64,000 nt of DNA from Hymenobacter psoromatis (GTDB lineage: Bacteria; Bacteroidota; Bacteroidia; Cytophagales; Hymenobacteraceae). The notes below the pieces were generated by a model that had not been told where the DNA came from, made no database searches, and saw nothing but the letters and a program-made list of their open reading frames with translations. Below, piece by piece: positions 1 to 64,000 of the stretch (the first letter of the stretch is position 1; each line of letters starts with the position of its first letter). The DNA lies in the NCBI GenBank assembly GCA_001596155.1, contig CP014771.1:1488001-1552000 (forward strand). Reading direction: 5' to 3'. Position numbers and translations under genes: made by a program.

Positions 1-675
1 GCGGTGTACGCGAAGTTTCCGCAGATAACATCGCTCAACTACGTGCTCAACAACAAAGGCAACGAAACCTTCCACGACCTGGAGGTGGTATGCTACCAGG
101 GCAAGCCCTACATCGAGGAAGACATGGAAGGCCTGCGCTTCCGCATCGGCCCCAAGTCGTTTTACCAAACCAACTCGGCCGGCGCCCACAACCTGTATAA
201 AGTGGCCCGCGACTTCGCCGAAATCAAGCCCACCGACCTTGTGTATGATTTGTACACGGGCGCGGGCACCATCGCCAATTTCGTGGCCCGCCAGGCCCGC
301 CGCGTAGTCGGTGTGGAGTACGTGGAGCAGGCCGTGCTCGATGCCCGCGTCAACTCCGAAATCAATGGGGTAGGGAACACCGAGTTCTTCGCCGGCGACA
401 TGAAGGACCTGCTTACCGAGGCCTTCACCAGCCACCACGGCCACCCCGACGTCATCATCACCGACCCGCCCCGCGCCGGCATGCACGAAGACGTGGTGCA
501 GCGCCTCGTGGCCCTGCGCGCCCCCCGCCTCGTCTATATCAGCTGCAACCCCGCCACCCAGGCCCGCGACCTGGAACTACTGGACGAGGTGTATAAAGTG
601 ACGCGGGTGCAGCCGGTGGATATGTTTCCGCACACGCACCACGTGGAGAATGTGGTGTTGTTGGAGTTAAGGTAG
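1..675 (+). CDS. rlmD: 23S rRNA (uracil-C5)-methyltransferase, RlmD/TrmA family, 3' part
   Basis: Open from the window edge, so only the C-terminal ~224 residues are present. The family transfers a methyl group from SAM to C5 of a uracil in 23S rRNA. Seen: the SAM-binding stretch VYDLYTGAGTIANFVAR, the DPPRAGMH motif, the catalytic-cysteine motif YISCNPATQARDL, and the family C-terminal pattern MFPHTHHVENVVLLELR. The N-terminal half (often a TRAM domain and Fe-S cysteines) lies outside, so RlmD versus a paralogous TrmA-family enzyme cannot be settled. The Rossmann and catalytic region looks intact. It is followed by a palindromic repeat (703-790). Confidence 0.88.
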   Translation, partial: AVYAKFPQITSLNYVLNNKGNETFHDLEVVCYQGKPYIEEDMEGLRFRIGPKSFYQTNSAGAHNLYKVARDFAEIKPTDLVYDLYTGAGTIANFVARQARRVVGVEYVEQAVLDARVNSEINGVGNTEFFAGDMKDLLTEAFTSHHGHPDVIITDPPRAGMHEDVVQRLVALRAPRLVYISCNPATQARDLELLDEVYKVTRVQPVDMFPHTHHVENVVLLELR

Positions 676-702
676 GATTAGCAGATTGTATATAGTATGT
701 TT

Positions 703-790
703 GAACGTCATGCTGAGCTTGTCGAAGCATCTCTACCACGCAGTTCTGATTGTTCGGTAGAAATGCTTCGACAAGCTCAGTATGACGTTC
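703..790. repeat. Palindromic intergenic repeat, GAACGTCATGCTGAGC family
   Basis: Inverted repeat: the left arm starts GAACGTCATGCTGAGCTTG, the right arm ends CAAGCTCAGTATGACGTTC, and about 20 bp of loop lies between. The same family recurs at 5855-5952 and 31615-31713. It lies between rlmD and the interrupted small gene. It could act as a bidirectional terminator, but there is no clean T-tract. Confidence 0.85.
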
Positions 791-931
791 TAAATTGTTT
801 CAATACGTATCTCAAGATGAGCAAGAATCAAGTGTTTTGGATTTGGTTATTTGCTACGCTAGTAATAGCTATCCGGCTAACCACTGCTGATGCTCACTCC
901 GGTTTGTATGCGGCAGTTGGCTTTTCATTGA

Positions 932-941
932 TATCAACAGC
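932..941. repeat. Left copy of the 10-bp target-site duplication
   Basis: TATCAACAGC lies immediately outside the left terminal repeat. The identical right copy is at 2129-2138. The word falls inside the coding frame of the interrupted small gene. Confidence 0.93.
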
Positions 942-2128
942 CAGGGCAAAAGCACCAAAAGGTAAGTTAGCGACCTTTGGGGATGGAAGAAGAAGTAGCG
1001 GATTTCTTTTGGCAGGTAACGGACTATCGGGTGGAGGGGCGCTGTCTACACGAGCTAAGCGATATTATTTGGCTGGTGCTATGCGGCTTACTGGCTGATT
1101 GCGAAGATTTTGAGCAGATTTATGATTACGCCTGCGACAAACAGGCCGTGCTCGCTCAGTTTCTGAGCTTGCCCGCCGGCATCCCCTCGTCTTATACGTT
1201 GCAGCGCGTGTTCAGCCGCCTGAATCCCGTCGAACTTGAAGCCAGCCTCACCCACTGGGGGCAGGACATTATGCGGGTCCTGGCTGGGCAGCAGCTGGCC
1301 ATCGATGGCAAGCAGGTGCGCGGCACCTGCCTGCCCGGCCAGCGCCAGGCCAGCGTGCAGCTGGTCAGCGTCTGGGCGACCGAACAGCGCCTATGCCTGG
1401 CCCAGACCCAAGTGGCCAGCAAAGCCAACGAACTCGTGGCCATCCCCCAAGTGCTCGACCTGGTGGAGGTAGCCGGCAGCGTGGTGAGCATCGATGCCAT
1501 CGGCTGTCAGCGCGCCATTGCCACGACGCTGGTCGAGCGCCGGGCTGATTATGTGCTGGCCCTCAAGCAGAACCAGCGGACCCTCTTCGAGCAAGTGCAG
1601 GCCCACCTTGCCCCGCTACTGCGGCAGGAGCCGGCCTTTGTGAGCCGCGAAAAAGACCACGGCCGCGGCGAGGAACGCCGGGTATGGGTGAGCCGGAACC
1701 TGAATCTGGTGGAGGAAGCTGCCGAGTGGGCGGGCCTGGCGGCGGTGGTCTGCGTGCAGACCCGGCGCTGGCAACAGGGGCGGGAGCAGCACAGTACGCG
1801 CTACTACCTGAGCTCGCTGGCGCAAGCGAGTGCGGGCGAGTTGGCGGGCTATGTGCGCGGGCACTGGGGCATCGAAAACGACCTGCACTGGCACCTGGAT
1901 GTCACCTTTGCCGAGGATGCCTGCCGGGTGCGCCAGGGCCACGCCCCGCGCAACCTCTCTACCCTACGCAAGCTGGCTCTCACCCTCTTACGACGTGAGC
2001 CAACGAAGATGAGTCTGCCACGCAAGCGCAAGAAAGCGGCTCGCGATGATGACTACCTCCGACAATTGCTCCGCCAGCTAGCTCCACAGCCCCCAGACGC
2101 TAACTAACCGTTTGGTGCTTTTGCCCTG
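942..2128 (+). mobile_element. Complete insertion sequence, ISAs1-type (1187 bp)
   Basis: Perfect 18-bp terminal inverted repeats, CAGGGCAAAAGCACCAAA at 942-959 and its complement at 2111-2128, bracket one transposase gene. The 10-bp direct repeat TATCAACAGC lies immediately outside both ends (932-941 and 2129-2138), a clean target-site duplication. Transposase family, end sequence and duplication length fit ISAs1-type elements. Ends, duplication and transposase are all undamaged, so the insertion looks recent and possibly still mobile. Confidence 0.95.
983..2107 (+). CDS. ISAs1-family DDE transposase
   Basis: A 374-residue transposase filling the insertion sequence. The ATG at 983 is preferred over a TTG two codons upstream. 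Family features: an N-terminal segment with LHELSDIIWLVLCGLLADC, the first catalytic Asp in LAIDGKQVRGT, a second acidic stretch VVSIDAIGCQRAIA, and the C-terminal YVRGHWGIENDLHWHLDV block carrying the catalytic Glu region followed by TFAEDACRVR. The C-terminus is basic (LPRKRKKAARDDDYLRQ). No frameshift or stop interrupts it, and length matches full-size ISAs1 transposases. Promoter and ends lie within the element. Confidence 0.95.
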   Translation: MEEEVADFFWQVTDYRVEGRCLHELSDIIWLVLCGLLADCEDFEQIYDYACDKQAVLAQFLSLPAGIPSSYTLQRVFSRLNPVELEASLTHWGQDIMRVLAGQQLAIDGKQVRGTCLPGQRQASVQLVSVWATEQRLCLAQTQVASKANELVAIPQVLDLVEVAGSVVSIDAIGCQRAIATTLVERRADYVLALKQNQRTLFEQVQAHLAPLLRQEPAFVSREKDHGRGEERRVWVSRNLNLVEEAAEWAGLAAVVCVQTRRWQQGREQHSTRYYLSSLAQASAGELAGYVRGHWGIENDLHWHLDVTFAEDACRVRQGHAPRNLSTLRKLALTLLRREPTKMSLPRKRKKAARDDDYLRQLLRQLAPQPPDAN

Positions 2129-2182
2129 TATCAACAGCGGCTTACTCTACCTTAACAGTATTTATTCGTTTTAAAAAATAGG

Positions 2183-2344
2183 ATGGACTACTTCAACGAC
2201 CCCGAGCTAAACGGCAAATACCTGGGCACGATTACTACCAATTTCACCCCCACCCCTACCCCCCGTAAATCAAGCAAGAAGCAGGCACAAACCAAAAGCC
2301 GGGGCAGCGCGTTACTTTTGTCACGCGCTGCCCGGACTGCGTAA
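2183..2344 (+). pseudogene. Truncated copy of the 124-aa hypothetical gene at 3167
   Basis: Positions 2183-2235 (53 bp) are identical to 3167-3219, the first 53 bases of the intact gene downstream. After ACGATTAC the two diverge completely. The copy runs on in an unrelated Thr/Pro/Lys-rich frame to a stop at 2342-2344, giving a 53-residue chimeric frame. The breakpoint is followed by a C-rich run containing CTACCCCC. The identity being limited to the 5' end suggests a partial duplication or a deleted second copy. Translation of the chimera is doubtful. Confidence 0.7.
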
Positions 2345-2374
2345 GCATCTCCGCTACTTCAATCTTTGCTACTC

Positions 2375-2590
2375 ATGGATATTGCCACCGTTTTTGCCGG
2401 GAGTATGGCCGTTGCCAGCTTGGCGCTGCTGACGTGGAAGGTAACGCGGGCGCTCAGCCGGCCCACCATCCGCGTCACCCGCGCCGATACCGGCGCGTCG
2501 GTGGTGCTCGACCGGCCGACTGCCAATCAGTCGCGCAACGAGCGCTCGGCGCAGGTGCATAAGCTACTGGAACTGGTGAGCGCCGCGTAG
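2375..2590 (+). CDS. Small membrane protein with short beta-rich tail (hypothetical)
   Basis: 71 residues from the ATG at 2375 (a TTG three codons upstream is possible). One N-terminal hydrophobic helix (VFAGSMAVASLALLTWKV) is followed by a basic stretch and a short strand pattern, PTIRVTRADTGASVVLD, then a polar C-terminus. The layout of helix plus TxRVTxxDTGxSVxLD resembles the C-terminal part of effector-associated constant component (EACC1-like) proteins, but this is a by-eye likeness only. It is first of four co-directional small genes (2375-3541) with very short gaps, so probably an operon. No function assigned. Confidence 0.6.
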   Translation: MDIATVFAGSMAVASLALLTWKVTRALSRPTIRVTRADTGASVVLDRPTANQSRNERSAQVHKLLELVSAA

Positions 2591-2593
2591 CGC

Positions 2594-2947
2594 ATGGCCG
2601 ACGAATCGCCCAAGCCCGAAGCCACGCCCAGCCCGTCTTTTTCTTCTTATGAAGGCTTAGGCAGCACGGTATTGGTAGCCCTGGCCAACCTGATACCCAG
2701 CTCCCAGGGACGCATTGTCGCCACCATCGTGGCCGCGCCGCTGGGAGCCGTCATTGGCCGCTTCATCAATTGGAAAATTCAGCAGCGCAAGCGCGCCGAT
2801 GTCCGGCTCATTATCAACGAGGAAATTGACGACGTGCGCAAAGAATTGGCCCGCGCTGACCTTACTCCCGAACGGCGCGAAAAGCTCAATGATGAGTTGG
2901 AGCGCCTGCGCGGCGTTCGGTTCAAACAGTTGCTACTGGATTCCTGA
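2594..2947 (+). CDS. Hypothetical protein with one membrane segment and charged helical tail
   Basis: 117 residues. The ATG lies three bases after the stop of the preceding gene, consistent with translational coupling. A Pro/Ser-rich N-terminus leads to a hydrophobic segment (RIVATIVAAPLGAVIGRFI, about residues 40-58). The rest is a highly charged predicted helix (DVRLIINEEIDDVRKELARA...LNDELERLRGVRF), possibly a coiled coil. No family recognised. With its upstream neighbour it makes a pair of small single-span membrane proteins. Confidence 0.6.
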   Translation: MADESPKPEATPSPSFSSYEGLGSTVLVALANLIPSSQGRIVATIVAAPLGAVIGRFINWKIQQRKRADVRLIINEEIDDVRKELARADLTPERREKLNDELERLRGVRFKQLLLDS

Positions 2948-2968
2948 TTAAACCGTTTTCTACTACCT

Positions 2969-3166
2969 ATGGCTACTTCCCCTACCCCCAGCAGGCTGGG
3001 CTACGAACCGCCCGGCGTTGACCTTACTATTTATTCCCGTCCCCGTACCGAAGCGGAGGAAAAGGAAATCAGCGCTTTCTTTCAAAAGCTGCGGGCCGAA
3101 AACGATAAAAACCCCGAGATAGTGGCCCTGCGCGAAAGACTGGCCCGGCGCTACCCCAAACCGTAA
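2969..3166 (+). CDS. Small soluble hypothetical protein
   Basis: 65 residues, no membrane segment, mostly predicted helix in the C-terminal half (EAEEKEISAFFQKLRAENDK). It sits 21 bp after the previous gene and its TAA directly abuts the ATG of the next (3167), so it is almost certainly co-transcribed. Not recognised. Confidence 0.55.
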   Translation: MATSPTPSRLGYEPPGVDLTIYSRPRTEAEEKEISAFFQKLRAENDKNPEIVALRERLARRYPKP

Positions 3167-3541
3167 ATGGACTACTTCAACGACCCCGAGCTAAACGGCA
3201 AATACCTGGGCACGATTACCAAGGATTTTGCCACCGCCTCCGACACGATTCGGGAAGCCTCCTACCAGATTCGCAAAAGAGATATTTCGCGGTATCCGGT
3301 GTTCGTGTTTGCCCGCCAAACGGTGCAGCTCGGCAGCCTGCTCATCAACGGCGACGAGCTGGATTTGCAGTGGCACGTCTTCGCCAGCTACCTCGAAATC
3401 CTGGCCCAGCAAGGCATCGTGGACCCCGAGAAAATCGCAGATTTTCAGGAAACATGGAAAAACCCCGACGAGTTTTGCTGCCTGTTTGTGGTCGATGAGG
3501 AGTTTACGAATTTCGTGTACATTCCTTACCCGGAGGACTAA
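3167..3541 (+). CDS. Hypothetical protein, 124 aa
   Basis: An intact soluble protein starting MDYFNDPELNGKYLGTIT. It has a hydrophobic core (RYPVFVFARQTVQLGSLL, ELDLQWHVFASYLEIL) and an acidic C-terminus ending in YIPYPED. There is no signal peptide and no catalytic motif I recognise. It is the last gene of the small cluster; its first 53 bases are duplicated at 2183-2235. Its stop is overlapped by the long inverted repeat 3541-3690, which probably ends transcription. The duplicated 5' end suggests the gene belongs to a locus that has been copied or rearranged. Confidence 0.65.
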   Translation: MDYFNDPELNGKYLGTITKDFATASDTIREASYQIRKRDISRYPVFVFARQTVQLGSLLINGDELDLQWHVFASYLEILAQQGIVDPEKIADFQETWKNPDEFCCLFVVDEEFTNFVYIPYPED

Positions 3542-3690
3542 ATCACGGATTACGCGGATTTTAACGGATTACACGGATTTTGTGGATGCAAGAAAGGCTG
3601 CCTGAACGGGTGGCCTTTTTCACTAGAACACAGCGTAAGCGCCTTCCACAAAATCCGTGTAATCCGTTAAAATCCGCGTAATCCGTGATT
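3541..3690. repeat. Long inverted repeat with 46-bp arms between convergent genes
   Basis: Arms at 3541-3586 and 3645-3690 are perfect complements. Each arm is made of short near-repeats of ACGGATTACACGGATTTT, in effect a direct repeat inside the arm. The right arm overlaps the stop codon of thiL and the left arm the stop of the 124-aa gene. Position between convergent genes suggests a bidirectional terminator or an inserted repeat element. Confidence 0.9.
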
Positions 3691-4717
3691 AAAAGTGGTT
3701 GAAGCCCTGCGCCCGCAGCGGCACGGCCTGGCCGGCTTTCGTTATCAGGTTCACCGCGTCGTCGTGCTCGGTGAGGTGGCCGATGACGGTGATATCAGGG
3801 TGGTTTTTAATCTTGGCGTGGTCGGCGACCGGGATGGTGAAGAGCAGCTCGTAGTCCTCGCCGCCGTTGAGGGCGGCCATGATGGGGTCGAGGTTAAACT
3901 CGGCGGCGGCTTCGAGGGTAGGGTTGGCCAGCGGCAGGTATTCGCTGAACACGCGCGCGCCGGTGCCGCTGGCGGCGCACAGGTGCATCACCTCCGAGGC
4001 CAGGCCGTCGGAAATATCAATCATGGCGGTGGGGTGAATGCCCAGCTCGCGCAGCTCGTGCACGATGTCGAGACGCGCCTCGGGCTTGAGTTGGCGGTTC
4101 ACGATATACTCGTAATTATCTAGCTCGGGCTGGGTTTCGGGGTCGGCCAGGAAGGCTTGCTTTTCGCGCTCCAGCACTTGCAGGCCCAGGTACGCGCCGC
4201 CCAAGTCGCCGCTCACGCACAGAATATCGGTGGGCCGCCCGCCCGAGCGGCGCACGGCCTGGCCAGCCGCCACCTGCCCCAGCGCTGTCACGCTGATGAC
4301 CAGGCCGCCGCGGCTGCCGGTGGTGTCGCCGCCCACCAGGTCCACGCCGTAGGCTTCGCAAGCCAGGCGCATCCCGACGTACAATTCTTCCACGGCCTCC
4401 ACCGTAAAACGGGGGGGTAGGCTCAGGCCGACGATGATTTGAGTAGGGGTAGCGAACATGGCCGCCACGTCCGACACGTTCACGGCCACCGCCTTGTAGC
4501 CCAGGTGCTTGAGGGGTGAAAACGACAAGTCGAAATGCACGCCTTCGACCAGCAAATCGGTGCTGACCACGATTTCCTGCCCGGCCGGCGGGGCCAGAAT
4601 GGCCGCGTCGTCGCCAATGCCCAGGATGGTAGAAACCTGCGTGAGGGTGATGTCGCGCTGCAAGCGGCGAATGAGCCCAAACTCGCCGAGCTGGGAAAGG
4701 GGCGTTAAATCAGCCAT
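3689..4717 (-). CDS. thiL: Thiamine-monophosphate kinase
   Basis: 342 residues, the usual ThiL length. It phosphorylates thiamine monophosphate to thiamine pyrophosphate with ATP, the last step of cofactor synthesis, in the cytoplasm. Seen: GIGDDAAIL (residues 33-41), DLLVEGVHFDL (54 onward), YKAVAVNVSDVAAMFATP, DLVGGDTT, IDISDGLASE and ALNGGEDYELLFT, all hallmarks of the PurM/ThiL fold and its Mg-ATP sites. No other thi genes are nearby. The stop lies within the arm of the 3541-3690 repeat. The upstream gap carries another palindrome (4735-4849). Confidence 0.96.
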   Translation of the reverse strand: MADLTPLSQLGEFGLIRRLQRDITLTQVSTILGIGDDAAILAPPAGQEIVVSTDLLVEGVHFDLSFSPLKHLGYKAVAVNVSDVAAMFATPTQIIVGLSLPPRFTVEAVEELYVGMRLACEAYGVDLVGGDTTGSRGGLVISVTALGQVAAGQAVRRSGGRPTDILCVSGDLGGAYLGLQVLEREKQAFLADPETQPELDNYEYIVNRQLKPEARLDIVHELRELGIHPTAMIDISDGLASEVMHLCAASGTGARVFSEYLPLANPTLEAAAEFNLDPIMAALNGGEDYELLFTIPVADHAKIKNHPDITVIGHLTEHDDAVNLITKAGQAVPLRAQGFNHF

Positions 4718-4734
4718 TTATAGTTAATTTTTGG

Positions 4735-4849
4735 AAACGTTTGTCATTGCGAGCAAAGCGCGGCAATCGCACCCGAACAATGGCTGAACGACTGGCGTGG
4801 ATGTCGTTCGGATGCGATTGCCGCGCTTCGCTCGCAATGACAAACGTTT
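4735..4849. repeat. Palindromic repeat, GTCATTGCGAGCAAAGCGCGGCAATCGC family
   Basis: Arms AAACGTTTGTCATTGCGAGC and the complement ending GCTCGCAATGACAAACGTTT enclose about 50 bp that also pair imperfectly. Closely related palindromes occur at 18881-18987, 19660-19776, 26679-26809, 39597-39701 and 41196-41238. Reading through it gives the artefact peptide SLRAKRGN, which explains spurious N-terminal extensions of neighbouring frames. Confidence 0.9.
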
Positions 4850-4944
4850 TCTATTACTCCTCACAAAGGTACCCCACCTTTCAGCGGCGTAGCTTTGCGC
4901 GCCCGCCGGCATCTTATTATCGCCGGGTTATTCGTTTGGTCGTC

Positions 4945-5547
4945 ATGAAAGCCGTTCTCTTCGCCAGCTTGCTGACCCTCGCCGTGCTGCCCATGTGCAA
5001 GCCCGACGCTACTTCCACCACCGCCACTACCACCGAAAGCCCCGCCTCGCCGGCGGCCGTGCGGGCGCAGTTCGATATTCTGCGCGACTCGGCCGATGTG
5101 AACTGGCAGCGCATGACGGCCAGCGACGACAAGACGCTCGGCAACCTGCGCGAGCTGCTGCAAGACCTCAGCAAGTATCCGGGGGCAAACCAGCCGAAGC
5201 TCGCGGAGCTGCGCGGGGACCGCGCCCGCATCCAGAAACAACGCTACACCCGCGAAACAATGGCCTCCTCGGCGCTCATCGACCGCTACGACGCCGCCCA
5301 GGACTCGCTGCTGAAGGCCGTGTACGCCGTGGCCGCGCCCGGCGGCAACGCCCCTTCCGAAGGCGTGCGCGACCGCGTGGAGGCCGTGCAGCTGGCCGAT
5401 AACAACGTGGTGGGCTACCGCGCGCACTACGACGCGGCCGCCAAAGCTTACAATAATTATTTGCAGCTGCACCGCGAGGAGTTGGATAAAATGGGCGGCA
5501 ACTACGCCAAACTCCGGCCCCTACCCCTCTTTGAGCTGAGCCAATAG
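4945..5547 (+). CDS. Putative secreted or lipid-anchored protein (hypothetical)
   Basis: 200 residues from the ATG at 4945; longer frames upstream only translate the palindromic repeat. The N-terminus KAVLFASLLTLAVLPMC looks like a signal peptide with a weak lipobox ending at Cys17, followed by a Thr/Ala-rich linker. The mature part is helical and charged, with VNWQRMTASDDKTLGNLRELLQ-type amphipathic helices and a QDSLLKAVYAVA stretch near the middle. No family recognised. The lipoprotein assignment is tentative because the lipobox is not canonical. Confidence 0.6.
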   Translation: MKAVLFASLLTLAVLPMCKPDATSTTATTTESPASPAAVRAQFDILRDSADVNWQRMTASDDKTLGNLRELLQDLSKYPGANQPKLAELRGDRARIQKQRYTRETMASSALIDRYDAAQDSLLKAVYAVAAPGGNAPSEGVRDRVEAVQLADNNVVGYRAHYDAAAKAYNNYLQLHREELDKMGGNYAKLRPLPLFELSQ

Positions 5548-5667
5548 GCTGAGCAGGTTGAAGTTTCGCAGAAAGGTGGTATCTTTTCGGGCAGTACCGG
5601 CCAGCCCTCGGGCTTGGCTGTGTTTCTGGTCCCTACCCCCTCTTTTTCCTTCAACCCAGCCCACGTT

Positions 5668-5829
5668 ATGTCCAAATTTTTTACCTACCTACGCCTGCCG
5701 CTGCTGGCACTCGCCACGAGCTTTGCGCTCACCTCGTGCTTCGACCACGATAAAAAGTGCGACCCCAAGCCCAAGCCCACCATTTGCCCCAAGCCTACGA
5801 CTACTATCCCCGCGGGCGGCGCCAACTAG
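5668..5829 (+). CDS. Very small lipoprotein
   Basis: 53 residues. A typical lipoprotein signal (LPLLALATSFALTSC, lipobox LTSC) is followed by a short Lys/Pro/Cys-rich tail with DHDKKCDPKPKPTICPK. Two Cys beyond the lipidated one could form a disulfide. The mature part is only about 30 residues. It lies 120 bp after the previous secreted-protein gene on the same strand. Function unknown; short enough to be a chance frame, but the lipobox argues for it. Confidence 0.5.
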   Translation: MSKFFTYLRLPLLALATSFALTSCFDHDKKCDPKPKPTICPKPTTTIPAGGAN

Positions 5830-5854
5830 TCGTTGACCATAACTGCGTTAATAG

Positions 5855-5952
5855 AAAAAGAACGTCATGCTGAGCAAAGCGAAGCATCTCTACCGCTTCA
5901 TCCAACGAGGCGGTAGAGATGCTTCGCTTTGCTCAGCATGACGTTCTTTTTT
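5855..5952. repeat. Palindromic repeat, GAACGTCATGCTGAGC family
   Basis: Near-perfect inverted repeat with arms AAAGAACGTCATGCTGAGCA and complement around a ~20-bp loop. Both flanks are A/T runs (AAAAAG and CTTTTTT), so it could stop transcription in both directions between the convergent genes at 5668 and 5988. A half copy (GACGTTCTTTT) follows directly. Confidence 0.88.
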
Positions 5953-5987
5953 ATTGACTGACGTTCTTTTCTTTTTTCCTACCCCCC

Positions 5988-7085
5988 TTATTTTTCTTCC
6001 ACCGGGCCGGGGTTCAGCTCGCGCACGTCGGGGTGCTGGTAATTGACGAGGATGACCGAGAAGGGATGCGGCTCGCCCTCGCGCTTTTCGAGGCGCACGG
6101 CCCCGGCATCGCGGAGCTGGCTCAGGAGCTGGCGGCGCTCCCAGTCGGGCAGCTCGGGCAGCACATCGGTGAGACGCCGCAGGAAGGGGCTGGCCCATAT
6201 TTCGGGCGTACCCTGCTGACTGCCAAAGCGCTGCACCTGCTCCAACAAAAACTCCAGGCAGCGCCGTTCCGCGTCGCGCGTGATGCGGCGGATGGGCGCA
6301 AACGTGGCTGGCGGCTCTTGCAGCAGCTGCTCCATGAGGTTGGGGCGGGCGGCGGGGGTAGGGCGGGGCGCGGGCACCACCGGGCTGGGCGCGACCTCGG
6401 CCGGGGTGCCGCCGGTGGTGGCCGCCGCATCCTGGGCGGCCTGCCGGGCGGCGGCCGACTGCACGCCCACCATGCCTTGCTCGCGGAGGCGGCGCAGGTC
6501 CTGGCCCAGGCGCAAGCGGGCCGTGCGGTGGTCTTCGAGGGCTTGAAGGCGCTCGGCGGGCATTAATTCGCGGGCATCGATGAAGTGCTCCTGGCCCAGC
6601 ATCTGGAGCAAGTCGCCGGACACGCTTTCGCGGAAGCCCACCACTTTCACCTGCCGGGCCTGGCGGCGCAGGTGCTGGAGCACGGGAATGTAGTCGCGGT
6701 CGCCGGCCACGAGCACAAACGTGCCGATGGCGGGCCGGGTGTAGAGCACCTCCAGCGCGTCGATGCAGAGCTGCATATCGGCGGCATTCTTGTGGTCGGT
6801 GCCCAGCACGTTGCGCGTGCTCACGCCCATGAGGTAGAGCGGGCCTTGCGGGCCGGTCGGAATTTTGTCGAAGTCGGCGTAGGCGTTGAGCACCAGCGAG
6901 TCGAGCCCTTGGTCGCGCTTGAGCGAGTCGCGCAGGGCGCGCACCAGGTCGAGGGCGTAGTCGTGGGGGTCCTGGGGGTCGAGGTAGTGATTTTTGAGAA
7001 AATAATACACGTTCTCAAAATCAATAAACACCGCTGCGTAAGGCGAGGCCGGGGGCGCGGCGGCGAGGGGGGTAGGGGTCAACAT
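5988..7085 (-). CDS. NYN-domain (PIN-like) protein with C-terminal winged-helix-like domain
   Basis: 365 residues from the ATG at 7085 (a TTG at 7157 would extend it). Residues ~16-170 are a NYN domain. Acidic motifs are in order: FIDFEN (21-25), YADFDK, DHKNAADMQLCIDAL and VAGDRDYIPVL, the metal-binding residues of this nuclease fold. The domain ends in VVGFRESVSGDLLQ. A Pro/Ala-rich linker follows, then a C-terminal region (CLEFLLEQVQRFG... QLRDAGAVRLEKR...PFSVILVN) that looks like the winged-helix OST-HTH/LOTUS module often paired with NYN. Likely RNA-directed; the substrate is unknown. Confidence 0.8.
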   Translation of the reverse strand: MLTPTPLAAAPPASPYAAVFIDFENVYYFLKNHYLDPQDPHDYALDLVRALRDSLKRDQGLDSLVLNAYADFDKIPTGPQGPLYLMGVSTRNVLGTDHKNAADMQLCIDALEVLYTRPAIGTFVLVAGDRDYIPVLQHLRRQARQVKVVGFRESVSGDLLQMLGQEHFIDARELMPAERLQALEDHRTARLRLGQDLRRLREQGMVGVQSAAARQAAQDAAATTGGTPAEVAPSPVVPAPRPTPAARPNLMEQLLQEPPATFAPIRRITRDAERRCLEFLLEQVQRFGSQQGTPEIWASPFLRRLTDVLPELPDWERRQLLSQLRDAGAVRLEKREGEPHPFSVILVNYQHPDVRELNPGPVEEK

Positions 7086-7290
7086 GCGTACTTGATAGGA
7101 GGATGGCGGCCGGCTGACTAGCCCAGCAAGCGGCGTAGAAAAGAGCGGCTCGGGCAAAGGTCGGGCGTAATCCGGGAGCAGCTACTGCGCGGCCCACCAA
7201 AAAATTCAGACCCGCCAGCCGGCGCTGAATCGGACAAATGTGGTCGTTGGGGCTGGGGTGCTGACCTTTGCCGCTTCCTACCCCTGCCTT

Positions 7291-10251
7291 ATGCGTACGT
7301 TGTTTTTCTGGCGAGCCGGCTGGCTGCTGCCCATTTTGGTGCTACTTGCTGCCCCGGCCCACGCCCAGCGCGAGGCCGACCAACTGCCCACCCAGGACCC
7401 GTTTGCCCGCCGCCCGGTGCTGGCGCGCGAGGTGCCGGGCGGGCGATATTTGTCGCACTCATTTGATGCTGAAAAAAATATTCTCACCATTCGAGCTACC
7501 GATGGCAGCACCCGTCAAGTGCGGCCGTGGGCGGATGGCGTGTTGAAAATCAGCTACTTTGCGCCGGGTCGGGTGCCGGTGGCCGACTCGTCGGTGAGTG
7601 TATTAGATAATATATTACCTCACGCAGACCGAGCAGCGGCAGCAGATGGGAAACACGTCATGCTGCTGGCCAACCCCTCATCAGTTACGGCGGGTACGGT
7701 TCGCTTACGCACCAACCACGGCACTGTTATTATCCAAAAAAACTCGCTGCAAGTCAGTTGGGAATATGGAGGTGATGTTCTGTACAGTGAGGCCAGCGCT
7801 GCCTTTCGCCGCCAGCCCCACACCTCCCAATTGCCCCCACGCTCGGACTCGCAGAGTCCGGGCTACAGCGCCGATGAGCTGGCCGGCACGGGCGTGCGGG
7901 TGCGCCTCGCGCCGGGCGAGCGGCTCTACGGCACGGGGGCCCGCGCCCTACCCCTCGACCGGCGCGGCTACCGCCTGGAGCTGTATAACCAGGCGCACTA
8001 CGGCTACCAAAACGGGGAGCAAAACCTGAACGTAGCGCTGCCCGTGGTGCTCAGCAGCCGGGGCTACCTGCTGCTTTTCGACCACTACGCGGCCAGCTAC
8101 CTCGACCTGGGCAAGAAGAACCCCGACGTGCTCGAATACGGCGCGCTGGGCCTCACCAGCCTGAGCTACTTTGTAATAACGGGCCAGAACCAGGCCGAAA
8201 TCCTGGACCGCTACACGGCGCTCACGGGGCGGCAGCCCCTACCCCCCCGCTGGGCGCTGGGCCTCATTCAGAGCCGCTTTGGCTACCGCAGCCAAGCCGA
8301 GATGCTGGCCGTGGCCCGCCGGATGCGGCGGGCCGATTTTCCGCTCGATGCGCTGGTGCTGGATTTGTACTGGTTTGGCGGCACCACCCGGCAGGGCGAT
8401 TTTCAGTGGGATAAAACCAATTTTCCCGACCCGGCCGGCATGATGCGCGAACTTAAAACGCAGGGCGTCAACACCATCCTCATTTCGGAGCCTTATGTGA
8501 TGCGTACCTCCCTGAACGACAGCCTCGTGCGCACGCAAGGGCTGGTGGGCACCACGGCGGGGGGTAGGCCGTTCACGGTGGGCTCGTTCTGGGCGGGGCC
8601 GGCGAGTATTTTGGACGTGTTTAAGCCCCAGACCCGCACCTGGCTGTGGGCGCAGTACCGCCGCCTGCACGAGCAAGGCGCGGCCGGCTGGTGGAGCGAC
8701 CTCGGCGAGCCCGAAAACCACCCGCTGGCCATGCACCACGCGCTGGGCCTCACGCCGCAAGTGCATAACGCTTACGGTATTACCTGGGCCAAAATCTTTC
8801 GGGATAATTACCAAAAAGAATACCCGAATGAGCGGCTTTTCAATCTGGCGCGCTCGGGCTGGGCCGGGATGCAGCGCAACTCGGTGTTTCCGTGGAGCGG
8901 CGACATCAGCCGCAGCTGGAGCGGCTTGCAGGCGCAGGTGCCCATCATGGTGGGCATGGGCCAAGCGGGCGTGGGCTACATGCACTCCGACGCGGGCGGC
9001 TTCGGGGCCAATGCCATTCAGGACCCCGAACTGTACACGCGCTGGCTGCAACTGGCGGCGCTCTGCCCCATCATGCGCCCGCACTCCGACCAGGTGGTGG
9101 CGCCCGAGCCCTACACCTACCCCGAACCCTACCAAAGCATCGTGCGCAAGTATGCGCATTTGCGCTATCAGCTCCTACCCTACCTCTATACCCTGGCCGC
9201 GCAGAACACGCTGACCGGCGCGCCACTGGCGCGCGCAATGGATTTTGAAGACAGTTATGAGTTAAGAATTAAGAGTGAAGACTTAGCTCAGCCGACAAAA
9301 TTCTTACCTCTTACCTCTCCACTCTTAACTGAAGACGACCAATACCTGCTCGGTCCCAACCTGTTAGTGGCGCCCATCAACCAACCCGGCCAGCGGCGGC
9401 GCAACGTGGTGTTGCCCCCTACTCCCGGCGGCTGGGTTGATTTCGTCTCGGGTCAAACGCTGCCTAGCAGCCGCACGGTGGGCCTGCCCGCGCCGCTGGG
9501 CCATATTCCGCTGCTGGTCCGCGCCGGCGCTTTCGTGCCCATGACGGCCTACCAGCGCAGCACGGCCGCCTTCCGGGCCGACACGCTGCAAGTGCGCTAT
9601 TTCCCCGATTCGGCCGTGCCGGCCTCTTTTTTCACCGTGTATGAAGATGATGGGCATTCAGCCCAAGCCTTAGCGCAAAAGCAATATGCTACTATTCAGC
9701 TTACTGGCAAAACAACAGCTAATCAAATCCTTATCACCACTACGGTAGCGGGCTCTTACCCCGGCGCACCAACCCAACGCCTGGTACGATTGCGTGTGGC
9801 GCGGGCTGCCGCTGCGCCCACGGCCGTGCTGCTCGGGGGCCAGCCGCTGGCTGCTTCGGCGTGGCAATTCGATGCGGCGCGGCACGAAATCAACCTGGAA
9901 TTTCTGGTTGAAAAGCGGGCGGTTGTTACGCTAACCGGCTTGCGCCTGCTCACTACCCCCGCCGCCCAAACCGACCCCGAAACGCTGACGCTCACTGCGC
10001 CCGACAGCCGCACCTTTTCCGGCTCGGTGGGGCTGCGCTATGAGCGCTACGTGGTGGCCGCAGCCCCTACCCCCCTGCTTATTCGCAACGTGCGGGGGCA
10101 GGTGGTGCGCGAGCTGCCTACGGTAGCCGAAGTGGGCGCGCATGCAGTGCATTGGGATGGGCTGGATGCTGCCGGCCGGCCTGTTGCGCCCAGCTTATAC
10201 GAGGTAGAACTGGGCGGGCAGCACCAGCGACTGGTGCGACTGCCGCAGTAG
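7291..10251 (+). CDS. Secreted glycoside hydrolase family 31 (alpha-glucosidase/xylosidase type)
   Basis: 986 residues from the ATG at 7291, chosen because a signal peptide starts there (RTLFFWRAGWLLPILVLLAAPAHA). The central (beta/alpha)8 barrel shows FPLDALVLDLYWFGG, the nucleophile motif GWWSDLGEPE (Asp ~470) and the acid/base motif WSGDISRSW (Asp ~538), then HSDAGGF. A proximal beta domain with VYEDDG follows. The C-terminus (IRNVRGQVVREL...LYEVEL) resembles a FlgD-like/type IX secretion tail. It would release alpha-linked sugars outside the cytoplasm. An AT-rich in-frame insert lies at 9253-9333, just before the LLGPNLLVAP strand. Substrate specificity cannot be read. Confidence 0.9.
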   Translation: MRTLFFWRAGWLLPILVLLAAPAHAQREADQLPTQDPFARRPVLAREVPGGRYLSHSFDAEKNILTIRATDGSTRQVRPWADGVLKISYFAPGRVPVADSSVSVLDNILPHADRAAAADGKHVMLLANPSSVTAGTVRLRTNHGTVIIQKNSLQVSWEYGGDVLYSEASAAFRRQPHTSQLPPRSDSQSPGYSADELAGTGVRVRLAPGERLYGTGARALPLDRRGYRLELYNQAHYGYQNGEQNLNVALPVVLSSRGYLLLFDHYAASYLDLGKKNPDVLEYGALGLTSLSYFVITGQNQAEILDRYTALTGRQPLPPRWALGLIQSRFGYRSQAEMLAVARRMRRADFPLDALVLDLYWFGGTTRQGDFQWDKTNFPDPAGMMRELKTQGVNTILISEPYVMRTSLNDSLVRTQGLVGTTAGGRPFTVGSFWAGPASILDVFKPQTRTWLWAQYRRLHEQGAAGWWSDLGEPENHPLAMHHALGLTPQVHNAYGITWAKIFRDNYQKEYPNERLFNLARSGWAGMQRNSVFPWSGDISRSWSGLQAQVPIMVGMGQAGVGYMHSDAGGFGANAIQDPELYTRWLQLAALCPIMRPHSDQVVAPEPYTYPEPYQSIVRKYAHLRYQLLPYLYTLAAQNTLTGAPLARAMDFEDSYELRIKSEDLAQPTKFLPLTSPLLTEDDQYLLGPNLLVAPINQPGQRRRNVVLPPTPGGWVDFVSGQTLPSSRTVGLPAPLGHIPLLVRAGAFVPMTAYQRSTAAFRADTLQVRYFPDSAVPASFFTVYEDDGHSAQALAQKQYATIQLTGKTTANQILITTTVAGSYPGAPTQRLVRLRVARAAAAPTAVLLGGQPLAASAWQFDAARHEINLEFLVEKRAVVTLTGLRLLTTPAAQTDPETLTLTAPDSRTFSGSVGLRYERYVVAAAPTPLLIRNVRGQVVRELPTVAEVGAHAVHWDGLDAAGRPVAPSLYEVELGGQHQRLVRLPQ
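9253..9333. repeat. AT-rich imperfect inverted repeat inside the GH31 gene
   Basis: About 80 bp of low GC. The left part, AGTTAAGAATTAAGAGTGAA, is imperfectly complementary to the right part ending CTCCACTCTTAACTGAAG. It is in frame and encodes a Leu/Thr/Ser-rich loop between DFEDS and EDDQYLLGP. Its style matches the AT-rich ATTAGTCATTAGTCACTC repeats in gaps elsewhere (34456-34488, 34773-34827). Confidence 0.6.
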
Positions 10252-10253
10252 TT

Positions 10254-10351
10254 TTTTCACCGCGGAAGACGCGGAGGGCTTCGCGGAAGAGCGCGGAGGT
10301 CGTTACTTCCGCGCTCTTCCGCGAAGCCCTCCGCGTCTTCCGCGGTGAAAA
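10254..10351. repeat. Perfect long palindrome after the GH31 gene
   Basis: Arms TTTTCACCGCGGAAGACGCG and its complement, around 40 bp long with a loop of about 10 bp, lie 3 bp after the stop of the GH31 gene. It directly precedes a classical terminator hairpin (10354-10390). Confidence 0.88.
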
Positions 10352-10353
10352 CA

Positions 10354-10390
10354 AAAAAGGGCCTTCCAGCGGTGATGGAAGGCCCTTTTT
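10354..10390. terminator. Bidirectional intrinsic terminator
   Basis: Stem GGGCCTTCCA / TGGAAGGCCC with a 7-nt loop, preceded by AAAAAA and followed by TTTTT, between convergent genes (GH31 on plus, L,D-transpeptidase on minus). Works in both directions by structure. Confidence 0.9.
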
Positions 10391-10406
10391 CGCAGGAAGT
10401 AATTCT

Positions 10407-11258
10407 CTATGAATTCGTAGCCGGCTTCAATAACAACGCCGCCAGCGCCACGTTCTGGTTCAAAAACTTCGAGGTATAACCAGCGTTCGACTTGCTCAAA
10501 AACAGGCAGCTACCGCCTTGCACGGCATCAATAATCTGCGAATACTGGGCGAGCGGCAGGGCGGGGCAGCCGAGGCTGCGGCCCAGGCGGCCGTTTTGTT
10601 TGATGAATTCTTCGCTCACGTAATCAGCGCCGTGCATCACGATGGAGCGAGCGAAGGCGTTGGTATTGAAGCCTTCATCCATTCCTTGCAAGCGCAGCGA
10701 GTGACCATGCTTGCCCTCATATTCCTGGCCCGTCACGTAAAAACCCAGGCTGCTCATGTTGCTCTGGTCGGTGTTGGAAAACTGGTCGGCCCCGTTTTCA
10801 CCCGAGTTGTGGCCGTGAGCTACCAAGGTGTGAAACAGAATCTTATTGCTGTTCAGGTCGAGCACCCAGAGGCGTTTTTCGGTCGAAGGCAGGTCGAAAT
10901 CCACTACCGTCAGGTGCTGCTGGCTGGCGGCCAAGTGGCCGGTTTCGCGCAGGTTGAGGTAGCCGGTCATGGCCTTTTGAAACACCTCGAAGCGCAAGCC
11001 TTGCTGGGCGGCCCCGAGGCGGCTGTACGTTTCACGCAGGGTAGCGTCGAAGCGAGCCAGGGGGGTAGCGGCCACGACAACCCTGGCAGTAGCCGTAATC
11101 TTGGCTGGCACGTGCGCCGATGATTTCATTAGCGGGCCAGCCAGCGGCGTAGCCAGAAACAGCGACGCCACGAAGGGCAATACCCGCCGAACCAAGCGCC
11201 GCGAGCGGCGACGGCTATCGCGCTGACGCTGCACGACACTGCAATGATGATGCTTCAT
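10407..11258 (-). CDS. Murein L,D-transpeptidase catalytic domain protein (YkuD_2 type)
   Basis: 283 residues. After a very basic N-terminus (RQRDSRRRSRRLVRR) comes a hydrophobic export segment (VLPFVASLFLATPLAG). The C-terminal domain carries the family motif IVMHGADYVSEEF...LGRSLGCPALP with the catalytic Cys in SLGCPAL and a conserved His in MHGADY. This Bacteroidota family is related to YkuD enzymes that form or alter peptidoglycan cross-links; activity here is inferred. A paralogue lies directly upstream on the same strand (11387-12190). The mature protein should be periplasmic. Confidence 0.85.
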   Translation of the reverse strand: MKHHHCSVVQRQRDSRRRSRRLVRRVLPFVASLFLATPLAGPLMKSSAHVPAKITATARVVVAATPLARFDATLRETYSRLGAAQQGLRFEVFQKAMTGYLNLRETGHLAASQQHLTVVDFDLPSTEKRLWVLDLNSNKILFHTLVAHGHNSGENGADQFSNTDQSNMSSLGFYVTGQEYEGKHGHSLRLQGMDEGFNTNAFARSIVMHGADYVSEEFIKQNGRLGRSLGCPALPLAQYSQIIDAVQGGSCLFLSKSNAGYTSKFLNQNVALAALLLKPATNS

Positions 11259-11386
11259 AACACTTGCGGCTAATTGAAGGGGGGTAGGCGCTCGCCGGGG
11301 CGGGCTGCTTAACTTAGTGGTTATTATACGCGGTACACCACGCCAAGGTAGGGTGAAATGGTTTACGAACCAAAAAAATTCCTCAC

Positions 11387-12190
11387 CTAGCGCCAGCCGC
11401 GCCGCAGGAAGCGCCGCCCGGCGGCCGGCCCATCGAGCCAGCGCGAGGCCAGGCCCGGCCCGCTCACCAGCAGCATACTACCCGTGCGCAGCGTGCTGAT
11501 AATGGCTTTATACTGGGCGGGCGGCAGGGCCGGGCAACCCTGACTGTAACCCAGGTGGCCGTGCTGGCGCACGTAGGCGGGGCTGGCGTAGTCGGCGGCG
11601 TGCAGCACGATGTAGCGGTCAAACACGTTGGTATTCTCACCCTTATCGTAGCCCTGGAGGCGGCGCGAGTAGCCGTGGATACCGTCGTAAGTGCCCGAAG
11701 TGCGATAAAAACCCAGCGAGGTGCATTTCGAGCTTTCGACATTGGAGAAGCGCCGCGCGCGCAGGTGGCCCGAGCCCTGGCCGTGGGCTACCAGGCTGCG
11801 GTGCAGCACTTTGGCATTCTGCAAGTCAATTACCCAGAGGCGCTCGGCGGTGTTAGGCAGGTCCATGTCGGCCACGGCCAGCACGCCGGCCCGCTCAATG
11901 CGGCCGGTGGGGTGCAGCGTGAGGTAGCCCACGCAGGCCTGCGCCAGCACGGCCGGCCGCAGCCCCACCGTGTCGGCCCCGAGGCGGGCGTAGAGCTGGC
12001 CGATGGCCCGCCGCAGTGTATCGGGCACGCCGGCCACGGGCGGCACGGGCGTGAGGCGCAGTGAGTCGGGCAGCGGGGCGGGGGTAGGGAATTGGGCGGC
12101 GGCCGGGCGGGCGGCAGCTGGCCGCGCCGGGTGCTGGCAGGCGGCCAGTATTATCCCTACCCCTACAAGCCAACTTAGGCGGCCACCCAT
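11387..12190 (-). CDS. Lipoprotein L,D-transpeptidase paralogue (YkuD_2 type)
   Basis: 267 residues from the Met at 12190, chosen because it gives a lipoprotein signal, LSWLVGVGIILAAC with lipobox LAAC; Met codons further upstream would extend it. A Pro/Ala-rich linker precedes the catalytic domain with IVLHAADYASPAYV and LGYSQGCPALPPAQY; the nucleophile is the Cys in SQGCPAL. It aligns with the neighbour at 10407 over the whole domain (VADMDLPNTAERLWVIDLQN versus VVDFDLPSTEKRLWVLDLNS). The pair differs in anchoring: this copy is lipidated. Likely a tandem duplication. Confidence 0.85.
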   Translation of the reverse strand: MGGRLSWLVGVGIILAACQHPARPAAARPAAAQFPTPAPLPDSLRLTPVPPVAGVPDTLRRAIGQLYARLGADTVGLRPAVLAQACVGYLTLHPTGRIERAGVLAVADMDLPNTAERLWVIDLQNAKVLHRSLVAHGQGSGHLRARRFSNVESSKCTSLGFYRTSGTYDGIHGYSRRLQGYDKGENTNVFDRYIVLHAADYASPAYVRQHGHLGYSQGCPALPPAQYKAIISTLRTGSMLLVSGPGLASRWLDGPAAGRRFLRRGWR

Positions 12191-12240
12191 CAGCCCCCGA
12201 AATACTACAGCCCACCTCATACCCAAAAGTAGGCGCGAAA

Positions 12241-12289
12241 AGGCCACCCCAGCGCTTTTTTCTGCAAAAAAAAGACGCTGGAGTGGCCT
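12241..12289. terminator. Hairpin terminator between DUF4198-like gene and L,D-transpeptidase
   Basis: AGGCCACCCCAGCG (12241-12254) pairs with CGCTGGAGTGGCCT (12276-12289) with one mismatch. The loop contains TTTTTT and AAAAAAAA, which can extend the stem. It separates the metal-type cluster from the downstream transpeptidase genes on the minus strand. Confidence 0.75.
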
Positions 12290-12309
12290 GATTCCGGCGG
12301 CCCTACCCC

Positions 12310-13023
12310 CTACTCGGCCACGAAGACGAGCGCGGCGGTGAGGCTGAGGCGGGTGGCGTCGGGGTCGGCCAGCTGGTTGATGTCGAGGTCATTGGCGAGG
12401 CGGTTGATGCCTTTGACCAGCGTCACGGTTACCTCGCCACTGGCGTCGGTGCGGGGGCCTTCCTCGTTGCTGTTGTTTTCGACCATCGCGTTGGCCACGG
12501 GCTGGCCATCGAGCAGCAGGCGCACTTTAAAGGACTGGCCGGCCTGGAGCGCGCCGGTGAAGGCTTCGGGCACAAACTCGAAGCGCTGGCCCACGGGCTT
12601 GAACATCCAGGGCTGCCAGCTGAGCACGGTTTTGGAGAACTTGAGCGGGTGCGACCCTACCCCCCCCGCGCCGGCCGGCTCGGTGGTCAGGCGCACGTTG
12701 CGGCTTTCCTGGTCCTGGGGCGTTTTGGTCCAGTAGCCGTTGTCAAAATCGAGCACAAACATGGCCGGCTTGCCAGTGGGCTTGATGCTCAGGCCCTTCG
12801 CCGTTGGCTGGCGAGTATAGGCCAGGAAATGCTGCTGCGCATCGAGCACTTGCAGGGTCGTGACCTTGGCGGCGGGGTAGGCTTCGGGTATTTTGTGGCC
12901 GTAAAAAACCTGGTACACGGGGCCGCCAAACGGGTCCACCCAGGCATCGTGGGCCAGCAGGGGTAGGGCGAGCAGGGCGGTGGCGGCCGCCAGCAAAGCC
13001 GGTTTGCGGAAAGAGTTTTTCAT
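12310..13023 (-). CDS. DUF4198-like periplasmic protein
   Basis: 237 residues from the ATG at 13023 with a clear signal peptide (KPALLAAATALLALPLLAHD). The start of the mature protein, HDAWVDPFGGPVYQVFYGHK, followed by beta-rich sequence with FEFVPEAFTGALQAGQSFKV and LLDGQPVANAMVE...TDASGEVTV, is typical of DUF4198 proteins. These are periplasmic proteins often found beside nickel/cobalt or other metal transporters. It lies 53 bp after the TonB-dependent receptor on the same strand, so probably co-transcribed. A role in delivering a transition metal is inference. Confidence 0.75.
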   Translation of the reverse strand: MKNSFRKPALLAAATALLALPLLAHDAWVDPFGGPVYQVFYGHKIPEAYPAAKVTTLQVLDAQQHFLAYTRQPTAKGLSIKPTGKPAMFVLDFDNGYWTKTPQDQESRNVRLTTEPAGAGGVGSHPLKFSKTVLSWQPWMFKPVGQRFEFVPEAFTGALQAGQSFKVRLLLDGQPVANAMVENNSNEEGPRTDASGEVTVTLVKGINRLANDLDINQLADPDATRLSLTAALVFVAE

Positions 13024-13076
13024 GCGGAGTAACAGATTAAGCAGAAGATAATCAAGCAAGTAGTAGTTTCAAAAAC

Positions 13077-15176
13077 TCAGAAAGGGATTTTCACGCCGGC
13101 CGTGAAGGTGGCTTTGGCCTGGGGCGCGGTCAGCAGCACGCCGCCCGAGACGAAACTCATCTCGTCGAGGCCGTGGCTGCCGTCGGGGTAGATGGTGGTT
13201 TCGGCGAAGAAGCGGAAATTGGGCCAGGCCGGGCGGATGTAAATGGCTTTGGCCGAGAGCCGCTGGAAGGTCGGGCTTTGTACGGAGCCGTCGCTGACCA
13301 GGTATTTGCGCCCGATAAACTGGTCATAGACCGAAAGCGTCACCTGATTGGCGGCTTGGTTGGCCGCCCCGAAGGTGTAGTCGAAGCCCAGCGTGGCCAG
13401 GTCGCGAGGCACGGTCGTCACGTACATGGGCTGGGCGTCGCCGTTGCGCAGCTCGGCCAGCACGTGGGTGTAGTTGCCAAACACGGCCAGGCCGCCAACA
13501 TTGTCGCCGAAGCGATAGCGGGCCTCCACTTCCACGCCCTGGCGCAGGGTGCGGCCGTAGTTGAGGAGCGCCCCCGACACGGGGTCGTTCTGCACCTCGC
13601 CGGTCTGGGTAGAGCGGTACACCGAGGCCAGCATGTGCGTGCGGCCCGTGGCGTCATCCACGGCGATACCCGCCTCGTAGCTCGTCAGTTTTGATACGCC
13701 CAGACCCGGATTATCAATAATTTCTTCGTAGCCACTGGGGCCTTTGAAGCCCTGCGCGTAGTTGGCAAACACCCCTACCCCCGGTGTTATGGCGTAGGCC
13801 AGGCCCACCTTGGGGCTGAACGCGGCGGGGTGCACCTGGATGTTTTTGTTGGGGTAGTCGGTGTCGAGGGCCAGGCTGTTGATGTCGTAAAACAGCAGGT
13901 CGTAGCGCGCCCCGGCCGTCAGCTTCAACTGCTCGGTCAGCTTGAGCTGGAGCTGGGCGTAGGCAGCGGGCGTGTAGGTATGCACCCGGCGGCCCTGCAC
14001 CTGGGTTATCTCCCGGCGGGCCACCGTCACGAAGCGGGTGGTATTAATGTTATCGCCCCGAAAATAAATGCCGCCCGCGTACTCGGCCGGCAGGCCAAAC
14101 AGCGTGCTCTGCACGGTGCGGCGCAGGTCGAAGCCCGCCCAGGTGCGGTCGCCTTCCTCGCGGCGCTGCGGGCCGTTGGGCGCGCCAAACTTGGCGGGCT
14201 GGTTCACGCGGATGCGCACGAAATCGTGGTGCTGCACGTAGGCCGTGGCCTGCCAGTAGGCCGCGTCGTTGGCCCCGCGGTAGTTGAAAACCAGGTTTTG
14301 CTGGTTGGTATTGCCGCCGTCGGTGGGGTCCAGGGCGGCGCGGCGGCTCAGCAGGCCGGCATCCACGGCGGCGCGGTTGAGGTAGTTGGCCGAGCCAAAG
14401 GCATTGCTGAACACCTGCGCCCGCACCGAAGCCGTGCCCGCCAGCAGCGGAAACGAGTATTTGGCCAGCCCGTTCAGGCGCTGGTAGCGGTTGTTGTCGC
14501 GGTAGGCATCGGAGTAGTTTTCCTCCAATGCCACGTAGCCGCCGGCCTTGCGAAAGTCGCGGCTGCCGAAGCCCGCGATGGCCACGCCGCGTATCGTACC
14601 GTAGGTGCCCGCCGAAAACGTGACGCTCGACGCCAGCCGGTCTTCGGTATCGAAGCGGATGGAGCCGCCCAGCGCGTGGTCGCCGTAAAACGGGCTGTTC
14701 GGCCCGCGCACCACCTCAATGCGCCGCAGCGTTTCCGGAATGAGCGGATTGAGGTCGGTATAGCCGTTGGTTTGAATATCGGAGCCCTGGTTCTGCGGCA
14801 CGCCATCGATGCTGAAGGCGATGTCGCGGGCGTGCTCGGTGCCCACGTAGCCGCGCATCTGAATGCCGTAGCCCACCCCGCCCAGCTGGTAGTTGGTCAC
14901 GTTGAGGCCGGCCAGCGGGCGCAGCAAATCGCCGTAAGACGTAACCGCCTGCTTGGCCACGTAGTCGCGCCCCACCAGTGTCACGGAGGCCGGGCTGGCC
15001 GTGGCCTCGCCCGAAAGCGCGGTTTTGCTCGTGGGGGTCAGGGTGCCGCGCACCTCCACGCTGCCGAGGCGCTTGGCTGTGGTGGTGTCGGCGGGCGGGG
15101 TGCTCGACTGGGCCACGCCCAAGCCGGGCAGCAGCACGCTCATGGCGGCGGCTGCCCACTTTAGGTAAGTGTTCAT
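13077..15176 (-). CDS. TonB-dependent outer-membrane receptor
   Basis: 699 residues. Signal peptide (WAAAAMSVLLPGLGVAQ), then a region with LGSVEVRGTLTPTSKTALSG, the plug domain (SYGDLLRPLAGLNVTNYQ, IQMRGYVGTEHARDIAFSID, RRIEVVRGPNSPFYGDHALG), and a long beta-barrel ending in the aromatic C-terminal signature (GVKIPF). It lacks the N-terminal carboxypeptidase-regulatory-like domain present in its neighbour at 16000. It is followed by the DUF4198-like gene and preceded by a small Cys/His protein gene (15538). TonB energy coupling and outer-membrane location follow from the family; a metal chelate is the likeliest ligand by context. Confidence 0.93.
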   Translation of the reverse strand: MNTYLKWAAAAMSVLLPGLGVAQSSTPPADTTTAKRLGSVEVRGTLTPTSKTALSGEATASPASVTLVGRDYVAKQAVTSYGDLLRPLAGLNVTNYQLGGVGYGIQMRGYVGTEHARDIAFSIDGVPQNQGSDIQTNGYTDLNPLIPETLRRIEVVRGPNSPFYGDHALGGSIRFDTEDRLASSVTFSAGTYGTIRGVAIAGFGSRDFRKAGGYVALEENYSDAYRDNNRYQRLNGLAKYSFPLLAGTASVRAQVFSNAFGSANYLNRAAVDAGLLSRRAALDPTDGGNTNQQNLVFNYRGANDAAYWQATAYVQHHDFVRIRVNQPAKFGAPNGPQRREEGDRTWAGFDLRRTVQSTLFGLPAEYAGGIYFRGDNINTTRFVTVARREITQVQGRRVHTYTPAAYAQLQLKLTEQLKLTAGARYDLLFYDINSLALDTDYPNKNIQVHPAAFSPKVGLAYAITPGVGVFANYAQGFKGPSGYEEIIDNPGLGVSKLTSYEAGIAVDDATGRTHMLASVYRSTQTGEVQNDPVSGALLNYGRTLRQGVEVEARYRFGDNVGGLAVFGNYTHVLAELRNGDAQPMYVTTVPRDLATLGFDYTFGAANQAANQVTLSVYDQFIGRKYLVSDGSVQSPTFQRLSAKAIYIRPAWPNFRFFAETTIYPDGSHGLDEMSFVSGGVLLTAPQAKATFTAGVKIPF

Positions 15177-15203
15177 TAAGCTGATTGTCAGACGACAATT
15201 AAC

Positions 15204-15413
15204 TTAAAACGACATCGCTACCCGGCACTGCGCCTGGTAGCGCGACTGGTCGGCACGCTGCCGGGCGCGCTTATCGACCGGGGCGAGGGGGGTAGGGCGA
15301 GCGGCTTTAGCGGCCAGAACTGGCAAGCTGACAGCGGAAGAAGCCAGTTGGGGCAGACACACGGCTACGGGTGCCGCAGGCACGCCCGCGGTCTTAGAAG
15401 ACAAGAGAAACAT
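15204..15413 (-). CDS. Possible small protein upstream of TonB receptor
   Basis: 69-residue frame starting FLLSSKTAGVPAAPVAVC, Ala/Pro/Val-rich, with a basic C-terminal part (KRARQRADQSRYQAQCRVAM). It fits the operon spacing (27 bp before the receptor, same strand) but has low complexity and no recognisable domain. It could be a short exported peptide or a chance frame in GC-rich DNA. Two Cys are present. Confidence 0.35.
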   Translation of the reverse strand: MFLLSSKTAGVPAAPVAVCLPQLASSAVSLPVLAAKAARPTPLAPVDKRARQRADQSRYQAQCRVAMSF

Positions 15414-15479
15414 AAAAAGTCGGGGGTAGCAGCGGCCGCCCGGCGCACGCCGGGGCCGCGGGTTGCTGAATAAGACACG

Positions 15480-15504
15480 GCCGGCCCGCGCAACGCGGGC
15501 CGGC
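15480..15504. terminator. Very stable GC hairpin
   Basis: GCCGGCCCGCG and its exact complement are separated by 3 nt, with no T-tract on either side. It lies between the Cys/His protein gene and the next gene on the minus strand. It may attenuate transcription or protect an RNA end rather than terminate. Confidence 0.5.
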
Positions 15505-15537
15505 TACCGGCCGCCGGGCGGGCGGCCAGCGAGTGGC

Positions 15538-15927
15538 TTATCCCCGACGGGGAGGGGCTTCAATGCGGCCACGCACGCCAAGCGGCACGGCGGCCATAGC
15601 CGCGGCCAGGGGCCGGGCAGCGCGCCACCCCACGGGGAGGGCCGCCACTGCTGCCACCAAGGGTAGGCAGTGCAGGTCGAGGCCCTTGAGGGTGGTGAGC
15701 AGCTGCTGCAACGGCAGGGGCTTGTGGCCCTTGTGCACGTGGTATTGCACGCCGTTGCAGTCATCGAAGCAGACGCCGCCGCGCCAGGCGTTTTTCAGCT
15801 GGCAGTCGGGGCTGTGCACGTAGTCGAAAGGCCGCGCCGCCGCGATGCCGGCCTGCGGGGCCACGCTTGCGCACACTACCAGCAGGTAGTTGAGCAGCAA
15901 GAGCAACACGAGTAGCGAACGGGGCAT
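15538..15927 (-). CDS. Small Cys/His-rich membrane-anchored protein, copy 1
   Basis: 129 residues from the ATG at 15927 (frame open further upstream). An N-terminal hydrophobic helix (SLLVLLLLLNYLLVVCA) is followed by a Cys/His block: YVHSPDCQLKN, then GVCFDDCNGVQYHVHKGH, then LLTTLKGLDLHCLP. The paralogue at 18456 shares YVHS..CQ..N......CF..CNG.Q...H and LKGLD.H, so three Cys and several His are conserved. Each copy precedes a TonB-dependent receptor on the same strand. A periplasmic metal-binding or metal-sensing partner of the receptor is a reasonable inference. Not a family I can name. Confidence 0.7.
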   Translation of the reverse strand: MPRSLLVLLLLLNYLLVVCASVAPQAGIAAARPFDYVHSPDCQLKNAWRGGVCFDDCNGVQYHVHKGHKPLPLQQLLTTLKGLDLHCLPLVAAVAALPVGWRAARPLAAAMAAVPLGVRGRIEAPPRRG

Positions 15928-15999
15928 AAGCGGACGAAGGTAGGGAAAGCTACGCAACTAAGCAGCAAGCGGTTTGCCGGAGCCACCGCTCAGGCCAGC

Positions 16000-18321
16000 T
16001 TAGAAAAAAATACTGGCATTGGCCCGCAGATTAAATGGGGTGCCCGGCGTGAAAGTCCGCTCGGTAACGGGGGCAGGCTCGCCGCGCAACTGGGTTTCGG
16101 TGGCGTATTGAGCCTCGTTCCAGGCCACGTTCAGCAGGTTTTGCACCGTGAAGCCGAACTGGTAGCGCGGCCGGGTATAAGCCAGCACGGCATCGACTAC
16201 AAAATAAGGCAGGGCCCGCACGGAGTTGTCTTCATTGGCCGGGCGGCCACCGAGGTAGCGGTAGCGCAGGCTGGCACTCAGGCCACTGGGCTGCTTATAA
16301 GTGATGCCCGCGATGCTGGTAAGGATGGGGCCGAGCGGCACGAAGTTTTCGCCCTCCGGTGCGTCGAGCAAGCGCGCGTGGCTGTAATTGCCGTCAAAAT
16401 CGAGAAAAAAGCGGCTCGTGAGCTGATAGCGGGCCGACAGGTCGAAGCCGAAGCGCTGGGTCGGGCCCACGCTGGTGGTAGTGCCCTCGTCGCCGTTATA
16501 CACCAGTTCATCCTGAAGGCGCAGGTACCAAAAGGCCGTATTCACGACTAAGTCCGGCAGCGGCTTGAACGTGCTGCCTGCCTCCGCTCCCGTGGCGCGG
16601 GGCAGCGCCTGCACGGGGTTAGTACCCCGAACAACTGCCCGCGCATCATTGGAGTGGAAGCCCATGCCAGAGCGCAGAAATAGCTGCACGTTCGGCGACG
16701 CCTGATAGTAAAAGTTGAGCTTGGGCGAAATGCGGCCGGCCGTCACGCGCCCCCGCAGCGGCCCGAAGGCACCAGCAGAGTCCGCTATCTGCCCCCGAAA
16801 ATCGAACACGAACAAGTCGGCCCGCACGGCAGCATTCACGCTCAGCCGCTCGGTCAGCTCCAATGTCTCATCGAGGTAGGCGTTCAGGTTTTGCTCGTGC
16901 AGGCGGCCCACGTCAACCGTATCGGTGATAACCCGCTTGGTGGCGTGGCGCAGGGCCAGGTTGGAATCATCAATGCGGGTGCCCACGCCCAAAGTGCTGT
17001 GCAGGTTGCGCACGCCCAAGCGGTTATCGCGCTCGTAGGTGCCGGTGTAGCCGTAAAGGTTGCGGCCGGTATCGGTCTGGTTTATCTCATCGCCGTTCAC
17101 CGGATTTACCTTGAAGAACGTAAAATCAGAAAACAGGCTAAAGTTGTAGCGCGTGTAGTACGCCTGTTGGCGCAGCACCGCGTCGTGGCCTAGCCCAGTC
17201 GTGAGAATGGCGTAGGCATTAGCGCGGTTGGTCCTACCCCCCTCGCTGGGGTCAATGCTGCCGAAGCGCGTGATTTGGCCATCTTCCACGGCGCGCGTCG
17301 GAATTTCGCCGCTGGCATTCCAGTTAGACGTAAAATAGGAGCCAAACAGCGTGAGCGAGGTTTTATCAGTGAGCTGGCCGGTGTATTTGCCCATGCCATT
17401 AAATCGCTTAAAGCGCTGATTATTAACAAACGGCGAGGCGCTGTAATAATACTCACTGGCCACGTAGGCGCTTTCCGGCTTTTTAGAAAACAGGTGGTGG
17501 GTACCCAGCAAATCAAGCATCACCAAGGCGCGGTAGGTGTTGTACTGGCCCGCTTCCACCTTCACCTGGTTATGGTCAAGGCTGGTTTTGGTCAGAAACT
17601 CGCCTGCGCCGGCCGTGGCCAGGTCGCCGAAGCGCGCCGTGTAGGGCCCTTTATACACCTTGAGCTGCTCCACCGTTTCGGGTATCACGAAGTGAAAATC
17701 GGCGTAGCCCTGGCCGTGGGCCTGGCTCACCATGTTCACCGGCAGGCCATCCACACTCACGGCAAAGTCGGTGCCGTGGTCGGCATCGAAACCCCGCAGG
17801 AAGATTTGCTCGGCCTTACCGCCCCCGGCGTGCTGCGCAATGAACAGGCCCGGCACCAGCCGCAGCAGGTCCTGCGCCGAGTTAATGGGCCGCAACGTCT
17901 GGTCGATGTGGGTAATAGCCGCCAGGTTCTGGTTGAGGTCGCGGGGCTGGTTCACGGTCACTTCAGCCAGGTTGAGGCTGCTGGGAGCCAGCACGATGGT
18001 GCGGCCGCGGCTTTCGCCGGCCAGCAGCGTCAGCGGCTGGTTAATCGGCCGGTAGCCCATCGCCGCCACGCGCAGCACCACCGCGCCGGGCCGCAGGTTT
18101 TTAAGTTGAAATTGCCCTAGCGCATCGGTAGCCGTGCCCGCCGGCTGGCCCACCAGCCCCACGCTCACCCCCGGCAGCGGCTGCCCCGAAAGCGAGTCCA
18201 CGACCGTGCCGCGCAAAGCGGCCGCGCCCTGCGCCCGCGCGCTGCCAGCCGCCAACAGCAGCACCAGCAGTAGTCCCCAAGACTGCTGCTTAACCTTCAC
18301 CCACAAGTAATTAATTGACAT
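16000..18321 (-). CDS. TonB-dependent receptor with N-terminal carboxypeptidase-regulatory-like domain
   Basis: 773 residues from the ATG at 18321, chosen because the signal peptide begins there (KVKQQSWGLLLVLLLAAGSARA); the longer frame is non-coding GC-rich DNA. Residues ~30-110 are a CarboxypepD_reg-like beta sandwich (GTVVDSLSGQPLPGVSVGLV...LVAAMGY-type pattern). The plug follows (INSAQDLLRLVPGLFIAQHA, FLRGFDADHGTDFAVSVDGL, VEQLKVYKGPYTARFGDLAT) and a barrel ending in NLRANASIFF. The plug is rich in His and Asp (HAGGGKAEQIFLRGFDADH), seen in several metal receptors. It sits 134 bp after the Cys/His protein at 18456. Confidence 0.92.
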   Translation of the reverse strand: MSINYLWVKVKQQSWGLLLVLLLAAGSARAQGAAALRGTVVDSLSGQPLPGVSVGLVGQPAGTATDALGQFQLKNLRPGAVVLRVAAMGYRPINQPLTLLAGESRGRTIVLAPSSLNLAEVTVNQPRDLNQNLAAITHIDQTLRPINSAQDLLRLVPGLFIAQHAGGGKAEQIFLRGFDADHGTDFAVSVDGLPVNMVSQAHGQGYADFHFVIPETVEQLKVYKGPYTARFGDLATAGAGEFLTKTSLDHNQVKVEAGQYNTYRALVMLDLLGTHHLFSKKPESAYVASEYYYSASPFVNNQRFKRFNGMGKYTGQLTDKTSLTLFGSYFTSNWNASGEIPTRAVEDGQITRFGSIDPSEGGRTNRANAYAILTTGLGHDAVLRQQAYYTRYNFSLFSDFTFFKVNPVNGDEINQTDTGRNLYGYTGTYERDNRLGVRNLHSTLGVGTRIDDSNLALRHATKRVITDTVDVGRLHEQNLNAYLDETLELTERLSVNAAVRADLFVFDFRGQIADSAGAFGPLRGRVTAGRISPKLNFYYQASPNVQLFLRSGMGFHSNDARAVVRGTNPVQALPRATGAEAGSTFKPLPDLVVNTAFWYLRLQDELVYNGDEGTTTSVGPTQRFGFDLSARYQLTSRFFLDFDGNYSHARLLDAPEGENFVPLGPILTSIAGITYKQPSGLSASLRYRYLGGRPANEDNSVRALPYFVVDAVLAYTRPRYQFGFTVQNLLNVAWNEAQYATETQLRGEPAPVTERTFTPGTPFNLRANASIFF

Positions 18322-18455
18322 ACAACTACCTAAAACCCCAGGCCGGGCGTAGCAGCGCAGCCACCGGCGCGGGTGTGAACTCACCAGCCCCCGCGCCGGC
18401 CAGCCGGCCGCACGAGGGCACCCAGCGGCCGGGCGGCCACCGGGAGCGGGTAGTT

Positions 18456-18851
18456 TCAGCCGCGTTGGGGCGGGGGGTAGTCGCGGCCATTGGTACCAGC
18501 GAGCAGCCGCGCCGGGACTAGTTCCGGGCGCGCAGCCGCTTGCCAACCAGCCGCTAACGTCGCTTGCACGGCCAGGGGGGGGGTAGGGAAATGCACGTCC
18601 AGCCCCTTGAGCTGGGCCAGGTAGTGCAGGCCGGTGCCGGTGGGCAGCTTGTGGTGCAGTTCGTGCTGGTCGCCGTTGCAACGCTCAAAGCAATCGAGGC
18701 GCAGGTAATTGCGCTGTTGGCATTCCTTGCTATGCACGTAAGGGTGCGCAGCGGTAAAAAGCGGCTCCGGCGGCCGGCTCACGAGCAGCCCTACCCCCAC
18801 CACCAGCAGGTAGTTGAGCAGCAAAAGCCAAGTGAGCAGCGTGCGGAGCAT
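18456..18851 (-). CDS. Small Cys/His-rich membrane-anchored protein, copy 2
   Basis: 131 residues. N-terminal helix TLLTWLLLLNYLLVVGVGLL, then YVHSKECQQRNYLRLDCFERCNGDQ...HHK and YLAQLKGLDVHFP. It aligns with copy 1 (15538), including the NYLLVV helix end, three Cys, the CNG motif and the LKGLD.H motif. Both precede a TonB receptor. The C-terminal part is Ala/Pro-rich and not conserved. Paralogy and the shared context are seen; metal binding is inferred from the Cys/His spacing. Confidence 0.72.
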   Translation of the reverse strand: MLRTLLTWLLLLNYLLVVGVGLLVSRPPEPLFTAAHPYVHSKECQQRNYLRLDCFERCNGDQHELHHKLPTGTGLHYLAQLKGLDVHFPTPPLAVQATLAAGWQAAARPELVPARLLAGTNGRDYPPPQRG

Positions 18852-18880
18852 TATGTTTTTAAAATTTTATGTAAAAGTAG

Positions 18881-18987
18881 TTTGTCATTGCGAGCAAAGC
18901 GAAGCAATCTTTCCTTCCGTTAGGGGTAGTAAATCCAACGATGCGAATGATAAGGAAAGATTGCTTCGCTTTGCTCGCAATGACAAA
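18881..18987. repeat. Palindromic repeat, GTCATTGCGAGC family
   Basis: Arms TTTGTCATTGCGAGCAAAGC and complement, about 40 bp each, are separated by a ~25-bp AT-rich loop. A short extra CTCGCAATGACA copy follows at about 18990. It lies between the hupE-like gene and the Cys/His gene and could split the cluster into two transcripts. Confidence 0.88.
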
Positions 18988-19012
18988 GCACTCGCAATGA
19001 CAGGCGTAGTTT

Positions 19013-19789
19013 TCAAGCCATTAGCCGGTCCACCGTCCAGTAAGCTGCCACCAGCCCAATGACTACCGAAACCGGGATGACGACCCGCGCCCGGTACCAG
19101 GGCCGGTCGGCGGCCCAGCGGCCGATGGCGGCCCAGCAGAGCAAAATTATCGTAATCTGACCCAGCTCGACGCCCACGTTGAAAGAAATGAGCGAGCCAA
19201 AGTAGTCTTTGCGCGGCAGCCCCAGCCCGGTGAGCGCGCTGGCGAAGCCCATGCCGTGAATCAGTCCGAAGCCAAACACGATAACTAACCGCCACGGACT
19301 CAGCTTAGTAGTGACAATGTTCTCAATGGCCACGAACAGAATGGAGAGCGCGATAATGGGCTCCACCACGCTGCCCGGCGGCTTGATGATGCCGTACATA
19401 GCCAGCCCCAGCGTGATGGAGTGCGCCACCGTGAAGGCCGTGGCCTGCCACAGCACCGGCCGCAGGCGCGGCTCCAGAATGTAGAGGCTGACAATGAACA
19501 GGATATGGTCGAAACCCAGCGGAATAATGTGCGTGAAGCCCAACTGGATATAAGTCCAGAAAATCTGGGTGCGCGAGAGCTTGCTCAGGTCGGCGTCGAT
19601 GACGTGGGCGGCGGCGGGTAGGGCCAGCAGTAGGAGAGCGAGGATGAACCACCACCGGTTGTCATTGCGAGCGAAGCGCAGCAATCGCCCCCGAACGATA
19701 CCCGCGCCGGTCGTTCTAGTGCGATTGCCGCGCTCCACTGCGCCCCTTGCTTGATGCGCAACATGCTCACAATGACTACTTTTTTTCAT
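19013..19789 (-). CDS. HupE/UreJ-type permease with repeat-derived N-terminal insert
   Basis: 258 residues if started at the ATG at 19789. The core from RWWFILALLLLALPAAAHV on has a signal-like helix and then about six membrane helices with family motifs LGFTHIIPLGFDHILFIVSL, FTVAHSITLGLAMYG, FGFGLIHGMGFASALTGL and GVELGQ. HupE/UreJ proteins are linked to nickel or cobalt uptake. The first ~48 residues (from HCEHVAHQARG to RLLRFARND) are translation of a palindromic repeat (19660-19776), which sits in frame just after ATG AAA AAA. The gene probably once read directly from that Lys-rich start into the signal helix. Alternatively, a non-ATG start inside is used. It lies 22 bp after the TPR gene. 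Confidence 0.85.
   Translation of the reverse strand: MKKSSHCEHVAHQARGAVERGNRTRTTGAGIVRGRLLRFARNDNRWWFILALLLLALPAAAHVIDADLSKLSRTQIFWTYIQLGFTHIIPLGFDHILFIVSLYILEPRLRPVLWQATAFTVAHSITLGLAMYGIIKPPGSVVEPIIALSILFVAIENIVTTKLSPWRLVIVFGFGLIHGMGFASALTGLGLPRKDYFGSLISFNVGVELGQITIILLCWAAIGRWAADRPWYRARVVIPVSVVIGLVAAYWTVDRLMA
19660..19776. repeat. Palindromic repeat inserted in the hupE-like 5' end
   Basis: GTCATTGCGAGCGAAGCGC at the left and GCTCACAATGAC at the right, with inner GAACGATACC...GTCGTTCTAG pairing. Same family as 4735-4849. It keeps the reading frame open from the ATG at 19789 into the permease. Confidence 0.85.
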
Positions 19790-19811
19790 ACTGCTTATTG
19801 TCAGTTAGTTT

Positions 19812-21143
19812 CTACCGCGTAGCCAGCATTTTCCTACCCTCGGCTTCCACCTCGGGGTTGAGGTAGGGGGCCGTGTTCAGGGCTTTGGTGATGAGAGCCT
19901 GGCCCTCGGCCACCTGGCCGGTTTTGGTGAGGATGAGGCCGGCGCGGCACAGCAGCACGGGATTTTGGGAATTGGTGCGGCGGGCCACGGTCATGTACTT
20001 GGCGGCCTCCTTATAATCGCCGCGCTTGTAGTAAACCCAGGCCAGGGTTTCATTCACGTCGATGTTGTCGGGGCGGCGGGCATATTCGATTTTGGCGTGC
20101 TCCAGGGCCTTGTCCATCTCGTTGGTTTTGAGGTAGGCGTAGGCCAGCTCGCGGTCGGTGTAGTGGCCCAGCGCTTCGTTGTTGTTGGCATCTTTGGCGG
20201 CGGCGGCCAGCATCTCCACCGATTCGCGGGCCATTTTGTCGGCTTCTTCAGGCTGATTATTAAGCCGGTACACGTCCACCAGCTGGTCGGTAAAGGCGTA
20301 GTCCTTGACCGTGGCGCGGGCCAGGTTCAGGTCTTTGATGGCCGTGGGGTAGTCGTGGCGGGCGGCCGCCACCCGCGCCAGCCCGGCCAGGGCGTAGGCG
20401 TAGTTGGGGCGCATCACCAGCGCCTGCTGGTAGTAGCCTTCGGCCTTATCGAGCTGCCCGCTCACTTCGTAGAGGTGGCCCAGGGCCACGCGGCTCCACT
20501 CAGTTTGCTCCAGCCCGGAGAAACCAGCTTTCACGGCCATATCCATCGCCTGAATGGCACCGGGCACGTCGCCATAAATCTCGCGCAGGTAGCTCACGCG
20601 GGCGTAGGCCGTGAGGTCGGGGCGCACCTGATTCATCTTATCGGCCATTTTCACAGCCTGGTCGTAGTGGCCCAGCTCCACGTTGGCATCGGTGAGCAGC
20701 CCATAAACATAGCCGCTGTTGGGGTTGACTTCCTGGGCCTGCTGCGCCAGAACCAGCCCCTGCGAGAAGTGGTGCTGCGTGAGGCTCAGCGACGCTTGGC
20801 AGCACAAAGCCTCGAAGTTATCGGGGTTGGTCCTCAGCACTTCCTGCAAAAGCTGCATGGCGGCCGCGTCGTAATACGGGTGGTTGCCGGTGATGCGGCC
20901 CTCCTGCATGTAGGCCTCGGCCAGCAGCAGGCGGCTTTTCTGGTCGTTGGGATTGGCGCGGAGCTTGGCCAGCAGGCCCTGCATCGCAGCTTTGGTGTTG
21001 ACCCACTCGCCGCCCAGCGCCAGGCGGCCGATGCGGTCCTTAGGCTCGGGCAGACCGGCCGGGGCTTGCTTTTTGAAAAAAAGAATAGCAGCTACGGCCA
21101 GCCCAAAGGCGACCAGCAGCAAAGGGTAGAGATTTTTGCGCAC
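19812..21143 (-). CDS. Tetratricopeptide-repeat protein, membrane-anchored
   Basis: 443 residues with a GTG start (reading RKNLYPLLLVAFGLAVAAIL). One N-terminal membrane helix (residues ~5-23) is followed by roughly eight to ten TPR units (for example NPDNFEALCCQASLSLTQHH, LDKAEGYYQQALVMRPNYAY, NIDVNETLAWVYYKRGDYKE). TPRs mediate protein-protein contacts. It ends 22 bp before the HupE-like gene, so the two are probably an operon. A scaffold or assembly role for the permease is inferred from context only. Confidence 0.88.
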   Translation of the reverse strand: MRKNLYPLLLVAFGLAVAAILFFKKQAPAGLPEPKDRIGRLALGGEWVNTKAAMQGLLAKLRANPNDQKSRLLLAEAYMQEGRITGNHPYYDAAAMQLLQEVLRTNPDNFEALCCQASLSLTQHHFSQGLVLAQQAQEVNPNSGYVYGLLTDANVELGHYDQAVKMADKMNQVRPDLTAYARVSYLREIYGDVPGAIQAMDMAVKAGFSGLEQTEWSRVALGHLYEVSGQLDKAEGYYQQALVMRPNYAYALAGLARVAAARHDYPTAIKDLNLARATVKDYAFTDQLVDVYRLNNQPEEADKMARESVEMLAAAAKDANNNEALGHYTDRELAYAYLKTNEMDKALEHAKIEYARRPDNIDVNETLAWVYYKRGDYKEAAKYMTVARRTNSQNPVLLCRAGLILTKTGQVAEGQALITKALNTAPYLNPEVEAEGRKMLATR

Positions 21144-21233
21144 GGCGTAAGTGGAAATGAACAGGTGAAGCTACGCAGCAAAGGCGCTTGCCGGTTTTTA
21201 AGCCTAGCCGGCCGGAAGGCAGAGAAGATAAAA

Positions 21234-21269
21234 GAGCCGCCGCCAGCTCTCTCAGCTAACCGGCGGCTC
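21234..21269 (-). terminator. Intrinsic terminator
   Basis: On the minus strand GAGCCGCCG pairs with CGGCGGCTC and is followed by TTTTATC. It lies 10 bp beyond the stop of the small gene at 21279. Confidence 0.75.
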
Positions 21270-21278
21270 CATTATAAC

Positions 21279-21650
21279 TCACTCAGCCAGGGCAGTGCTA
21301 ACTGCGCGATAGGCAGTGCTTAATTGCCGTTCGATGTGCAGCGATTGCAGCCGCATCTTGCCCGCGTAGCGCGCGGCAATGTACTGGCCGGGCACCACCG
21401 AAGCAGTGGGCTGCCACGGCATCTCGGTTGCGACCGCCCGCGTCAGCATGAATCTGCGCGCTCCGGCTGGTCGCCAGTCGCGGTGGCTGGCCCAGGCCAG
21501 CAGGCCGCCCACGGTAGTGGCCGCAAGCGCCACGTGGAGGACGGGACGAGTAAGCAGTTTTTTCGTGGAATAGGGAAGATAGCAATCGAGCGAGGAATAT
21601 GTGGAATTACTTCGAGAAATACAAGCAGGAGTCTCGAAAAGGTATATCAT
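21279..21650 (-). CDS. Hypothetical protein, 123 aa
   Basis: One hydrophobic stretch (VLHVALAATTVGGLLAWA, about residues 37-54) precedes a basic region and a helical C-terminus (YAGKMRLQSLHIERQLSTAY). The start is uncertain: the first 30 residues are unusual (MIYLFETPACISRS) and come from AT-rich DNA, so a later start near the hydrophobic stretch is possible. It has its own terminator downstream. No family recognised. Confidence 0.5.
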   Translation of the reverse strand: MIYLFETPACISRSNSTYSSLDCYLPYSTKKLLTRPVLHVALAATTVGGLLAWASHRDWRPAGARRFMLTRAVATEMPWQPTASVVPGQYIAARYAGKMRLQSLHIERQLSTAYRAVSTALAE

Positions 21651-21814
21651 TCATAAATCTTTGATAAACAATCGAATGACAGTTATTTTAGGGTTCTGGT
21701 TAAACGCACGCGCTACCCGGCCCGCCGGTCCTGATTATCTTCCATAATGTCAGATTTTTGTGCGTTGGCCAGCCTGCCACGCGGCGGCCAACGCAGCCCG
21801 CCGGCCCGTGAGGC

Positions 21815-21822
21815 TACTTTTG
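21815..21822 (+). promoter_or_regulatory. Candidate Bacteroidota -7 box for hscA-like gene
   Basis: TACTTTTG matches the Bacteroidota consensus TAnnTTTG, 66 bp before the ATG at 21889. A convincing -33 TTG partner is not visible. Confidence 0.35.
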
Positions 21823-21888
21823 CCGGGCCTTTTGGCGCGCATACTTGTTAATTTATTTTTAGCCGCCCGCTTCCCTCCCCCATTCCTT

Positions 21889-23781
21889 ATGGCTAAAGTT
21901 GCCATCAACCTCGCCACTGGCGCCATTCAGCAGGAAGAACTCATCGTGGGTATCGACCTGGGCACCACCAACAGCCTCGTGGCCTACGTGCATCCCGAAA
22001 CCCGCCAGCCGGCCGCCATCAACGACCTGGGCCGGGGCACCATCGTGCCGTCGGTGGTGCATTTCCCAGCCGATGGCAGCTCACCGCTGGTGGGCACCGA
22101 CGCCCAGGATTTCCTGCTTTCGGACCCCGCCCACACCATTTATTCAGTAAAGCGCCTGCTGGGCAAAAGCTACCGCGACCTGGGCGAGCACGCCGGCCAG
22201 CTCGGCTACAAGGTCATCGACGACGACTCCGAAGGCTTGGTGAAGGTGCGGGTGGGCGAGCGGTTTTATTCGCCCATCGAGCTGTCGGCCGACATTCTGC
22301 GCGAGCTGCGCCAGCGCGCCGAGCACGCGCTTAAAACGCCGGTGCGCCGCGCCGTGATTACGGTGCCGGCGTATTTTAACGACTCGCAGCGCCAGGCCAC
22401 CCGCGACGCCGGCCGCCTGGCCGGCCTGGAGGTGCTGCGCATCGTGAACGAGCCCACCGCCGCCGCCCTGGCCTACGGCATCGGCCTCGATCCCGAAGAG
22501 GAAAAAACCGTGGCCGTGTATGACCTCGGCGGCGGCACCTTCGACGTGAGCATCCTGCGGCTGCACCAGGGCATTTTTGAGGTGCTAAGCACCCACGGCG
22601 ACACCTGGCTGGGCGGCGACGACATGGACCGCGCCATTGGCGAGCACTGGGTGGCGCGGGCTTCCCTACCCCCCTCGTTTCGGTCGGTGCCGGGCCAGCG
22701 GCAACAGCTGCGCCTGGCCGCCGAAATGGCCAAGCGCTACCTCAGCCAGCACGACGATTTCACGACCCAACTGCTTGACAGCGAAGAAAATGTGTTTGCC
22801 GTGACGCTGACCAAGGCAGCATTCAACGCCCTCATCGCGCCGCTCGTGGCGCGCACCATCGACGCCTGCCGCCTCGCCCTCAGCGACGCCAAGCTGACCA
22901 CCGACGGCCAGTCCGCCACCGCCAAAATCGACGCCGTGCTGCTGGTGGGCGGCTCCACGCGGGTGCCGCTGGTGCAGGAAGAAGTGTCGAAATTCTTCGG
23001 CCAGCCGGCTAATAATTCGCTTAACCCGGATGAGGTAGTGGCGCTGGGCGCGGCCATTCAGGCTGATATTCTGGCCGGCAACCGGCGCGACGTGCTGCTG
23101 CTCGACGTGACGCCGCTCACGCTGGGCATCGAAACGCTGGGCGGGCTCATGGACGCTATTATTCCGCGCAATTCCAAGATTCCGACCAAGGCCGGCCGCC
23201 AGTATACGACCAGCGTGGACGGGCAGGTAAATTTGAAAATTGGCGTCTATCAGGGTGAGCGTGACTTAGTTAGCGAAAATCGTAAGCTGGGCGAATTCGT
23301 GCTCAGCGGCATCCCAGCCATGCCCGCCGGCCTGCCCAAGATTGACGTTAATTTCTTTCTCAACGCCGATGGCATTCTGCGCGTGGAGGCCGTGGAGCTG
23401 CGCTCCAACACCCGGCAGCAAGTTGATATCAAGCCCCAATACGGCCTCACCGACGACCAGGTGGAGCAGATGCTGATGGACTCGCTCCTCAACGCCAAGC
23501 AGGACGTGGCCGCCCGCCTGCTCATCGAGGCCCGCACCGCCGCCGAGCAGCTGCTCTACCAGGTCGGGCGCTTCCTAAAGAAGAACGCCGAGCACCTGGA
23601 ACCCGCCGAGGTAGCCACCACCACCGGCCACACCGACGCGCTTCGCCAGGCCCTCACCGGCAACAACCGCGACCTGATTCTCAAGCGCATGGACGAGCTG
23701 GATGAGCAGACCCGCCCCTTCGCCGAGCGCGTAATGAATATTTCCATCAAGCAGGCCATGAGCGGCAAGCAAATCGGCTAG
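21889..23781 (+). CDS. hscA: Hsp70 chaperone, HscA-like
   Basis: 630 residues from the ATG at 21889; a longer frame upstream has no family sequence. ATPase-domain motifs: [12 protein letters not shown] (21 onward), [63 protein letters not shown]. The substrate-binding domain has [14 protein letters not shown] and [17 protein letters not shown]. The short N-terminal lead-in ([18 protein letters not shown]) and total length fit the HscA branch, which helps Fe-S cluster transfer, better than DnaK. No isc genes are adjacent, so the Fe-S role is by family likeness. Confidence 0.85.
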
Positions 23782-23798
23782 CCTTACCCCCCTCTTTT

Positions 23799-23846
23799 CA
23801 CGGCAAAGCCCCTGGCCGCTTCGCAGCAACCAAGGGCTTTGCCGTG
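23799..23846. terminator. Hairpin after the hscA-like gene
   Basis: CACGGCAAAGCCC and its complement GGGCTTTGCCGTG are separated by ~22 nt, 18 bp after the stop. CCCCCCTCTTTT precedes it. It lies between convergent genes. Confidence 0.65.
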
Positions 23847-23934
23847 TAGGGTGCGGGGCTTGCCCCCGCCCGTCGTTGCACGATTCGCAGTTGTTTCGTT
23901 CGGCGACGGGCGGGGGCAAGCCCCGCACCCTACT
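23847..23934. repeat. Long GC-rich palindrome
   Basis: Arms TAGGGTGCGGGGCTTGCCCC and complement, with CGTCG/CGACG closing near the loop, directly follow the hairpin at 23799. A related hairpin (GCAGGGTGCGG) is used as a terminator at 61891. Confidence 0.85.
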
Positions 23935-23952
23935 AAAGGTGTAGTAAGCGTT

Positions 23953-24300
23953 TTAGGGCTGGGTGGCGGTAGTCGTGGTAGTACTACGCTTGCGGTTAAT
24001 ACTACGCGTGTTGTAAGAGCCCGACACGGCCGCCTTACCCCCGTAGAGCCGGTTGATGTGTTGCGGGCCAGCATCGACATCGCGGGCCGGCACCCCGTTG
24101 GTATATAAAGGCCGGGCCGTTTCGGGCGAGGTGGGGGACGTGGCGCTGGTTGGCACGGGGTTAACCATGATGGTGCGCGGCGCGGTGCTGGGGACCGGCG
24201 ACGCGGTTGGCCGGCTGCCGGCTGCCGGCGTTTGGGCACGGGCCGGGATAAAGCTGGCCAGTCCCAGCAGGGCGGCTCCAAAGAGAATCTGTATTTTCAT
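23953..24300 (-). CDS. Small secreted Thr/Pro/Ser-rich protein
   Basis: 115 residues. Signal peptide IQILFGAALLGLASFIPARAQ. The mature part is low-complexity (Pro/Ser/Thr) with one more ordered stretch (DVDAGPQHINRLYGGKAAVS) and a basic Thr-rich tail. It shares the FGAALLGLA signal and composition with its neighbour at 24535, so the two are probably paralogues. No known domain. Confidence 0.6.
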   Translation of the reverse strand: MKIQILFGAALLGLASFIPARAQTPAAGSRPTASPVPSTAPRTIMVNPVPTSATSPTSPETARPLYTNGVPARDVDAGPQHINRLYGGKAAVSGSYNTRSINRKRSTTTTTATQP

Positions 24301-24475
24301 AAGTAAGCGGCTAAGCCAGGAGTGGGTGGGTAGGCCGGGTGTAGGCCGGACCAGTAGTTATCCGCTTTTACGGATGAGGGACTAATCCGGTAAACCCTCG
24401 ACCTGTAAGGAGGCAAAATAATTTCTCTGTTCGCTGGGCCGGCCGGCTATGAAGGTATTCAGTGAATTAAAAACT

Positions 24476-24522
24476 ACACCAAAAAGCCTGGCTACTTGCT
24501 GAGTAGCCAGGCTTTTTGGTGT
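24476..24522. terminator. Perfect bidirectional terminator
   Basis: ACACCAAAAAGCCTGGCTAC and its exact complement around a 7-nt loop place A5 and T5 runs on both flanks. It sits 13 bp past the stop of the gene at 24535. Confidence 0.9.
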
Positions 24523-24534
24523 TAAAAACCGTCC

Positions 24535-24924
24535 TTACGGACGAGCCTTGGTGGTCGAAGTGCGTCGGCCGGTAGTGGTGCGCCGCGTGGTGCTGCCCGG
24601 CGTGGCAGCGCCTGGGGTAGTTGACATGGTGCCCGCATGCGTGTTGGTGGGCAGCGGGCTGCTATACAGCGTGCCACCCGTTGGGCTGGTAGTCGTAGTG
24701 CCCAGGGGCACCGCGGCACCGCTCGGAGCTACTCCCCCGGAGGGCAACACGCCCGTAGTGGCCCCCGGCACGCCCGGCGCGACGGTCCCGGTGCCGATGG
24801 GCGCGGCCACGCCGCCGGGCGTGGCAGGCATGGGCGTGGCGCTGGGCACTGCCACCTGGGCATTGGCCGAAAAGCTGTAAGCCAGGCCCAGCAGGGCGGC
24901 TCCCAAGAAATTGCGGGTTTTCAT
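24535..24924 (-). CDS. Small secreted Gly/Pro/Thr-rich protein (paralogue)
   Basis: 129 residues from the Met at 24924, which gives a signal peptide (NFLGAALLGLAYSFSANAQ). The mature sequence is almost entirely Pro, Gly, Ala, Thr and Val (VAVPSATPMPATPGGVAAPI, then TTTTSPTGG), ending in an Arg/Thr-rich tail with TTRRTTTGRR. This looks like an unstructured, possibly surface-exposed or glycosylated protein. It follows the same plan as the neighbour at 23953. Function unknown. Confidence 0.6.
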   Translation of the reverse strand: MKTRNFLGAALLGLAYSFSANAQVAVPSATPMPATPGGVAAPIGTGTVAPGVPGATTGVLPSGGVAPSGAAVPLGTTTTSPTGGTLYSSPLPTNTHAGTMSTTPGAATPGSTTRRTTTGRRTSTTKARP

Positions 24925-25185
24925 ACAGAGTATAAGCTGGTTGAACATTGACCGCCCGACTGGGGGTAGGACGGTTGCGAGCGCCGTTATACGGAATGAG
25001 GCTCGGCGCGAACGTGAATTTTCAGTAAAGGCCCCGCGTTGGGCAAGTGCGAACTCGTCTTTCGGGGCCGGTATATTTTTTGTTATCAGGCAGTTGGCGC
25101 AAACGATTACAATCGCAAAGAATACTCATCCTCAGCTTGTTGAACTTCTCCGGGAGCCTGGCGCGCGCCGCGCGCGGGCGAGTGG

Positions 25186-25193
25186 TAATTTTG
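25186..25193 (+). promoter_or_regulatory. Candidate -7 box for sbcD
   Basis: TAATTTTG fits TAnnTTTG and ends 19 bp before the sbcD ATG, giving a very short leader. No clear -33 element is seen. Confidence 0.4.
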
Positions 25194-25212
25194 CGGCTTC
25201 CTTTCCGATTCT

Positions 25213-26475
25213 ATGCGCGTACTGCACACCGCCGACTGGCACCTGGGCCAGCATTTTCTCACCGGCCACGAACGCCTGACCGAGCAGCGCGCCTTTCTCG
25301 ACTGGCTGCTGACTACGGTGCAGGCCGAGGGGGTAGGGGCGCTGGTGCTGGCCGGCGACGTGTTCGACACTACTACCCCCTCGCATGCGGCCCAAGAGCT
25401 ATACTACGATTTTTTAGTGCGGATGCAGGGCACCGGCTGCCGCGACATCGTGGTGGTGGGCGGCAACCACGACTCCCCCACCCTGCTCAACGCCAGCCGA
25501 CGGCTGCTGCGGGCGCTGCGCATCCACGTGATTGGGGGCGTGCCCGCCGACCCGGCCGAGCAGATTATCACGCTGGCCGGCCCCGATGGCCGCGCCGGGC
25601 TGGTGGTGTGCGCCGTGCCCTTTTTGCGCGACCGCGACCTGCGCCTGGCCGTGGCCGGCGAAACGCCCGACGAGCGCCAACTGCGCGTGCGCGACAGCAT
25701 CGCGGGCCACTATAAGCTACTGAGCGAGCACGACTTAGTGCGCGGCCTGCGCGAGCAGGACGTGCCGGTGCTGGCCACCGGCCACCTCTATGCGGCCGGC
25801 GGCGAGGCCCGCGAGGGGGCCGAGCGCGACGTGCACATCGGTGGACTGGGCGTGATAGCCGCCGAGCACTTCCCGGCCGCCTTCGACTACGTGGCGCTGG
25901 GCCATTTGCACCGGCCGCAAGTCGTGGGCGGGCAGGCGCGCATCCGCTACTCGGGCTCGCCGGTGCCGCTCTCCTTCACCGAGGCCGACGACAAGCAGCA
26001 GGTGCTGCTGCTGGACTTCGCGGGCGCGGGGCCGCCCGTTATCACGGCGCTGGCCGTGCCGGTGGCGCGCCGCTTGCAGCGCTTTCATGGCGAGCTGGAG
26101 GAGGTGGAAGCCGCAATTTTAGCTTTTGATAACGAAGCCTTTAGCCTGGTGGCCTGGGCCGACGTGCTGGTGCGCTCCGACGAGTCGCCCGCCGAGGTGC
26201 AGCGCCGCGTGCAGGCCGTGCTGAAGGAGCGCAGCGCCCACGTGCTGGCCCCGCGCGGCGCGCGCCACCAGCGCCTCACTGACGCGCCCGGCCTGGCGGC
26301 CGAGGCTGCCGCGCCCATCGAGCACCTGCACGAATTGACGGTGGAGGAGGTTTTTGGCCGCCGCGTGGCGGGCCTACCCCCCGAGCGGGCGGCGGCCCTC
26401 ACGGCCACCTTCCAAGAGCTGCGCCAGCTGCTGGCCGAGGCCGACCCGCAGGCCTGGGGTGGCGACGCAGCATAA
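25213..26475 (+). CDS. sbcD: Exonuclease subunit SbcD
   Basis: 420 residues, normal length. Metallophosphoesterase motifs: RVLHTADWHLGQ (Asp and His metal ligands), LVLAGDVFDT, IVVVGGNHDS, VLATGHLYAAGG and YVALGHLHRPQ. This is the nuclease half of the SbcCD (Mre11-Rad50-like) complex, which cuts DNA hairpins and palindromes and processes double-strand breaks. Its partner sbcC begins 1.1 kb downstream on the same strand, but two palindromic repeats and one small secreted-protein gene intervene. Confidence 0.95.
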   Translation: MRVLHTADWHLGQHFLTGHERLTEQRAFLDWLLTTVQAEGVGALVLAGDVFDTTTPSHAAQELYYDFLVRMQGTGCRDIVVVGGNHDSPTLLNASRRLLRALRIHVIGGVPADPAEQIITLAGPDGRAGLVVCAVPFLRDRDLRLAVAGETPDERQLRVRDSIAGHYKLLSEHDLVRGLREQDVPVLATGHLYAAGGEAREGAERDVHIGGLGVIAAEHFPAAFDYVALGHLHRPQVVGGQARIRYSGSPVPLSFTEADDKQQVLLLDFAGAGPPVITALAVPVARRLQRFHGELEEVEAAILAFDNEAFSLVAWADVLVRSDESPAEVQRRVQAVLKERSAHVLAPRGARHQRLTDAPGLAAEAAAPIEHLHELTVEEVFGRRVAGLPPERAAALTATFQELRQLLAEADPQAWGGDAA

Positions 26476-26497
26476 GTAGCTGTTCGGGAATTTATAA

Positions 26498-26600
26498 GAA
26501 CGTCATTCCGAGCTTGCCGACGAATCTCGCTCGCATAGTGGAACGAAGCCCGAACGGCCACGAGCGGGATTTCTCGGCAGGCCCGCAGTGACGCGCTTTT
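26498..26600. repeat. Imperfect palindromic repeat, GTCATTCCGAGCTTGCCGA family
   Basis: Left arm GAACGTCATTCCGAGCTTGC; the right arm (CTCGGCAGGCCCGCAGTGACG) is degraded. The GTCATTCCGAGCTTGCCGAGGAATCTCGC family also occurs at 34541-34756 and 58711-58834. Confidence 0.75.
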
Positions 26601-26678
26601 TCGCAACGCCCTGCGTGAGGACTGCAAATGCGGGGTTTTGGGTCACCAGACAGCTTATGCCAGATAATATTCTATTTT

Positions 26679-26809
26679 AGGACTTACGCAAATCGTCTGT
26701 CATTGCGAGCAAAGCGCGGCAATCGCACCAGAACGACACCCGCGCCAGTCGTTCTGGTGCTATTGCCGCGCTTCGCTCGCAATGACAGACGTATTTTGCA
26801 TAAGTCCTA
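26679..26809. repeat. Palindromic repeat with outer GGACTTACGCAAA arms
   Basis: Outer arms AGGACTTACGCAAATCGTC and complement enclose the GTCATTGCGAGC family palindrome. The extra outer arms are not present in other copies, so they may be a nested older palindrome or the insertion target. The remaining gap to 26940 is AT-rich and shows nothing else. Confidence 0.88.
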
Positions 26810-26940
26810 TATTTTTTATATATTCATCAGGAAATTAGTTGCGAAAATTGGGCGGAAGCAGAGTCCCACTTCGGGATGGGTATATCTTACCGAAGTTTTG
26901 TATTCTCCATTCATTTATAACGCTCAATCATTATTTTAAC

Positions 26941-27462
26941 ATGAAAAAATTGGCACTTTCCGTGGCCCTGGCGATTGGCCTGAGTGCGGTGCATCCGGCG
27001 CAGGCACAGGTGGGGCCACTGGTCAATTTACTTGGGGCGGGCCTGGGGCTGGGAACCCGCCTGGCGCTGCAACCCAAGCTAACGCCGGAGCAAAAAGCGG
27101 CTCAGCAAGCTGCCGCCGACAAAGAGGTTGCCGATAGCAAAGCAACCGAGCGCGTTGGCACGGCGGAACCCGCCGAGCTGGTGATGCATCGCACTCTGGC
27201 CGACAAGCTACCCAAGCAGGCTGCCGCCCAAATCACCGACCTCGAAACGCAGCTCGAACAATGCCACGCCGCCATGCTGGCCAGCCCCGCGGGCACCGTG
27301 TGCACGGCCGGGCAGCGGGCCGCCATCCAGACTGCGGTCATAAGCGTGGCCCGCGCCAAACCGGGCTTCAACCTATCGCCTTACCAGCAGGAAATGGCCT
27401 ATTACCTGGCCGAAGACGCGCGCCGCCAGCAGGCTACTACCCCCACTGCGCCCGCCAACTAG
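26941..27462 (+). CDS. Secreted hypothetical protein
   Basis: 173 residues from the ATG at 26941 (KKLALSVALAIGLSAVHPAQAQ signal). A glycine-rich segment (LLGAGLGLGTRLAL) precedes a charged helical region (LTPEQKAAQQAAADKEVADS). Then comes a C-terminal part with two Cys (QCHAAMLASPAGTVC) and LSPYQQEMAYYLAEDARR. It looks periplasmic. It lies between sbcD and sbcC but is unrelated to them by sequence. No family recognised. Confidence 0.65.
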   Translation: MKKLALSVALAIGLSAVHPAQAQVGPLVNLLGAGLGLGTRLALQPKLTPEQKAAQQAAADKEVADSKATERVGTAEPAELVMHRTLADKLPKQAAAQITDLETQLEQCHAAMLASPAGTVCTAGQRAAIQTAVISVARAKPGFNLSPYQQEMAYYLAEDARRQQATTPTAPAN

Positions 27463-27600
27463 CGCGCCCGGCCTCCGCCCTACCCCCGCCCGCCTCCGCC
27501 AACTGCGCGGGGGCGAGCGTACTTTTAGGTACCGGCTTTGGCCGGGGAATTCACTAAAACGAAAGCTACAGGCTACCCGCTAAAAGCTAACAGCTAGGAA

Positions 27601-30600
27601 ATGAAGATTATCAGCCTGCGCTTTGCCAACCTCAACTCGCTGCCGGGTCCTTACCTGATTCGCTTCGACGCGGCGCCGCTGGCCGACACGGGCTTGTTTG
27701 CCATTACGGGGCCGACGGGCGCGGGCAAAAGCACGCTGCTCGATGCCATCGCGGTGGGCCTGTATGGCCGGGTGCCGCGCCACGACCGCCAGGTGGGCGA
27801 GATGGTGAGCCGCCACGCCGACGACGCTTTTTCGGAAGTGGAGTTTGAAGTGCATGAAACCAACCCCGACACCGGCCTGACCTGCCGGGTGCGCTACCGC
27901 TCGCGCTGGGAAATCAAGCGCAAGACGCGGGGCAAGGACAAAGGCGGCCTCAACCAGGACGCGATGACGCTGGCGCTGAGCGCTTCCGGCCAGACGTTTT
28001 TGAGTGGCAAGGTGGCGGTGCCCGACAAGGTAAGTGAGCTTTCGGGGCTCGATTTTGGGCAGTTTGAGCAGGCCGTTTTGCTGAGCCAGGGCAAATTCGC
28101 ACGCTTCCTGCACGCGCCGGAGCCCGAGCGCAGCGCCCTGCTCGAAAAGATGACCAACGTGGGCATCTACTCGCGGCTGTCGGTGGCGGCGTTTGAGAAA
28201 GCTAAGGCCGAAAAGCAGGCGACCGAGCTGCTGGCCGCCCGCCTCGACGCGACCCGCCTGCTGCCTGACGAAGAGCGCGCGGCCCTCGAAACTCAGCTCG
28301 ACGCCCTGCACCAGCAGGCCGAAGACCACCACCTGGAGCAGCAGGAGCTGACCGTGGGTCTGACTTGGCGCACCATCCTGGACCAGCTCGATAAGCAGCT
28401 GCGCGACACGACCCGCGAGGTGGAAAGCCTGCGGCTGGCCGAAAGTACTTTGCAGCCCGAATTCGTGCGGCTGGCCGGCCACGAGCGCGCCAATGCCCAA
28501 GAGCTTGCTACCCCCCTCGCCCTAGCCGAAGTGGCCCGGCAAACCCTGGAGCGCGGCACCGGGCAGCTAACCCGGTTAGCGGATGACCTGCCCCACCTGA
28601 CGGCCGCCGCCGAGACCGCCGCCACGGCCTCAGACGCCGCCGCTGACGCCCACCTCACCGCTCAAACCAAGGAAAACGACCGGCGCCCGATTCTGGAAAG
28701 CGCCCGCGACCAGGACGCGGCCCTGGTTATCACGCGCCAGGAGCTGAGTAAAAAGCAGACGGCCCACGCCCAAAATTTCGGCGCGCACCAGCGGGCGCAG
28801 GCGGCCTGGGATGACCAGGCACGCGCGCTGCAAGGGCTGGCCGACCAGCAGACCACGCTGGATAGCTGGCTCATTGACCACAGCCACGAAATTGACCTGA
28901 AAAGCCAGCTCAACGAGCTAGGCCGAGAAATTATCGACTTGCAAGGAGCCCAGCGCGAGGTGGCGACCCGTGAGGCGCGCCGGGGAGAATTACTTAAAAA
29001 TCAACGCCTTGCGGCCGCCGACTTTAGCCGCCAGCAGCAGCTCGAAACCGAGGCCAGCGCCCGCCAGCAAGCTATTAAGGACGAGGGCCAGCCCTGCCGC
29101 ACCGAGCGCGACGCGCTACTGCGCGACACTACCCCCGCCAATCTGGCCCAGCGCGCCGACGACCTCACCGCCCACTTGCAAGGCCTGCAACAGCTGCTGC
29201 CCAAGGCCGAAGCGGCCCACGAGCGGCAGGCGCGGGCGGCGGACTTAGCTGCTCACATCCAGGCAGAAGCGCCGTCCCTGACCACGGCCACTACTGCCGT
29301 GGGCCACCTCGAAACCCGGCGTACCGATGGGCAGGAGCTGCTGGAAAGCTACCGGCGCGAGCTGCGCGCCCAGCAGGCCCTGGCCGACCTCAACGCCCAC
29401 CGCCAGCACTTGCAAGCGGGCCAGCCGTGCCCGCTGTGCGGCGCGCTGGAACACGCATTTGCCGCCGATTTTGCCCCCGATGCCGACGCGCAGGAGCTGC
29501 GCGTGATGCGGCAGCAAAAAGCCCTGGCTAACCTCGAAGAGGAGCTGCGCGCCGCCGCCCAGGACCTCACGCGCCGCCAGACCGAGCAGCAGCAGCGCCA
29601 GCAGCAGCAGCAAGAAGCGCTTGATGCCGCCGACGCGGCCCGCCGCCAGGCCCAGGAGCTGGCCGCCGCCCTGGCCCCTACCCCCCCCGCGCCGGCCGAC
29701 CCGGCCGCCGTGCGCGCGCTGCTCCTTGATGCGGCCCAGGCCCAAAATACGGCCGTAACTGACCGCCGCCGGCTCGCCGAGCTGGATGAGAAGCTGGCCG
29801 TTTTGCGCGAAAAATATTTGGCTGCTGGCAAGGAAGCTACCGATGCGCAGGGCGAAATGCGCCTGCTAACCCAGCGCCAGGACACCACCGCGCAGGAGCT
29901 GCGCCAGCTGGCCGCCGACCTGGAGCACGAGCGCGAACAGGCCGAAATCTACCAAAGCACTATTCGGGAAATCTTGCGGCCTCACCAGCTGGCGCTGCCC
30001 GCCCGGCCGCCCTACGACGGCGTGCTGGCCACGCTGGCCGAACGCGCGGCCACCTACGAAGCGCGCCGCGCGGCGCTGGCCGAAGGGCGCGATAAGCTGC
30101 TGGAAAGCCGCGTGCAGCACAAAGCCAAGGGCGAAGAATTGCAAAACCGGCAGCAACAGCTGGCGGCCGATAAAGACTTGCTCGACGCCGAGCAGTTGGC
30201 CCTGGACGAGCAGCAGGCCGCCCGCCTGGCCCACTACGCCGGCTCCGACCCCGCCGCCGAAACCGAGCAGCTGCGCCGCCTCACCCAGCAGCTGGCCGAA
30301 GCCGAGCGGCTCGCCCAGGCCCACCACGCCCAGCAGCGGCAGGCGCTGGCTATCGGGCAGAGCGCCCACGCGGCGCTGCAAGACCAGCTGACCACCGACC
30401 GCACGGCGCACGATGAGCGCCAGACCGAGCTGGCCGCCGCCCTGGCCGCCGCCGGCTTTGCCACCGCCGCCGAGGCGCGGGCGCTGCTGCTACCCCCCGC
30501 CGAGGCCGAGCGCCTGCACCAGCGCCGCCAGGAGCACCTTACGGCAACTGCGGCCGCCGACCGCCGCCTGGCCGACCTCACCGCCGAGCAGCAGCACCAC

Positions 30601-31338
30601 GCCGAGGCCGGCCTTACCCCCCTCCGCGCGGCCGAGCTCACGGCCCAGCTCACCACGCTCTCCAATGCCGACGATATTTTGCAGCAGAAATTGGGAGCCG
30701 TCAGCAACCAGCTGGTGCAGGATGATAGTGCCCGCCAGCAGCTGGCCGAAGGCCTGCGCGAGCTGCAAGCGCGCCGGCAGGAAGAGCAGCGCTGGCAGGA
30801 CCTGGCCGAGCAAATTGGCTCGGCCAAGGGCGATAAGTTTAGCCGCTTTGCGCAGGGCCTGACGCTCAGCCACCTGGCCCGCCTGGCCAACCTGCGCCTG
30901 CGCCAGCTCACCAACCGCTATTCCATTCTGAAAACCCCGAACCAGGACCTGGAGCTGCAAATAATCGACCACGACCAAGCCGACAGCAAGCGCCCAATGG
31001 CCTCGCTTTCGGGTGGCGAAAGCTTCCTGGTTAGCCTGGCGCTGGCGCTGGGCCTGAGCGAATTAGCCGGCTACAAGGCGCGCATCGAATCCTTGTTTAT
31101 CGACGAGGGCTTCGGCACGCTTGACCCCGACTCGCTCAACACGGCCCTCGACGCCCTGGAACGCCTTCAGCATTCGGGCAAGATGATTGGCATCATCTCG
31201 CACGTGGCCGACCTCAAGGAGCGCATCGGCACCCAGATTCGGGTGCAGCCCGGTGCCGGCGGCAACAGCACCGTGCGCGTGGTGGACGTAGTAGGCACCG
31301 AAACCAGCTGCGAGGTGAGCCGTGAAGTGGTGAAATAG
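27601..31338 (+). CDS. sbcC: Exonuclease subunit SbcC
   Basis: 1245 residues, a Rad50/SMC-type ATPase. Walker A GPTGAGKST at residues 37-45, the Q-loop region FEQAVLLSQGKFARFL, and two very long coiled-coil arms rich in Glu/Ala/Leu/Gln/Arg. Zinc hook QPCPLCG has its Cys pair at ~610/613. The ABC signature SLSGGESFLVSLALALGLS and Walker B SLFIDEGFGTLD are near the C-terminus. With SbcD it opens and cuts hairpins in an ATP-dependent way. Coiled-coil loops contain several CTACCCCC words encoding Pro-containing breaks (TPLAL, PTPPAPAD), unusual inside helices. Confidence 0.95.
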   Translation: MKIISLRFANLNSLPGPYLIRFDAAPLADTGLFAITGPTGAGKSTLLDAIAVGLYGRVPRHDRQVGEMVSRHADDAFSEVEFEVHETNPDTGLTCRVRYRSRWEIKRKTRGKDKGGLNQDAMTLALSASGQTFLSGKVAVPDKVSELSGLDFGQFEQAVLLSQGKFARFLHAPEPERSALLEKMTNVGIYSRLSVAAFEKAKAEKQATELLAARLDATRLLPDEERAALETQLDALHQQAEDHHLEQQELTVGLTWRTILDQLDKQLRDTTREVESLRLAESTLQPEFVRLAGHERANAQELATPLALAEVARQTLERGTGQLTRLADDLPHLTAAAETAATASDAAADAHLTAQTKENDRRPILESARDQDAALVITRQELSKKQTAHAQNFGAHQRAQAAWDDQARALQGLADQQTTLDSWLIDHSHEIDLKSQLNELGREIIDLQGAQREVATREARRGELLKNQRLAAADFSRQQQLETEASARQQAIKDEGQPCRTERDALLRDTTPANLAQRADDLTAHLQGLQQLLPKAEAAHERQARAADLAAHIQAEAPSLTTATTAVGHLETRRTDGQELLESYRRELRAQQALADLNAHRQHLQAGQPCPLCGALEHAFAADFAPDADAQELRVMRQQKALANLEEELRAAAQDLTRRQTEQQQRQQQQQEALDAADAARRQAQELAAALAPTPPAPADPAAVRALLLDAAQAQNTAVTDRRRLAELDEKLAVLREKYLAAGKEATDAQGEMRLLTQRQDTTAQELRQLAADLEHEREQAEIYQSTIREILRPHQLALPARPPYDGVLATLAERAATYEARRAALAEGRDKLLESRVQHKAKGEELQNRQQQLAADKDLLDAEQLALDEQQAARLAHYAGSDPAAETEQLRRLTQQLAEAERLAQAHHAQQRQALAIGQSAHAALQDQLTTDRTAHDERQTELAAALAAAGFATAAEARALLLPPAEAERLHQRRQEHLTATAAADRRLADLTAEQQHHAEAGLTPLRAAELTAQLTTLSNADDILQQKLGAVSNQLVQDDSARQQLAEGLRELQARRQEEQRWQDLAEQIGSAKGDKFSRFAQGLTLSHLARLANLRLRQLTNRYSILKTPNQDLELQIIDHDQADSKRPMASLSGGESFLVSLALALGLSELAGYKARIESLFIDEGFGTLDPDSLNTALDALERLQHSGKMIGIISHVADLKERIGTQIRVQPGAGGNSTVRVVDVVGTETSCEVSREVVK

Positions 31339-31349
31339 TGACTAAACGA

Positions 31350-31612
31350 CTATGGACTGTAAGTCCATAGGTTTGAAAGCGAATGGAATTCGGCGGTTTC
31401 GGCTAAAGCCGACTGAAAGAAGCCACTGAAAGTGGGTCGCTTTAGAATAAAATTCTGCTGGCTAAACGCTGGCGTCGGTCATTGAGCAAATAGCAATAAC
31501 TAACTGACAATCAAAAATTAAACAGCCTTGCCTGAACAAGACCGGCAAAAGTGAGTAGCAACTAAAGTCTTGCCCTAAAGGGCATAGCTTTAACTAGCGT
31601 ACTTGAAAAGTA
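31350..31612. other. Gap with a series of short hairpins
   Basis: About 260 bp, lower in GC than the surroundings, containing at least four small perfect hairpins: CTATGGAC/GTCCATAG (31350 area), TCGGC/GCCGA, CCACT/AGTGG and TGCCC/GGGCA (about 31571-31584), each with a tiny A-rich loop. No reading frame of note. It could be a structured RNA, a decayed element end, or a cluster of tiny palindromes. I cannot assign a family. Confidence 0.45.
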
Positions 31613-31614
31613 AA

Positions 31615-31713
31615 AGGAACGTCATGCTGAGCTTGCCGAAGCATCTCGCGTGGGGTAGTAAATCAATCGTTCAACGATGCGGTAGAGATGCTTCCTTCGT
31701 CAGCATAACGTTC
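31615..31713. repeat. Degraded palindromic repeat, GAACGTCATGCTGAGC family
   Basis: AAGGAACGTCATGCTGAGCT on the left; the right arm (GATGCTTCCTTCGTCAGCATAACGTTCCTT) has several mismatches and a deletion. Same family as 703-790. Confidence 0.75.
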
Positions 31714-31722
31714 CTTCATCGC

Positions 31723-32814
31723 TCACTGCTCATTACTCACCGCCCGCACCTCGGCCCAAGTCCAGTATTTTTTGAGCTGAACGCCGGCGTAGCCTTTTGC
31801 CAAAAAGGCCACCACTTCCGCTTCTACTACCCCCGGTGCCAGGCTGGAAGCGTAGATGGGCCGGCCGTCGGGGTCGGCGTAGCGCTCGGCTTTGGAGAGG
31901 CGGCGGCCGGCCAGGCGCAGTAGCGGGCCGGTATCGGTGAGCGGGTCGGCAGCCCAGCGGTAGTTGCTCGTTTCCAACTCGTTGAGACGGTTAGCGAGCG
32001 CGGGCAGGGGTAGGCGCGGCAGCGTGGGCCGGCTAGCCAGGTCAATCCAGGTGGTGTATTTGCATTCCACTTCGTAGCGCTGGCCATCGTATAAACTCAG
32101 CACCCAGTCGAGGCCCGCCGTGGGGCCAAATAAGGCGTAATACGGCACCGGCTCGGGCGTGCGAACGACCACCAGGCCAATTTCGGGGTAGTTGGTGCGC
32201 TGCGTGAGCGGGCTTTGCAGCGCGGCCACGGCGGTTTTCACCCGCTCATATTCGGGCTGCCAGGCGGCGCGGCCGGCTTCCGGGTTCAGCAGGATTTCCG
32301 CGAAGCGCGGCAGAAACCAGGCAAATTTTTCGGCCGAGGCTTCATCTTCGCGCCGCCGCCGGGCGGGCGCGCCAAAGGGCTCGTAGAAGCGCATTTTCTC
32401 CTCCGCGCTCAGCCAGCAGGCCAGCTGCAGGGCGTGGTCGGCCAGCGGGTGTTGCCAGTCGATTTCACGAAAATCGCCCAGCGTGGCCACCAGGCGCAGC
32501 ATTTCTTCCTGGGCCAGCGCCAGCTCGGGGTTTAGCAGCGCCCACACGCCCACGAAGCCGTCAATATCGAAGTGGTTGGCCGTGACGGCCTGCGCTGCCA
32601 GGCCCGGCGTGGCGGGTGCGCGCAGGGCGCGCAGGCACGAGCCGGCGCTGGTATCGTCGCGCAGAACGAGGGGGGTAGGGGCCGCGCGCCAGTGCGCCAG
32701 CGTGAGGGCCGCGCCTAGCCCGGTGCTGTCCACCACTATCGTGGGCTGCCGCCGCAACTGCCCAAACGGCACGAAATACCGCTCCGGTTGGTTATTTAAC
32801 ACGCTTTCAATCAT
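31723..32814 (-). CDS. Conserved hypothetical protein (possibly DUF6687-like)
   Basis: 363 residues, no signal peptide or membrane helix. N-terminus ERYFVPFGQLRRQPTIVVDS, then a region NHFDIDGFVGVWALLNPELA that recalls DHH-type phosphoesterase wording but lacks a DHH triad. C-terminal part: WVLSLYDGQRYEVECKYTTW and ELETSNYRWAADPLTDTGPL. I recall a similar Bacteroidota family of unknown function (DUF6687) but cannot verify it. The 3' end lies against the AT-rich CTCATTACTCACC repeat. Confidence 0.6.
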   Translation of the reverse strand: MIESVLNNQPERYFVPFGQLRRQPTIVVDSTGLGAALTLAHWRAAPTPLVLRDDTSAGSCLRALRAPATPGLAAQAVTANHFDIDGFVGVWALLNPELALAQEEMLRLVATLGDFREIDWQHPLADHALQLACWLSAEEKMRFYEPFGAPARRRREDEASAEKFAWFLPRFAEILLNPEAGRAAWQPEYERVKTAVAALQSPLTQRTNYPEIGLVVVRTPEPVPYYALFGPTAGLDWVLSLYDGQRYEVECKYTTWIDLASRPTLPRLPLPALANRLNELETSNYRWAADPLTDTGPLLRLAGRRLSKAERYADPDGRPIYASSLAPGVVEAEVVAFLAKGYAGVQLKKYWTWAEVRAVSNEQ

Positions 32815-32864
32815 TGTTTTACGACTTTTTTTACACTTAAGCAGTTGTTATTAGTCACTCGTCA

Positions 32865-33203
32865 TTACTCCCTGCCGCCCCGCCGGTTACAGATTTTCTC
32901 CACTTTGTTTTTACGAATCCAGCCGAGGTAGCCTTGCAGGGCTTCGGCGGCGCGCAGAGCCTCCACGGTGGGATATTGGCGCGCCAGCTCGCGGTTGCTT
33001 AAAAAACGGTGGACGCTGCTGTGGCAGGGCTGGCACAGCTCGACGGTGGCGCCGTAGCGCCCGCCCTCTTCGCGAGGCACCAGGTGGTGGCGGGTGGTGT
33101 GTTGCACCGTGCGCTGGCACAGGCTGCAACTGGTAGCAGCTGCCGGGCAGGCGCGGGCAGTAGCTTCGGCGTCAGCCTGCTGGCGTTGTTGACGACAGCG
33201 CAT
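32865..33203 (-). CDS. Small HNH-type nuclease domain protein
   Basis: 112 residues. The core has the zinc-binding and catalytic pattern of HNH endonucleases: CSLCQR, then TRHHLVPREEGGRYG (the HH pair), then VELCQPCHSSVHRFLSNREL. The two CxxC pairs would hold a zinc ion and the HH/H residues the catalytic metal. A short basic C-terminus follows (WIRKNKVEKICNRRGG). There is no toxin, restriction or phage neighbour, so it is a stand-alone HNH protein of unknown substrate. The start is uncertain in the Ala/Gln-rich first 20 residues. Confidence 0.75.
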   Translation of the reverse strand: MRCRQQRQQADAEATARACPAAATSCSLCQRTVQHTTRHHLVPREEGGRYGATVELCQPCHSSVHRFLSNRELARQYPTVEALRAAEALQGYLGWIRKNKVEKICNRRGGRE

Positions 33204-33390
33204 TATTTAGGATAAAACGAATGATAAATAAACCTATTGCGTAGCTATTGGGAGTACTTAAAATAATTTTTTATTGCTAAAATTTGCGCGCTTGCAAGCA
33301 GCATCCTTATCTTGACCCCCGTTTACCAACATTTAAGTACCAGCAAATCAATTTCATCATTTATTCTTTCAAAATTATAATTTTTTTACG

Positions 33391-33840
33391 ATGGCCTTGT
33401 TTTTTACTCCGTTCCCTATCCCCACTTGGCTGCGGCCGCTCGCCGGGGGCACTTTGTTAGTAGCACTTTCGCTGGCGGCCCCCACGGCCAAGGCCCAAAC
33501 CTGGATGGTATCGACTACCCCCTACATCAAGCTTGGGGTGCTCGACAAGTATAATGCGTTGGGCGGCTACACGGCCGTATTCATTGTAACCAGCGAGCGC
33601 ACCGGGCAGGATTTTATGCTTACCAAGCAAGTGCCCAAGGGCGAGAGTGGCCTCGACATCCTGTTTCCGACCGAGCCCAGCGACCCCGAATATTTCAAAA
33701 ATCTGCAGGGCCTGTCCGCGCAGCCCGCGCCGGGCCGCTACACCTGGGAGTGCCGCGTAAATGGCAAAAAGGCCGTGAGTGGCCACTTCACTTTCCCGGA
33801 AGTGGGCAACGACGTGACGGTAATTGGCAAGAAGGAGTAA
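33391..33840 (+). CDS. Secreted hypothetical protein
   Basis: 149 residues with an N-terminal export signal (LAGGTLLVALSLAAPTAKAQ). The mature part is beta-rich with GYTAVFIVTSERTGQDFMLT, GLDILFPTEPSDPEYF and PGRYTWECRVNGKKAVSGHF, a pattern like an Ig-fold domain ending FPEVGNDVTVIG. The 187-bp gap upstream (33204-33390) is AT-rich, with no frame or strong repeat. Function unknown. Confidence 0.65.
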   Translation: MALFFTPFPIPTWLRPLAGGTLLVALSLAAPTAKAQTWMVSTTPYIKLGVLDKYNALGGYTAVFIVTSERTGQDFMLTKQVPKGESGLDILFPTEPSDPEYFKNLQGLSAQPAPGRYTWECRVNGKKAVSGHFTFPEVGNDVTVIGKKE

Positions 33841-33855
33841 TGCCGCTTGGGGCCG

Positions 33856-34449
33856 CTACTCCCGCACGACACGCATAAAGGGCACGTCATCGGGCAAGGG
33901 GCCCAGCAGGTCGGCCAGGGCTTGCAGGAAGCGTCCGGCGGTGTCGGGCCGGCCTGCGGGCGGGCCGGCGGCGTGGTGGCGGTGGTGCTCGCCGCGTAGC
34001 TCGCCGAGCACGGTGGGCGTGCCGGCTTCGTCGGGGCTGCGGCCCAGGGTGGCTTCGAGCAAAAAATAGCGTGGCACCGCGTCATCGGGCTCGGCGTCGG
34101 GGTCGTCGTCTTCCTCATCCTCGTCGGGAATGCGCGAGTGGTCGTTGGGGTCCAGCTCGGCTTGCTCGTACACGATGGCGACGAGGTGCGCCTCACCGGT
34201 GGCCTGCGGCGACGGCAATTGGAGCAGGGCGGTGGCCCGCCCGGCCACCCGGTGCCAGCTCAGGTGCAGGCCGCGCGGCGGCACGCGCTCGCGGGGGGGT
34301 AGGCTTTCGGCGGCTTTGTCCCAGATGTAGAGCAGCAGCTCGCGGGCCAGCAGCGGGTCGGTTAGCTCGCGGCGCACGGCGGCCGGGCGGCGCCATACCA
34401 GCTGGGGCAGCATCGTGCAAGCAAAATGGTATGGGTGCGGACGAGCCAT
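33856..34449 (-). CDS. Hypothetical protein with acidic loop
   Basis: 197 residues, no signal peptide. Features: LVWRRPAAVRRELTDPLLARELLLYIWDKAAESLP helical N-terminus, a strongly acidic segment (IPDEDEEDDDPDAEPDD, about residues 105-121), and a His/Ala/Pro-rich loop (RGEHHRHHAAGPP). Ends with LLGPLPDDVPFMRVVRE. Not recognised. Convergent with 33391, 15 bp apart. Confidence 0.55.
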   Translation of the reverse strand: MARPHPYHFACTMLPQLVWRRPAAVRRELTDPLLARELLLYIWDKAAESLPPRERVPPRGLHLSWHRVAGRATALLQLPSPQATGEAHLVAIVYEQAELDPNDHSRIPDEDEEDDDPDAEPDDAVPRYFLLEATLGRSPDEAGTPTVLGELRGEHHRHHAAGPPAGRPDTAGRFLQALADLLGPLPDDVPFMRVVRE

Positions 34450-34540
34450 AAATTTTAGTGACGAGTGATTAATGACGAGTGACTAATCGCGGTCTGCCAG
34501 AATTGGGGGCGCAAATTAGACTCGTTACGAGGTAAGATGC

Positions 34541-34756
34541 GAAAAAGAACGTCATTGTGAGCTTGTAGAACGTTCTTCCGGGCTTGTAAAACGTCATTCC
34601 GAGCTTGCAGCACGTCATTCCGAGCTTGCCGAGGAATCTCGCGCGCGGTCGTTCGGGCCTCGTTCCACGATGCGAGCGAGATTCCTCGGCAAGCTCGGAA
34701 TGACGTTCTGCAAGCTCGGAATGACATTCTGCAAGCTCACAATGACGTTCTTTTCG
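34541..34756. repeat. Giant palindrome with tandemly repeated arms
   Basis: Left arm: four ~21-bp units of the type ACGTCATTCCGAGCTTGCAG; the fourth continues into CGAGGAATCTCGC. The right arm carries three complementary units (TCTGCAAGCTCGGAATGACG). Outer ends GAAAAAGAACGTCATTGTG and complement. The units vary by 1-5 bases. It lies in the 363-bp gap 34450-34812, with AT-rich ATTAGTCACTCGTC repeats on both sides (34456-34488 and 34773-34816, in opposite orientation). Confidence 0.9.
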
Positions 34757-34772
34757 TACCCTATTTCACATT

Positions 34773-34827
34773 GGACATTAGTCATTAGTCACTCGTCATT
34801 AGTCACTTGTCATTAAAAATTAGTCAC
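34773..34827. repeat. AT-rich tandem repeat at the 3' end of the glycosyltransferase gene
   Basis: CATTAGTCACTCGT and CATTAGTCACTTGT in tandem, then CATTAAAAATTAGTCAC. The last part encodes the C-terminal residues VTNF and the stop of the glycosyltransferase at 34813. The inverse copy is at 34456-34488. Confidence 0.8.
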
Positions 34828-35964
34828 TGCTACCACTGCCTGCCATAGCACTGCGGCACTATGAGCCCAGCTGTAGCGGGCGGCGTTGGCCAGGCCGGCG
34901 GTGCGCAGGCGGGCGCGCAGGGCCTCATCGTGCGCCAGCTGGCGCAGGCCCTCGGCGATGGCGGCCGGCTGGTGCGGGTCGCAGAGCACGGCAGCGGCCG
35001 GCCCGCCCGACACCTCGGGCAAGGACGATAGATTAGAGGTGAGCACCGGGCAGCCGCTGGCCTGGGCTTCTATTACGGGCAGGCCAAAGCCCTCGAAAAA
35101 GGGCACGTAGGCGGTGGCCAGCGCCGCCGCGTAGAGGGCCGCCAGGTCGGCCTCGCTCACGCGGCCCGTAAACTGCACGGCGGCCCGCACGGCGGGCGGC
35201 AGCTGCTGATAGGCCTCGAAGATGGGACCCGTTTGCCAGGCCTCGCGGCCCACCAGCAGCAGGCGCACTTCGGCCGCCCTACCCCCCCCCGCGGCCCGGA
35301 ACTGCCCGAAGGCTCGCAGCAGATTTGCCAGATTCTTGCGCGGCTGCAACGCCCCGACAAACAGAAAATACGGCTGCCCCTGGCTGAAGCGCGCCCGCGT
35401 GGCGGCTTGCTGGGCGGCCGTTTGGGGCGCGAAGTGCGCGGCCGGGGCGTTGGGTGCCACCCGGATACTGGCGGGGGGCAGCCCGTAGTGCCGGGCCACG
35501 TCCTGCCGCGTGGCATCAGACACGGCCACCAGCTGCGCGGCGGCGCGGGCCCAGCGTGGCAAAAACCAGGCATAGTAGCGCCGCACCAGGCCGCTCACGT
35601 CCTGCGGGCGGTGCAGGTAGGCCAGGTCGTGCAGCACCAGCACGCGCGGCACCCGCGTATTGAGCACCGTGAAGCCTTCGGGCGAGAGCAGCACGGCGGG
35701 CCGGTGCTGCCGCAGCCACCGGGCCACGGCTACTTCGTACCAGGCCACCAGCAGCAGCACGTGGCGGGCCGGCGGGGCTAGCACGTGCGGCACTACGTTG
35801 GGCGCCAGCAGGTAGCGCGGGTCATATTGCCGGTCAAAGAGGAAGTGAAACGTGCATTCGGGATGCTGCCGCACCAGGCAGCTCAGCGTTTCGAAGGTGT
35901 AGCGACCCAGCCCTTCGAGGTGGCCGCCGGGGAGCAGAAAGCGGGTCGTGACGGCGAGGTGCAA
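34813..35964 (-). CDS. Glycosyltransferase, GT4 type
   Basis: 383 residues with a TTG start. N-terminal Rossmann part (HLEGLGRYTFETL, RVLVLHDLAYLHRPQDV, AAQLVAVSDATRQDVARHYG). The C-terminal GT-B domain has YFLFVGALQPRKNLANLLRAF, VQFTGRVSEADLAALYAAA and the donor-binding motif PFFEGFGLPVIEAQASGCPVLTS. It transfers a sugar from a nucleotide donor, likely onto a lipid-linked surface glycan given its neighbours (flippase, Wzz, polymerase). The extreme C-terminus is supplied by an AT-rich repeat. Confidence 0.9.
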   Translation of the reverse strand: MHLAVTTRFLLPGGHLEGLGRYTFETLSCLVRQHPECTFHFLFDRQYDPRYLLAPNVVPHVLAPPARHVLLLVAWYEVAVARWLRQHRPAVLLSPEGFTVLNTRVPRVLVLHDLAYLHRPQDVSGLVRRYYAWFLPRWARAAAQLVAVSDATRQDVARHYGLPPASIRVAPNAPAAHFAPQTAAQQAATRARFSQGQPYFLFVGALQPRKNLANLLRAFGQFRAAGGGRAAEVRLLLVGREAWQTGPIFEAYQQLPPAVRAAVQFTGRVSEADLAALYAAALATAYVPFFEGFGLPVIEAQASGCPVLTSNLSSLPEVSGGPAAAVLCDPHQPAAIAEGLRQLAHDEALRARLRTAGLANAARYSWAHSAAVLWQAVVAVTNF

Positions 35965-36002
35965 AGTGGCCAGCAGGTAGGGCAGGAGAAAAAATGCGGC
36001 AG

Positions 36003-36935
36003 CTACGCCTTTACGAAAACAAAATTATCTGAATCGATGCCGCTTGCCTGAAGATAGGCATCGAGGTCGGGGCAGGCGATGAGCCGGCCCTCGGCACTGA
36101 TGCGGTGGGGCTGGTAGTTCAGCGCTGCCAGGAGCGCCGCAGCCTGCCGGTGCGCGGCGTTATGGCGCTTGGGCTCCAGGTATTCAAGCACCACGACCGG
36201 GGCCGCGCGGCGCAGCAGTTCTGTGGCACCGCTAACGACCTGAAACTCAGCGCCTTCTACGTCAATTTTAATAATATCCGGGGGGGGCGCGGGGGCCGCG
36301 AAGCAGCTATCGAGGGTAATGGCGGGCACTTCAATCCTGGTCGCAGGCTCGTTTTGAAACCATTTTTCCTGGGCAAACTGCTCGATACTGAGCGAGTTGT
36401 ATTCATTATAATGCACCGGAAACTCGTAGAATGCCAACTGCCCCGGCGCGTCGGACACGGCGCAGTGTCGGGCGCGCACGGCGGGTACGGCGGCCACATT
36501 GGCCGCCAGCACCGCATAGGTAGCCCGCGAGGCTTCAAAGGCCAACACCTGCCCGGCTTCCCCCACGAGACGGGCCGCCAGCAGGGAAAAATAGCCGAAG
36601 TGCGCGCCTACGTCCGCGAACACGTCGCCCGGCGCGAGGTGCTGAATCAGGAAGCGGGCCAGTCGAATTTCGGAGTCGTGCGACTTACCCCCGGTCAGAT
36701 AAATGTCGGTGCCGGCGGGTAGCACCACGGTCATGGGCGCGTCAAAAAAGGTGCGCGTTTGCCGGGCTACGCCCCGCTTGGTGCGGGAGTAGCGCAGGAG
36801 CCGAAACCCAATGGCGTAGATATATGGTCCCGGCCGCCGCAGTAGCCGCCCTAGTTTGGGCAGCGCTGCTAACTGCTCGACGCGCCGTAAAGACCGCAGT
36901 AACTCAGCATTTACCAGGGGAAAGGAGGGCAACAT
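36003..36935 (-). CDS. FkbM-family methyltransferase
   Basis: 310 residues from the ATG at 36935; the longer frame upstream overlaps the flippase gene. SAM-binding motif GDVFADVGAHFGYFSLLAARLVG, then VLAFEASRATYAVLAANVAA, ITLDSCF and the FkbM hallmark IIKIDVEGAEFQVVSGA. FkbM enzymes O-methylate sugars or polyketides; here the setting in a polysaccharide cluster suggests methylation of a glycan residue. It ends 38 bp before the glycosyltransferase start, same strand. Confidence 0.9.
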   Translation of the reverse strand: MLPSFPLVNAELLRSLRRVEQLAALPKLGRLLRRPGPYIYAIGFRLLRYSRTKRGVARQTRTFFDAPMTVVLPAGTDIYLTGGKSHDSEIRLARFLIQHLAPGDVFADVGAHFGYFSLLAARLVGEAGQVLAFEASRATYAVLAANVAAVPAVRARHCAVSDAPGQLAFYEFPVHYNEYNSLSIEQFAQEKWFQNEPATRIEVPAITLDSCFAAPAPPPDIIKIDVEGAEFQVVSGATELLRRAAPVVVLEYLEPKRHNAAHRQAAALLAALNYQPHRISAEGRLIACPDLDAYLQASGIDSDNFVFVKA

Positions 36936-36958
36936 AGGAGTAGAAAAAAACAGCCAAC

Positions 36959-38404
36959 TCAGGCTTTGGCTGGTCGGATAAAGGCCCGAATCTCGGCCAG
37001 CGGCACCAGCCCCAGCGCCAGACTGATGCCCGCGAAGGCTGCCGTGGCCAGGGCGCTTTCCAGCAACCAAGGTAGCGCCAGCAGGTGCTGCAAGCCGTAC
37101 CAAACGGCGCAGAGCAGCCCGAAGGCCAGGCTTAGCCGGCCCAGCCAGCCCCACGGCACGGCCACCTGCGCCCGGTGATGCACCAGCCACAGGTAGCCGG
37201 CCGCCACCAGGGCCGCACACAGCAGCGTGTTCCAGGCGGCCGCCAAGGCCCCGTAATGCGGCAGCAGCAGCAGGTTCAGCCCCACGTTGAGCGCCAGGCT
37301 ACCGGCCACGAACCGGCTGACAATGCCCACGTAGTGCGTGCTATTGAGCAAGGCGCTGTAAATAGCAAAAAAAGCTTGTATCAACACGTTAAGAAATAAA
37401 ATCTTGAGGCAACTCGTCATCACCGCCAACTGGGCGGGAGTGCTGTGCGTGAATTGCCAGAACAGCAACTCGCCCCGAAACAGTACGAACGCGCAAGCCA
37501 GCAGCAGCGGCAAGGTTACGACCCGCTGCCCGAACCAGAGCAGCGCCTGCTGCTCGGAGGGGCTGTGCAGGGCCGCCGCGAAGCGGGCAAAAAACAGTGG
37601 CATCAGCGTCCAGACATACATCATCACGGCATCAACCCAGCGGTAGGCACCGGCGTAGTAGCTGGCCTCGACCGGTGAAGCCAGTCGCTCCAGCATCACC
37701 ATATCGACCCGCTCGTTGGCCCCGTAGAGCAGCGTAATGAGTGCGAAGGGCAGGGCTTCGCGCACTACTTGGCGCGCCTGGCCCCAGTGCCAGCGGTAGC
37801 GCACCCGCCCAAACAGATACGTCATCAGCCCGTAGAGGAGGGCGGCCGTGAAGGCCGCCGCCACCAGGCGGACCCCCACGTAGGCCCAAAGCGAGAGCCC
37901 CGTCGGCAGCAAGACCAGCACCAGGGCCAGCAACAGCACTTTTTCAACTACCGAGAGCAAGGCGTCAGTATTGAATTGCTGGTGCGCCTGGAAGGTGCCC
38001 CGCAAAAACTGCCCGTATTGCGTCAGCAGCAGGCCAGCGCCGATGGCGGCCAGTAGCCCCAGCTGCGCCCCCCCATAGCCCAGCAGGCGGCCCAGCGCCA
38101 GCAGCACCAGCAGGGCTACCCCGTTGAGCAGCCCGCGCAGGGGCAGGATGGTCGGAAAGTGCGTGGCCAAATACGTCGGCTCGGCGGCCAGGCGCTTCAC
38201 GCTGTAGTGCGTCAGGCCCATATCGGAGAGCGTGACGAGGATGAGCGCCAGCGAAGAAAGGGCCGTGAACGTGCCGAAGGCGACGTGGCCGATGCGGTCC
38301 TGCACCAGGCTTTCCACCACCACCCAGCCGGGCTTCACCAACAGGCTCAGGGCCACGGCCAGACTGATATTTCCAAAAAAGCGTTTGATGCGGCAGGCGG
38401 GCAG
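36959..38404 (-). CDS. Polysaccharide flippase, Wzx/MATE-like
   Basis: About 480 residues with 12-14 membrane helices. It begins in family style with RIKRFFGNISLAVALSLLVK and includes LVTLSDMGLTHYSVKRLA, GANERVDMVMLERLASPVEAS and a C-terminal half of long hydrophobic helices. It would flip lipid-linked oligosaccharide units across the inner membrane. The start is unsettled: there is no ATG in frame; TTG at 38491 and GTG at 38503 lie upstream of the candidate -7 box at 38434-38441, so I place it at the CTG at 38404. Next in line on the minus strand are the FkbM and glycosyltransferase genes. Confidence 0.85.
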   Translation of the reverse strand: MPACRIKRFFGNISLAVALSLLVKPGWVVVESLVQDRIGHVAFGTFTALSSLALILVTLSDMGLTHYSVKRLAAEPTYLATHFPTILPLRGLLNGVALLVLLALGRLLGYGGAQLGLLAAIGAGLLLTQYGQFLRGTFQAHQQFNTDALLSVVEKVLLLALVLVLLPTGLSLWAYVGVRLVAAAFTAALLYGLMTYLFGRVRYRWHWGQARQVVREALPFALITLLYGANERVDMVMLERLASPVEASYYAGAYRWVDAVMMYVWTLMPLFFARFAAALHSPSEQQALLWFGQRVVTLPLLLACAFVLFRGELLFWQFTHSTPAQLAVMTSCLKILFLNVLIQAFFAIYSALLNSTHYVGIVSRFVAGSLALNVGLNLLLLPHYGALAAAWNTLLCAALVAAGYLWLVHHRAQVAVPWGWLGRLSLAFGLLCAVWYGLQHLLALPWLLESALATAAFAGISLALGLVPLAEIRAFIRPAKA

Positions 38405-38433
38405 CGGCCCGTGAGGTAGGCAAAATGAAAACG

Positions 38434-38441
38434 CAAAGGTA
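38434..38441 (-). promoter_or_regulatory. Candidate -7 box for the flippase operon
   Basis: TACCTTTG on the minus strand fits TAnnTTTG, 30 bp before the proposed CTG start. It lies between two divergent transcription units. Confidence 0.4.
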
Positions 38442-38467
38442 AAGCAGGGCCAGGGCGGGCAGCGGTT

Positions 38468-38475
38468 TATCTTTG
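38468..38475 (+). promoter_or_regulatory. Candidate -7 box for the Wzz-like gene
   Basis: TATCTTTG fits TAnnTTTG, 50 bp before the ATG at 38526. The two facing boxes (38434 and 38468) would start transcription away from each other from a ~40-bp region. Confidence 0.45.
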
Positions 38476-38525
38476 CCCGTTGCCGCGCCAAGCTTCGGCC
38501 CACGGTGGGCCTCTTTTCCGCTTCT

Positions 38526-39599
38526 ATGTCGCCCGATTTGCTACCCCCCTTCTCCGCTGCTGGCCTGCGGGCCATTTTTCACCGTTGGAAATATCTGCTG
38601 GCCCTGGCCGTGGGCCTGGCCGCCGTGGTGAGTGCTATAGTAGCCTGGACATTGCCCAATATTTATAGCTCCACGGCCATTTTCCTACCCACCTCGCCCC
38701 AGAGCACCGACCCCGACCGCCTGGTGGAGGGCTCGAAGCTGGAAGTGGGTGCCCGCTCCGAAGACCTAGACCGCGTGCTCACCATTGGCCAGTCGCTACC
38801 CCTGGCCGAGCTGATGATTAAGCGCTTCAACTTCTACCAGCACTACAACGCCGGCCAGCCGGGCTCCGATGTGGTGGAAAACGCAGTGCTGGGCGAGTTT
38901 AACAGCAACCTGAGCATTGTGCACAACGAGCGCGACGCCATCGAGCTTACGTTTCAGGACTACGATAAGAAGCTGGCGGCGGCCGTGGCCAATGCGATGG
39001 TGGCGGCCATCGACTCGGTGAACCAGCAGCTTACCCTTGGAAACCGCCGCAACGTGCTGGAGCTGTACCGGCAGCGCTCGGCGCAGCTGGGCCGCAGCTT
39101 CACCCGCACCCGGCAGCAGCTCGTGGCCGCGCGCCGCCGCTACGGCGTGTTTGGCCTGGAGCAGCAGGAGCGCTACCTCACCAAGACCGTTATCGAAACT
39201 GAAAAGGAGCTGCGCGTGGCCGAAGGCGGCGGCCCTGGCAGCGCAGCTGGCCTGCGCCGGGCCCTGAGCGGCCTCACCCACACCCGCGCCGAGGGCGGCA
39301 ACGTCATCAACCTCGAAGGCTGGAACCAGGGCCTCGACTCGGTGAAGCTGCTCACCGCCCACCTGGCCGACCTGCAGGGCCGCTTCGTGGGCTCGCAGGC
39401 CGCTTATGAGCAGGCCGAAACCTCGCTCACCAGCCGCGTTTCGTCGCTCTATCAAATTCAGAAAGCCTACCCCGCCACCCGCAAGAGCAAGCCCTTCCGC
39501 GCGGTTATCGTGCTGGGCTCCATGCTGCTGACGCTCGCGCTGTGTAGCTTTTGCATTCTGCTGCTGGAATTATACCGCCGACCAGTGAGCAGGGGGTAG
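38526..39599 (+). CDS. Chain-length determinant (Wzz-like) protein
   Basis: 357 residues from the ATG at 38526. Two membrane helices flank a periplasmic coiled-coil domain: WKYLLALAVGLAAVVSAIVAW near residue 30 and AVIVLGSMLLTLALCSFCILLLE near the C-terminus. The region after the first helix (SSTAIFLPTSPQSTDPDRL) and the final PATRKSKPFRA before the second helix are typical. There is no tyrosine-kinase domain. It would regulate glycan chain length with the polymerase encoded 127 bp downstream. The frame ends next to a palindrome. Confidence 0.88.
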   Translation: MSPDLLPPFSAAGLRAIFHRWKYLLALAVGLAAVVSAIVAWTLPNIYSSTAIFLPTSPQSTDPDRLVEGSKLEVGARSEDLDRVLTIGQSLPLAELMIKRFNFYQHYNAGQPGSDVVENAVLGEFNSNLSIVHNERDAIELTFQDYDKKLAAAVANAMVAAIDSVNQQLTLGNRRNVLELYRQRSAQLGRSFTRTRQQLVAARRRYGVFGLEQQERYLTKTVIETEKELRVAEGGGPGSAAGLRRALSGLTHTRAEGGNVINLEGWNQGLDSVKLLTAHLADLQGRFVGSQAAYEQAETSLTSRVSSLYQIQKAYPATRKSKPFRAVIVLGSMLLTLALCSFCILLLELYRRPVSRG

Positions 39600-39701
39600 T
39601 GTTGTCCTTGCGAGCCTGCGAAGCAATCTTTCCTTCACGCCTTGAGGACGTTCGCGACTGATTAGGAAAGATTGCTTCGCAGGCTCGCCATGACAATACT
39701 A
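39597..39701. repeat. Palindromic repeat between wzz-like and polymerase genes
   Basis: Arms TAGTGTTGTCCTTGCGAGCC and the near-complement ending GGCTCGCCATGACAATACTA, inner AAGCAATCTTTCC/GGAAAGATTGCTT. A variant of the CATTGCGAGC family. It overlaps the last codons of the Wzz-like gene. Confidence 0.88.
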
Positions 39702-39726
39702 CCCCATCCCAATTACTCAATTACCC

Positions 39727-41196
39727 ATGCGTCAACTTCTGCTTCGCCTACGCCCCGTGGATGCCAGCCAATGGCTGTTTGTGGGGTTTGTGGGCTTGCT
39801 GCTGGCGGGCGGGGCGCTGGCGGGGCTACGGCAGCAGCCGATGCTGCTGCTGCCCGCGCTGGGCGTGTTGGGAGTAGGGATGCTGCTGCTGCGCTGGCAG
39901 TGGCTGTATTATTTTTTATTTCTGACGCTGCCCTTTTCGCACGAAATCAAGCTGCCCGGCGGCCTGAGCATGGATGTGCCCTCCGAGCCGCTCATGCTGC
40001 TGCTGCTGGGCTGCGTGCCGCTGGCGCTGCTGCTGGGGCCGGGCAGCTGGAGGCAGCTCACGCGCCGCGAGTGGCGGCACCCGCTGCTGGTGCTGCCGGT
40101 GCTCATGCTGGTGTGGGCAGCGCTGGATATCTGCTTTTCCGTCAATCAGACCCGGTCCTTTAAGTACGTGCTGGCCAAGTGCTGGTACTTGGTGCCGTTT
40201 CTGCTGGGCAGCCTGCTGCTGGTGCGCCGGCCCGCTGACTTCTGGCGGCTGGCGGCTTGCTACGTGGTGGCGGCGGCGGTGTCGCTGGCTTGGGTGCTGC
40301 CGCGCCACGCCAGCACCGGCTTCAGCTTTGCGCGCACCAACTGGGCCATTCAGCCTTTCTACCGCAACCACGTTACGTATGCCACCGTGCTGGCCTTGCT
40401 GCTGCCGCTGGCCTGGGGGCTGGCGCGGCAGGCCCCTACCCCCCTGCGGCGGCGCATGTGGTGGGTGGCAAGCGGCCTGCTGCTAGTTGGATTGATTGTG
40501 TCGTACACCCGCGCCTCGTGGCTGTCGCTGCCGGTGGCGGGCATTTTTTATTGGGTGGTGCGGCTGCGCCTCATGCGGGTAATGCTGCTGGGAATGGCGC
40601 TAGCGGCGGCGGGCGGCATGGCGTACTTCGTGCACGGCGACAACTTCATGCGCTTCGCCCCCGACTACGAGAAGACCATCTGGCACGGCAACAACCTCCA
40701 GGCCCACCTCGAATCAACCTATACCCTGGAAGACGTGTCGGGCATGGAGCGGGTATACCGCTGGGTGGCGGCCGCCCGCATGATTGCCGATAAGCCCCTG
40801 GTAGGCAGCGGCCCGGCCACGTTCTACCCCGAGTATAAGCGCTACACGGTGTCGAGCTTCCGCACCTACGTCAGTCAGAACTTCGAGCAGTCCACGGCCC
40901 ACAACTACTTCCTGCTCACGCTGGCCGAGCAGGGTATTCCGGGCTTCCTGCTCTTTTGCGCGCTGGTGGCCACGGCCCTGCTCACGGCCGAGCGCCTCTA
41001 CCACGCCAGCGCCGGGCGGCCCGAGGTGCGCCGGGTGGTGCTGGCCGTGAGCTTATCGCTGGTAATTATCCTCTTTCACTTGTCTCTCAATGAGTTGATA
41101 GAAGTTGATAAAATCGGCTCGGTCTTTTTTGTGGCGCTGGCGATGCTCATTCGCAGTGAAACGTGGTTAGAGGTTAATGATGAGATAGTAGGGTAA
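39727..41196 (+). CDS. O-antigen ligase / polymerase family membrane protein
   Basis: 489 residues with 11-12 membrane helices. The large periplasmic loop before the last helices has the family signature SGMERVYRWVAAARMIADKPLVGSGPATFYPEY and AHNYFLLTLAEQGIPGFLLF, seen in WaaL/Wzy-type proteins. An RTNW...NHVTYATVLALLLPLAWG segment lies earlier. It would polymerise or ligate the glycan made by the neighbouring enzymes. Same strand as the Wzz-like gene. Confidence 0.9.
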   Translation: MRQLLLRLRPVDASQWLFVGFVGLLLAGGALAGLRQQPMLLLPALGVLGVGMLLLRWQWLYYFLFLTLPFSHEIKLPGGLSMDVPSEPLMLLLLGCVPLALLLGPGSWRQLTRREWRHPLLVLPVLMLVWAALDICFSVNQTRSFKYVLAKCWYLVPFLLGSLLLVRRPADFWRLAACYVVAAAVSLAWVLPRHASTGFSFARTNWAIQPFYRNHVTYATVLALLLPLAWGLARQAPTPLRRRMWWVASGLLLVGLIVSYTRASWLSLPVAGIFYWVVRLRLMRVMLLGMALAAAGGMAYFVHGDNFMRFAPDYEKTIWHGNNLQAHLESTYTLEDVSGMERVYRWVAAARMIADKPLVGSGPATFYPEYKRYTVSSFRTYVSQNFEQSTAHNYFLLTLAEQGIPGFLLFCALVATALLTAERLYHASAGRPEVRRVVLAVSLSLVIILFHLSLNELIEVDKIGSVFFVALAMLIRSETWLEVNDEIVG

Positions 41197-41238
41197 TCGT
41201 TTGTCATTGCGAGCGCAGCGCGGCAATGACAAACGATT
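41196..41238. repeat. Minimal palindrome of the GTCATTGCGAGC family
   Basis: TCGTTTGTCATTGCGAGCGC followed after a few bases by GCGGCAATGACAAACGA: only about 43 bp. It is directly followed by CCCCCTACCCCCC between convergent genes. Short enough to be a reduced or young unit. Confidence 0.8.
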
Positions 41239-41255
41239 ATTCACCCCCTACCCCC

Positions 41256-42506
41256 CTACTTCACCCGCAAGCTCAGCATCGTCACGTCGTCGGCGAAGCG
41301 GTCGTCGTCGGCGTTGAACTCGTGAATGCAGCGCAGCAGCTCCTGGTGCAGGCCGGGCAGGGGCAGGTAGCGGTTGCGGGTGAGGGCGCGCAACACGCCG
41401 GCTTCGCCAAACTCTTCCTGCTGATTATTAAACACTTCCGTGAGGCCGTCGGTGTAGGCGAAGAGCAGCGAGCGCGGCGGCATGGTCGTCAGGCCCACCT
41501 TGAGCATGGGCAGCTCGTCCATGATGCCCAGCATCACGGTGCCGTCGTGCAGCAGCTGGGGCGGGCCAACATCGGGCAGCAGCAGCGGGTCGTTGTGGCC
41601 GGCGTTCACGTATTCCAGCACCCGCGTGCGGCGGTCGTAGATGGCCAGGAAAGCCGTGATGAACTTCTCGCCGCCCGAATTGCGAAACAGCAGGTAATTT
41701 AGCTCGCGCACCGTGGTGGCCAGGTTGGTGCCCTGGCGCAGCAGCGTGCGCAGCCCCGCCTGGAAGTTGGACATCAGCAGCGAGGCGGGCACGCCCTTGC
41801 CGCTCACGTCGGCCACGCACACAAGCAGGCGGTGGGCGTCAATCTCCACCACGTCGTAGTAGTCGCCGCCCACCTCCGTGTGCGGCTGGTAGGTGGCGTG
41901 CAGGGCATAGTGGGCATTGTTGGGCAGGTGCTGCGGAAACAGCAGCTGCTGCACCTGCTGGGCAATCTCGATTTCGCGGCGCGTAGCAGCTTCGGCCACC
42001 AGCAGCGCTTCGCGCTGGCGGGCCAGGCGCAGGTTGGCCACGGCCCCGAGCAGAATGTTGCTCAGCGTTTCCAGAAACGACAGAGCCTCGCTGCTGGCGT
42101 AGTCGCCCTGCACGGTGCCCACGAACACCAGCGCCTGCACGCTATCGCGGCGGCGCACCGGCACCAGCAGCTCAAACTGCTGCCAGGCCGGCCCCAGGCC
42201 GAGGCTCTGCACGGGGCAAGGCGCATTGGGGCACCAGTGCGCCACCTCGGCGGGCATCAGATGCGCATCGGGGGGTAGGGCGGTGCCGAAGTTTATTTTC
42301 AGCTTGAAAGCGCCTTCCTCCAGCACGTAGAGCGCCAGCCGGCGCACCCCCAGCTGCCCAATCAGCGTGAACTGGTAAATCTTGTATAAATCAGCCTCCA
42401 GCGAGTCGTGGGTGATGGCTTGCGTAATTTCCAGCAGCGCCCCCAGCTCCCGCTCCTTTAGGAAAAGGCGTTTTTCGAGGCCCGCGACTTCAGCGGTTTG
42501 GGGCAT
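41256..42506 (-). CDS. GAF-domain SpoIIE/PP2C-type serine phosphatase
   Basis: 416 residues from the ATG at 42506. An N-terminal helical segment (EKRLFLKERELGALLEITQAI) leads to a GAF-like sensory domain (~40-180), a connecting coiled coil (TRREIEIAQQVQQLLFPQHL), then a PP2C-like catalytic domain. That domain has EVGGDYYDVVEI, VCVADVSGKGVPASLLMSNF, VNAGHNDPLLL and LFAYTDGLTEVFNNQQEEFG, and ends FADDVTMLSLRVK with the metal-binding Asp residues. Such RsbU-like phosphatases act on anti-sigma antagonists in general-stress control; no partner genes are adjacent. Confidence 0.92.
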   Translation of the reverse strand: MPQTAEVAGLEKRLFLKERELGALLEITQAITHDSLEADLYKIYQFTLIGQLGVRRLALYVLEEGAFKLKINFGTALPPDAHLMPAEVAHWCPNAPCPVQSLGLGPAWQQFELLVPVRRRDSVQALVFVGTVQGDYASSEALSFLETLSNILLGAVANLRLARQREALLVAEAATRREIEIAQQVQQLLFPQHLPNNAHYALHATYQPHTEVGGDYYDVVEIDAHRLLVCVADVSGKGVPASLLMSNFQAGLRTLLRQGTNLATTVRELNYLLFRNSGGEKFITAFLAIYDRRTRVLEYVNAGHNDPLLLPDVGPPQLLHDGTVMLGIMDELPMLKVGLTTMPPRSLLFAYTDGLTEVFNNQQEEFGEAGVLRALTRNRYLPLPGLHQELLRCIHEFNADDDRFADDVTMLSLRVK

Positions 42507-42610
42507 AAAAGCAGCGCGAAAGAGTAGTGATTCGGTAATAGGAAGGGCGGCTGAAAAGGCAGCGACAACCACAATAATACGCCCGGCCGACCAACTTTCG
42601 TACCACTGTT

Positions 42611-43714
42611 CTAAGTCAGCTGCGTTTTGGGGTCGAAGGCATCGCGCAGGCCATTGCCCAGCACATTAAAACTCAGCACTAATAAGCTGATGGCCAGTCC
42701 AGGTAAAGCAGTTAGCCACAGGCCGGCCTCGGTGCCGAGCAGGTCGTAGCCCTCCTTCACCATGAGGCCCCAGCTGGGCGCGGGCGGCTGCACGCCCAGC
42801 CCCAGAAAGCTCAGGCCCGCCTCCAGCAGAATTGCGGCCGCGAAATTACTGGTAGCCAGCACGATGAGCGGCCCGCGCAGATTGGGCAGCAGGTGCACGA
42901 AGATGAGCCGCCAGGTGGGCAGCCCCAACACCCGCCCCGCCTCAATAAACGTGGCCGAGCGCAGCCCCAGCACCTGCCCGCGCACCACCCGCGCCACATC
43001 GACCCACATAGTCAGGCCCACCGCTACGAAGCTGACCCACACACCCTTACTATCCAGCGCTAGCGAAATGCCAATCACCAGCATAATGCCGGGAATGCTC
43101 CAAACCACCGTCATCAAGCCCAGCAGCACGCTGTCTATCCAGCCGCCGAAGTAGCCGGCCACGGCCCCTACCCCCACGCCCAGCGCCAACGAGATGAGCA
43201 CCGCCACCAGCCCGATGCCCAGCGAGATACGCGTGCCCAGCAGCAACCGGCTCAGCTCGTCGCGCCCGGCCTTGTCGGTGCCCAGCCAATAGTGGCGGGT
43301 TAGTGAATAAATGAATGGGTGAATGGGTGAATGGGTGGGAGCAGCAACCTCGTCCTTGAGCTGCGGGGGGCGGCCGTGCAGCCACATCTCCAGAGCGTTG
43401 CCGGGGGGTAGGGCATTCGGGTCGGGCTGCTGGCGGATGGCGGCCACGAAGCCGGGCGGCTGCTTTTGCAGCTGCACCAGGCCGTTGTTGGCATCGGGCG
43501 AATTGTCGGGCAACACCCAGTAGCCGAGCAGCGCCACCAGCGCGCACAGGCCAATGAAGGCCAGGCCGGCCACCGCCGGTCGGTTGGCCCACAGGCGCTG
43601 GCGCACGTAGTAGCCGGGCGTGCGCACCGGGGGCGGCACCACCACCGCCGAGTCGAGGCCGCCGGGCACGGCTTCGGGGTCGTAGCCGACGGGGGCCAGG
43701 GGCGCGGCGGCCAC
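42611..43714 (-). CDS. ABC transporter permease, OppC/DppC type
   Basis: 367 residues with a GTG start right after the preceding small gene. One N-terminal helix (AGLAFIGLCALVALLGYWVL), a long periplasmic insert (~70-140), then five helices with the EAA-like motif region DVARVVRGQVLGLRSATFIEAGRVLG and ILLEAGLSFLGLGVQPP. It would carry peptides or nickel with a partner permease and two ATPases, none of which are in the window. Just before GTDKAGRDELSRLLLGTRISL an 8-bp tandem repeat (43313-43336) encodes an extra HSPIHPFIYSLTRHY loop. Confidence 0.9.
   Translation of the reverse strand: MAAAPLAPVGYDPEAVPGGLDSAVVVPPPVRTPGYYVRQRLWANRPAVAGLAFIGLCALVALLGYWVLPDNSPDANNGLVQLQKQPPGFVAAIRQQPDPNALPPGNALEMWLHGRPPQLKDEVAAPTHSPIHPFIYSLTRHYWLGTDKAGRDELSRLLLGTRISLGIGLVAVLISLALGVGVGAVAGYFGGWIDSVLLGLMTVVWSIPGIMLVIGISLALDSKGVWVSFVAVGLTMWVDVARVVRGQVLGLRSATFIEAGRVLGLPTWRLIFVHLLPNLRGPLIVLATSNFAAAILLEAGLSFLGLGVQPPAPSWGLMVKEGYDLLGTEAGLWLTALPGLAISLLVLSFNVLGNGLRDAFDPKTQLT
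43313..43336. repeat. 8-bp tandem repeat (three units) inside the permease gene
   Basis: GAATGGGT repeated three times exactly, preceded by GTTAGTGAATAAAT, which looks like a decayed further unit. The total of 24 bp is in frame; any gain or loss of one 8-bp unit would shift the frame. Confidence 0.9.
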
Positions 43715-43716
43715 GG

Positions 43717-43974
43717 CTAGCGGGTGTTGTGTTGCAGCAAGCCCTCTTTCGAGGCCAGGTAGCTGGCATCCTGGCCCAGCGCGCCGAACGAGGTGGGCTC
43801 GTAGGCCAGCTCAGTGTCGGGGTCGGGCCAGTAGTAGCGCACCAGGCCGCGCTCCAGCAGGTGGCCCAGCACCGGGAGGAGCTCGGCGGCGGGCCGGCCG
43901 GTTTTTTCGAGCAATACCCGAAATGGCGTTACGAAATATAGTTCGTCAAGCAGGTCAAATTCAGCGTCCGTCAT
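43717..43974 (-). CDS. Small hypothetical protein upstream of permease
   Basis: 85 residues from the Met at 43974. Helical, soluble: TDAEFDLLDELYFVTPFRVL, then RPAAELLPVLGHLLERGLVRYYWPDPDTEL, which reads like a winged-helix module (helix-turn-helix plus a wing). The permease GTG lies 2 bp after its stop, so the two are coupled. Could be a regulator; not a named family. Confidence 0.7.
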   Translation of the reverse strand: MTDAEFDLLDELYFVTPFRVLLEKTGRPAAELLPVLGHLLERGLVRYYWPDPDTELAYEPTSFGALGQDASYLASKEGLLQHNTR

Positions 43975-44053
43975 GGAGAGCAAAAGTAGGAACAAACCCT
44001 GGCTGTCTTGTCATAGCTGTCATGGCGAGCCTGCGAAGCAATGACAGGAGATT

Positions 44054-46780
44054 TTACTTGCCTACCCTTCGCAGGCGCAGGTAGTCGAGCATGGCCTGGT
44101 TCACGGCGCCGTTCATGTTGGTATTGGCCGGCTCGTAGGCGAGGGTGAGGGTAGTCGTGCCTTTGGGCAAATGCACCCGCACGGCGTTGGTAAAGCCCCA
44201 ATTCGACCATTCCTCCACGCCGCGCTGGGGCAGCACGAGGATGCCGAGCTGGGTAGGGCCGTTGCGCAGCGTGCGAATGGCGCACCTGTTATTGGTGTTG
44301 ATGGGACCGTTGCCGTTGGCGTAGCGAAAATCCACGGCGTAGATACCATCCTCAGCCACCGTCACCGGGATGCGAAGGACGGTATTTTTAGTGGTGCTCG
44401 TTTCCACAAAACCCTTGCCGCTGAAACCTTTGTAGGGGTAGGCGGCGGCCGGGGCTACGGTTTCGAGCTGCACCTCTGTAGTGGTCGCGGCCACGGCCAG
44501 CGGCTCGCTGGCGAACGACTCCAGGCCCTTGCTATCGATGGCTACTACCTGATAATCAGCATAGACTGGGCCATCGGCCGGCACGGCGTAGGTGAGCGCG
44601 CCGGTGGCGTTCACGGGCTGACCATTCAGTAGCACGCGGTAAGTTTGGGCGTCTTTGATGGCGGGCCAGCTGAGGTGGCCGTTGGCGAAAGTCACCTGCG
44701 GTGTTTCAGGCGAGTAGGCGTTAGCGACGCGGTTGACTTTGGCCGCGGCCGGGGCCTGGCTGCTGAGCACAATGCGCACCTGGTGGCGGCCGGTGAGCGT
44801 GGCCGGCACGGCCGCGCCGGCCAGCTCTTGGCCATCGAGGGTAATTGTTTTTATCATATTGCCAAAGCCTTGCAAATCAATATCCAGCACCGCTTTTCGG
44901 TACTTGAAATTGGTGAGCGAGCGGCGGCCCTGGAACGCCTGCGGCACGAAGGGCTGGAACACCAGTCGGTCGGCTTCGTAGTGCATCCCAAACAGGATTT
45001 TATACACCAAACCCAAGCTGCCCGACAAGCTCCAGAGCATGTTGCTGCTGTTGATTTGGGTGCCCGCGAAGTCGCCATTGCCGGCCACGAAGTTCTCTTT
45101 ATTGGTCAGAAATAATGCCGCTGGACGGTAGATGGCGGCGATGCTTTCCGTAAGCGAGGCCTCGTTGCCGGCCCTGGCGGCGGCCAGCGCCCAGAAACTC
45201 TGCACGAAGGGCCACACGGCGTCGTTGTGATAGGGCGGAATGCCGGGAATCTGCGGGTAGATGCACGAGATGCCGAAGGGTACGGTCGGCGTGCTGGCCA
45301 CCACTTGCTGCGCCCGCGTCCCCTCCGCCACGCCGAAGTACACGCTCAGCGCCTCGCCCAGCGCCTCGGCGCGCGGCGAGAGCACCGGAAACAGCCGGCC
45401 GTAGCGATACTGCGCATAATAGCCCGCCTTTTCCTGCCATAAGTGTTCGTTAATAGCGGTTTTCAGCCGGGCGGCCGTTTGCTCGTGCTGTGCGGCCACG
45501 TCGGCGTGGCCGAGCTGCCGGGCCATGAGCGTCAGCACGGTATTGGCCTGAAAATGAACGGCGTTGGTGCCTAGGTTTTCACTCTCGTAGATGTCGGCCG
45601 GCTGCATCCAGCGAGGGTAGGTCTGCTCGCGCCAGTCTAGAAACGACGACTCGCCGCGCGCCAGGCCGGTGGTGGGGTCGTACACGTTTTGCGCGTCGTC
45701 GGCCAGCGAGTGCTGGATAATCGGGTACACTTTATTCAGCCAGGCCGCGTCGCCGGTTACCTTGTAGATTTCCCAAGCCGCCACGGCCCAGATAACCCGG
45801 TCGGTGGAGCAGGGGTAGGCCCCGCCGGTGCCCGTGTCCTGGATGATGCGGCCCTCGGGGCTCACCTTGCGCAGCAGGCTTTTCATGGCCGAACGCGGCT
45901 GCAACGTGGCCTGCGCCAGGATAATAGAGTAGCTGATGTCGCGCGTCCAGACGCCCGCCCACTCCTTGCCGGTGCGAAAAGTGCTGTCGGGCTCCACGGC
46001 GCGGCGGGCTTCTTCCAGGGCCAGGTTGTAGAGCGCGTCGGCCAGCGGATAGTCCGATTTATACTGCGGAAAATCGTCGGTTTTGAGAGCTTTTTGCCAC
46101 TGCTGGGCAGTAGTTTTGGCAGTGGCCGGCGCGTTGAGCGTCAGCGTCACCTCGTAGATGCCGTCGCCGTCAGGGTCGTGCATTTCCAGCTCGGGCTTGT
46201 TCACGAGGTTGTCAAAATCCCAGCTCAGCGGGGCCTGCTCGCCGGCCACGAACACCTTTTTAAAGTCTTGTTTATAAAGCTTTTCACCCTTATAAGTGGT
46301 GTAAAAGCCTTGCTTTTTGAACGCGTCCAACACCGGCCGCAGGTCCAGCCGAATTTTCAGGGGCATATTGGGGGACAGGTACACGCCGCCGGGCACGGGC
46401 CGGGGGTCCACGGAGCGTTGGCCGAAGACGATAACGGGCGTTTCGAGCGTGGTGCCGGCGGCGGAGGATAGGGCCAGAAACGTGTTGTTCTGGCCGGGCA
46501 GCAGCTCGTTGTCCTTGCCGTTGAGGCTGAATTTGAAGGTGATAAGCGGGCTCTGCGTCTCGTTGGCCGGGCTGCGGTAGTTCGACGTGAGGGCCGTGGG
46601 CAAAAGGGCGCGGGCGTGATTGGTGCCCTGCGTCACGCTGTCGCGGTACAGCGTGTAGGCATCGGAATGCCACACGGCTCCGGCCGGGGCTTCGGCAGTT
46701 TCGCCGGTGCCAGGCTTCGACTGGCAGCTGGCCAGCAGCAGGCCGCTGGCTAGCAGCAGGGCAGCAACTTCGTAATTCAT
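44054..46780 (-). CDS. Six-hairpin glycosidase-like lipoprotein with C-terminal carbohydrate-binding region
   Basis: 908 residues from the Met at 46780 giving a lipoprotein signal (EVAALLLASGLLLASC). An N-terminal beta region is followed by an (alpha/alpha)6 barrel with WAGVWTRDISYSIILAQATL, TGGAYPCSTDRVIWAVAAWE, ESSFLDWREQTYPRWMQPAD and YPQIPGIPPYHNDAVWPFVQ. Acidic residues in RD, the DWRE block and the HNDAVWPF block are candidate catalytic residues. The C-terminus (VDFRYANGNGPINTNNRCAI, then YEPANTNMNGAVNQAMLDYL) looks like a CBM35-type beta sandwich. Probably surface or periplasmic glycan degradation; the exact GH family is not certain. Confidence 0.82.
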   Translation of the reverse strand: MNYEVAALLLASGLLLASCQSKPGTGETAEAPAGAVWHSDAYTLYRDSVTQGTNHARALLPTALTSNYRSPANETQSPLITFKFSLNGKDNELLPGQNNTFLALSSAAGTTLETPVIVFGQRSVDPRPVPGGVYLSPNMPLKIRLDLRPVLDAFKKQGFYTTYKGEKLYKQDFKKVFVAGEQAPLSWDFDNLVNKPELEMHDPDGDGIYEVTLTLNAPATAKTTAQQWQKALKTDDFPQYKSDYPLADALYNLALEEARRAVEPDSTFRTGKEWAGVWTRDISYSIILAQATLQPRSAMKSLLRKVSPEGRIIQDTGTGGAYPCSTDRVIWAVAAWEIYKVTGDAAWLNKVYPIIQHSLADDAQNVYDPTTGLARGESSFLDWREQTYPRWMQPADIYESENLGTNAVHFQANTVLTLMARQLGHADVAAQHEQTAARLKTAINEHLWQEKAGYYAQYRYGRLFPVLSPRAEALGEALSVYFGVAEGTRAQQVVASTPTVPFGISCIYPQIPGIPPYHNDAVWPFVQSFWALAAARAGNEASLTESIAAIYRPAALFLTNKENFVAGNGDFAGTQINSSNMLWSLSGSLGLVYKILFGMHYEADRLVFQPFVPQAFQGRRSLTNFKYRKAVLDIDLQGFGNMIKTITLDGQELAGAAVPATLTGRHQVRIVLSSQAPAAAKVNRVANAYSPETPQVTFANGHLSWPAIKDAQTYRVLLNGQPVNATGALTYAVPADGPVYADYQVVAIDSKGLESFASEPLAVAATTTEVQLETVAPAAAYPYKGFSGKGFVETSTTKNTVLRIPVTVAEDGIYAVDFRYANGNGPINTNNRCAIRTLRNGPTQLGILVLPQRGVEEWSNWGFTNAVRVHLPKGTTTLTLAYEPANTNMNGAVNQAMLDYLRLRRVGK

Positions 46781-46847
46781 TTTGAGAAGATTATAGCTTT
46801 TAAACTTCTGTCCTGGCGAGGGTTCAGGGACGGTGTAAAAACGGGTA

Positions 46848-46932
46848 GTAGCGCGAACTTTGTAGTTCGCGTCCCCGCGCCGTTTGGTCAGTGCCAACGG
46901 CGCGGGGACGCGAACTACAAAGTTCGCGCTAC
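46848..46932. repeat. Palindromic repeat, GTAGCGCGAACTTTGTAGTTCGCG family
   Basis: Near-perfect inverted repeat of ~37-bp arms. Each arm itself contains the small palindrome CGCGAACTTTGTAGTTCGCG. The second copy is at 55082-55176. Confidence 0.9.
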
Positions 46933-46959
46933 GGCCCGCCGCTGATGAAACTGCCCACG

Positions 46960-48204
46960 CTACTCTGCCATCCCCACGGCTGCTAATGCGCGCCAGAAGC
47001 TGGGGTAGGACTTGCGCACCACCAGCGGCTCCTGCACGGCCAGCGGCCCGCGCATGGCCAGCGGCGCGAAAGCCATTGCCATGCGGTGGTCGTCGCAGGT
47101 ATCAACTACCTGGCCATCAACTTTAAAACCAGCTGATTGCACCTCGAATATATCGGGCTCCACCTCGGGCATATCGGCCCCGAACTTGCGCAGCTCGGTC
47201 TGGATGGCCGCGATGCGGTCGGTTTCCTTGATGCGCAGGCTGTGCAGGCCCGTGAGGCGCAGCGGGCGGCCGAGGGCGGTGGCCACCACAGCCACGGTCT
47301 GGGCGAGGTCGGGGCAATCGGTGAAATTAATAGTGGGCGCGTGGGCCGGCACCGGGTGGGGGGGCACCTGCGTGAGGCGCGCCCCGCTGCCATCGGCCAA
47401 AAACTCGGTGGCCACGCCCAGCGGCCGCATAAGATGCTGGATAATGTGGTCGCCCTGCCACGATTTTTCGCGCAGGCCGGGCAGCACCAGGCTGGAGCCC
47501 GCCGGGGCCAGCGCCAGCAGCGCGTACCAGTAGCTGGCCGCCGACCAGTCGCTTTCCACCTGGTAGTCGGCCGGGCGGTAGCCGCCGGGCAGCACCTCAA
47601 TCTCATCGTGGCCCATCTCGGTGGCAGTAGCGCCAAAGTGATGCATCTGCTTGAGGGTCATCTTAATATACGGCCGCGAACCGACCTCGCCGGTAAGGCG
47701 CAGGCGCAGGCCGCCGGGCAGCATGGGGGCCACCATTAGCAGCGCCGAAATGTACTGGCTACTGATGTCGCCGCGCACGGCCAGCTCGGCTGTGGCCGCC
47801 GCCCTACCCCCCCCGGTGAAGCGCAAGGGCGGGTAGCCTTGCTTTTCAACATACTCAATATCAGCCCCTAGCGTGCGCAGCGCATCGACCAAAACACTGA
47901 TGGGCCGCTGCTTCATGCGGGCCGCGCCGGTGAGGGTGCCGCGCCAGCCGGTCACGGCCAGGTAGGCCGTCAGGAAGCGCATGACAGTGCCGGCGTCTTC
48001 GGCGTCGAGCAGGTCGGTGCCGGCGGCCTGGCCTAGCAGGCGCTGCATCAGCACGGTATCGTTGGCTTCGGAGAGGTTGGTGAGGGTGCCGCCGCCGGCC
48101 AGGCGCTGGAGCAGCAGGGCGCGGTTGGCTTCGCTTTTGGAGGCCGGTAGGTGGGCCGTGCCGCTTAGCGGGCCGCCCGGCCAGCGCAGGTGTTGGATGG
48201 TCAT
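46960..48204 (-). CDS. aroA: 3-phosphoshikimate 1-carboxyvinyltransferase (EPSP synthase)
   Basis: 414 residues. Transfers enolpyruvate from PEP to shikimate-3-phosphate (step six of the shikimate pathway). Motifs: LPASKSEANRALLLQRLAGG near the start, DAEDAGTVMRFLTAYLAV, RMKQRPISVLVDALRTLGAD, SSQYISALLMVAPMLPGG, PDLAQTVAVVATALG and LRIKETDRIAAIQTELRKFG, with DDHRMAMAFAPLA near the C-terminus. It is followed upstream in transcription by aroB (48366), separated by a repeat-rich gap. Confidence 0.95.
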   Translation of the reverse strand: MTIQHLRWPGGPLSGTAHLPASKSEANRALLLQRLAGGGTLTNLSEANDTVLMQRLLGQAAGTDLLDAEDAGTVMRFLTAYLAVTGWRGTLTGAARMKQRPISVLVDALRTLGADIEYVEKQGYPPLRFTGGGRAAATAELAVRGDISSQYISALLMVAPMLPGGLRLRLTGEVGSRPYIKMTLKQMHHFGATATEMGHDEIEVLPGGYRPADYQVESDWSAASYWYALLALAPAGSSLVLPGLREKSWQGDHIIQHLMRPLGVATEFLADGSGARLTQVPPHPVPAHAPTINFTDCPDLAQTVAVVATALGRPLRLTGLHSLRIKETDRIAAIQTELRKFGADMPEVEPDIFEVQSAGFKVDGQVVDTCDDHRMAMAFAPLAMRGPLAVQEPLVVRKSYPSFWRALAAVGMAE

Positions 48205-48213
48205 GAAAAAAGT

Positions 48214-48375
48214 GTGGGGTAAGCTTCAGCTTGCCGGGAATGTGCGGTAAGCTTTAGCTTGCCAGATTTAATATAAACCCTTCTTTAAAATAGATTAACT
48301 AATTATTAAGTACTTACTTACGGCAAGCTAAAGCTTACCCTACACTTTTACCGGCAAGCTAAAGCTTACCGCACA
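48214..48375. repeat. Tandem and inverted GGTAAGCTTTAGCTTGCC repeats between aroB and aroA
   Basis: Two direct copies of the unit GGTAAGCTTCAGCTTGCC / GGTAAGCTTTAGCTTGCC (about 48218-48262) face two complementary copies (about 48322-48369) across an AT-rich centre (48263-48317). The outermost right copy, TTACCGCACATTCC, overlaps the stop of aroB and encodes its last residues NVR. Confidence 0.85.
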
Positions 48376-49409
48376 TTCCTATAAGCCCGCAGCGCGGCGC
48401 TGATTTCGGCGATGGTGATGGCCTGGTCAAAAATGCCGTGGCCCAACCCGTGCAGCAGGGTGCATTTGATGGTTGTACCGTGGTTTTTCTTGTCGTGCAG
48501 GGCGTAAGCAGCGATTTCCGCAATCTCATTTTCCCCAAATTGCAGCGGCTCGAACGACGCATTTACTACCCCCCGCACCTGGGCCAACTCGCCGGCCGTG
48601 AGCAGGCCGCGCTCGGCCGAGAGCCAGCTTTCGGCCACCAGGCCCGCCGCCACGGCTTCGCCGTGGCGCACGGCGCGGCCGGGCTGGGCCAGCAAGTAGC
48701 TTTCGAGGGCGTGGCCGATGGTGTGGCCAAAGTTGAGCAGCTTGCGCGGGCCGCTTTCGTGCGGGTCCTGGGCCACGATGGCTTCTTTAATAGCCACTGA
48801 GTGGCGGATAATGGGCGTCCAATCAGGCACATCCGACACGCGCAATTCGCGCAGCCCGGCGAAGACGGCGGCATCGGCGATGAGCGCGTGCTTGACGACC
48901 TCGGCGTAGCCCGAGCGCAGCTCGCCGGCCGGCAGCGTGGCCAGAAACGCGGGCTCCATGAACACCGCCTCCGGCTCCTGAAATACGCCGATGTGGTTTT
49001 TAAAGCCCTGAAAATCAATGCCTGTCTTACCCCCCACCGCCGCATCGACCTGGGCCAGCAGCGTGGTGGGCACGCCCACGCAGCGCAGGCCGCGCTTGTA
49101 GGTGGCGGCGCAAAAGCCGCCGAGGTCCGTTACTACCCCCCCGCCCAGGCACACGAGCAGGGCATGGCGGTCGGCGTGGTAGTTGGTGAGCCAGGTCCAG
49201 ACTTCGGTGCAGGTGGCCAACGTTTTATGCGCTTCGCCGGCCGCGATGGTCAGCAGCTCGTGCGGCGGCAGTTGGGCGCGCAGCAGGGGGTAGCAATCGC
49301 GCGCCGTGTTGGTATCGGCCAGCACGAAGAGGCGGCTGGGCGGTGCCTGGCGCAGCAGCTCGGCCAGGGCGGGGAGGGCGGCGGGGCCAATGGTGGGCGG
49401 ATTATTCAA
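48366..49409 (-). CDS. aroB: 3-dehydroquinate synthase
   Basis: 347 residues with a TTG start. Converts DAHP to 3-dehydroquinate with NAD and a metal ion. Motifs: LFVLADTNTARDCYPLL, CLGGGVVTDLGGFCAATYKRG (NAD-binding), VPTTLLAQVDAAVGGKTGIDF, LRSGYAEVVKHALI, LLNFGHTIGHALESY and RHGEAVAAGLVAE with metal-binding His residues. The C-terminal NVR lies in a repeat copy. Same strand as aroA and the DAHP synthase gene. Confidence 0.95.
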   Translation of the reverse strand: MNNPPTIGPAALPALAELLRQAPPSRLFVLADTNTARDCYPLLRAQLPPHELLTIAAGEAHKTLATCTEVWTWLTNYHADRHALLVCLGGGVVTDLGGFCAATYKRGLRCVGVPTTLLAQVDAAVGGKTGIDFQGFKNHIGVFQEPEAVFMEPAFLATLPAGELRSGYAEVVKHALIADAAVFAGLRELRVSDVPDWTPIIRHSVAIKEAIVAQDPHESGPRKLLNFGHTIGHALESYLLAQPGRAVRHGEAVAAGLVAESWLSAERGLLTAGELAQVRGVVNASFEPLQFGENEIAEIAAYALHDKKNHGTTIKCTLLHGLGHGIFDQAITIAEISAALRAYRNVR

Positions 49410-49559
49410 GGCAAAAATGGCGCGGGTGAGCTAAACAGTAAGCAGGTGCAAATAAACGACGGGCCGGCCCAAGCATTTTTTATGGCACGCCGTGCAACGA
49501 TTTTTGGCCAGTGATGCTCTAGTATATATATCCCGCGCGCTCCTTACCACTGATTTCCT

Positions 49560-50033
49560 ATGAACAAACTTTTGCGCTATGCCACCTTGCTGGCCGTGTC
49601 GCAGCTAGCGGCCGGCTGCCAGCACGACGCCGACATTCGGCCCAGCAACTACGATGAGCTGGCGCTGGGCACCGGGCATTGGGAATGGGACCACTCGACG
49701 CTGGGCTGGGCCGGCAACCGCAGCCCTGCCACCGAGGGCTACACCCGCCAGCTGGTATTTGGCACGGGCGGGCAGCTGCTATTGCGCCGCAGCGGCCAAA
49801 GCGACTACCGCACCAGCTACCAGCTTTCGATGGGACCGCTGCCGCGCTGCGGCTACAAGCAGGCCAGCTTTCCCCTCATCACGTATTCGACCAGCGAGGA
49901 AAAACTGCCGAATAACGAGCGCAAAACCTACGCCATCAATCAGCAAAGCGGCCAGCAGGTGCTTAGCATCACGGGCGAAGACGCTTGCGTCGATGGCGGG
50001 GCATATGAGACGTATCATTGGGTTGCCGAGTAA
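49560..50033 (+). CDS. Small lipoprotein, 157 aa
   Basis: Lipoprotein signal LRYATLLAVSQLAAGC (lipobox LAAGC). The mature part has lipocalin-like beta patterns: HWEWDHSTLGWAGN, RQLVFGTGGQLLLRRS, KTYAINQQSGQQVLSIT. Two Cys near RCGYK and DACVDGG may form a disulfide. It is adjacent to a second lipoprotein of similar build (50056), 22 bp downstream, so probably co-transcribed. Inserted, on the opposite strand, between aroB and the DAHP synthase gene. Confidence 0.72.
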   Translation: MNKLLRYATLLAVSQLAAGCQHDADIRPSNYDELALGTGHWEWDHSTLGWAGNRSPATEGYTRQLVFGTGGQLLLRRSGQSDYRTSYQLSMGPLPRCGYKQASFPLITYSTSEEKLPNNERKTYAINQQSGQQVLSITGEDACVDGGAYETYHWVAE

Positions 50034-50055
50034 TTTTCCCTACCCCCCCTCTTTT

Positions 50056-50463
50056 ATGAACAAACTGCTCTACACCAGCCTCTTGCTAGCAGCCAGCCTC
50101 AGCGGCTGCCGCCACGACAGCGACTCACCCGCGCCCTCCGATGAACTGGCGGGCACCTGGCGGCTCACCAATGTACAGTGCTACTGCCCTGCTGGCCAGC
50201 CCGTGCCCAACGAGGTGCTGACGCTCGATGCAGGCCAGCATTTTCAACTCTTCCGCAACGGCGCCCTGGCGGCCGAGGGCAGCTATGCCACCAGTCAGGG
50301 ACCCAGCTGCTCGGCCAGCGTGAGCGTGCCGCTTATCACGCTCACGGCGTCGGTGCCCAGCGTGTACGTGCCTAAAGGCGCCTACAGCATCCAGAATAAT
50401 ATGCTGGTTATCGACCAATGCAGCGCGGCCGATGGCCCTAAGTACACCTACCAGCGCCAGTAG
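50056..50463 (+). CDS. Small lipoprotein, 135 aa
   Basis: Signal NKLLYTSLLLAASLSGC with lipobox LSGC. The mature domain begins ELAGTWRLTNVQCYCPAG and continues VLTLDAGQHFQLFRNGALAA, the style of lipocalin-like (META/DUF4923-like) Bacteroidota lipoproteins. Several Cys are present (QCYC, SCSAS, DQCSA). A shared N-terminal signal (MNKLL) and fold suggest distant paralogy with 49560. Function unknown. Confidence 0.72.
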   Translation: MNKLLYTSLLLAASLSGCRHDSDSPAPSDELAGTWRLTNVQCYCPAGQPVPNEVLTLDAGQHFQLFRNGALAAEGSYATSQGPSCSASVSVPLITLTASVPSVYVPKGAYSIQNNMLVIDQCSAADGPKYTYQRQ

Positions 50464-50478
50464 CCGCCCTACCCCCGC

Positions 50479-51612
50479 CTACAGGCCCGGCCCCAGGTTC
50501 ACGGGGCCGTCAACGGGGCGGCCGTTGAGCACCTCGGTTTGCTGGCGAATGCTTTCGATGTGAATGAGCTTGTAGAGCTCGCCCACGAAGTGCTCGTCGA
50601 TGTTGAGCTTTTTTCCCCACTCGGGACGGGTTTTGAAGATTTCCTGCCAGCGTTCGAGCTGCAGAATCTTCACATTATTCTCCTTCTTATACTCGGCCAG
50701 CTCCTGGATGAGGGCCATGCGGCGGGCCAGCATTTCGAGGATTTCGTGGTCGGCGGTGTCCATTTTCTGGCGCAGCTCCTCGGCCTTGTTGCGGTAATCG
50801 ACATTGTCGGAGCTGCGGTAGCGGTATTTCAGCTCGCTCAGGATTTCTTGCAGGCGGGCGGGCGTCACCTGCTGGGCGGCGTCGCTCAGGGCGTGGTCGG
50901 GGTCGGGGTGCGTCTCGATGATAAGGCCATCGTAATCGAGGTCGAGGGCCTTTTGGGCGATGGGCAGCAGCAAATCGCGGGCGCCGCCGATGTGGCTGGG
51001 GTCGTTGATAAGCGGCAGCTTGGGGTAGCGCGTTTTCAACTCAATCGGGATGGCCCAGGTGGGCGCGTTGCGGTAGCGCGAAGGCGCAAACGTGCTGAAA
51101 CCCCGGTGAATAGCCGCCAAATCGGTAATGCCAGCGCGCTCCAGCCGCTCCAGCGCGCCAATCCAGAGCGCGAGGTCGGGGTTGACGGGGTTTTTGACCA
51201 TCACGGGCACGCCGGTGCCGGCCAGCGCGTCGGCCAGCTCCTGCACCGCGAAGGGGTTGACGGTGGTGCGCGCGCCAATCCAGAGCACATCGATGCCGTG
51301 CTTCAGGGCTTCTTCCACGTGCTTAGGGGTGGCCACTTCAATGCACATGGGCAGGCCGGTTTCGGCGCGGGCGGCTTGCAGCCAGGGCAGCGCGGCGGTG
51401 CCGCGGCCTTCGAAGCCGCCGGGCTTGGTGCGCGGCTTCCAGATGCCGGCGCGGTACATGTCGGCCTGGCCGGCCGCCTTGAGGGCACGGGCCACCGTCA
51501 GGACTTGCGCTTCGGACTCGGCCGAGCAGGGGCCGGCAATAATGAGGGGTTGACCTTTGGCCGCCAGCAGGCGGGTGAAATACGTGTCGGCGGTAGCGGT
51601 ACTTTTTTCCAT
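50479..51612 (-). CDS. Bifunctional DAHP synthase / chorismate mutase
   Basis: 377 residues. N-terminal ~265 residues: DAHP synthase of the KDSA-like type with QPLIIAGPCSAESEAQVL, GIWKPRTKPGGFEGRG, WIGARTTVNPFAVQELA, VMVKNPVNPDLALW and LPLINDPSHIGGARDL, joining PEP and erythrose-4-phosphate. C-terminal ~100 residues: an AroQ-type chorismate mutase with DTADHEILEMLARRMALIQEL, YKKENNVKILQLERWQ and IHIESIRQQTEVL. The fusion couples the first and last steps around chorismate and usually allows feedback control through the mutase domain. Same strand as aroB and aroA. Confidence 0.95.
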   Translation of the reverse strand: MEKSTATADTYFTRLLAAKGQPLIIAGPCSAESEAQVLTVARALKAAGQADMYRAGIWKPRTKPGGFEGRGTAALPWLQAARAETGLPMCIEVATPKHVEEALKHGIDVLWIGARTTVNPFAVQELADALAGTGVPVMVKNPVNPDLALWIGALERLERAGITDLAAIHRGFSTFAPSRYRNAPTWAIPIELKTRYPKLPLINDPSHIGGARDLLLPIAQKALDLDYDGLIIETHPDPDHALSDAAQQVTPARLQEILSELKYRYRSSDNVDYRNKAEELRQKMDTADHEILEMLARRMALIQELAEYKKENNVKILQLERWQEIFKTRPEWGKKLNIDEHFVGELYKLIHIESIRQQTEVLNGRPVDGPVNLGPGL

Positions 51613-51621
51613 TTATGACTT

Positions 51622-51687
51622 GTGGCGCGGGCTCTGCGAGCCCGTGCTTAGAACGACTTACGCGCGGCCTCGCAGAGCCCGCGCCAC
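51622..51687. repeat. Short palindrome at the 5' end of the DAHP synthase gene
   Basis: GTGGCGCGGGCTCTGCGAGC and the complement GCTC-rich arm ending GCGGGCTCTGCGAGGC / GCGCCAC, with ~22 bp between. Between divergent genes (50479 minus, 51797 plus), so it could affect both promoters. Confidence 0.75.
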
Positions 51688-51796
51688 TTTATAACCCTAA
51701 AAGTAACCTACGACCGCCGAACGAGGTTTTAGCGGGGGGCGTTACCTTCGTCCTACCCCCTCTCCTCCCCCTCTCACCCGCAGCTTCCTGGCCCCC

Positions 51797-53008
51797 ATGT
51801 CTATTATCCCCACCGCGTCGGCCCCGCCCGTGGCCCCCGTCTCGTTTGAAGATACGCGCATTGCCTTCGAAGCCAAGTCGGATGGTGAGCTGCGCAAGAT
51901 GTACGCCCTGTTCGCGGCCATGAACAATGGCAGCTTGGTGCAGGTGGGCAGCGGCCTGATGCAGTCGGCGCTCAAGCTGGGCTTTCCGGGCACCAAGTTT
52001 CTGATTAAGAACAGCATTTTCAAGCAGTTTTGCGGCGGCGAGACGATTCAGGAATGCCAGCCGGTGATTGCCGAATTGGGCCGCTACCGCATCGGCACCA
52101 TCCTCGACTACTCGGTGGAAGGCACCGGCAATGACCACAGCTTCGACCGCACCCGCGACGAGATTCTGGCCACCATCGCAATGGCCGCGACCACGCCGAA
52201 TATTCCGTTTTCGGTATTCAAAGTGACGGGCCTGCTACCCACGGCGCTGCTCGAAAAAACGCAGGCCGGCACCGCCCTCACCGCGCCCGAGCAAGCGGCG
52301 TTTGAGCGCGGCCAGCAGCGGCTCGATGCCTTGTGCGCCAGCGCCCATCAGCATGGCGTGCGCCTGTTCGTGGATGCCGAGGAGAGCTGGTTTCAGCACA
52401 CCATCGACGAGCTGACCGAAACCATGATGCAGCGCTACAACCAGGAGCGGGCCATCGTGTGGAACACCTACCAGCTCTACCGCCACGACCGGCTCGAAGC
52501 CCTGCAAGCTGCCTACGACCGCGCCACGGCCGGCGGCTACTACCTGGGTGTGAAGCTGGTACGTGGCGCTTACATGGAGAAGGAAGCCCGCGTGGCCAAG
52601 CAGCGCGGCCAGGCTACCCCCATTAATTCCAGCAAGCAGGCCACCGACGACTTATACAACGAATCGCTGCGCTACTGCGTAAACCATATTGACCGCATTA
52701 GCCTGTGCGCCGGCACGCACAACGAAGCCAGCTCCTTGCTGCTGACCCAGTTGATGCAGCAGGCCAACCTGGTGCCCGGCGACGAGCGCGTGTGGTTTGC
52801 CCAGCTCTACGGCATGAGCGATAACCTGAGCTACAACTTGGCCCACGCCGGCTACCGCACCGCCAAGTACGTCCCCTACGGCCCCGTAGAAGCCGTGATG
52901 CCCTACCTGCTGCGCCGCGCCAACGAGAACACCGCCATCGCCGGCCAGAGCAGCCGCGAGTTTTTATTGATTCAGAACGAACTGCGTCGGCGCAAGGGCC
53001 GCAGCTAG
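51797..53008 (+). CDS. putA: Proline dehydrogenase
   Basis: 403 residues, a monofunctional PRODH (no P5C dehydrogenase part). Oxidises proline to pyrroline-5-carboxylate with FAD and feeds electrons to the quinone pool. Motifs: IGTILDYSVEGTGNDHSFDR, IPFSVFKVTGLLPTALLEK, HGVRLFVDAEESWFQHTID, VWNTYQLYRHDRLE, GVKLVRGAYMEKEARV, CAGTHNEASS and YKVPYGPVEAVMPYLLRRANENT-type C-terminus with the RR substrate-binding pair. An imperfect -7 box TACCTTCG lies at about 51743. Confidence 0.93.
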   Translation: MSIIPTASAPPVAPVSFEDTRIAFEAKSDGELRKMYALFAAMNNGSLVQVGSGLMQSALKLGFPGTKFLIKNSIFKQFCGGETIQECQPVIAELGRYRIGTILDYSVEGTGNDHSFDRTRDEILATIAMAATTPNIPFSVFKVTGLLPTALLEKTQAGTALTAPEQAAFERGQQRLDALCASAHQHGVRLFVDAEESWFQHTIDELTETMMQRYNQERAIVWNTYQLYRHDRLEALQAAYDRATAGGYYLGVKLVRGAYMEKEARVAKQRGQATPINSSKQATDDLYNESLRYCVNHIDRISLCAGTHNEASSLLLTQLMQQANLVPGDERVWFAQLYGMSDNLSYNLAHAGYRTAKYVPYGPVEAVMPYLLRRANENTAIAGQSSREFLLIQNELRRRKGRS

Positions 53009-53240
53009 CTCTACCCCCTTGAAAATAGTGGGTGAGGCACCGGCCCGCTTGCAACGTCGGCGCGGTTTTTGGGCTCTTCTGGTGAGTAGTGGTGCGGCCA
53101 GCCACCGTGGTTCAGGCAGTAAGTAGTCTGGGGCCGGACGGGCCGGGTAGCAATCCACCCACGTGCTCACCTTCGTATTATATAACGTTGATTACGCGCC
53201 TGGTGCGGGTTTTCAACGTTGCCTATCCCCTATATTCTCC

Positions 53241-53627
53241 ATGATTAGTCGTCTTCGCCATTACCTTATTCGCTATGCCCGGCAGCAGGCCGGTACGGTC
53301 AGCTACCTCACCCTGGTGCAGGAAACCGAGCTAGGCTTGAATCTGGATATTTCGCACGAGAAATCGCGCCTCAACGAGTTGCTCGCCGAAATCTCGACCG
53401 AAGAATACGCCGCCGGCCGGCCCCTGCTGAGCTGTCTGGTGCGCGTGCCGGGCTCCAAAGGGCAGGGCGATAATTTTTACAAGCTATGTGAGCGACTAGG
53501 CCTGGGCGAGTGGCGCACGCTGAAGCAAGATGAAAGTTTCCTAAAGAATTTATTAAAAGATTGCCGCGAGTTTTGGCAGGAGGAAGATAACTACGCGCAG
53601 TACGGATTAAACCTCGCGGAGCGCTAG
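53241..53627 (+). CDS. Hypothetical soluble protein, 128 aa
   Basis: The ATG at 53241 is preferred; the frame is open further upstream. Sequence: SRLRHYLIRYARQQAGTVSY, TELGLNLDISHEKSRLNELL, LLSCLVRVPGSKGQGDNFYK, CREFWQEEDNYAQYGLNL. Basic N-terminus and helical, with no export signal; in style like small nucleic-acid-associated or restriction-related proteins. Not recognised. It is followed by a strong terminator. Confidence 0.6.
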   Translation: MISRLRHYLIRYARQQAGTVSYLTLVQETELGLNLDISHEKSRLNELLAEISTEEYAAGRPLLSCLVRVPGSKGQGDNFYKLCERLGLGEWRTLKQDESFLKNLLKDCREFWQEEDNYAQYGLNLAER

Positions 53628-53659
53628 CCACCAGCTAACTCGCTCTTAGACTGACTATA

Positions 53660-53688
53660 AGACCCTGGCCGCCGCCAGGGTCTTTTTT
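53660..53688 (+). terminator. Intrinsic terminator
   Basis: AGACCCTGGC / GCCAGGGTCT with a 4-nt loop followed by TTTTTT, 33 bp after the stop of the gene at 53241. Confidence 0.92.
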
Positions 53689-53826
53689 TATGCCCTACCC
53701 CCGGCGGCGAGCTAAGCGCAGGCTTATATTTCCTTGGCTCGTAACCAACATTCGGCTAGCACCGTTAAGATGCGAGAAGCCGAACATCTGGTTCTGGCGA
53801 CCCTTAATCTAATTTCCCCCTTTCCG

Positions 53827-54714
53827 ATGAGCACCAACGATGCAAACAACCCGATGAACTCTGGCACCGGCGCCGGTGCCAATTATGGCACCAGCAACAC
53901 CGGCACTGGCCTCGGCAACAGCGGCAATCTGAGCAGCGAAAGCACTAGCTACGCAGGCACTGACGAGTACAGCAAGACTGCTGCTTTGGACGGCACTACC
54001 CCCACCAACGCGGCTGATACTGGTTCGCGCCCCGGTGATGACTACAGCGCTACTGCCAAGGGTGCCGCAGTAGCCGGCACTGCCGGTGCCGCCGTAGGCC
54101 GTGGCGTTGATGCTGTGCAGAACACCACTGACCGCGCTGCTCACGCTGTGAAGGACGCTTTCACGGGCCAGAACGATAGCTACGACTACCAGGCAGGCAG
54201 CACGACCAGCGGCATTTTCCGCGACCGCGACAGCGCCGAGAAGGCCTACCAGTCGCTACACGAGCGTGGCTACGGCAAAGACGATGTGAACCTGATGATG
54301 TCGGATGACACGCGCAAAAATCAGTTTAACGACCAGTACGATGCGCAACGCACTGAGCTGGGCGACAAGGCTATGGAAGGCGCGGGCGTAGGCTCGGCCA
54401 TTGGTGGCACGGCCGGCGCTATTATTGGAGCCATTGCCGCCATCGGTACTTCGGTAGCGCTGCCGGGCCTCGGTCTTATCATCGCCGGCCCGCTGGCCGC
54501 TGCGCTGGCTGGCGCTGGTGCCGGTGGACTCACGGGTGGCCTGGTAGGCGCGCTGGTAGGCTCGGGTATTCCCGAAGAGCACGCTGCTGAATATGAGCAA
54601 GGCATCAAGAATGGCGGTATCGTGATGGGTGTAAAGCCTCGCAATGCTGAAGATGCCAAGTATTTCGAAGAGCAGTTCAAGACCAATAATGCCGATAAGG
54701 TGTACCGCTATTAA
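53827..54714 (+). CDS. General-stress-type protein with YflT-like domain and Gly/Ala membrane segment
   Basis: 295 residues from the ATG at 53827. A Gly/Asn/Ser/Thr-rich N-terminus (~120 residues, unstructured), then a YflT-like (PF11181-type) segment, TTSGIFRDRDSAEKAYQSLH, YGKDDVNLMMSDDTRKNQF. Next comes a long glycine-rich hydrophobic domain (GVGSAIGGTAGAIIGAIAAI, LIIAGPLAAALAGAGAGGLT) like those in stress-related membrane-associated proteins, and a tail with IPEEHAAEYEQGIKNGGIVM. Probably stress-induced; the role is not defined. Confidence 0.78.
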   Translation: MSTNDANNPMNSGTGAGANYGTSNTGTGLGNSGNLSSESTSYAGTDEYSKTAALDGTTPTNAADTGSRPGDDYSATAKGAAVAGTAGAAVGRGVDAVQNTTDRAAHAVKDAFTGQNDSYDYQAGSTTSGIFRDRDSAEKAYQSLHERGYGKDDVNLMMSDDTRKNQFNDQYDAQRTELGDKAMEGAGVGSAIGGTAGAIIGAIAAIGTSVALPGLGLIIAGPLAAALAGAGAGGLTGGLVGALVGSGIPEEHAAEYEQGIKNGGIVMGVKPRNAEDAKYFEEQFKTNNADKVYRY

Positions 54715-54734
54715 TAGCTGCCTTTAGGTTTTGG

Positions 54735-54767
54735 AAAAGCCTCTCCCAGCCGGGAGAGGCTTTTTTT
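54735..54767 (+). terminator. Intrinsic terminator
   Basis: AAAAGCCTCTCCC / GGGAGAGGCTTTTTTT with a 4-nt loop, 20 bp past the stop of the stress-protein gene. Confidence 0.93.
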
Positions 54768-55319
54768 GTGCGCGAAGCAGGTGATATAATCTTGATAATC
54801 AAAAAGACAAAGACCAAGCGAGCAGGTTCACACCTCTATATCCTGTGCATCGACGCTGAAACTGCCGAAATTAGCCTGTTTACTGCAACGCTGCCGGGGT
54901 TTTGGTGTCAATGAGCAAGTCGGCGCGTAGCGCGGCGCACTTAAATTACTGGCCTACCCCGTCTTTCGCATCCCACCCAGCTTACTCGCCCTGGCTAACT
55001 CATCTGCTTGCGCTAATGAATTATTAATGAAGTAATTATTGAGTAACTGCTGTTACGCCCTACCTTATTCGAGATGGCAACGGGCAGTAGCGCGAACTTT
55101 GTAGTTCGCGTTCCCACGCCGTTCTACTGGCTTTAACGGCGCGGGGACGCGAACTACAAAGTTCGCGCTACTGCCCCTTGCGTAACAGCAGTGAGTAATT
55201 TTATCTGGTCGTTGCGAAGCAACTATTTCGAGCCCGAGCGGTTTTAGTGCTCGATTCGGAAGGGAAGGCAGGATATTTTACGTTGAACGAGTGACCTGGG
55301 CGCGGCCTGGGGACAACCT
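54768..55319. other. Long gene-free gap before the RND operon
   Basis: About 550 bp with no credible frame. It holds the GTAGCGCGAACTT palindrome (55082-55176), AT-rich stretches (TAATGAATTATTAATGAAG near 55015) and the word CTACCCCG. The efflux promoter must lie here; I see no clear TAnnTTTG near the ATG at 55320. Confidence 0.6.
55082..55176. repeat. Palindromic repeat, GTAGCGCGAACTTTGTAGTTCGCG family
   Basis: Arms GGCAGTAGCGCGAACTTTGT and complement. Differs from the copy at 46848 by a few bases near the loop and has an extra GGCA/TGCC outer pair. Confidence 0.9.
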
Positions 55320-58300
55320 ATGTGGATAGTAAGACTGGCGCTGGCGCGGCCCTACACCTTCGTGGTGATGGCGCTGCTGATTCTCATTGGCGGAGTGCTG
55401 ACGATTCAGCGCATGGCAGTGGATATTTTCCCCGATATCCCGATTCCGGTGGTGGGCATTGTGTGGACGTATTCGGGCATCGCGCCTGAGGAGATGAACC
55501 AGCGCGTGGTGGTGCCCGTGGAGCGCGCCATTACCACGACCGTGAGCAACGTGGAACACTTGGAAAGCCAGAGCCTGAAGGGCATCGGGCTGATAAAGGT
55601 GTTTTTGCAGCCCGGCACCAACCCCGATGGGGGGGTAGCGCAGCTCACGGCCATTTGCCAGACGCTGTTGCGGGTGCTGCCGCCGGGCATTACACCACCG
55701 CTCATTATCCGCTACTCGGCTTCTAACGTGCCGATTGCGCAGACCTCGCTCAGCTCCGAAACTCTGGGCGAATCGGACCTCTATGACGCGGCCAATGCCT
55801 TCATCCGGCCGGGGCTGGCGGTGGTGCAGGGCGCCTCGGTGCTGCTACCCAACGGCGGCAAGCCCAAGCAGATAATGGTGGACCTCGACCCGCAGAAGCT
55901 GGCCGGCAAGGGCTTGAGCGCCGACGACGTGGTGAACACCCTCACGAGCCAGAATATCATTATTCCGGCCGGCTCGGCCAAGATTGGTAACCGCGAATAC
56001 GACGTGAAACTTAACTCCAGCCCGGAGGCGGTGGCTACGCTCAACGACCTGCCTATCAAGACGGTAAATGGCGTGACGACCTACATCCGCGACGTGGCGT
56101 TTGTGCACGAGGGCTCGGCGGTCCAGCAGAATATCGTGCGCCAGAATGGACGGCGCACGGCCATTATTCCCATTCTGAAAAGCGGCGCGGCCTCGACGCT
56201 GGACGTTATTGACAAGATTAAGAAAGCGCTACCGAATATCCAGGCCAATGCCCCGGCCGGCCTGAATATCAAGCTGTTGTTTGACCAGTCGTTTTTCGTG
56301 CGGGCCTCCATTAAGGGCGTAATTGTGGAGGCTAGCATTGCGGCGGCGCTCACGGCGCTCATGATTTTGCTGTTTCTGGGCTCGTGGCGCTCCACGCTCA
56401 TTATCGCCATCAGCATTCCGCTCTCGATTCTGGTCAGCATTATTGTGATGAATATTCTGGGCCAGACCCTGAATATTATGACGTTGGGTGGCCTCTCGCT
56501 GGCGGTGGGCATTCTGGTGGATGACGCGACGGTGGAAATCGAGAATATTCACCGCAACATGGGCCAGAAAAAGCTGCTCAAGCGCAGCATTCTGGATGGA
56601 GCGCAGCAGATTGCTACCCCCGCGCTGGTGGCTACGCTGTCCATTTGCATTGTGTTCGTGCCGGTGTTCTTTTTAGGGGGGGTAGCGTCGGCCATTTTCG
56701 CGCCGCTGGCTACGGCCGTGATTTTTGCCATGCTGGCCTCGTACATTCTGAGCCGGACGCTGGTGCCCACGATGGTGATGTACCTGCTGCGCAACGAGTT
56801 GCCCATTTACCACGCGCAGGAAGAGGAGCAAGTGCCGAGTGCGCACTTCCGCAACGGCCGCGAGGTGACGCAGGGTGAGCGCGACCTGGCCCGCCTGCAC
56901 CGCGAGCAGTTTGAGCGCGAGCATCCCAGCGGCACGGCCGAGGAAGAGGCCGAGCGGGGCATTACCGACGAGGAGCGCCAAGCCGGCAAAGCCATTACTA
57001 AGACGTGGGTGTGGCGCCTGCACACGGGTTTTGAGCATCATTTTGAGAAATTCCGGCACGGCTACAAGGGCGCGCTCGACTGGGCGCTCGGCAACCGCGG
57101 GTTGGTGGTGACGGCCTTCGTGGTGCTGTTCGTGGGTTCGCTGGGGCTGTTTCCGCTGATTGGCCAAAACTTCTTTCCGACCGTGGATGCCGGGCAGCTG
57201 CGCCTGCACGTGCGGGTGCCCACCGGCACGCGGATAGAGGAAACGGAGCTACGCTTCCGGCAGGTAGAGGGCGTGATTCGGCAGGTGATTCCGGCCAAGG
57301 AGCTGGATTTGGTGCTGGCTAACATTGGCCTGCCGGTAGTATCTATCAACCTGCTGCTGAGCGACAACCCGACCATTGGGGCCGGCGATGGCGAGATATT
57401 GGTGAGCATGAAGGAAAAGCACGGCCCCACGGCCGGCTACATCCAGGAAATCCGCCGCAAGATTCACCAGCAGTATCCCGACCTGATTGTCTTTTTTCAG
57501 CCGGCCGATATCGTGAACCAGACGCTGAACTTTGGCCTGCCCGCGCCCATCGACATTCAGGTGACGGGCCGCAATACCAAGGCCAACCAGGAAATCGCGG
57601 CGCAGCTGAAGAAGCGGATAAACAACGTGCCGGGGGTAGTGGATGCCTTTATATACCAGGCTTTTGACCAGCCGCAGCTGCGCCTGGACATTGACCGGGT
57701 GCGCGCCCAGCAGGCCGGCCTGGCCCAGCGCGACATTGCCAACAACCTACTCGTGAACCTGAGCAGCAGCACCCAAACCAACCCCAACCAGTGGCTGAAT
57801 CCGCAAAATGGCGTGAGCTACACCGTGGCCGTGCAGACGCCGCCCAGCAAGCTCGCTAACCTGAATGAGGTCGGCAACATCACGGTGACGGGCCCCGACC
57901 AGCCTACCCCCCAGCTGCTGACCAGCTTCGCCCAGATACGCCGCACCCAGACCTCGGCCGTGGCCTCGGACTACAACATTCAGCGCACCGTGGACCTCTA
58001 CGCCAGCGTGAGCGGCCGCGACCTGGGCGGCGTGAGCAAGGATATTCGCCGCATTATTGCCGACGCCGAGAAGCACCTGCCCAAGGGCACGACCATCGTG
58101 ATGCGCGGGCAAGTGGAGTCGATGCGCACGTCGTTTATCGGCCTTGGGCTTGGTCTGGCGGGCGCTATCGTGCTGGTTTACTTGCTGATGGCGGTGAATT
58201 TTCAGAGCTGGCTCGACCCGCTCATCATCATCACGGCTTTGCCGGGCGCGCTAGCGGGCATTTTGTGGATGCTGTTTGTGACCCAGACCACGCTGAGCGT

Positions 58301-58682
58301 GCCGGCCTTGATGGGTGCCATTATGTGCATCGGGGTAGCCACGGCCAACTCCATTCTGCTGGTGACGTTTGCTAATGAGCGGCGCGAGGAAGAGCCCGAC
58401 CTAAGCCCCCGCGACGCGGCCCTGGACGCCGGCTTCACCCGCCTGCGGCCAGTGCTGATGACGGCCCTGGCCATGATTATCGGTCTGCTACCCATGTCGC
58501 TGGGCCTGGGGGAGGGCGGCGAGCAGAATGCTCCGCTGGGCCGCGCCGTAATCGGCGGGCTGATGCTGGCAACCGTTACCACGCTGTTTTTCGTGCCGAT
58601 TATGTTTTCTTACCTGAAAAAGAAGGAAGAGCAGCCGGCCGAGGCTGAAGCTCAGCCTGAACCGCAGGCGCAAGCCGCTTAA
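55320..58682 (+). CDS. RND efflux transporter permease
   Basis: 1120 residues. AcrB-like plan: N-terminal helix (PYTFVVMALLILIGGVLTI), porter domain, helices 2-6 with the proton-relay Asp pair in VGILVDDATVEIENIHRNM, then the second repeat with LGLAGAIVLVYLLMAVNFQS and VATANSILLVTFANERREEE. Between the halves lies a charged insert of ~80 residues (YHAQEEEQVPSAHFRNGREV... GTAEEEAERGITDEERQAGK) on the cytoplasmic side, larger than the usual linker. The C-terminus is acidic and Gln/Ala-rich. It exports small molecules from periplasm to outside with the adaptor and outer-membrane factor downstream. Confidence 0.94.
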   Translation: MWIVRLALARPYTFVVMALLILIGGVLTIQRMAVDIFPDIPIPVVGIVWTYSGIAPEEMNQRVVVPVERAITTTVSNVEHLESQSLKGIGLIKVFLQPGTNPDGGVAQLTAICQTLLRVLPPGITPPLIIRYSASNVPIAQTSLSSETLGESDLYDAANAFIRPGLAVVQGASVLLPNGGKPKQIMVDLDPQKLAGKGLSADDVVNTLTSQNIIIPAGSAKIGNREYDVKLNSSPEAVATLNDLPIKTVNGVTTYIRDVAFVHEGSAVQQNIVRQNGRRTAIIPILKSGAASTLDVIDKIKKALPNIQANAPAGLNIKLLFDQSFFVRASIKGVIVEASIAAALTALMILLFLGSWRSTLIIAISIPLSILVSIIVMNILGQTLNIMTLGGLSLAVGILVDDATVEIENIHRNMGQKKLLKRSILDGAQQIATPALVATLSICIVFVPVFFLGGVASAIFAPLATAVIFAMLASYILSRTLVPTMVMYLLRNELPIYHAQEEEQVPSAHFRNGREVTQGERDLARLHREQFEREHPSGTAEEEAERGITDEERQAGKAITKTWVWRLHTGFEHHFEKFRHGYKGALDWALGNRGLVVTAFVVLFVGSLGLFPLIGQNFFPTVDAGQLRLHVRVPTGTRIEETELRFRQVEGVIRQVIPAKELDLVLANIGLPVVSINLLLSDNPTIGAGDGEILVSMKEKHGPTAGYIQEIRRKIHQQYPDLIVFFQPADIVNQTLNFGLPAPIDIQVTGRNTKANQEIAAQLKKRINNVPGVVDAFIYQAFDQPQLRLDIDRVRAQQAGLAQRDIANNLLVNLSSSTQTNPNQWLNPQNGVSYTVAVQTPPSKLANLNEVGNITVTGPDQPTPQLLTSFAQIRRTQTSAVASDYNIQRTVDLYASVSGRDLGGVSKDIRRIIADAEKHLPKGTTIVMRGQVESMRTSFIGLGLGLAGAIVLVYLLMAVNFQSWLDPLIIITALPGALAGILWMLFVTQTTLSVPALMGAIMCIGVATANSILLVTFANERREEEPDLSPRDAALDAGFTRLRPVLMTALAMIIGLLPMSLGLGEGGEQNAPLGRAVIGGLMLATVTTLFFVPIMFSYLKKKEEQPAEAEAQPEPQAQAA

Positions 58683-58710
58683 TTAGTTACTAATAAGGAA
58701 GTTATTATTC

Positions 58711-58834
58711 CGTCAGTCCGTCAGCCCGTCATTCCGAGCTTGCCGAGGAATCTCGCTCGCCTCGTGGAACGAAGCCCCAACGGCCCGAGCGAGATTCCTC
58801 GGCAAGCTCGGAATGACGGGCTGACGGACTGACG
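58711..58834. repeat. Long palindrome inside the efflux operon
   Basis: Arms CGTCAGTCCGTCAGCCCGTC (itself a GTCAGTCC/GTCAGCCC repeat) followed by ATTCCGAGCTTGCCGAGGAA, and the complement. The GTCATTCCGAGCTTGCC family with extra CGTCAG outer units; a further GGACTGACGGGC follows at ~58850. Confidence 0.9.
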
Positions 58835-58898
58835 TTCTAACGAGCTTATGGACTGACGGGCAGCCCTTTGCCACTTCCCAAACTGCTTTACTTTTTAC

Positions 58899-60107
58899 AT
58901 GTCAACTGACTCAACTGCACCTACTTCCTCTGGCAAGGGCCGCTTCTGGCTGGTTATGCTGGTTTTGCTGATTGTCTTCGGAATTCTGTTTCTGGTAGGC
59001 TTCCTACCCCGCCTCAAGCACAACAAGGCCCGCGATGAAGAATCGCAGACCCAGGCCAGCGCCAAGCCCGTGGTGACGGTGCAGCGTGCCAAGCTGGCCC
59101 CCGACACCACCACCATAACCCTGCCCGCTGACCTGCGCTCGAACCACGAAACGTTCGCCTTTGCCCGCGTCAATGGCTTCGTGCAGAGCTGGACCAGCGA
59201 CATCGGCCAAAAGGTGCGCAAGGGCCAGGTGCTGGCCACCATCGCTACCCCCGAGCTGGACCAGCAGATTGCCCAGGCCCAGGCCAACCTGGCGCTGGCC
59301 CGCACCTCGTTTGGCCGCCTCACCAGCGTGACACTGCCGGGCGCCGTGTCGCAGCAGGAAGTGGATGCCGGCCGGGCGCAGTTTGCCGCCCAAGGTGCCG
59401 CGGTGAAGCAGCTGCAAGCCCAACGCGCTTTCCGGCAAGTAGTTGCCCCCTTCAATGGAGTTGTAACGCAGCGTAATGTGGACGTGGGCACGCTCGTAAC
59501 GGGCGGCAACGCCACGGGCACGCAGCTCTTCAAAATCGAGCAAACCGACACGCTGCGCGCCTTTGTGGACGTGCCCCAAAACTTCGTGCCCGGCATCCGG
59601 CGCGGGCTGCGGGCCGACGTGCTGGTGCCCGAATTTCCGAACCAGCCCTTCGAAGGCCGGGTGGCCCGCGACGCCGAAGCCCTCGACGCCCAGACGCGTA
59701 CACTGCGCACCGAAGTAGTGCTGCCCAACCGCGGCACAAAGCGCCTGTTGCGCCCCGGCGTGTACGGTCAGGTGCGCTTCCGCCTGCCGCAAAGCGCGCC
59801 GAGCGTGCTCATCTCGGCCAATGCGCTGGTGCCGGGCATCGACCCCAAAGTAGCCGAGGTGCGCGACGGTAAAATTCATTTCCTACCCCTGACTTTGGGC
59901 CGCGACTTCGGCTCGACCATCGAAGTAACCAAGGGCCTGAAGGGCGGCGAGAAGGTAGTTATAAATCCTGCCGAAAACCTGACCGAAGGCCTGGCCGTGG
60001 ATACCAAAGCCGCTCCTAAACCGGCCAAGCCGGCCGGCCCGCCGCCTGCTAAGCCCCGCGCCAACGACCCTGATGCGCCGCGCGTGTCGTCGCCGGTGGC
60101 GAAGTAA
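58899..60107 (+). CDS. RND efflux periplasmic adaptor (membrane fusion protein)
   Basis: 402 residues. N-terminal anchor helix (WLVMLVLLIVFGILFLVGFL), lipoyl/barrel-sandwich halves (VQSWTSDIGQKVRKGQVLAT...VVAPFNGVVTQRNVDVGTLV), a short alpha hairpin (LDQQIAQAQANLALARTSFG) and beta-barrel domains with VDVPQNFVPGIRRGLRADV. The C-terminal tail is Lys/Pro-rich. Anchored by a helix rather than a lipid. It links the permease and the outer-membrane factor. Follows the permease by 216 bp holding a palindrome. Confidence 0.93.
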   Translation: MSTDSTAPTSSGKGRFWLVMLVLLIVFGILFLVGFLPRLKHNKARDEESQTQASAKPVVTVQRAKLAPDTTTITLPADLRSNHETFAFARVNGFVQSWTSDIGQKVRKGQVLATIATPELDQQIAQAQANLALARTSFGRLTSVTLPGAVSQQEVDAGRAQFAAQGAAVKQLQAQRAFRQVVAPFNGVVTQRNVDVGTLVTGGNATGTQLFKIEQTDTLRAFVDVPQNFVPGIRRGLRADVLVPEFPNQPFEGRVARDAEALDAQTRTLRTEVVLPNRGTKRLLRPGVYGQVRFRLPQSAPSVLISANALVPGIDPKVAEVRDGKIHFLPLTLGRDFGSTIEVTKGLKGGEKVVINPAENLTEGLAVDTKAAPKPAKPAGPPPAKPRANDPDAPRVSSPVAK

Positions 60108-60121
60108 TGTAGTATGCGTGT

Positions 60122-60284
60122 GGGTCGCCCTCCGCGGGTTACCTCACCCCCTAGCCCCCTCTCCCGCGGAGAGGGGGGACTAGTTCTAGTTTTAGCTTAA
60201 TAGTCTAAAAACTATGCTAAAGCTAGTTCCCCCTATCCGCAGGAGAGGGGGCTAGGGGGTGAGGTGAACGTGGAGGACGACCGC
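60122..60284. repeat. Large imperfect palindrome between adaptor and OMF genes
   Basis: Outer arms GGGTCGCCCTCCGCGGGTTA and ...ACGTGGAGGACGACC pair imperfectly; inner arms CCTCACCCCCTAGCCCCCTC and complement pair almost perfectly; the centre (CTAGTTTTAGC...GCTAAAGCTAG) is AT-rich and also self-complementary. Different family from the others. Confidence 0.85.
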
Positions 60285-60310
60285 CGCTCCATCCTCGATT
60301 CCAGCAATTA

Positions 60311-61852
60311 ATGCGTATTTCCCTTGTCCTGCTCACCCTAGCGCTGGGCGGCTGTGCCGCGAGCCACTACACCTACGACCCGCCGGCCGTGGCTGTACCC
60401 ACGGCGTTTAAGAACACGGCGGCCGTTGACTCGCTGGGCCGGGGTAGGGCCGAAGTACCTGCGCCCACCGTGGCCGACACCGCCTCGAAGGCGCGCCTGG
60501 CCCAGCAGCCGAGCCTGCCCGCCTGGTGGGCTGTGTTTAATGACACGACCCTGACGCGGCTGGAGGGCCAGGCGGGTAGCCTCAACTTCACGACGCGGGC
60601 GGCGCTGGCCCGCCTCGACCAGGCACGGGCACAGTTGCGCGTGGCCGAGGCCCAGCGCTCGCCGGTAATTGCACTGGCACCCCAGGTGTATAATTCGCGG
60701 CTTTCGGCGCTGCGACCGGTGCAGTCGGCAATTATTCCGGCGGTGGCGGTGCCGCAGCAGCAGTACTATGTGCCGCTCAATGTGAGCTACGAAGTGGACC
60801 TGTGGGGCCGGCTGCGGCGCGGCGCGCAGGCGGCCCGCGCCAACGAGCAGGCCAGCGAGGCCGACGAGCAGGCCGTGCGCCTGAGCGTTTCGGCCGATGC
60901 GGCTAACTCGTATTTCAGCCTGCGCGGCCTTGATGCCGAGCTGTTGGTGCTCGACAGCGCCCGCCAGGCGCGGCGCTACAACGTGCAGCTGACCGCCGCC
61001 CGCTTCAAGGCCGGCGTGGACAATGAAATCGGCCTGCGCCGCGCTGAAACCGAGCTAGCCAACGTGGAGGCCAGCGCCATTGAGCTGCGCCGCCAGCGCG
61101 CCGGGCTGGTGGCCTCGCTGGCTACGCTCACCGGGCGGCCAGCCAGCAGCTTTGTGCTGCCCTCGCTGGCGCCCGACTCGGTGAGCTACCAGAGCGCGCT
61201 GCCGACTACGGGCATCAACCCTACCCCCCCCTCGGCGGCCGTACCCGCGCTGCTGCCGCCACTGCCCGCTATTCCAGCCACGCTGCCGGCCAGCCTGCTC
61301 ACGCGGCGGCCCGACCTGCGCCGCCAGGAGCGCCTGCTGGCCGCCGCCGACCTGCACGCCGACCAGGCCCGCCTCAACCGCCTCCCTACCCTCCTGCTCA
61401 ACGGCTTTATCGGCCCGCAGAGCAGCCATGTCGGTGACGTGGCCAAGGTGGGCAACGGCCTCACCTACTACGTGGGCGGCGGGTTTAATATTCCGCTTTT
61501 TGACGGCGGACGCTTGCGCGGGGCCGAGCAGCTGGCCCGCGCCCAGGGCCGCGAGCAGGTAGCCACCTACCAGGGCACGGCGCTCACAGCCTACCAGGAA
61601 GTAGAAACCGCCCTGGCCGACGTGCGCGCCGGCGAGGCCCAGCTAGCGGCCCAGCAGCGGGCGCTGCGCGCCGCCCGCCTGGCCGGCCGCCTCACTCTGG
61701 AGCGCTACAAGCGCGGCCTCTCCGACTACTTTGCCGTAGTGGATGCCGACCGCCAGACCCTCGATGCCGCCCGCCTAGTGGTGCAAACCCAGGCTACGCA
61801 GCTGCGCGCGGCCGTGGCGCTGGTGCGGGCGCTGGGCGGCGGCTGGCAGTAG
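60311..61852 (+). CDS. Outer-membrane efflux lipoprotein, TolC/NodT family
   Basis: 513 residues. Lipoprotein signal (ISLVLLTLALGGC, lipobox LGGC). Two OEP repeats of long coiled-coil helices: LEGQAGSLNFTTRAALARLD, YYVPLNVSYEVDLWGRLRRG (the family VSYELDLWGR motif), and LYYVGGGFNIPLFDGGRLRG-type second motif (YYVGGGFNIPLFDGGRLRGA), with LLTRRPDLRRQERLLAAADL between. Forms the trimeric outer-membrane tunnel. A Pro-rich linker (PPSAAVPALLPPLPAIPATL) precedes RRPDLRR. Last gene of the efflux set, followed by a terminator. Confidence 0.93.
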   Translation: MRISLVLLTLALGGCAASHYTYDPPAVAVPTAFKNTAAVDSLGRGRAEVPAPTVADTASKARLAQQPSLPAWWAVFNDTTLTRLEGQAGSLNFTTRAALARLDQARAQLRVAEAQRSPVIALAPQVYNSRLSALRPVQSAIIPAVAVPQQQYYVPLNVSYEVDLWGRLRRGAQAARANEQASEADEQAVRLSVSADAANSYFSLRGLDAELLVLDSARQARRYNVQLTAARFKAGVDNEIGLRRAETELANVEASAIELRRQRAGLVASLATLTGRPASSFVLPSLAPDSVSYQSALPTTGINPTPPSAAVPALLPPLPAIPATLPASLLTRRPDLRRQERLLAAADLHADQARLNRLPTLLLNGFIGPQSSHVGDVAKVGNGLTYYVGGGFNIPLFDGGRLRGAEQLARAQGREQVATYQGTALTAYQEVETALADVRAGEAQLAAQQRALRAARLAGRLTLERYKRGLSDYFAVVDADRQTLDAARLVVQTQATQLRAAVALVRALGGGWQ

Positions 61853-61890
61853 CCAAGCTACCTCGGCCGGGTGATTACACTCAGTGTGAA

Positions 61891-61927
61891 GCAGGGTGCG
61901 GAGCCAGCCCCGCACCCTGCTTTTTTT
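61891..61927 (+). terminator. Intrinsic terminator of the efflux operon
   Basis: GCAGGGTGCGG / CCCGCACCCTGC with a 7-nt loop and a TTTTTTT tract. Confidence 0.9.
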
Positions 61928-62015
61928 CGCAGTCCACTTCGTGAAGAGTAGTTGGCAACTATTAGGGGGATAGTGGGTTACTTTGTCACTGTTTCACCCA
62001 TTTTTCTGCTCACTT

Positions 62016-62384
62016 ATGTCACCTACTACTCGCAATACCGTTGCCTGGATTTTACAAGCCCTGCTGGCTTTTGCCTTCATAGCCTCCGGCATCAGGAAGT
62101 TTCTGCACTTGTCTGATACCGTGACCATGTTTGCCGGCCTCGGCGTGCCGGGCTGGTTTGCTTACCTCATTGCCAGCAGTGAGGTGCTGGGCGGCATCGG
62201 CTTGCTGTTGCTGCGCTTCGTGCGCCCGGCCGCTATGGGTCTGATTATCATTATGCTGGGCGCTGTTTTCATGCATGCCACCAAGATTCCAGGTGGGTTG
62301 GCCAAGGGCGTGCCGGCCATCGTGCTGCTAGTGCTTTTGTTTGTAGTGCTGGCACTGCGCCGACAAACTTCGAGAATAGTATAA
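62016..62384 (+). CDS. DoxX-like membrane protein
   Basis: 122 residues from the ATG at 62016, four membrane helices. Motifs WILQALLAFAFIASGIRKFL, FAGLGVPGWFAYLIASSEVL and GGIGLLLLRFVRPAAMGLII fit the DoxX/DoxX-like family. These proteins are of variable function, often stress- or redox-linked. A near -7 box (TACTTTG) is at ~61979. Single-gene transcript by its own gap and the preceding terminator. Confidence 0.8.
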   Translation: MSPTTRNTVAWILQALLAFAFIASGIRKFLHLSDTVTMFAGLGVPGWFAYLIASSEVLGGIGLLLLRFVRPAAMGLIIIMLGAVFMHATKIPGGLAKGVPAIVLLVLLFVVLALRRQTSRIV

Positions 62385-62475
62385 TTTTAATATATTCCAA
62401 GTAAACGCCGCTAATTAACCCGCACACGCTGAAGCGTATGCTACAGTTCGCCAGGCCAGCCGCCCGGCGTTTTTT

Positions 62476-64000
62476 ATGCAAATCCTATATTCTTACCTGC
62501 GTCGCTACTGGGGCCTGCTGGCGCTGGCGCTGGTGCTGGCGGCCGTCAACCAGGTTTTCTCGCTGCTTGACCCCTACATTTTCCGCAAGCTGGTGGACCA
62601 GTTTGCGACGCGCTACCCCGATATGACCGGGATGCGGCGCGTGCCGTTCGCGCCGTTTTTCCGGGAGGCTATTCCGCTGCTGGCCATGATGTTGGGGGTA
62701 GCGATGGTGTCGCGCATTGCCAAGAATTTCCAGGATTACTACGTCAACGTCATCACCCAGCGGCTGGGGGCCACCATGTATTCCGACGGCCTGCGGCACT
62801 CGCTCGATTTGCCCTACCAGGTGTTTGAAGACCAGCGCTCGGGCGAGACGCTGGGCAAGCTCCAGAAGGTGCGCCTCGACGTGGAGAAGTTGATTCAAAG
62901 CTTTGTGAACGTGCTGTTTACGGCGCTGGTAGGCATTATTTTCGTGATGTGGTACGCTATCAGCGTGTACTGGCCCATTGCGCTGGGCTACTTCCTCACC
63001 ATTCCGCTGCTGGGTATTCTGAGCTTTGCGCTGAGCAAGCGCATCAAGGTGATTCAGAAGACCATCGTGGCCGAAACGACCTCGCTGGCCGGCTCTACTA
63101 CCGAGAGCCTGCGCAACATTGAGCTAATCAAGAGCCTGGGCCTGGCCCAGCAGGAAACCGACCGCCTGAACGGCATCACCAATAAAATCCTGAAGCTGGA
63201 GCTACGCAAGGTGCGCTACCTGCGCTCGCTGAGTTTCGTGCAGGGCACGTTCGTGAACTTGCTGCGCAACATTATCATCTTGCTGCTCTTGTACTTGCGG
63301 GTGCAGAACCACATCAGCCTGGGCGAGTTTTTCTCGTTCTTTATCTACTCGTTTTCCATCTTCGGGCCGTTGCAGGAATTTGGCACCATCATCGGCAACT
63401 ACCGCGAGTCGGAGGCGTCGCTGGCTAATTTTCAGAAAATACTCGACACTCCGCGCGACGTGAAGCCGGCCCATCCGCAACTGGTGGAGCATATTGAAAC
63501 GCTGGCTTTTGATGACGTAACGTTCAAGCACCTCACGGCCCCGCTGCCGGCGCTGGCGGGCATTTCGTTCCGCGCGAAGCTGGGCGAAACCATCGCGTTC
63601 GTCGGCCCCAGCGGCTCGGGCAAAACCACGCTCGTGAAGCTGCTGGTGGGCCTCTACCCCCCGCTGTCGGGCGAGATTCTGTACAACGGCATTTCGAGCA
63701 AAAATGTGGACCTGGACCAGCTGCGCGAGCAAATCGGCTTCGTAACCCAGGACACCCAGCTTTTTGCCGGCACCATCCGCGAAAACCTGCGCTTCGTCGC
63801 GCCCCAGGCCACCGACGAAGAGTGCCTGCGCGCCCTGCACCAAGCGGCCGCCGACACCCTGCTGGCCCGCGCCCCCAAGGGCCTCGACACCGTGCTGGGC
63901 GAAGGCGGCGTGAAGGTGAGCGGCGGCGAAAAGCAGCGCCTCAGCATCGCCCGCGCCCTGCTACGCCACCCTACCCTCCTGGTTTTCGACGAAGCTACCT
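62476..64000 (+). CDS. ABC transporter, fused permease-ATPase (exporter), 5' part
   Basis: The ATG at 62476 opens a frame that runs off the window (508 codons seen). Membrane domain with six helices (QILYSYLRRYWGLLALALVL, YYVNVITQRLGATMYSDGLR, QSFVNVLFTALVGIIFVMWY) then the nucleotide-binding domain: Walker A FVGPSGSGKTTLVKLL, Q-loop IGFVTQDTQLF, signature KVSGGEKQRLSIARALLR, Walker B TLLVFDEAT at the edge. An MsbA/MDR-type exporter for lipid or drug; the substrate is not readable. Confidence 0.93.
   Translation, partial: MQILYSYLRRYWGLLALALVLAAVNQVFSLLDPYIFRKLVDQFATRYPDMTGMRRVPFAPFFREAIPLLAMMLGVAMVSRIAKNFQDYYVNVITQRLGATMYSDGLRHSLDLPYQVFEDQRSGETLGKLQKVRLDVEKLIQSFVNVLFTALVGIIFVMWYAISVYWPIALGYFLTIPLLGILSFALSKRIKVIQKTIVAETTSLAGSTTESLRNIELIKSLGLAQQETDRLNGITNKILKLELRKVRYLRSLSFVQGTFVNLLRNIIILLLLYLRVQNHISLGEFFSFFIYSFSIFGPLQEFGTIIGNYRESEASLANFQKILDTPRDVKPAHPQLVEHIETLAFDDVTFKHLTAPLPALAGISFRAKLGETIAFVGPSGSGKTTLVKLLVGLYPPLSGEILYNGISSKNVDLDQLREQIGFVTQDTQLFAGTIRENLRFVAPQATDEECLRALHQAAADTLLARAPKGLDTVLGEGGVKVSGGEKQRLSIARALLRHPTLLVFDEAT

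Follow-up and report, generated by a model that had tools for sequence, protein, structure and literature searches.

The genome of Hymenobacter psoromatis carries one iterated word, CTACCCCC, which is found on both strands, inside and outside genes, and at a similar density along the chromosome. It is a DNA-level signal and not a by-product of codon use. The data directly support the word itself, its density and its graded bipartite motif, and show that it occurs in called genes as well as between them, that it was gained by changes of several bases and then maintained, and that it is spread patchily among relatives, some of which have other words. The window is the whole stretch of DNA that was analysed, 64,000 nt of Hymenobacter psoromatis (GCA_001596155.1, contig CP014771.1, positions 1,488,001 to 1,552,000, forward strand). 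A word count over these 64,000 bases gives 43 copies of CTACCCCC in the forward direction and 23 in the reverse direction (as GGGGGTAG), while base counts predict about 4 for both strands together. The massive over-representation on both strands claimed in the original prediction is therefore correct, and each of its 19 example coordinates lies within 5 bases of a true copy. Rfam (gathering threshold) and tRNA scans of the 64-kb window gave 0 hits. The copies of the window word count are as follows.

2256..2263, forward, CTACCCCC
2982..2989, forward, CTACCCCC
4413..4420, reverse, CTACCCCC
5633..5640, forward, CTACCCCC
5979..5986, forward, CTACCCCC
6354..6361, reverse, CTACCCCC
7068..7075, reverse, CTACCCCC
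8239..8246, forward, CTACCCCC
8560..8567, reverse, CTACCCCC
9953..9960, forward, CTACCCCC
10067..10074, forward, CTACCCCC
11061..11068, reverse, CTACCCCC
11280..11287, reverse, CTACCCCC
12080..12087, reverse, CTACCCCC
12303..12310, forward, CTACCCCC
12657..12664, forward, CTACCCCC
13775..13782, forward, CTACCCCC
15288..15295, reverse, CTACCCCC
15422..15429, reverse, CTACCCCC
17234..17241, forward, CTACCCCC
18473..18480, reverse, CTACCCCC
18579..18586, reverse, CTACCCCC
18791..18798, forward, CTACCCCC
22666..22673, forward, CTACCCCC
24962..24969, reverse, CTACCCCC
25329..25336, reverse, CTACCCCC
25373..25380, forward, CTACCCCC
26374..26381, forward, CTACCCCC
27437..27444, forward, CTACCCCC
27480..27487, forward, CTACCCCC
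28508..28515, forward, CTACCCCC with GCCGA downstream at the place of the second element
29129..29136, forward, CTACCCCC
29678..29685, forward, CTACCCCC
30490..30497, forward, CTACCCCC
31827..31834, forward, CTACCCCC
32671..32678, reverse, CTACCCCC
33515..33522, forward, CTACCCCC
34295..34302, reverse, CTACCCCC
35279..35286, forward, CTACCCCC
38541..38548, forward, CTACCCCC
39592..39599, reverse, CTACCCCC
40436..40443, forward, CTACCCCC
41248..41255, forward, CTACCCCC
42271..42278, reverse, CTACCCCC
43168..43175, forward, CTACCCCC
43404..43411, reverse, CTACCCCC
47804..47811, forward, CTACCCCC
48566..48573, forward, CTACCCCC
49133..49140, forward, CTACCCCC
49286..49293, reverse, CTACCCCC
50040..50047, forward, CTACCCCC
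50469..50476, forward, CTACCCCC
51753..51760, forward, CTACCCCC
52614..52621, forward, CTACCCCC
53011..53018, forward, CTACCCCC
53695..53702, forward, CTACCCCC
53996..54003, forward, CTACCCCC
55631..55638, reverse, CTACCCCC
56614..56621, forward, CTACCCCC
56678..56685, reverse, CTACCCCC
57632..57639, reverse, CTACCCCC
57904..57911, forward, CTACCCCC
59245..59252, forward, CTACCCCC
61221..61228, forward, CTACCCCC
62694..62701, reverse, CTACCCCC
63654..63661, forward, CTACCCCC

The whole 5.45-Mb genome contains 4,727 copies of CTACCCCC (2,272 and 2,455 on the two strands), which is about 0.87 per kb or 867 per Mb; the mirror word CCCCCATC, used as a control, occurs 170 times (88 and 82). We sampled 2.064 Mb of the genome, consisting of 100 evenly spaced 20-kb stretches and the window. 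Against a 4th-order Markov model, CTACCCCC ranks first among the 8-mers of this sample, with 1,867 observed and 314 expected, an expectation that is itself raised by the word's own copies. The counts thus neither lie near the Markov level nor follow from codon use alone. A contig of ~200 kb (C1) seems to be poorer in CTACCCCC than the chromosome, with at least 66 places.

In the sample, the word density is 0.900 per kb in called genes and 0.893 per kb between them, on both strands. The copies in genes are read in sense 971 times and in antisense 520 times, and the encoded peptides include PTP (370), LPP (265), ATP (95) and TTP (63), in agreement with the predicted presence in coding and non-coding places on both strands and with Pro-rich codings. 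The excess of sense copies and the tolerance of Pro-rich codings for the word would fit a word that arises incidentally from codon or amino-acid use or from mutation bias. We regard such an origin as extremely improbable, as the density between genes equals that within them, congeners of like GC content lack the word, and the differences from the word-poor genome BRD67 are of all substitution types. The equal intergenic density refutes a codon or composition artefact, unless most intergenic stretches are missed genes.

CTACCCCC is the core of a longer motif, which consists of CCCTACCCCC followed, about two helical turns further on, by a C/A element. The enrichment is graded over C runs of 4 to 8 after CTA, and CC is favoured directly before CTA; CCCTACCCCC occurs 895 times in the sample beside the 1,867 copies of CTACCCCC. 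At 1,865 sites, the second element appears as C at T+18 (0.53, background 0.31) and A at T+20 (0.43, background 0.19). Its spacing from CTA is constant across C runs of 5 to 8, and with a C run of 4 it falls below threshold. It is also present at the 240 intergenic sites. The same element is found in G034 (A at T+20 in 0.51 of 376 sites) and in the distant pair H. sediminis and H. latericoloratus (0.50 of 30 sites, p=2.4e-4). BRD67 controls have no second element, and none was seen at T+20 in 12 H. profundi sites or in the setariae and cavernae dialects. For the word CCCTAGGG of polaris, the pooled data give A at T+20 in 13 of 40 sites (p=0.019). A common origin of the CCCTAGGG dialect and CTACCCCC is only suggestive, because the earlier signal was not seen again in 12 kb of further polaris sequence (1 of 12).

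CTACCCCC is limited to a single genus and, within it, to scattered lineages, with other words in some relatives. It was counted in 74 of 101 congeners. More than 1,000 copies are present in 10 of 73 genomes of the genus, which form scattered groups on an FtsK tree; most congeners are near background, and a like GC content does not bring the word. Other words reach a similar density in some relatives, for example CCCTAGGG and ACCTAGGT, which are palindromes while CTACCCCC is not, and AGGTATAG and AAGTATAA in Pontibacter. A sister genome keeps 66 of 91 word sites, above background. In BRD67 the word is present at 0 of 82 compared sites, and no comparable word of its own was found in ~400 kb. At the word sites of G000, BRD67 differs on average at ~2.8 of 8 bases. 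Every substitution type is represented, G-to-C transversions among them; therefore, precursors of many kinds were turned into one word. As these genome comparisons show, the words were gained by multi-base change and then maintained. C-to-T deamination is rejected as the sole cause, since G leads among the BRD67 mismatch letters at the last four of the five C positions that follow CTA; at the first C, T is the commonest. Position-for-position switching of dialects is rejected as a rule, since in the aligned ftsK region the dialect sites of relatives are nearly all away from G000 words. This alignment contains one in-place switch, CTAGCCCC for CTACCCCC in BT559 (L108), and one setariae dialect site that overlaps a G000 word. 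The literature matches listed, which did not extend to subscription papers and preprints, include no report on CTACCCCC and none on any iterated word from Hymenobacter or Pontibacter.

Close copies of CTACCCCC are rarer than random, with 58 pairs within 60 bp (random ~95), as if one copy per fragment were enough, and 149 within 120 bp (random ~188). Inverted neighbours within 60 bp number 8 in the +- and 19 in the -+ arrangement, compared to 23.2 and 22.6 at random, and the excess of inverted pairs typical of Neisseria terminators was not found. With the origin placed from the skew of the word itself and a single parS-like site, the G-rich form is over-represented on the inferred leading strand (1,071 of 1,867 copies). 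The strand skew relative to the origin that the original prediction proposed to examine is thus real yet weak, at 57% of copies. Over six bins of distance from origin to terminus, the leading-strand share is flat (0.566, 0.545, 0.585, 0.578, 0.586 and 0.582), and the word density is alike in all six, without a rise towards the inferred terminus.

We tentatively favour a self-DNA tag of the uptake-sequence kind, built up by recombination and read by a receptor without type IV pili, though we put it at somewhat below an even chance. CTACCCCC would be the core of a genome-wide signal word recognised by a sequence-reading, DNA-handling machine. A receptor in the natural-transformation pathway, acting in DNA uptake or recombination without type IV pili, would favour word-bearing fragments, and near-words would therefore be swapped again and again for words when conspecific DNA recombines in, up to a level of about one copy per kilobase. 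Different lineages of Hymenobacteraceae would use different words, or dialects. We infer that there is a single reader, that incoming DNA is what it acts on, and that the words were built up by molecular drive and not by an advantage to the cell from each copy.

The known uptake words of Neisseriaceae (DUS) and Pasteurellaceae (USS) likewise have thousands of copies, about one per kb, on both strands and in and outside genes, with a stop codon in one frame, differing words in related species and a motif exceeding the core. PMC3630211 gives roughly 1,900 DUS copies per 2.2-2.3 Mb in Neisseria, close to the density of CTACCCCC here. Unlike DUS and USS, the present word has no excess of inverted pairs, is patchy inside one genus of another phylum and has partly palindromic dialects, and its uptake bias is hypothetical; nor do the word-rich genomes have a type IV pilus ATPase over the cut-off. 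PF00437 (PilB/PilT/T2S ATPase) exceeds the cut-off in 3 of 81 congeners, none of them word-rich; the search covered G000 and the full set of 16 word-rich genomes, and G026 has a match below the cut-off. The known type of DUS receptor is therefore absent from the word-rich genomes. ComEC, found in 100 of 101 congeners, speaks for the tag, but word-poor species have it just as often, which speaks against. We know of no competent Hymenobacter, and none was among the literature matches listed. Competence without known pilus parts is described for another member of Bacteroidota, Riemerella, in PMC8459023. In favour of the tag we also count the graded, bipartite motif with its recurrence in G034 and in H. 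sediminis and H. latericoloratus, the differing words of relatives and the conversion of diverse precursors into one word; the lack of the second element at T+20 in H. profundi and in the setariae and cavernae dialects, and its weakness behind runs of 4 C, weigh the other way. The weak leading-strand bias counts against an uptake word, for which none is expected, and so do the palindromic dialects.

The DUF5689 family was considered after a Riemerella competence protein of that family. Short forms, defined by a cut of E under 1e-16 that was chosen after viewing the hits, occur in 15 of 101 congeners. Among the 74 congeners counted for both words, they are present in 8 of 16 word-rich genomes and 4 of 58 others (Fisher p=2.7e-4, relatedness ignored). 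By reading of the proteins, the two cases examined appear to lie in SusC/SusD-DUF5689-phosphoesterase loci. Because of this nutrient-type context, and because G000, G034, G014, G028 and G071 lack the short form, we do not propose DUF5689 as the reader.

As a Chi-like hot-spot, the form GGGGGTAG would halt an end-resecting helicase-nuclease of the AddAB/RecBCD type so that recombination starts, and the dialects would follow changes of the reading subunit. Like Chi, the word is strongly over-represented and taxon-dependent, and in each of the six bins its G-rich form is the commoner one on the inferred leading strand (54.5-58.6%); the apparent word poverty of contig C1 would also fit. CTACCCCC is several-fold denser than Chi of Escherichia coli. 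Compared with Chi, however, the strand bias is weaker, and both the palindromic dialects and the very fast turnover inside one genus are hard to reconcile with a polar stop signal. In the genes called in 38% of the genome, a crude motif scan gave no AddAB or RecB candidate. Overall we consider this reading unlikely. A similarly low probability is given to a nucleoid or chromosome-organising protein that binds about once per kb, with selection keeping its sites for folding, loading or segregation. The extent of the motif over two helical turns, the conservation of sites in the sister genome, the shortage of pairs within 120 bp and the similar density along the chromosome are in line with such a protein, but relatives such as BRD67 do without the word, and thousands of sites on a short branch would demand strong selection on each. 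Orientation of FtsK by KOPS, or terminus-directed AIMS, hardly deserves credence. E. coli KOPS is GGGNAGGG; GGGGGTAGGG contains GGGTAGGG, which fits it and lies inside about half of the copies, and the word is polar along the replichore. However, neither bias nor density climbs towards the inferred terminus, more than 40% of copies are in the 'wrong' orientation, and the FtsK gamma domain does not covary with the word in the pairs compared. Its stretch QRKLKLGYNRSGRLMDQL is identical in word-rich G000 and G034 and word-poor BRD67 and G020, and the part of the domain compared is the same in word-rich H. sediminis and in H. metallilatus (251 copies). The gamma domains of G014 and G028 are slightly unlike those of their neighbours. 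The flat origin-terminus profile and the gamma comparison largely refute KOPS and AIMS, which we reject.

The remaining alternative resembles Elhai's proposal for cyanobacterial HIP1 (GCGATCGC) and the alternate HIPs, in which a methyltransferase marks the word and methylation-directed, biased mismatch repair keeps it. HIP words and the Hymenobacter words share a density class (500-2,500 per Mb in PMC4390886), sporadic replacement by alternate words, an unexplained function and, for the dialects CCCTAGGG and ACCTAGGT, palindromic octamers. On the other hand, CTACCCCC is non-palindromic, with a graded C run and a distant second element, and the methyltransferase families PF01555 and PF00145 do not track it. 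Among the same 74 congeners, PF01555 is present in 7 of 16 word-rich genomes and 37 of 58 others, and PF00145 in 6 of 16 and 19 of 58. Both are missing from four word-rich genomes that are 99-100% complete (G021, G050, G059 and G061) and from the incomplete word-rich G028. A methyltransferase link is thus not supported, as judged by these two families, and we consider the HIP1-like mechanism improbable. Of the interpretations originally offered, a DNA-level role in preference to codon use stands, supported by the equal extragenic density, the longer motif at intergenic copies, conservation in the sister genome and background counts in most congeners. A site for an N6/N4 or C5 methyltransferase is not favoured.

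To our knowledge, words iterated thousands-fold are known from few groups. This genus has many sequenced species; in some close relatives the word is close to its background count, and in others different words are found. Short branches therefore make it possible to trace how words are gained, kept and switched between dialects, and comparing the gene content of word-rich and other congeners offers a way to the reader. If CTACCCCC is an uptake word as we favour, DNA uptake would here be sequence-specific and independent of type IV pili, and the word would open a way to transform Hymenobacter. It is possible, though we hold it with less confidence, that Hymenobacteraceae have pilus-independent recognition of self-DNA with fast-switching dialects and one bipartite receptor, which would read a TA core and an element two turns off. 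If true, we know of no earlier uptake-signal system in Bacteroidota, and the origin and switching of such words could be followed here as a natural experiment.

The octamer CTACCCCC occurs 43 times on the plus strand and 23 times on the minus strand of the window (~4 predicted from base composition), which bears out the original observation of massive over-representation on both strands. The genome containing the window (G000; 5,451,254 bases, three contigs) holds 2,272 + 2,455 = 4,727 copies, and the same count gives 88 + 82 for the mirror word. Its FtsK has Hymenobacter entries as the nearest named matches found, which makes the host a Hymenobacter. The window and 100 20-kb stretches spread along the main contig (L001-L100) gave a sample of 2.064 Mb of G000. 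Against a fourth-order Markov model the word also ranks first among 8-mers in this sample (1,867 seen, 314 expected), and the top 10-mer is CCCTACCCCC (895 seen, 33 expected). The cores CAATCGGACC, GTCATTGCGA, ACTCTTAACT and AGAACGTCAT mark other interspersed repeats, not related to it, with 81-136 copies in 2.06 Mb of G000.

The word was first noticed both in gaps and within genes, and its density is indeed 0.900 per kb in called coding sequence and 0.893 per kb in the remainder; 80% of the sample was called coding with a home-made gene finder, by which some genes were surely missed. The 1,867 copies divide into 971 sense, 520 antisense, 364 intergenic and 12 at boundaries. Their frames track what the code tolerates, with proline-rich readings (PTP, LPP, ATP and TTP) on the sense strand, as first noticed, and one antisense frame has hardly any words (23). 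Neighbouring copies lie less than 60 bp apart in 58 cases, compared with ~95 under a random placement that allowed overlaps, so that the true deficit of close pairs is somewhat smaller. The strand split is 573:429 on one chromosome arc (about 0.78-3.43 Mb) and 359:506 on the rest, with a log-likelihood ratio of 22.9 (maximum 11.0 in 200 random strand draws). An origin was placed by inference at 3.40 Mb, one arc end, where a one-mismatch parS-like site is close by (3,339,816); a two-mismatch site of this kind is at 2,981,172. With this origin, the leading strand carries the G-rich reverse-complement form GGGGGTAG for 1,071 of the 1,867 copies. This strand skew is weak and does not rise towards the terminus, and word density is similar in all bins.

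The motif extends beyond the octamer. Runs of 4, 5, 6, 7 and 8 C are all raised after CTA (940, 900, 560, 255 and 123) compared with TTA (121, 68, 26, 4 and 1), and C is preferred at positions -1 and -2 before CTA. Some two helical turns further downstream comes a second element, roughly SGCCRAA, which puts C at +19 and A at +21 relative to the first C. Its distance to CTA does not change as the run grows from 5 to 8 C; with 4 C, A at +21 is not above the threshold used. Codon use does not account for the element, since it also accompanies 240 copies that are free of called genes from -8 to +26, of which 53% have A at +21. With positions taken relative to the T of CTA, G000 has A at T+20 at 43% of its 1,865 sites (background 19%), its word-rich sister G034 at 51% of 376, and a distant pair, H. 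sediminis and H. latericoloratus, at 50% of 30; the 12 H. profundi sites lack it. Controls in the word-poor congener BRD67 are not raised (CTACC, 17% of 1,562; CTACCCC, 25% of 89, p=0.18; CCTAG, 25% of 146, p=0.08).

Alignments with BRD67 and G034 show how the words come and stay. Across 102.6 kb at 80.5% identity, none of the 82 ungapped G000 words is a word in BRD67 (13 more are gapped), against a background of 24.9% of all 8-mers unchanged and 35 of 198 for ten pooled control octamers. BRD67 differs at ~2.8 of 8 bases at these sites (G-to-C, G-to-A, C-to-T and others) and has no comparable word of its own in roughly 400 kb fetched. Across 98 kb at 87.8% identity, 91 words are ungapped (a further 5 are gapped) and G034 keeps 66 of them, compared with 44.9% of all 8-mers, a conservation above background. 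The same ten controls keep 98 of 179 here; one of them shares bases with the word, and two with small counts do better than it (6/8 and 6/7). Amino-acid identity to G034 is 204/215 in word codons, 620/738 in the codons beside them and 25,081/27,892 elsewhere; to BRD67 it is 136/190, 490/648 and 21,157/25,255. Words therefore occupy positions under weaker constraint and, once there, are retained more strictly than the sequence around them. In the aligned ftsK region, one word is common to G000, G034, G014 and G028, with a one-base variant in H. polaris, and dialect sites (other over-represented words of relatives) nearly always lie elsewhere than G000 words, the exceptions being one BT559 site (L108) that stands exactly in place of a word and one H. 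setariae site that overlaps one. Of 18 aligned H. setariae CCTAGG, 11 face TGGG instead of TAGG in G000, 6 of these being CCTGGG. A side feature of this region is:

L101:1735-1807, directly 3' of ftsK: long REP-like inverted repeat bounded by GTGTAGGG and CCCTACAC

Among relatives, 10 of 73 genomes of the genus hold more than 1,000 copies and the other 63 hold 69 to 378. The 46 genomes from other parts of the order all have fewer than 300, and none outside the genus exceeds 300 in a phylum sample of 296. H. latericoloratus has 2,466 copies.

Copies of CTACCCCC in word-rich genomes
G000: 4,727
G014: 4,668
G034: 5,005
G028: 3,754
G072: 2,622
G055: 2,603
G053: 1,624
G026: 1,213
G059: 1,152
G060: 1,106

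A DNA tree of FtsK (58 rows), a single gene from which the species tree may differ, gives at least four gains or losses for its seven word-rich rows. These form four groups, G000 + G034 (SH-aLRT 89), G014 + G028 (98), H. latericoloratus + H. sediminis (100) and H. profundi, with word-poor species between them, including users of other words. Word users are thus scattered in one genus, beside users of other words and non-users.

Dialect words reach similar density in some 20-kb loci around ftsK, and many loci have none. H. polaris uses CCCTAGGG (in 21.7 kb, 28 when both strands are counted, hence 14 places). CCTAGG forms belong to H. setariae and to one BT559 record, GCTAGCCC and CCCTAGC to another BT559 record and CA2-7, and ACCTAGGT/ACCTAGCT to H. 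cavernae. CCCTAGG exceeds 1,000 genome-wide in 6 of 101 congeners, counted over both strands with palindromic places counted twice.

Dialect words in congeners and in Pontibacter ftsK loci
CCCTAGG: G071 9,854; G033 5,828; G021 5,800; G050 1,947; G061 1,717; G058 1,220
AGGTATAG, 6 of 20 Pontibacter loci: L146, L148, L151, L154, L155, L175; up to ~1.7 copies per kb
AAGTATAA, 10 of 20 Pontibacter loci: L152, L157, L160-L164, L166-L168; up to ~2.3 copies per kb

All these Hymenobacter and Pontibacter words contain CTA or TTA on one strand. In the first H. polaris locus, CCCTAGGG has the second element as in G000 (12 of 28 sides carry A at T+20), which a fresh 12-kb stretch did not repeat (1/12). 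CCTAGG pooled from both stretches has A at T+20 raised (34/102, p=1.4e-4) and T+19 higher still; T+19 is also raised in BRD67 CTACC. The element is weak for GCTAGC (0.27 of 86, p=0.044), is not seen at T+20 in H. setariae, H. cavernae or H. profundi, and does not pass the threshold near +20 for the two Pontibacter words. Because of this uneven repetition in Hymenobacter, the sequences are only suggestive of a common origin of the dialects. AAACGGTAG (L158, Adhaeribacter terrigena) and GGGGCCCC (L117, H. nivis), at the top of their 20-kb lists, are candidate words.

For a protein that reads the word, we took as word-rich the 16 genomes with more than 1,000 copies of CTACCCCC or CCCTAGG. Contrasts use the 74 of 101 congeners with both words counted (G000-G072, G281; 27, G409-G416 and G454-G472, lack the CTACCCCC count), and are weakened because the remaining genomes include some that use further dialects. 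Neither N6/N4 methyltransferases (7/16 word-rich, 37/58 others) nor C5 methyltransferases (6/16, 19/58) track the word, and both kinds are missing from word-rich G021, G050, G059, G061 and G028. The pairs compared show no covariation between FtsK gamma and the word. ComEC is found in 100 of 101 congeners, the sole miss being the 82%-complete G028. Of 81 congeners, 3 have a type IV pilus/type II secretion ATPase (PF00437) above the cut-off, and no word-rich genome is among them. Full-length PilB/PilT-type ATPases occur in G009 and G011, rich in neither word, and in G415, not rich in CCCTAGG, the one word counted there. DUF5689 short forms are commoner in word-rich genomes (8/16, 4/58 others; relatedness ignored), and are not proposed as reader, since G000, G034, G014, G028 and G071 lack them and the two loci read (L260, L261) are nutrient-type SusCD loci, laid out as SusC/SusD, DUF5689, calcineurin-like phosphoesterase. 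The 19 window proteins passed through Pfam are mostly familiar enzymes, transporters and receptors, and among 9 passed through PADLOC only NYN and an SbcC-like protein matched. Other genes observed were:

Window 25213-26475: SbcD-like nuclease, paired with the next
Window 27601-31338: 1,245-aa SbcC/RAD50-like ATPase, also matching SMC-like defence models
G000:C3:929517-930554: second FtsK-like ATPase, open frame of 1,625 aa; long-frame matches in eight other congeners, 29-36% identical to the FtsK query

Riemerella, also of the Bacteroidota, is reported to be competent with parts unlike the known machinery (PMC8459023).

The original proposal of a role at the DNA level holds, in that the word is maintained as a signal and its recognition pattern is bipartite; the particular role is less certain. 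A Chi-like recombination signal is unlikely, and a nucleoid-protein site equally so. The main fact that uptake leaves unexplained is the weak leading-strand excess. Uptake sequences and HIP1 are, to our knowledge, the systems that combine such density with such switching of words. The known uptake receptor type is missing, as word-rich genomes have no type IV pilus ATPase above the cut-off. Uptake sequences are nevertheless favoured over HIP1 because the motif is graded, extended and non-palindromic and two methyltransferase families fail. We therefore rank first, tentatively and at somewhat less than even chances, the reading that the word may serve these Hymenobacter as a tag of self DNA.
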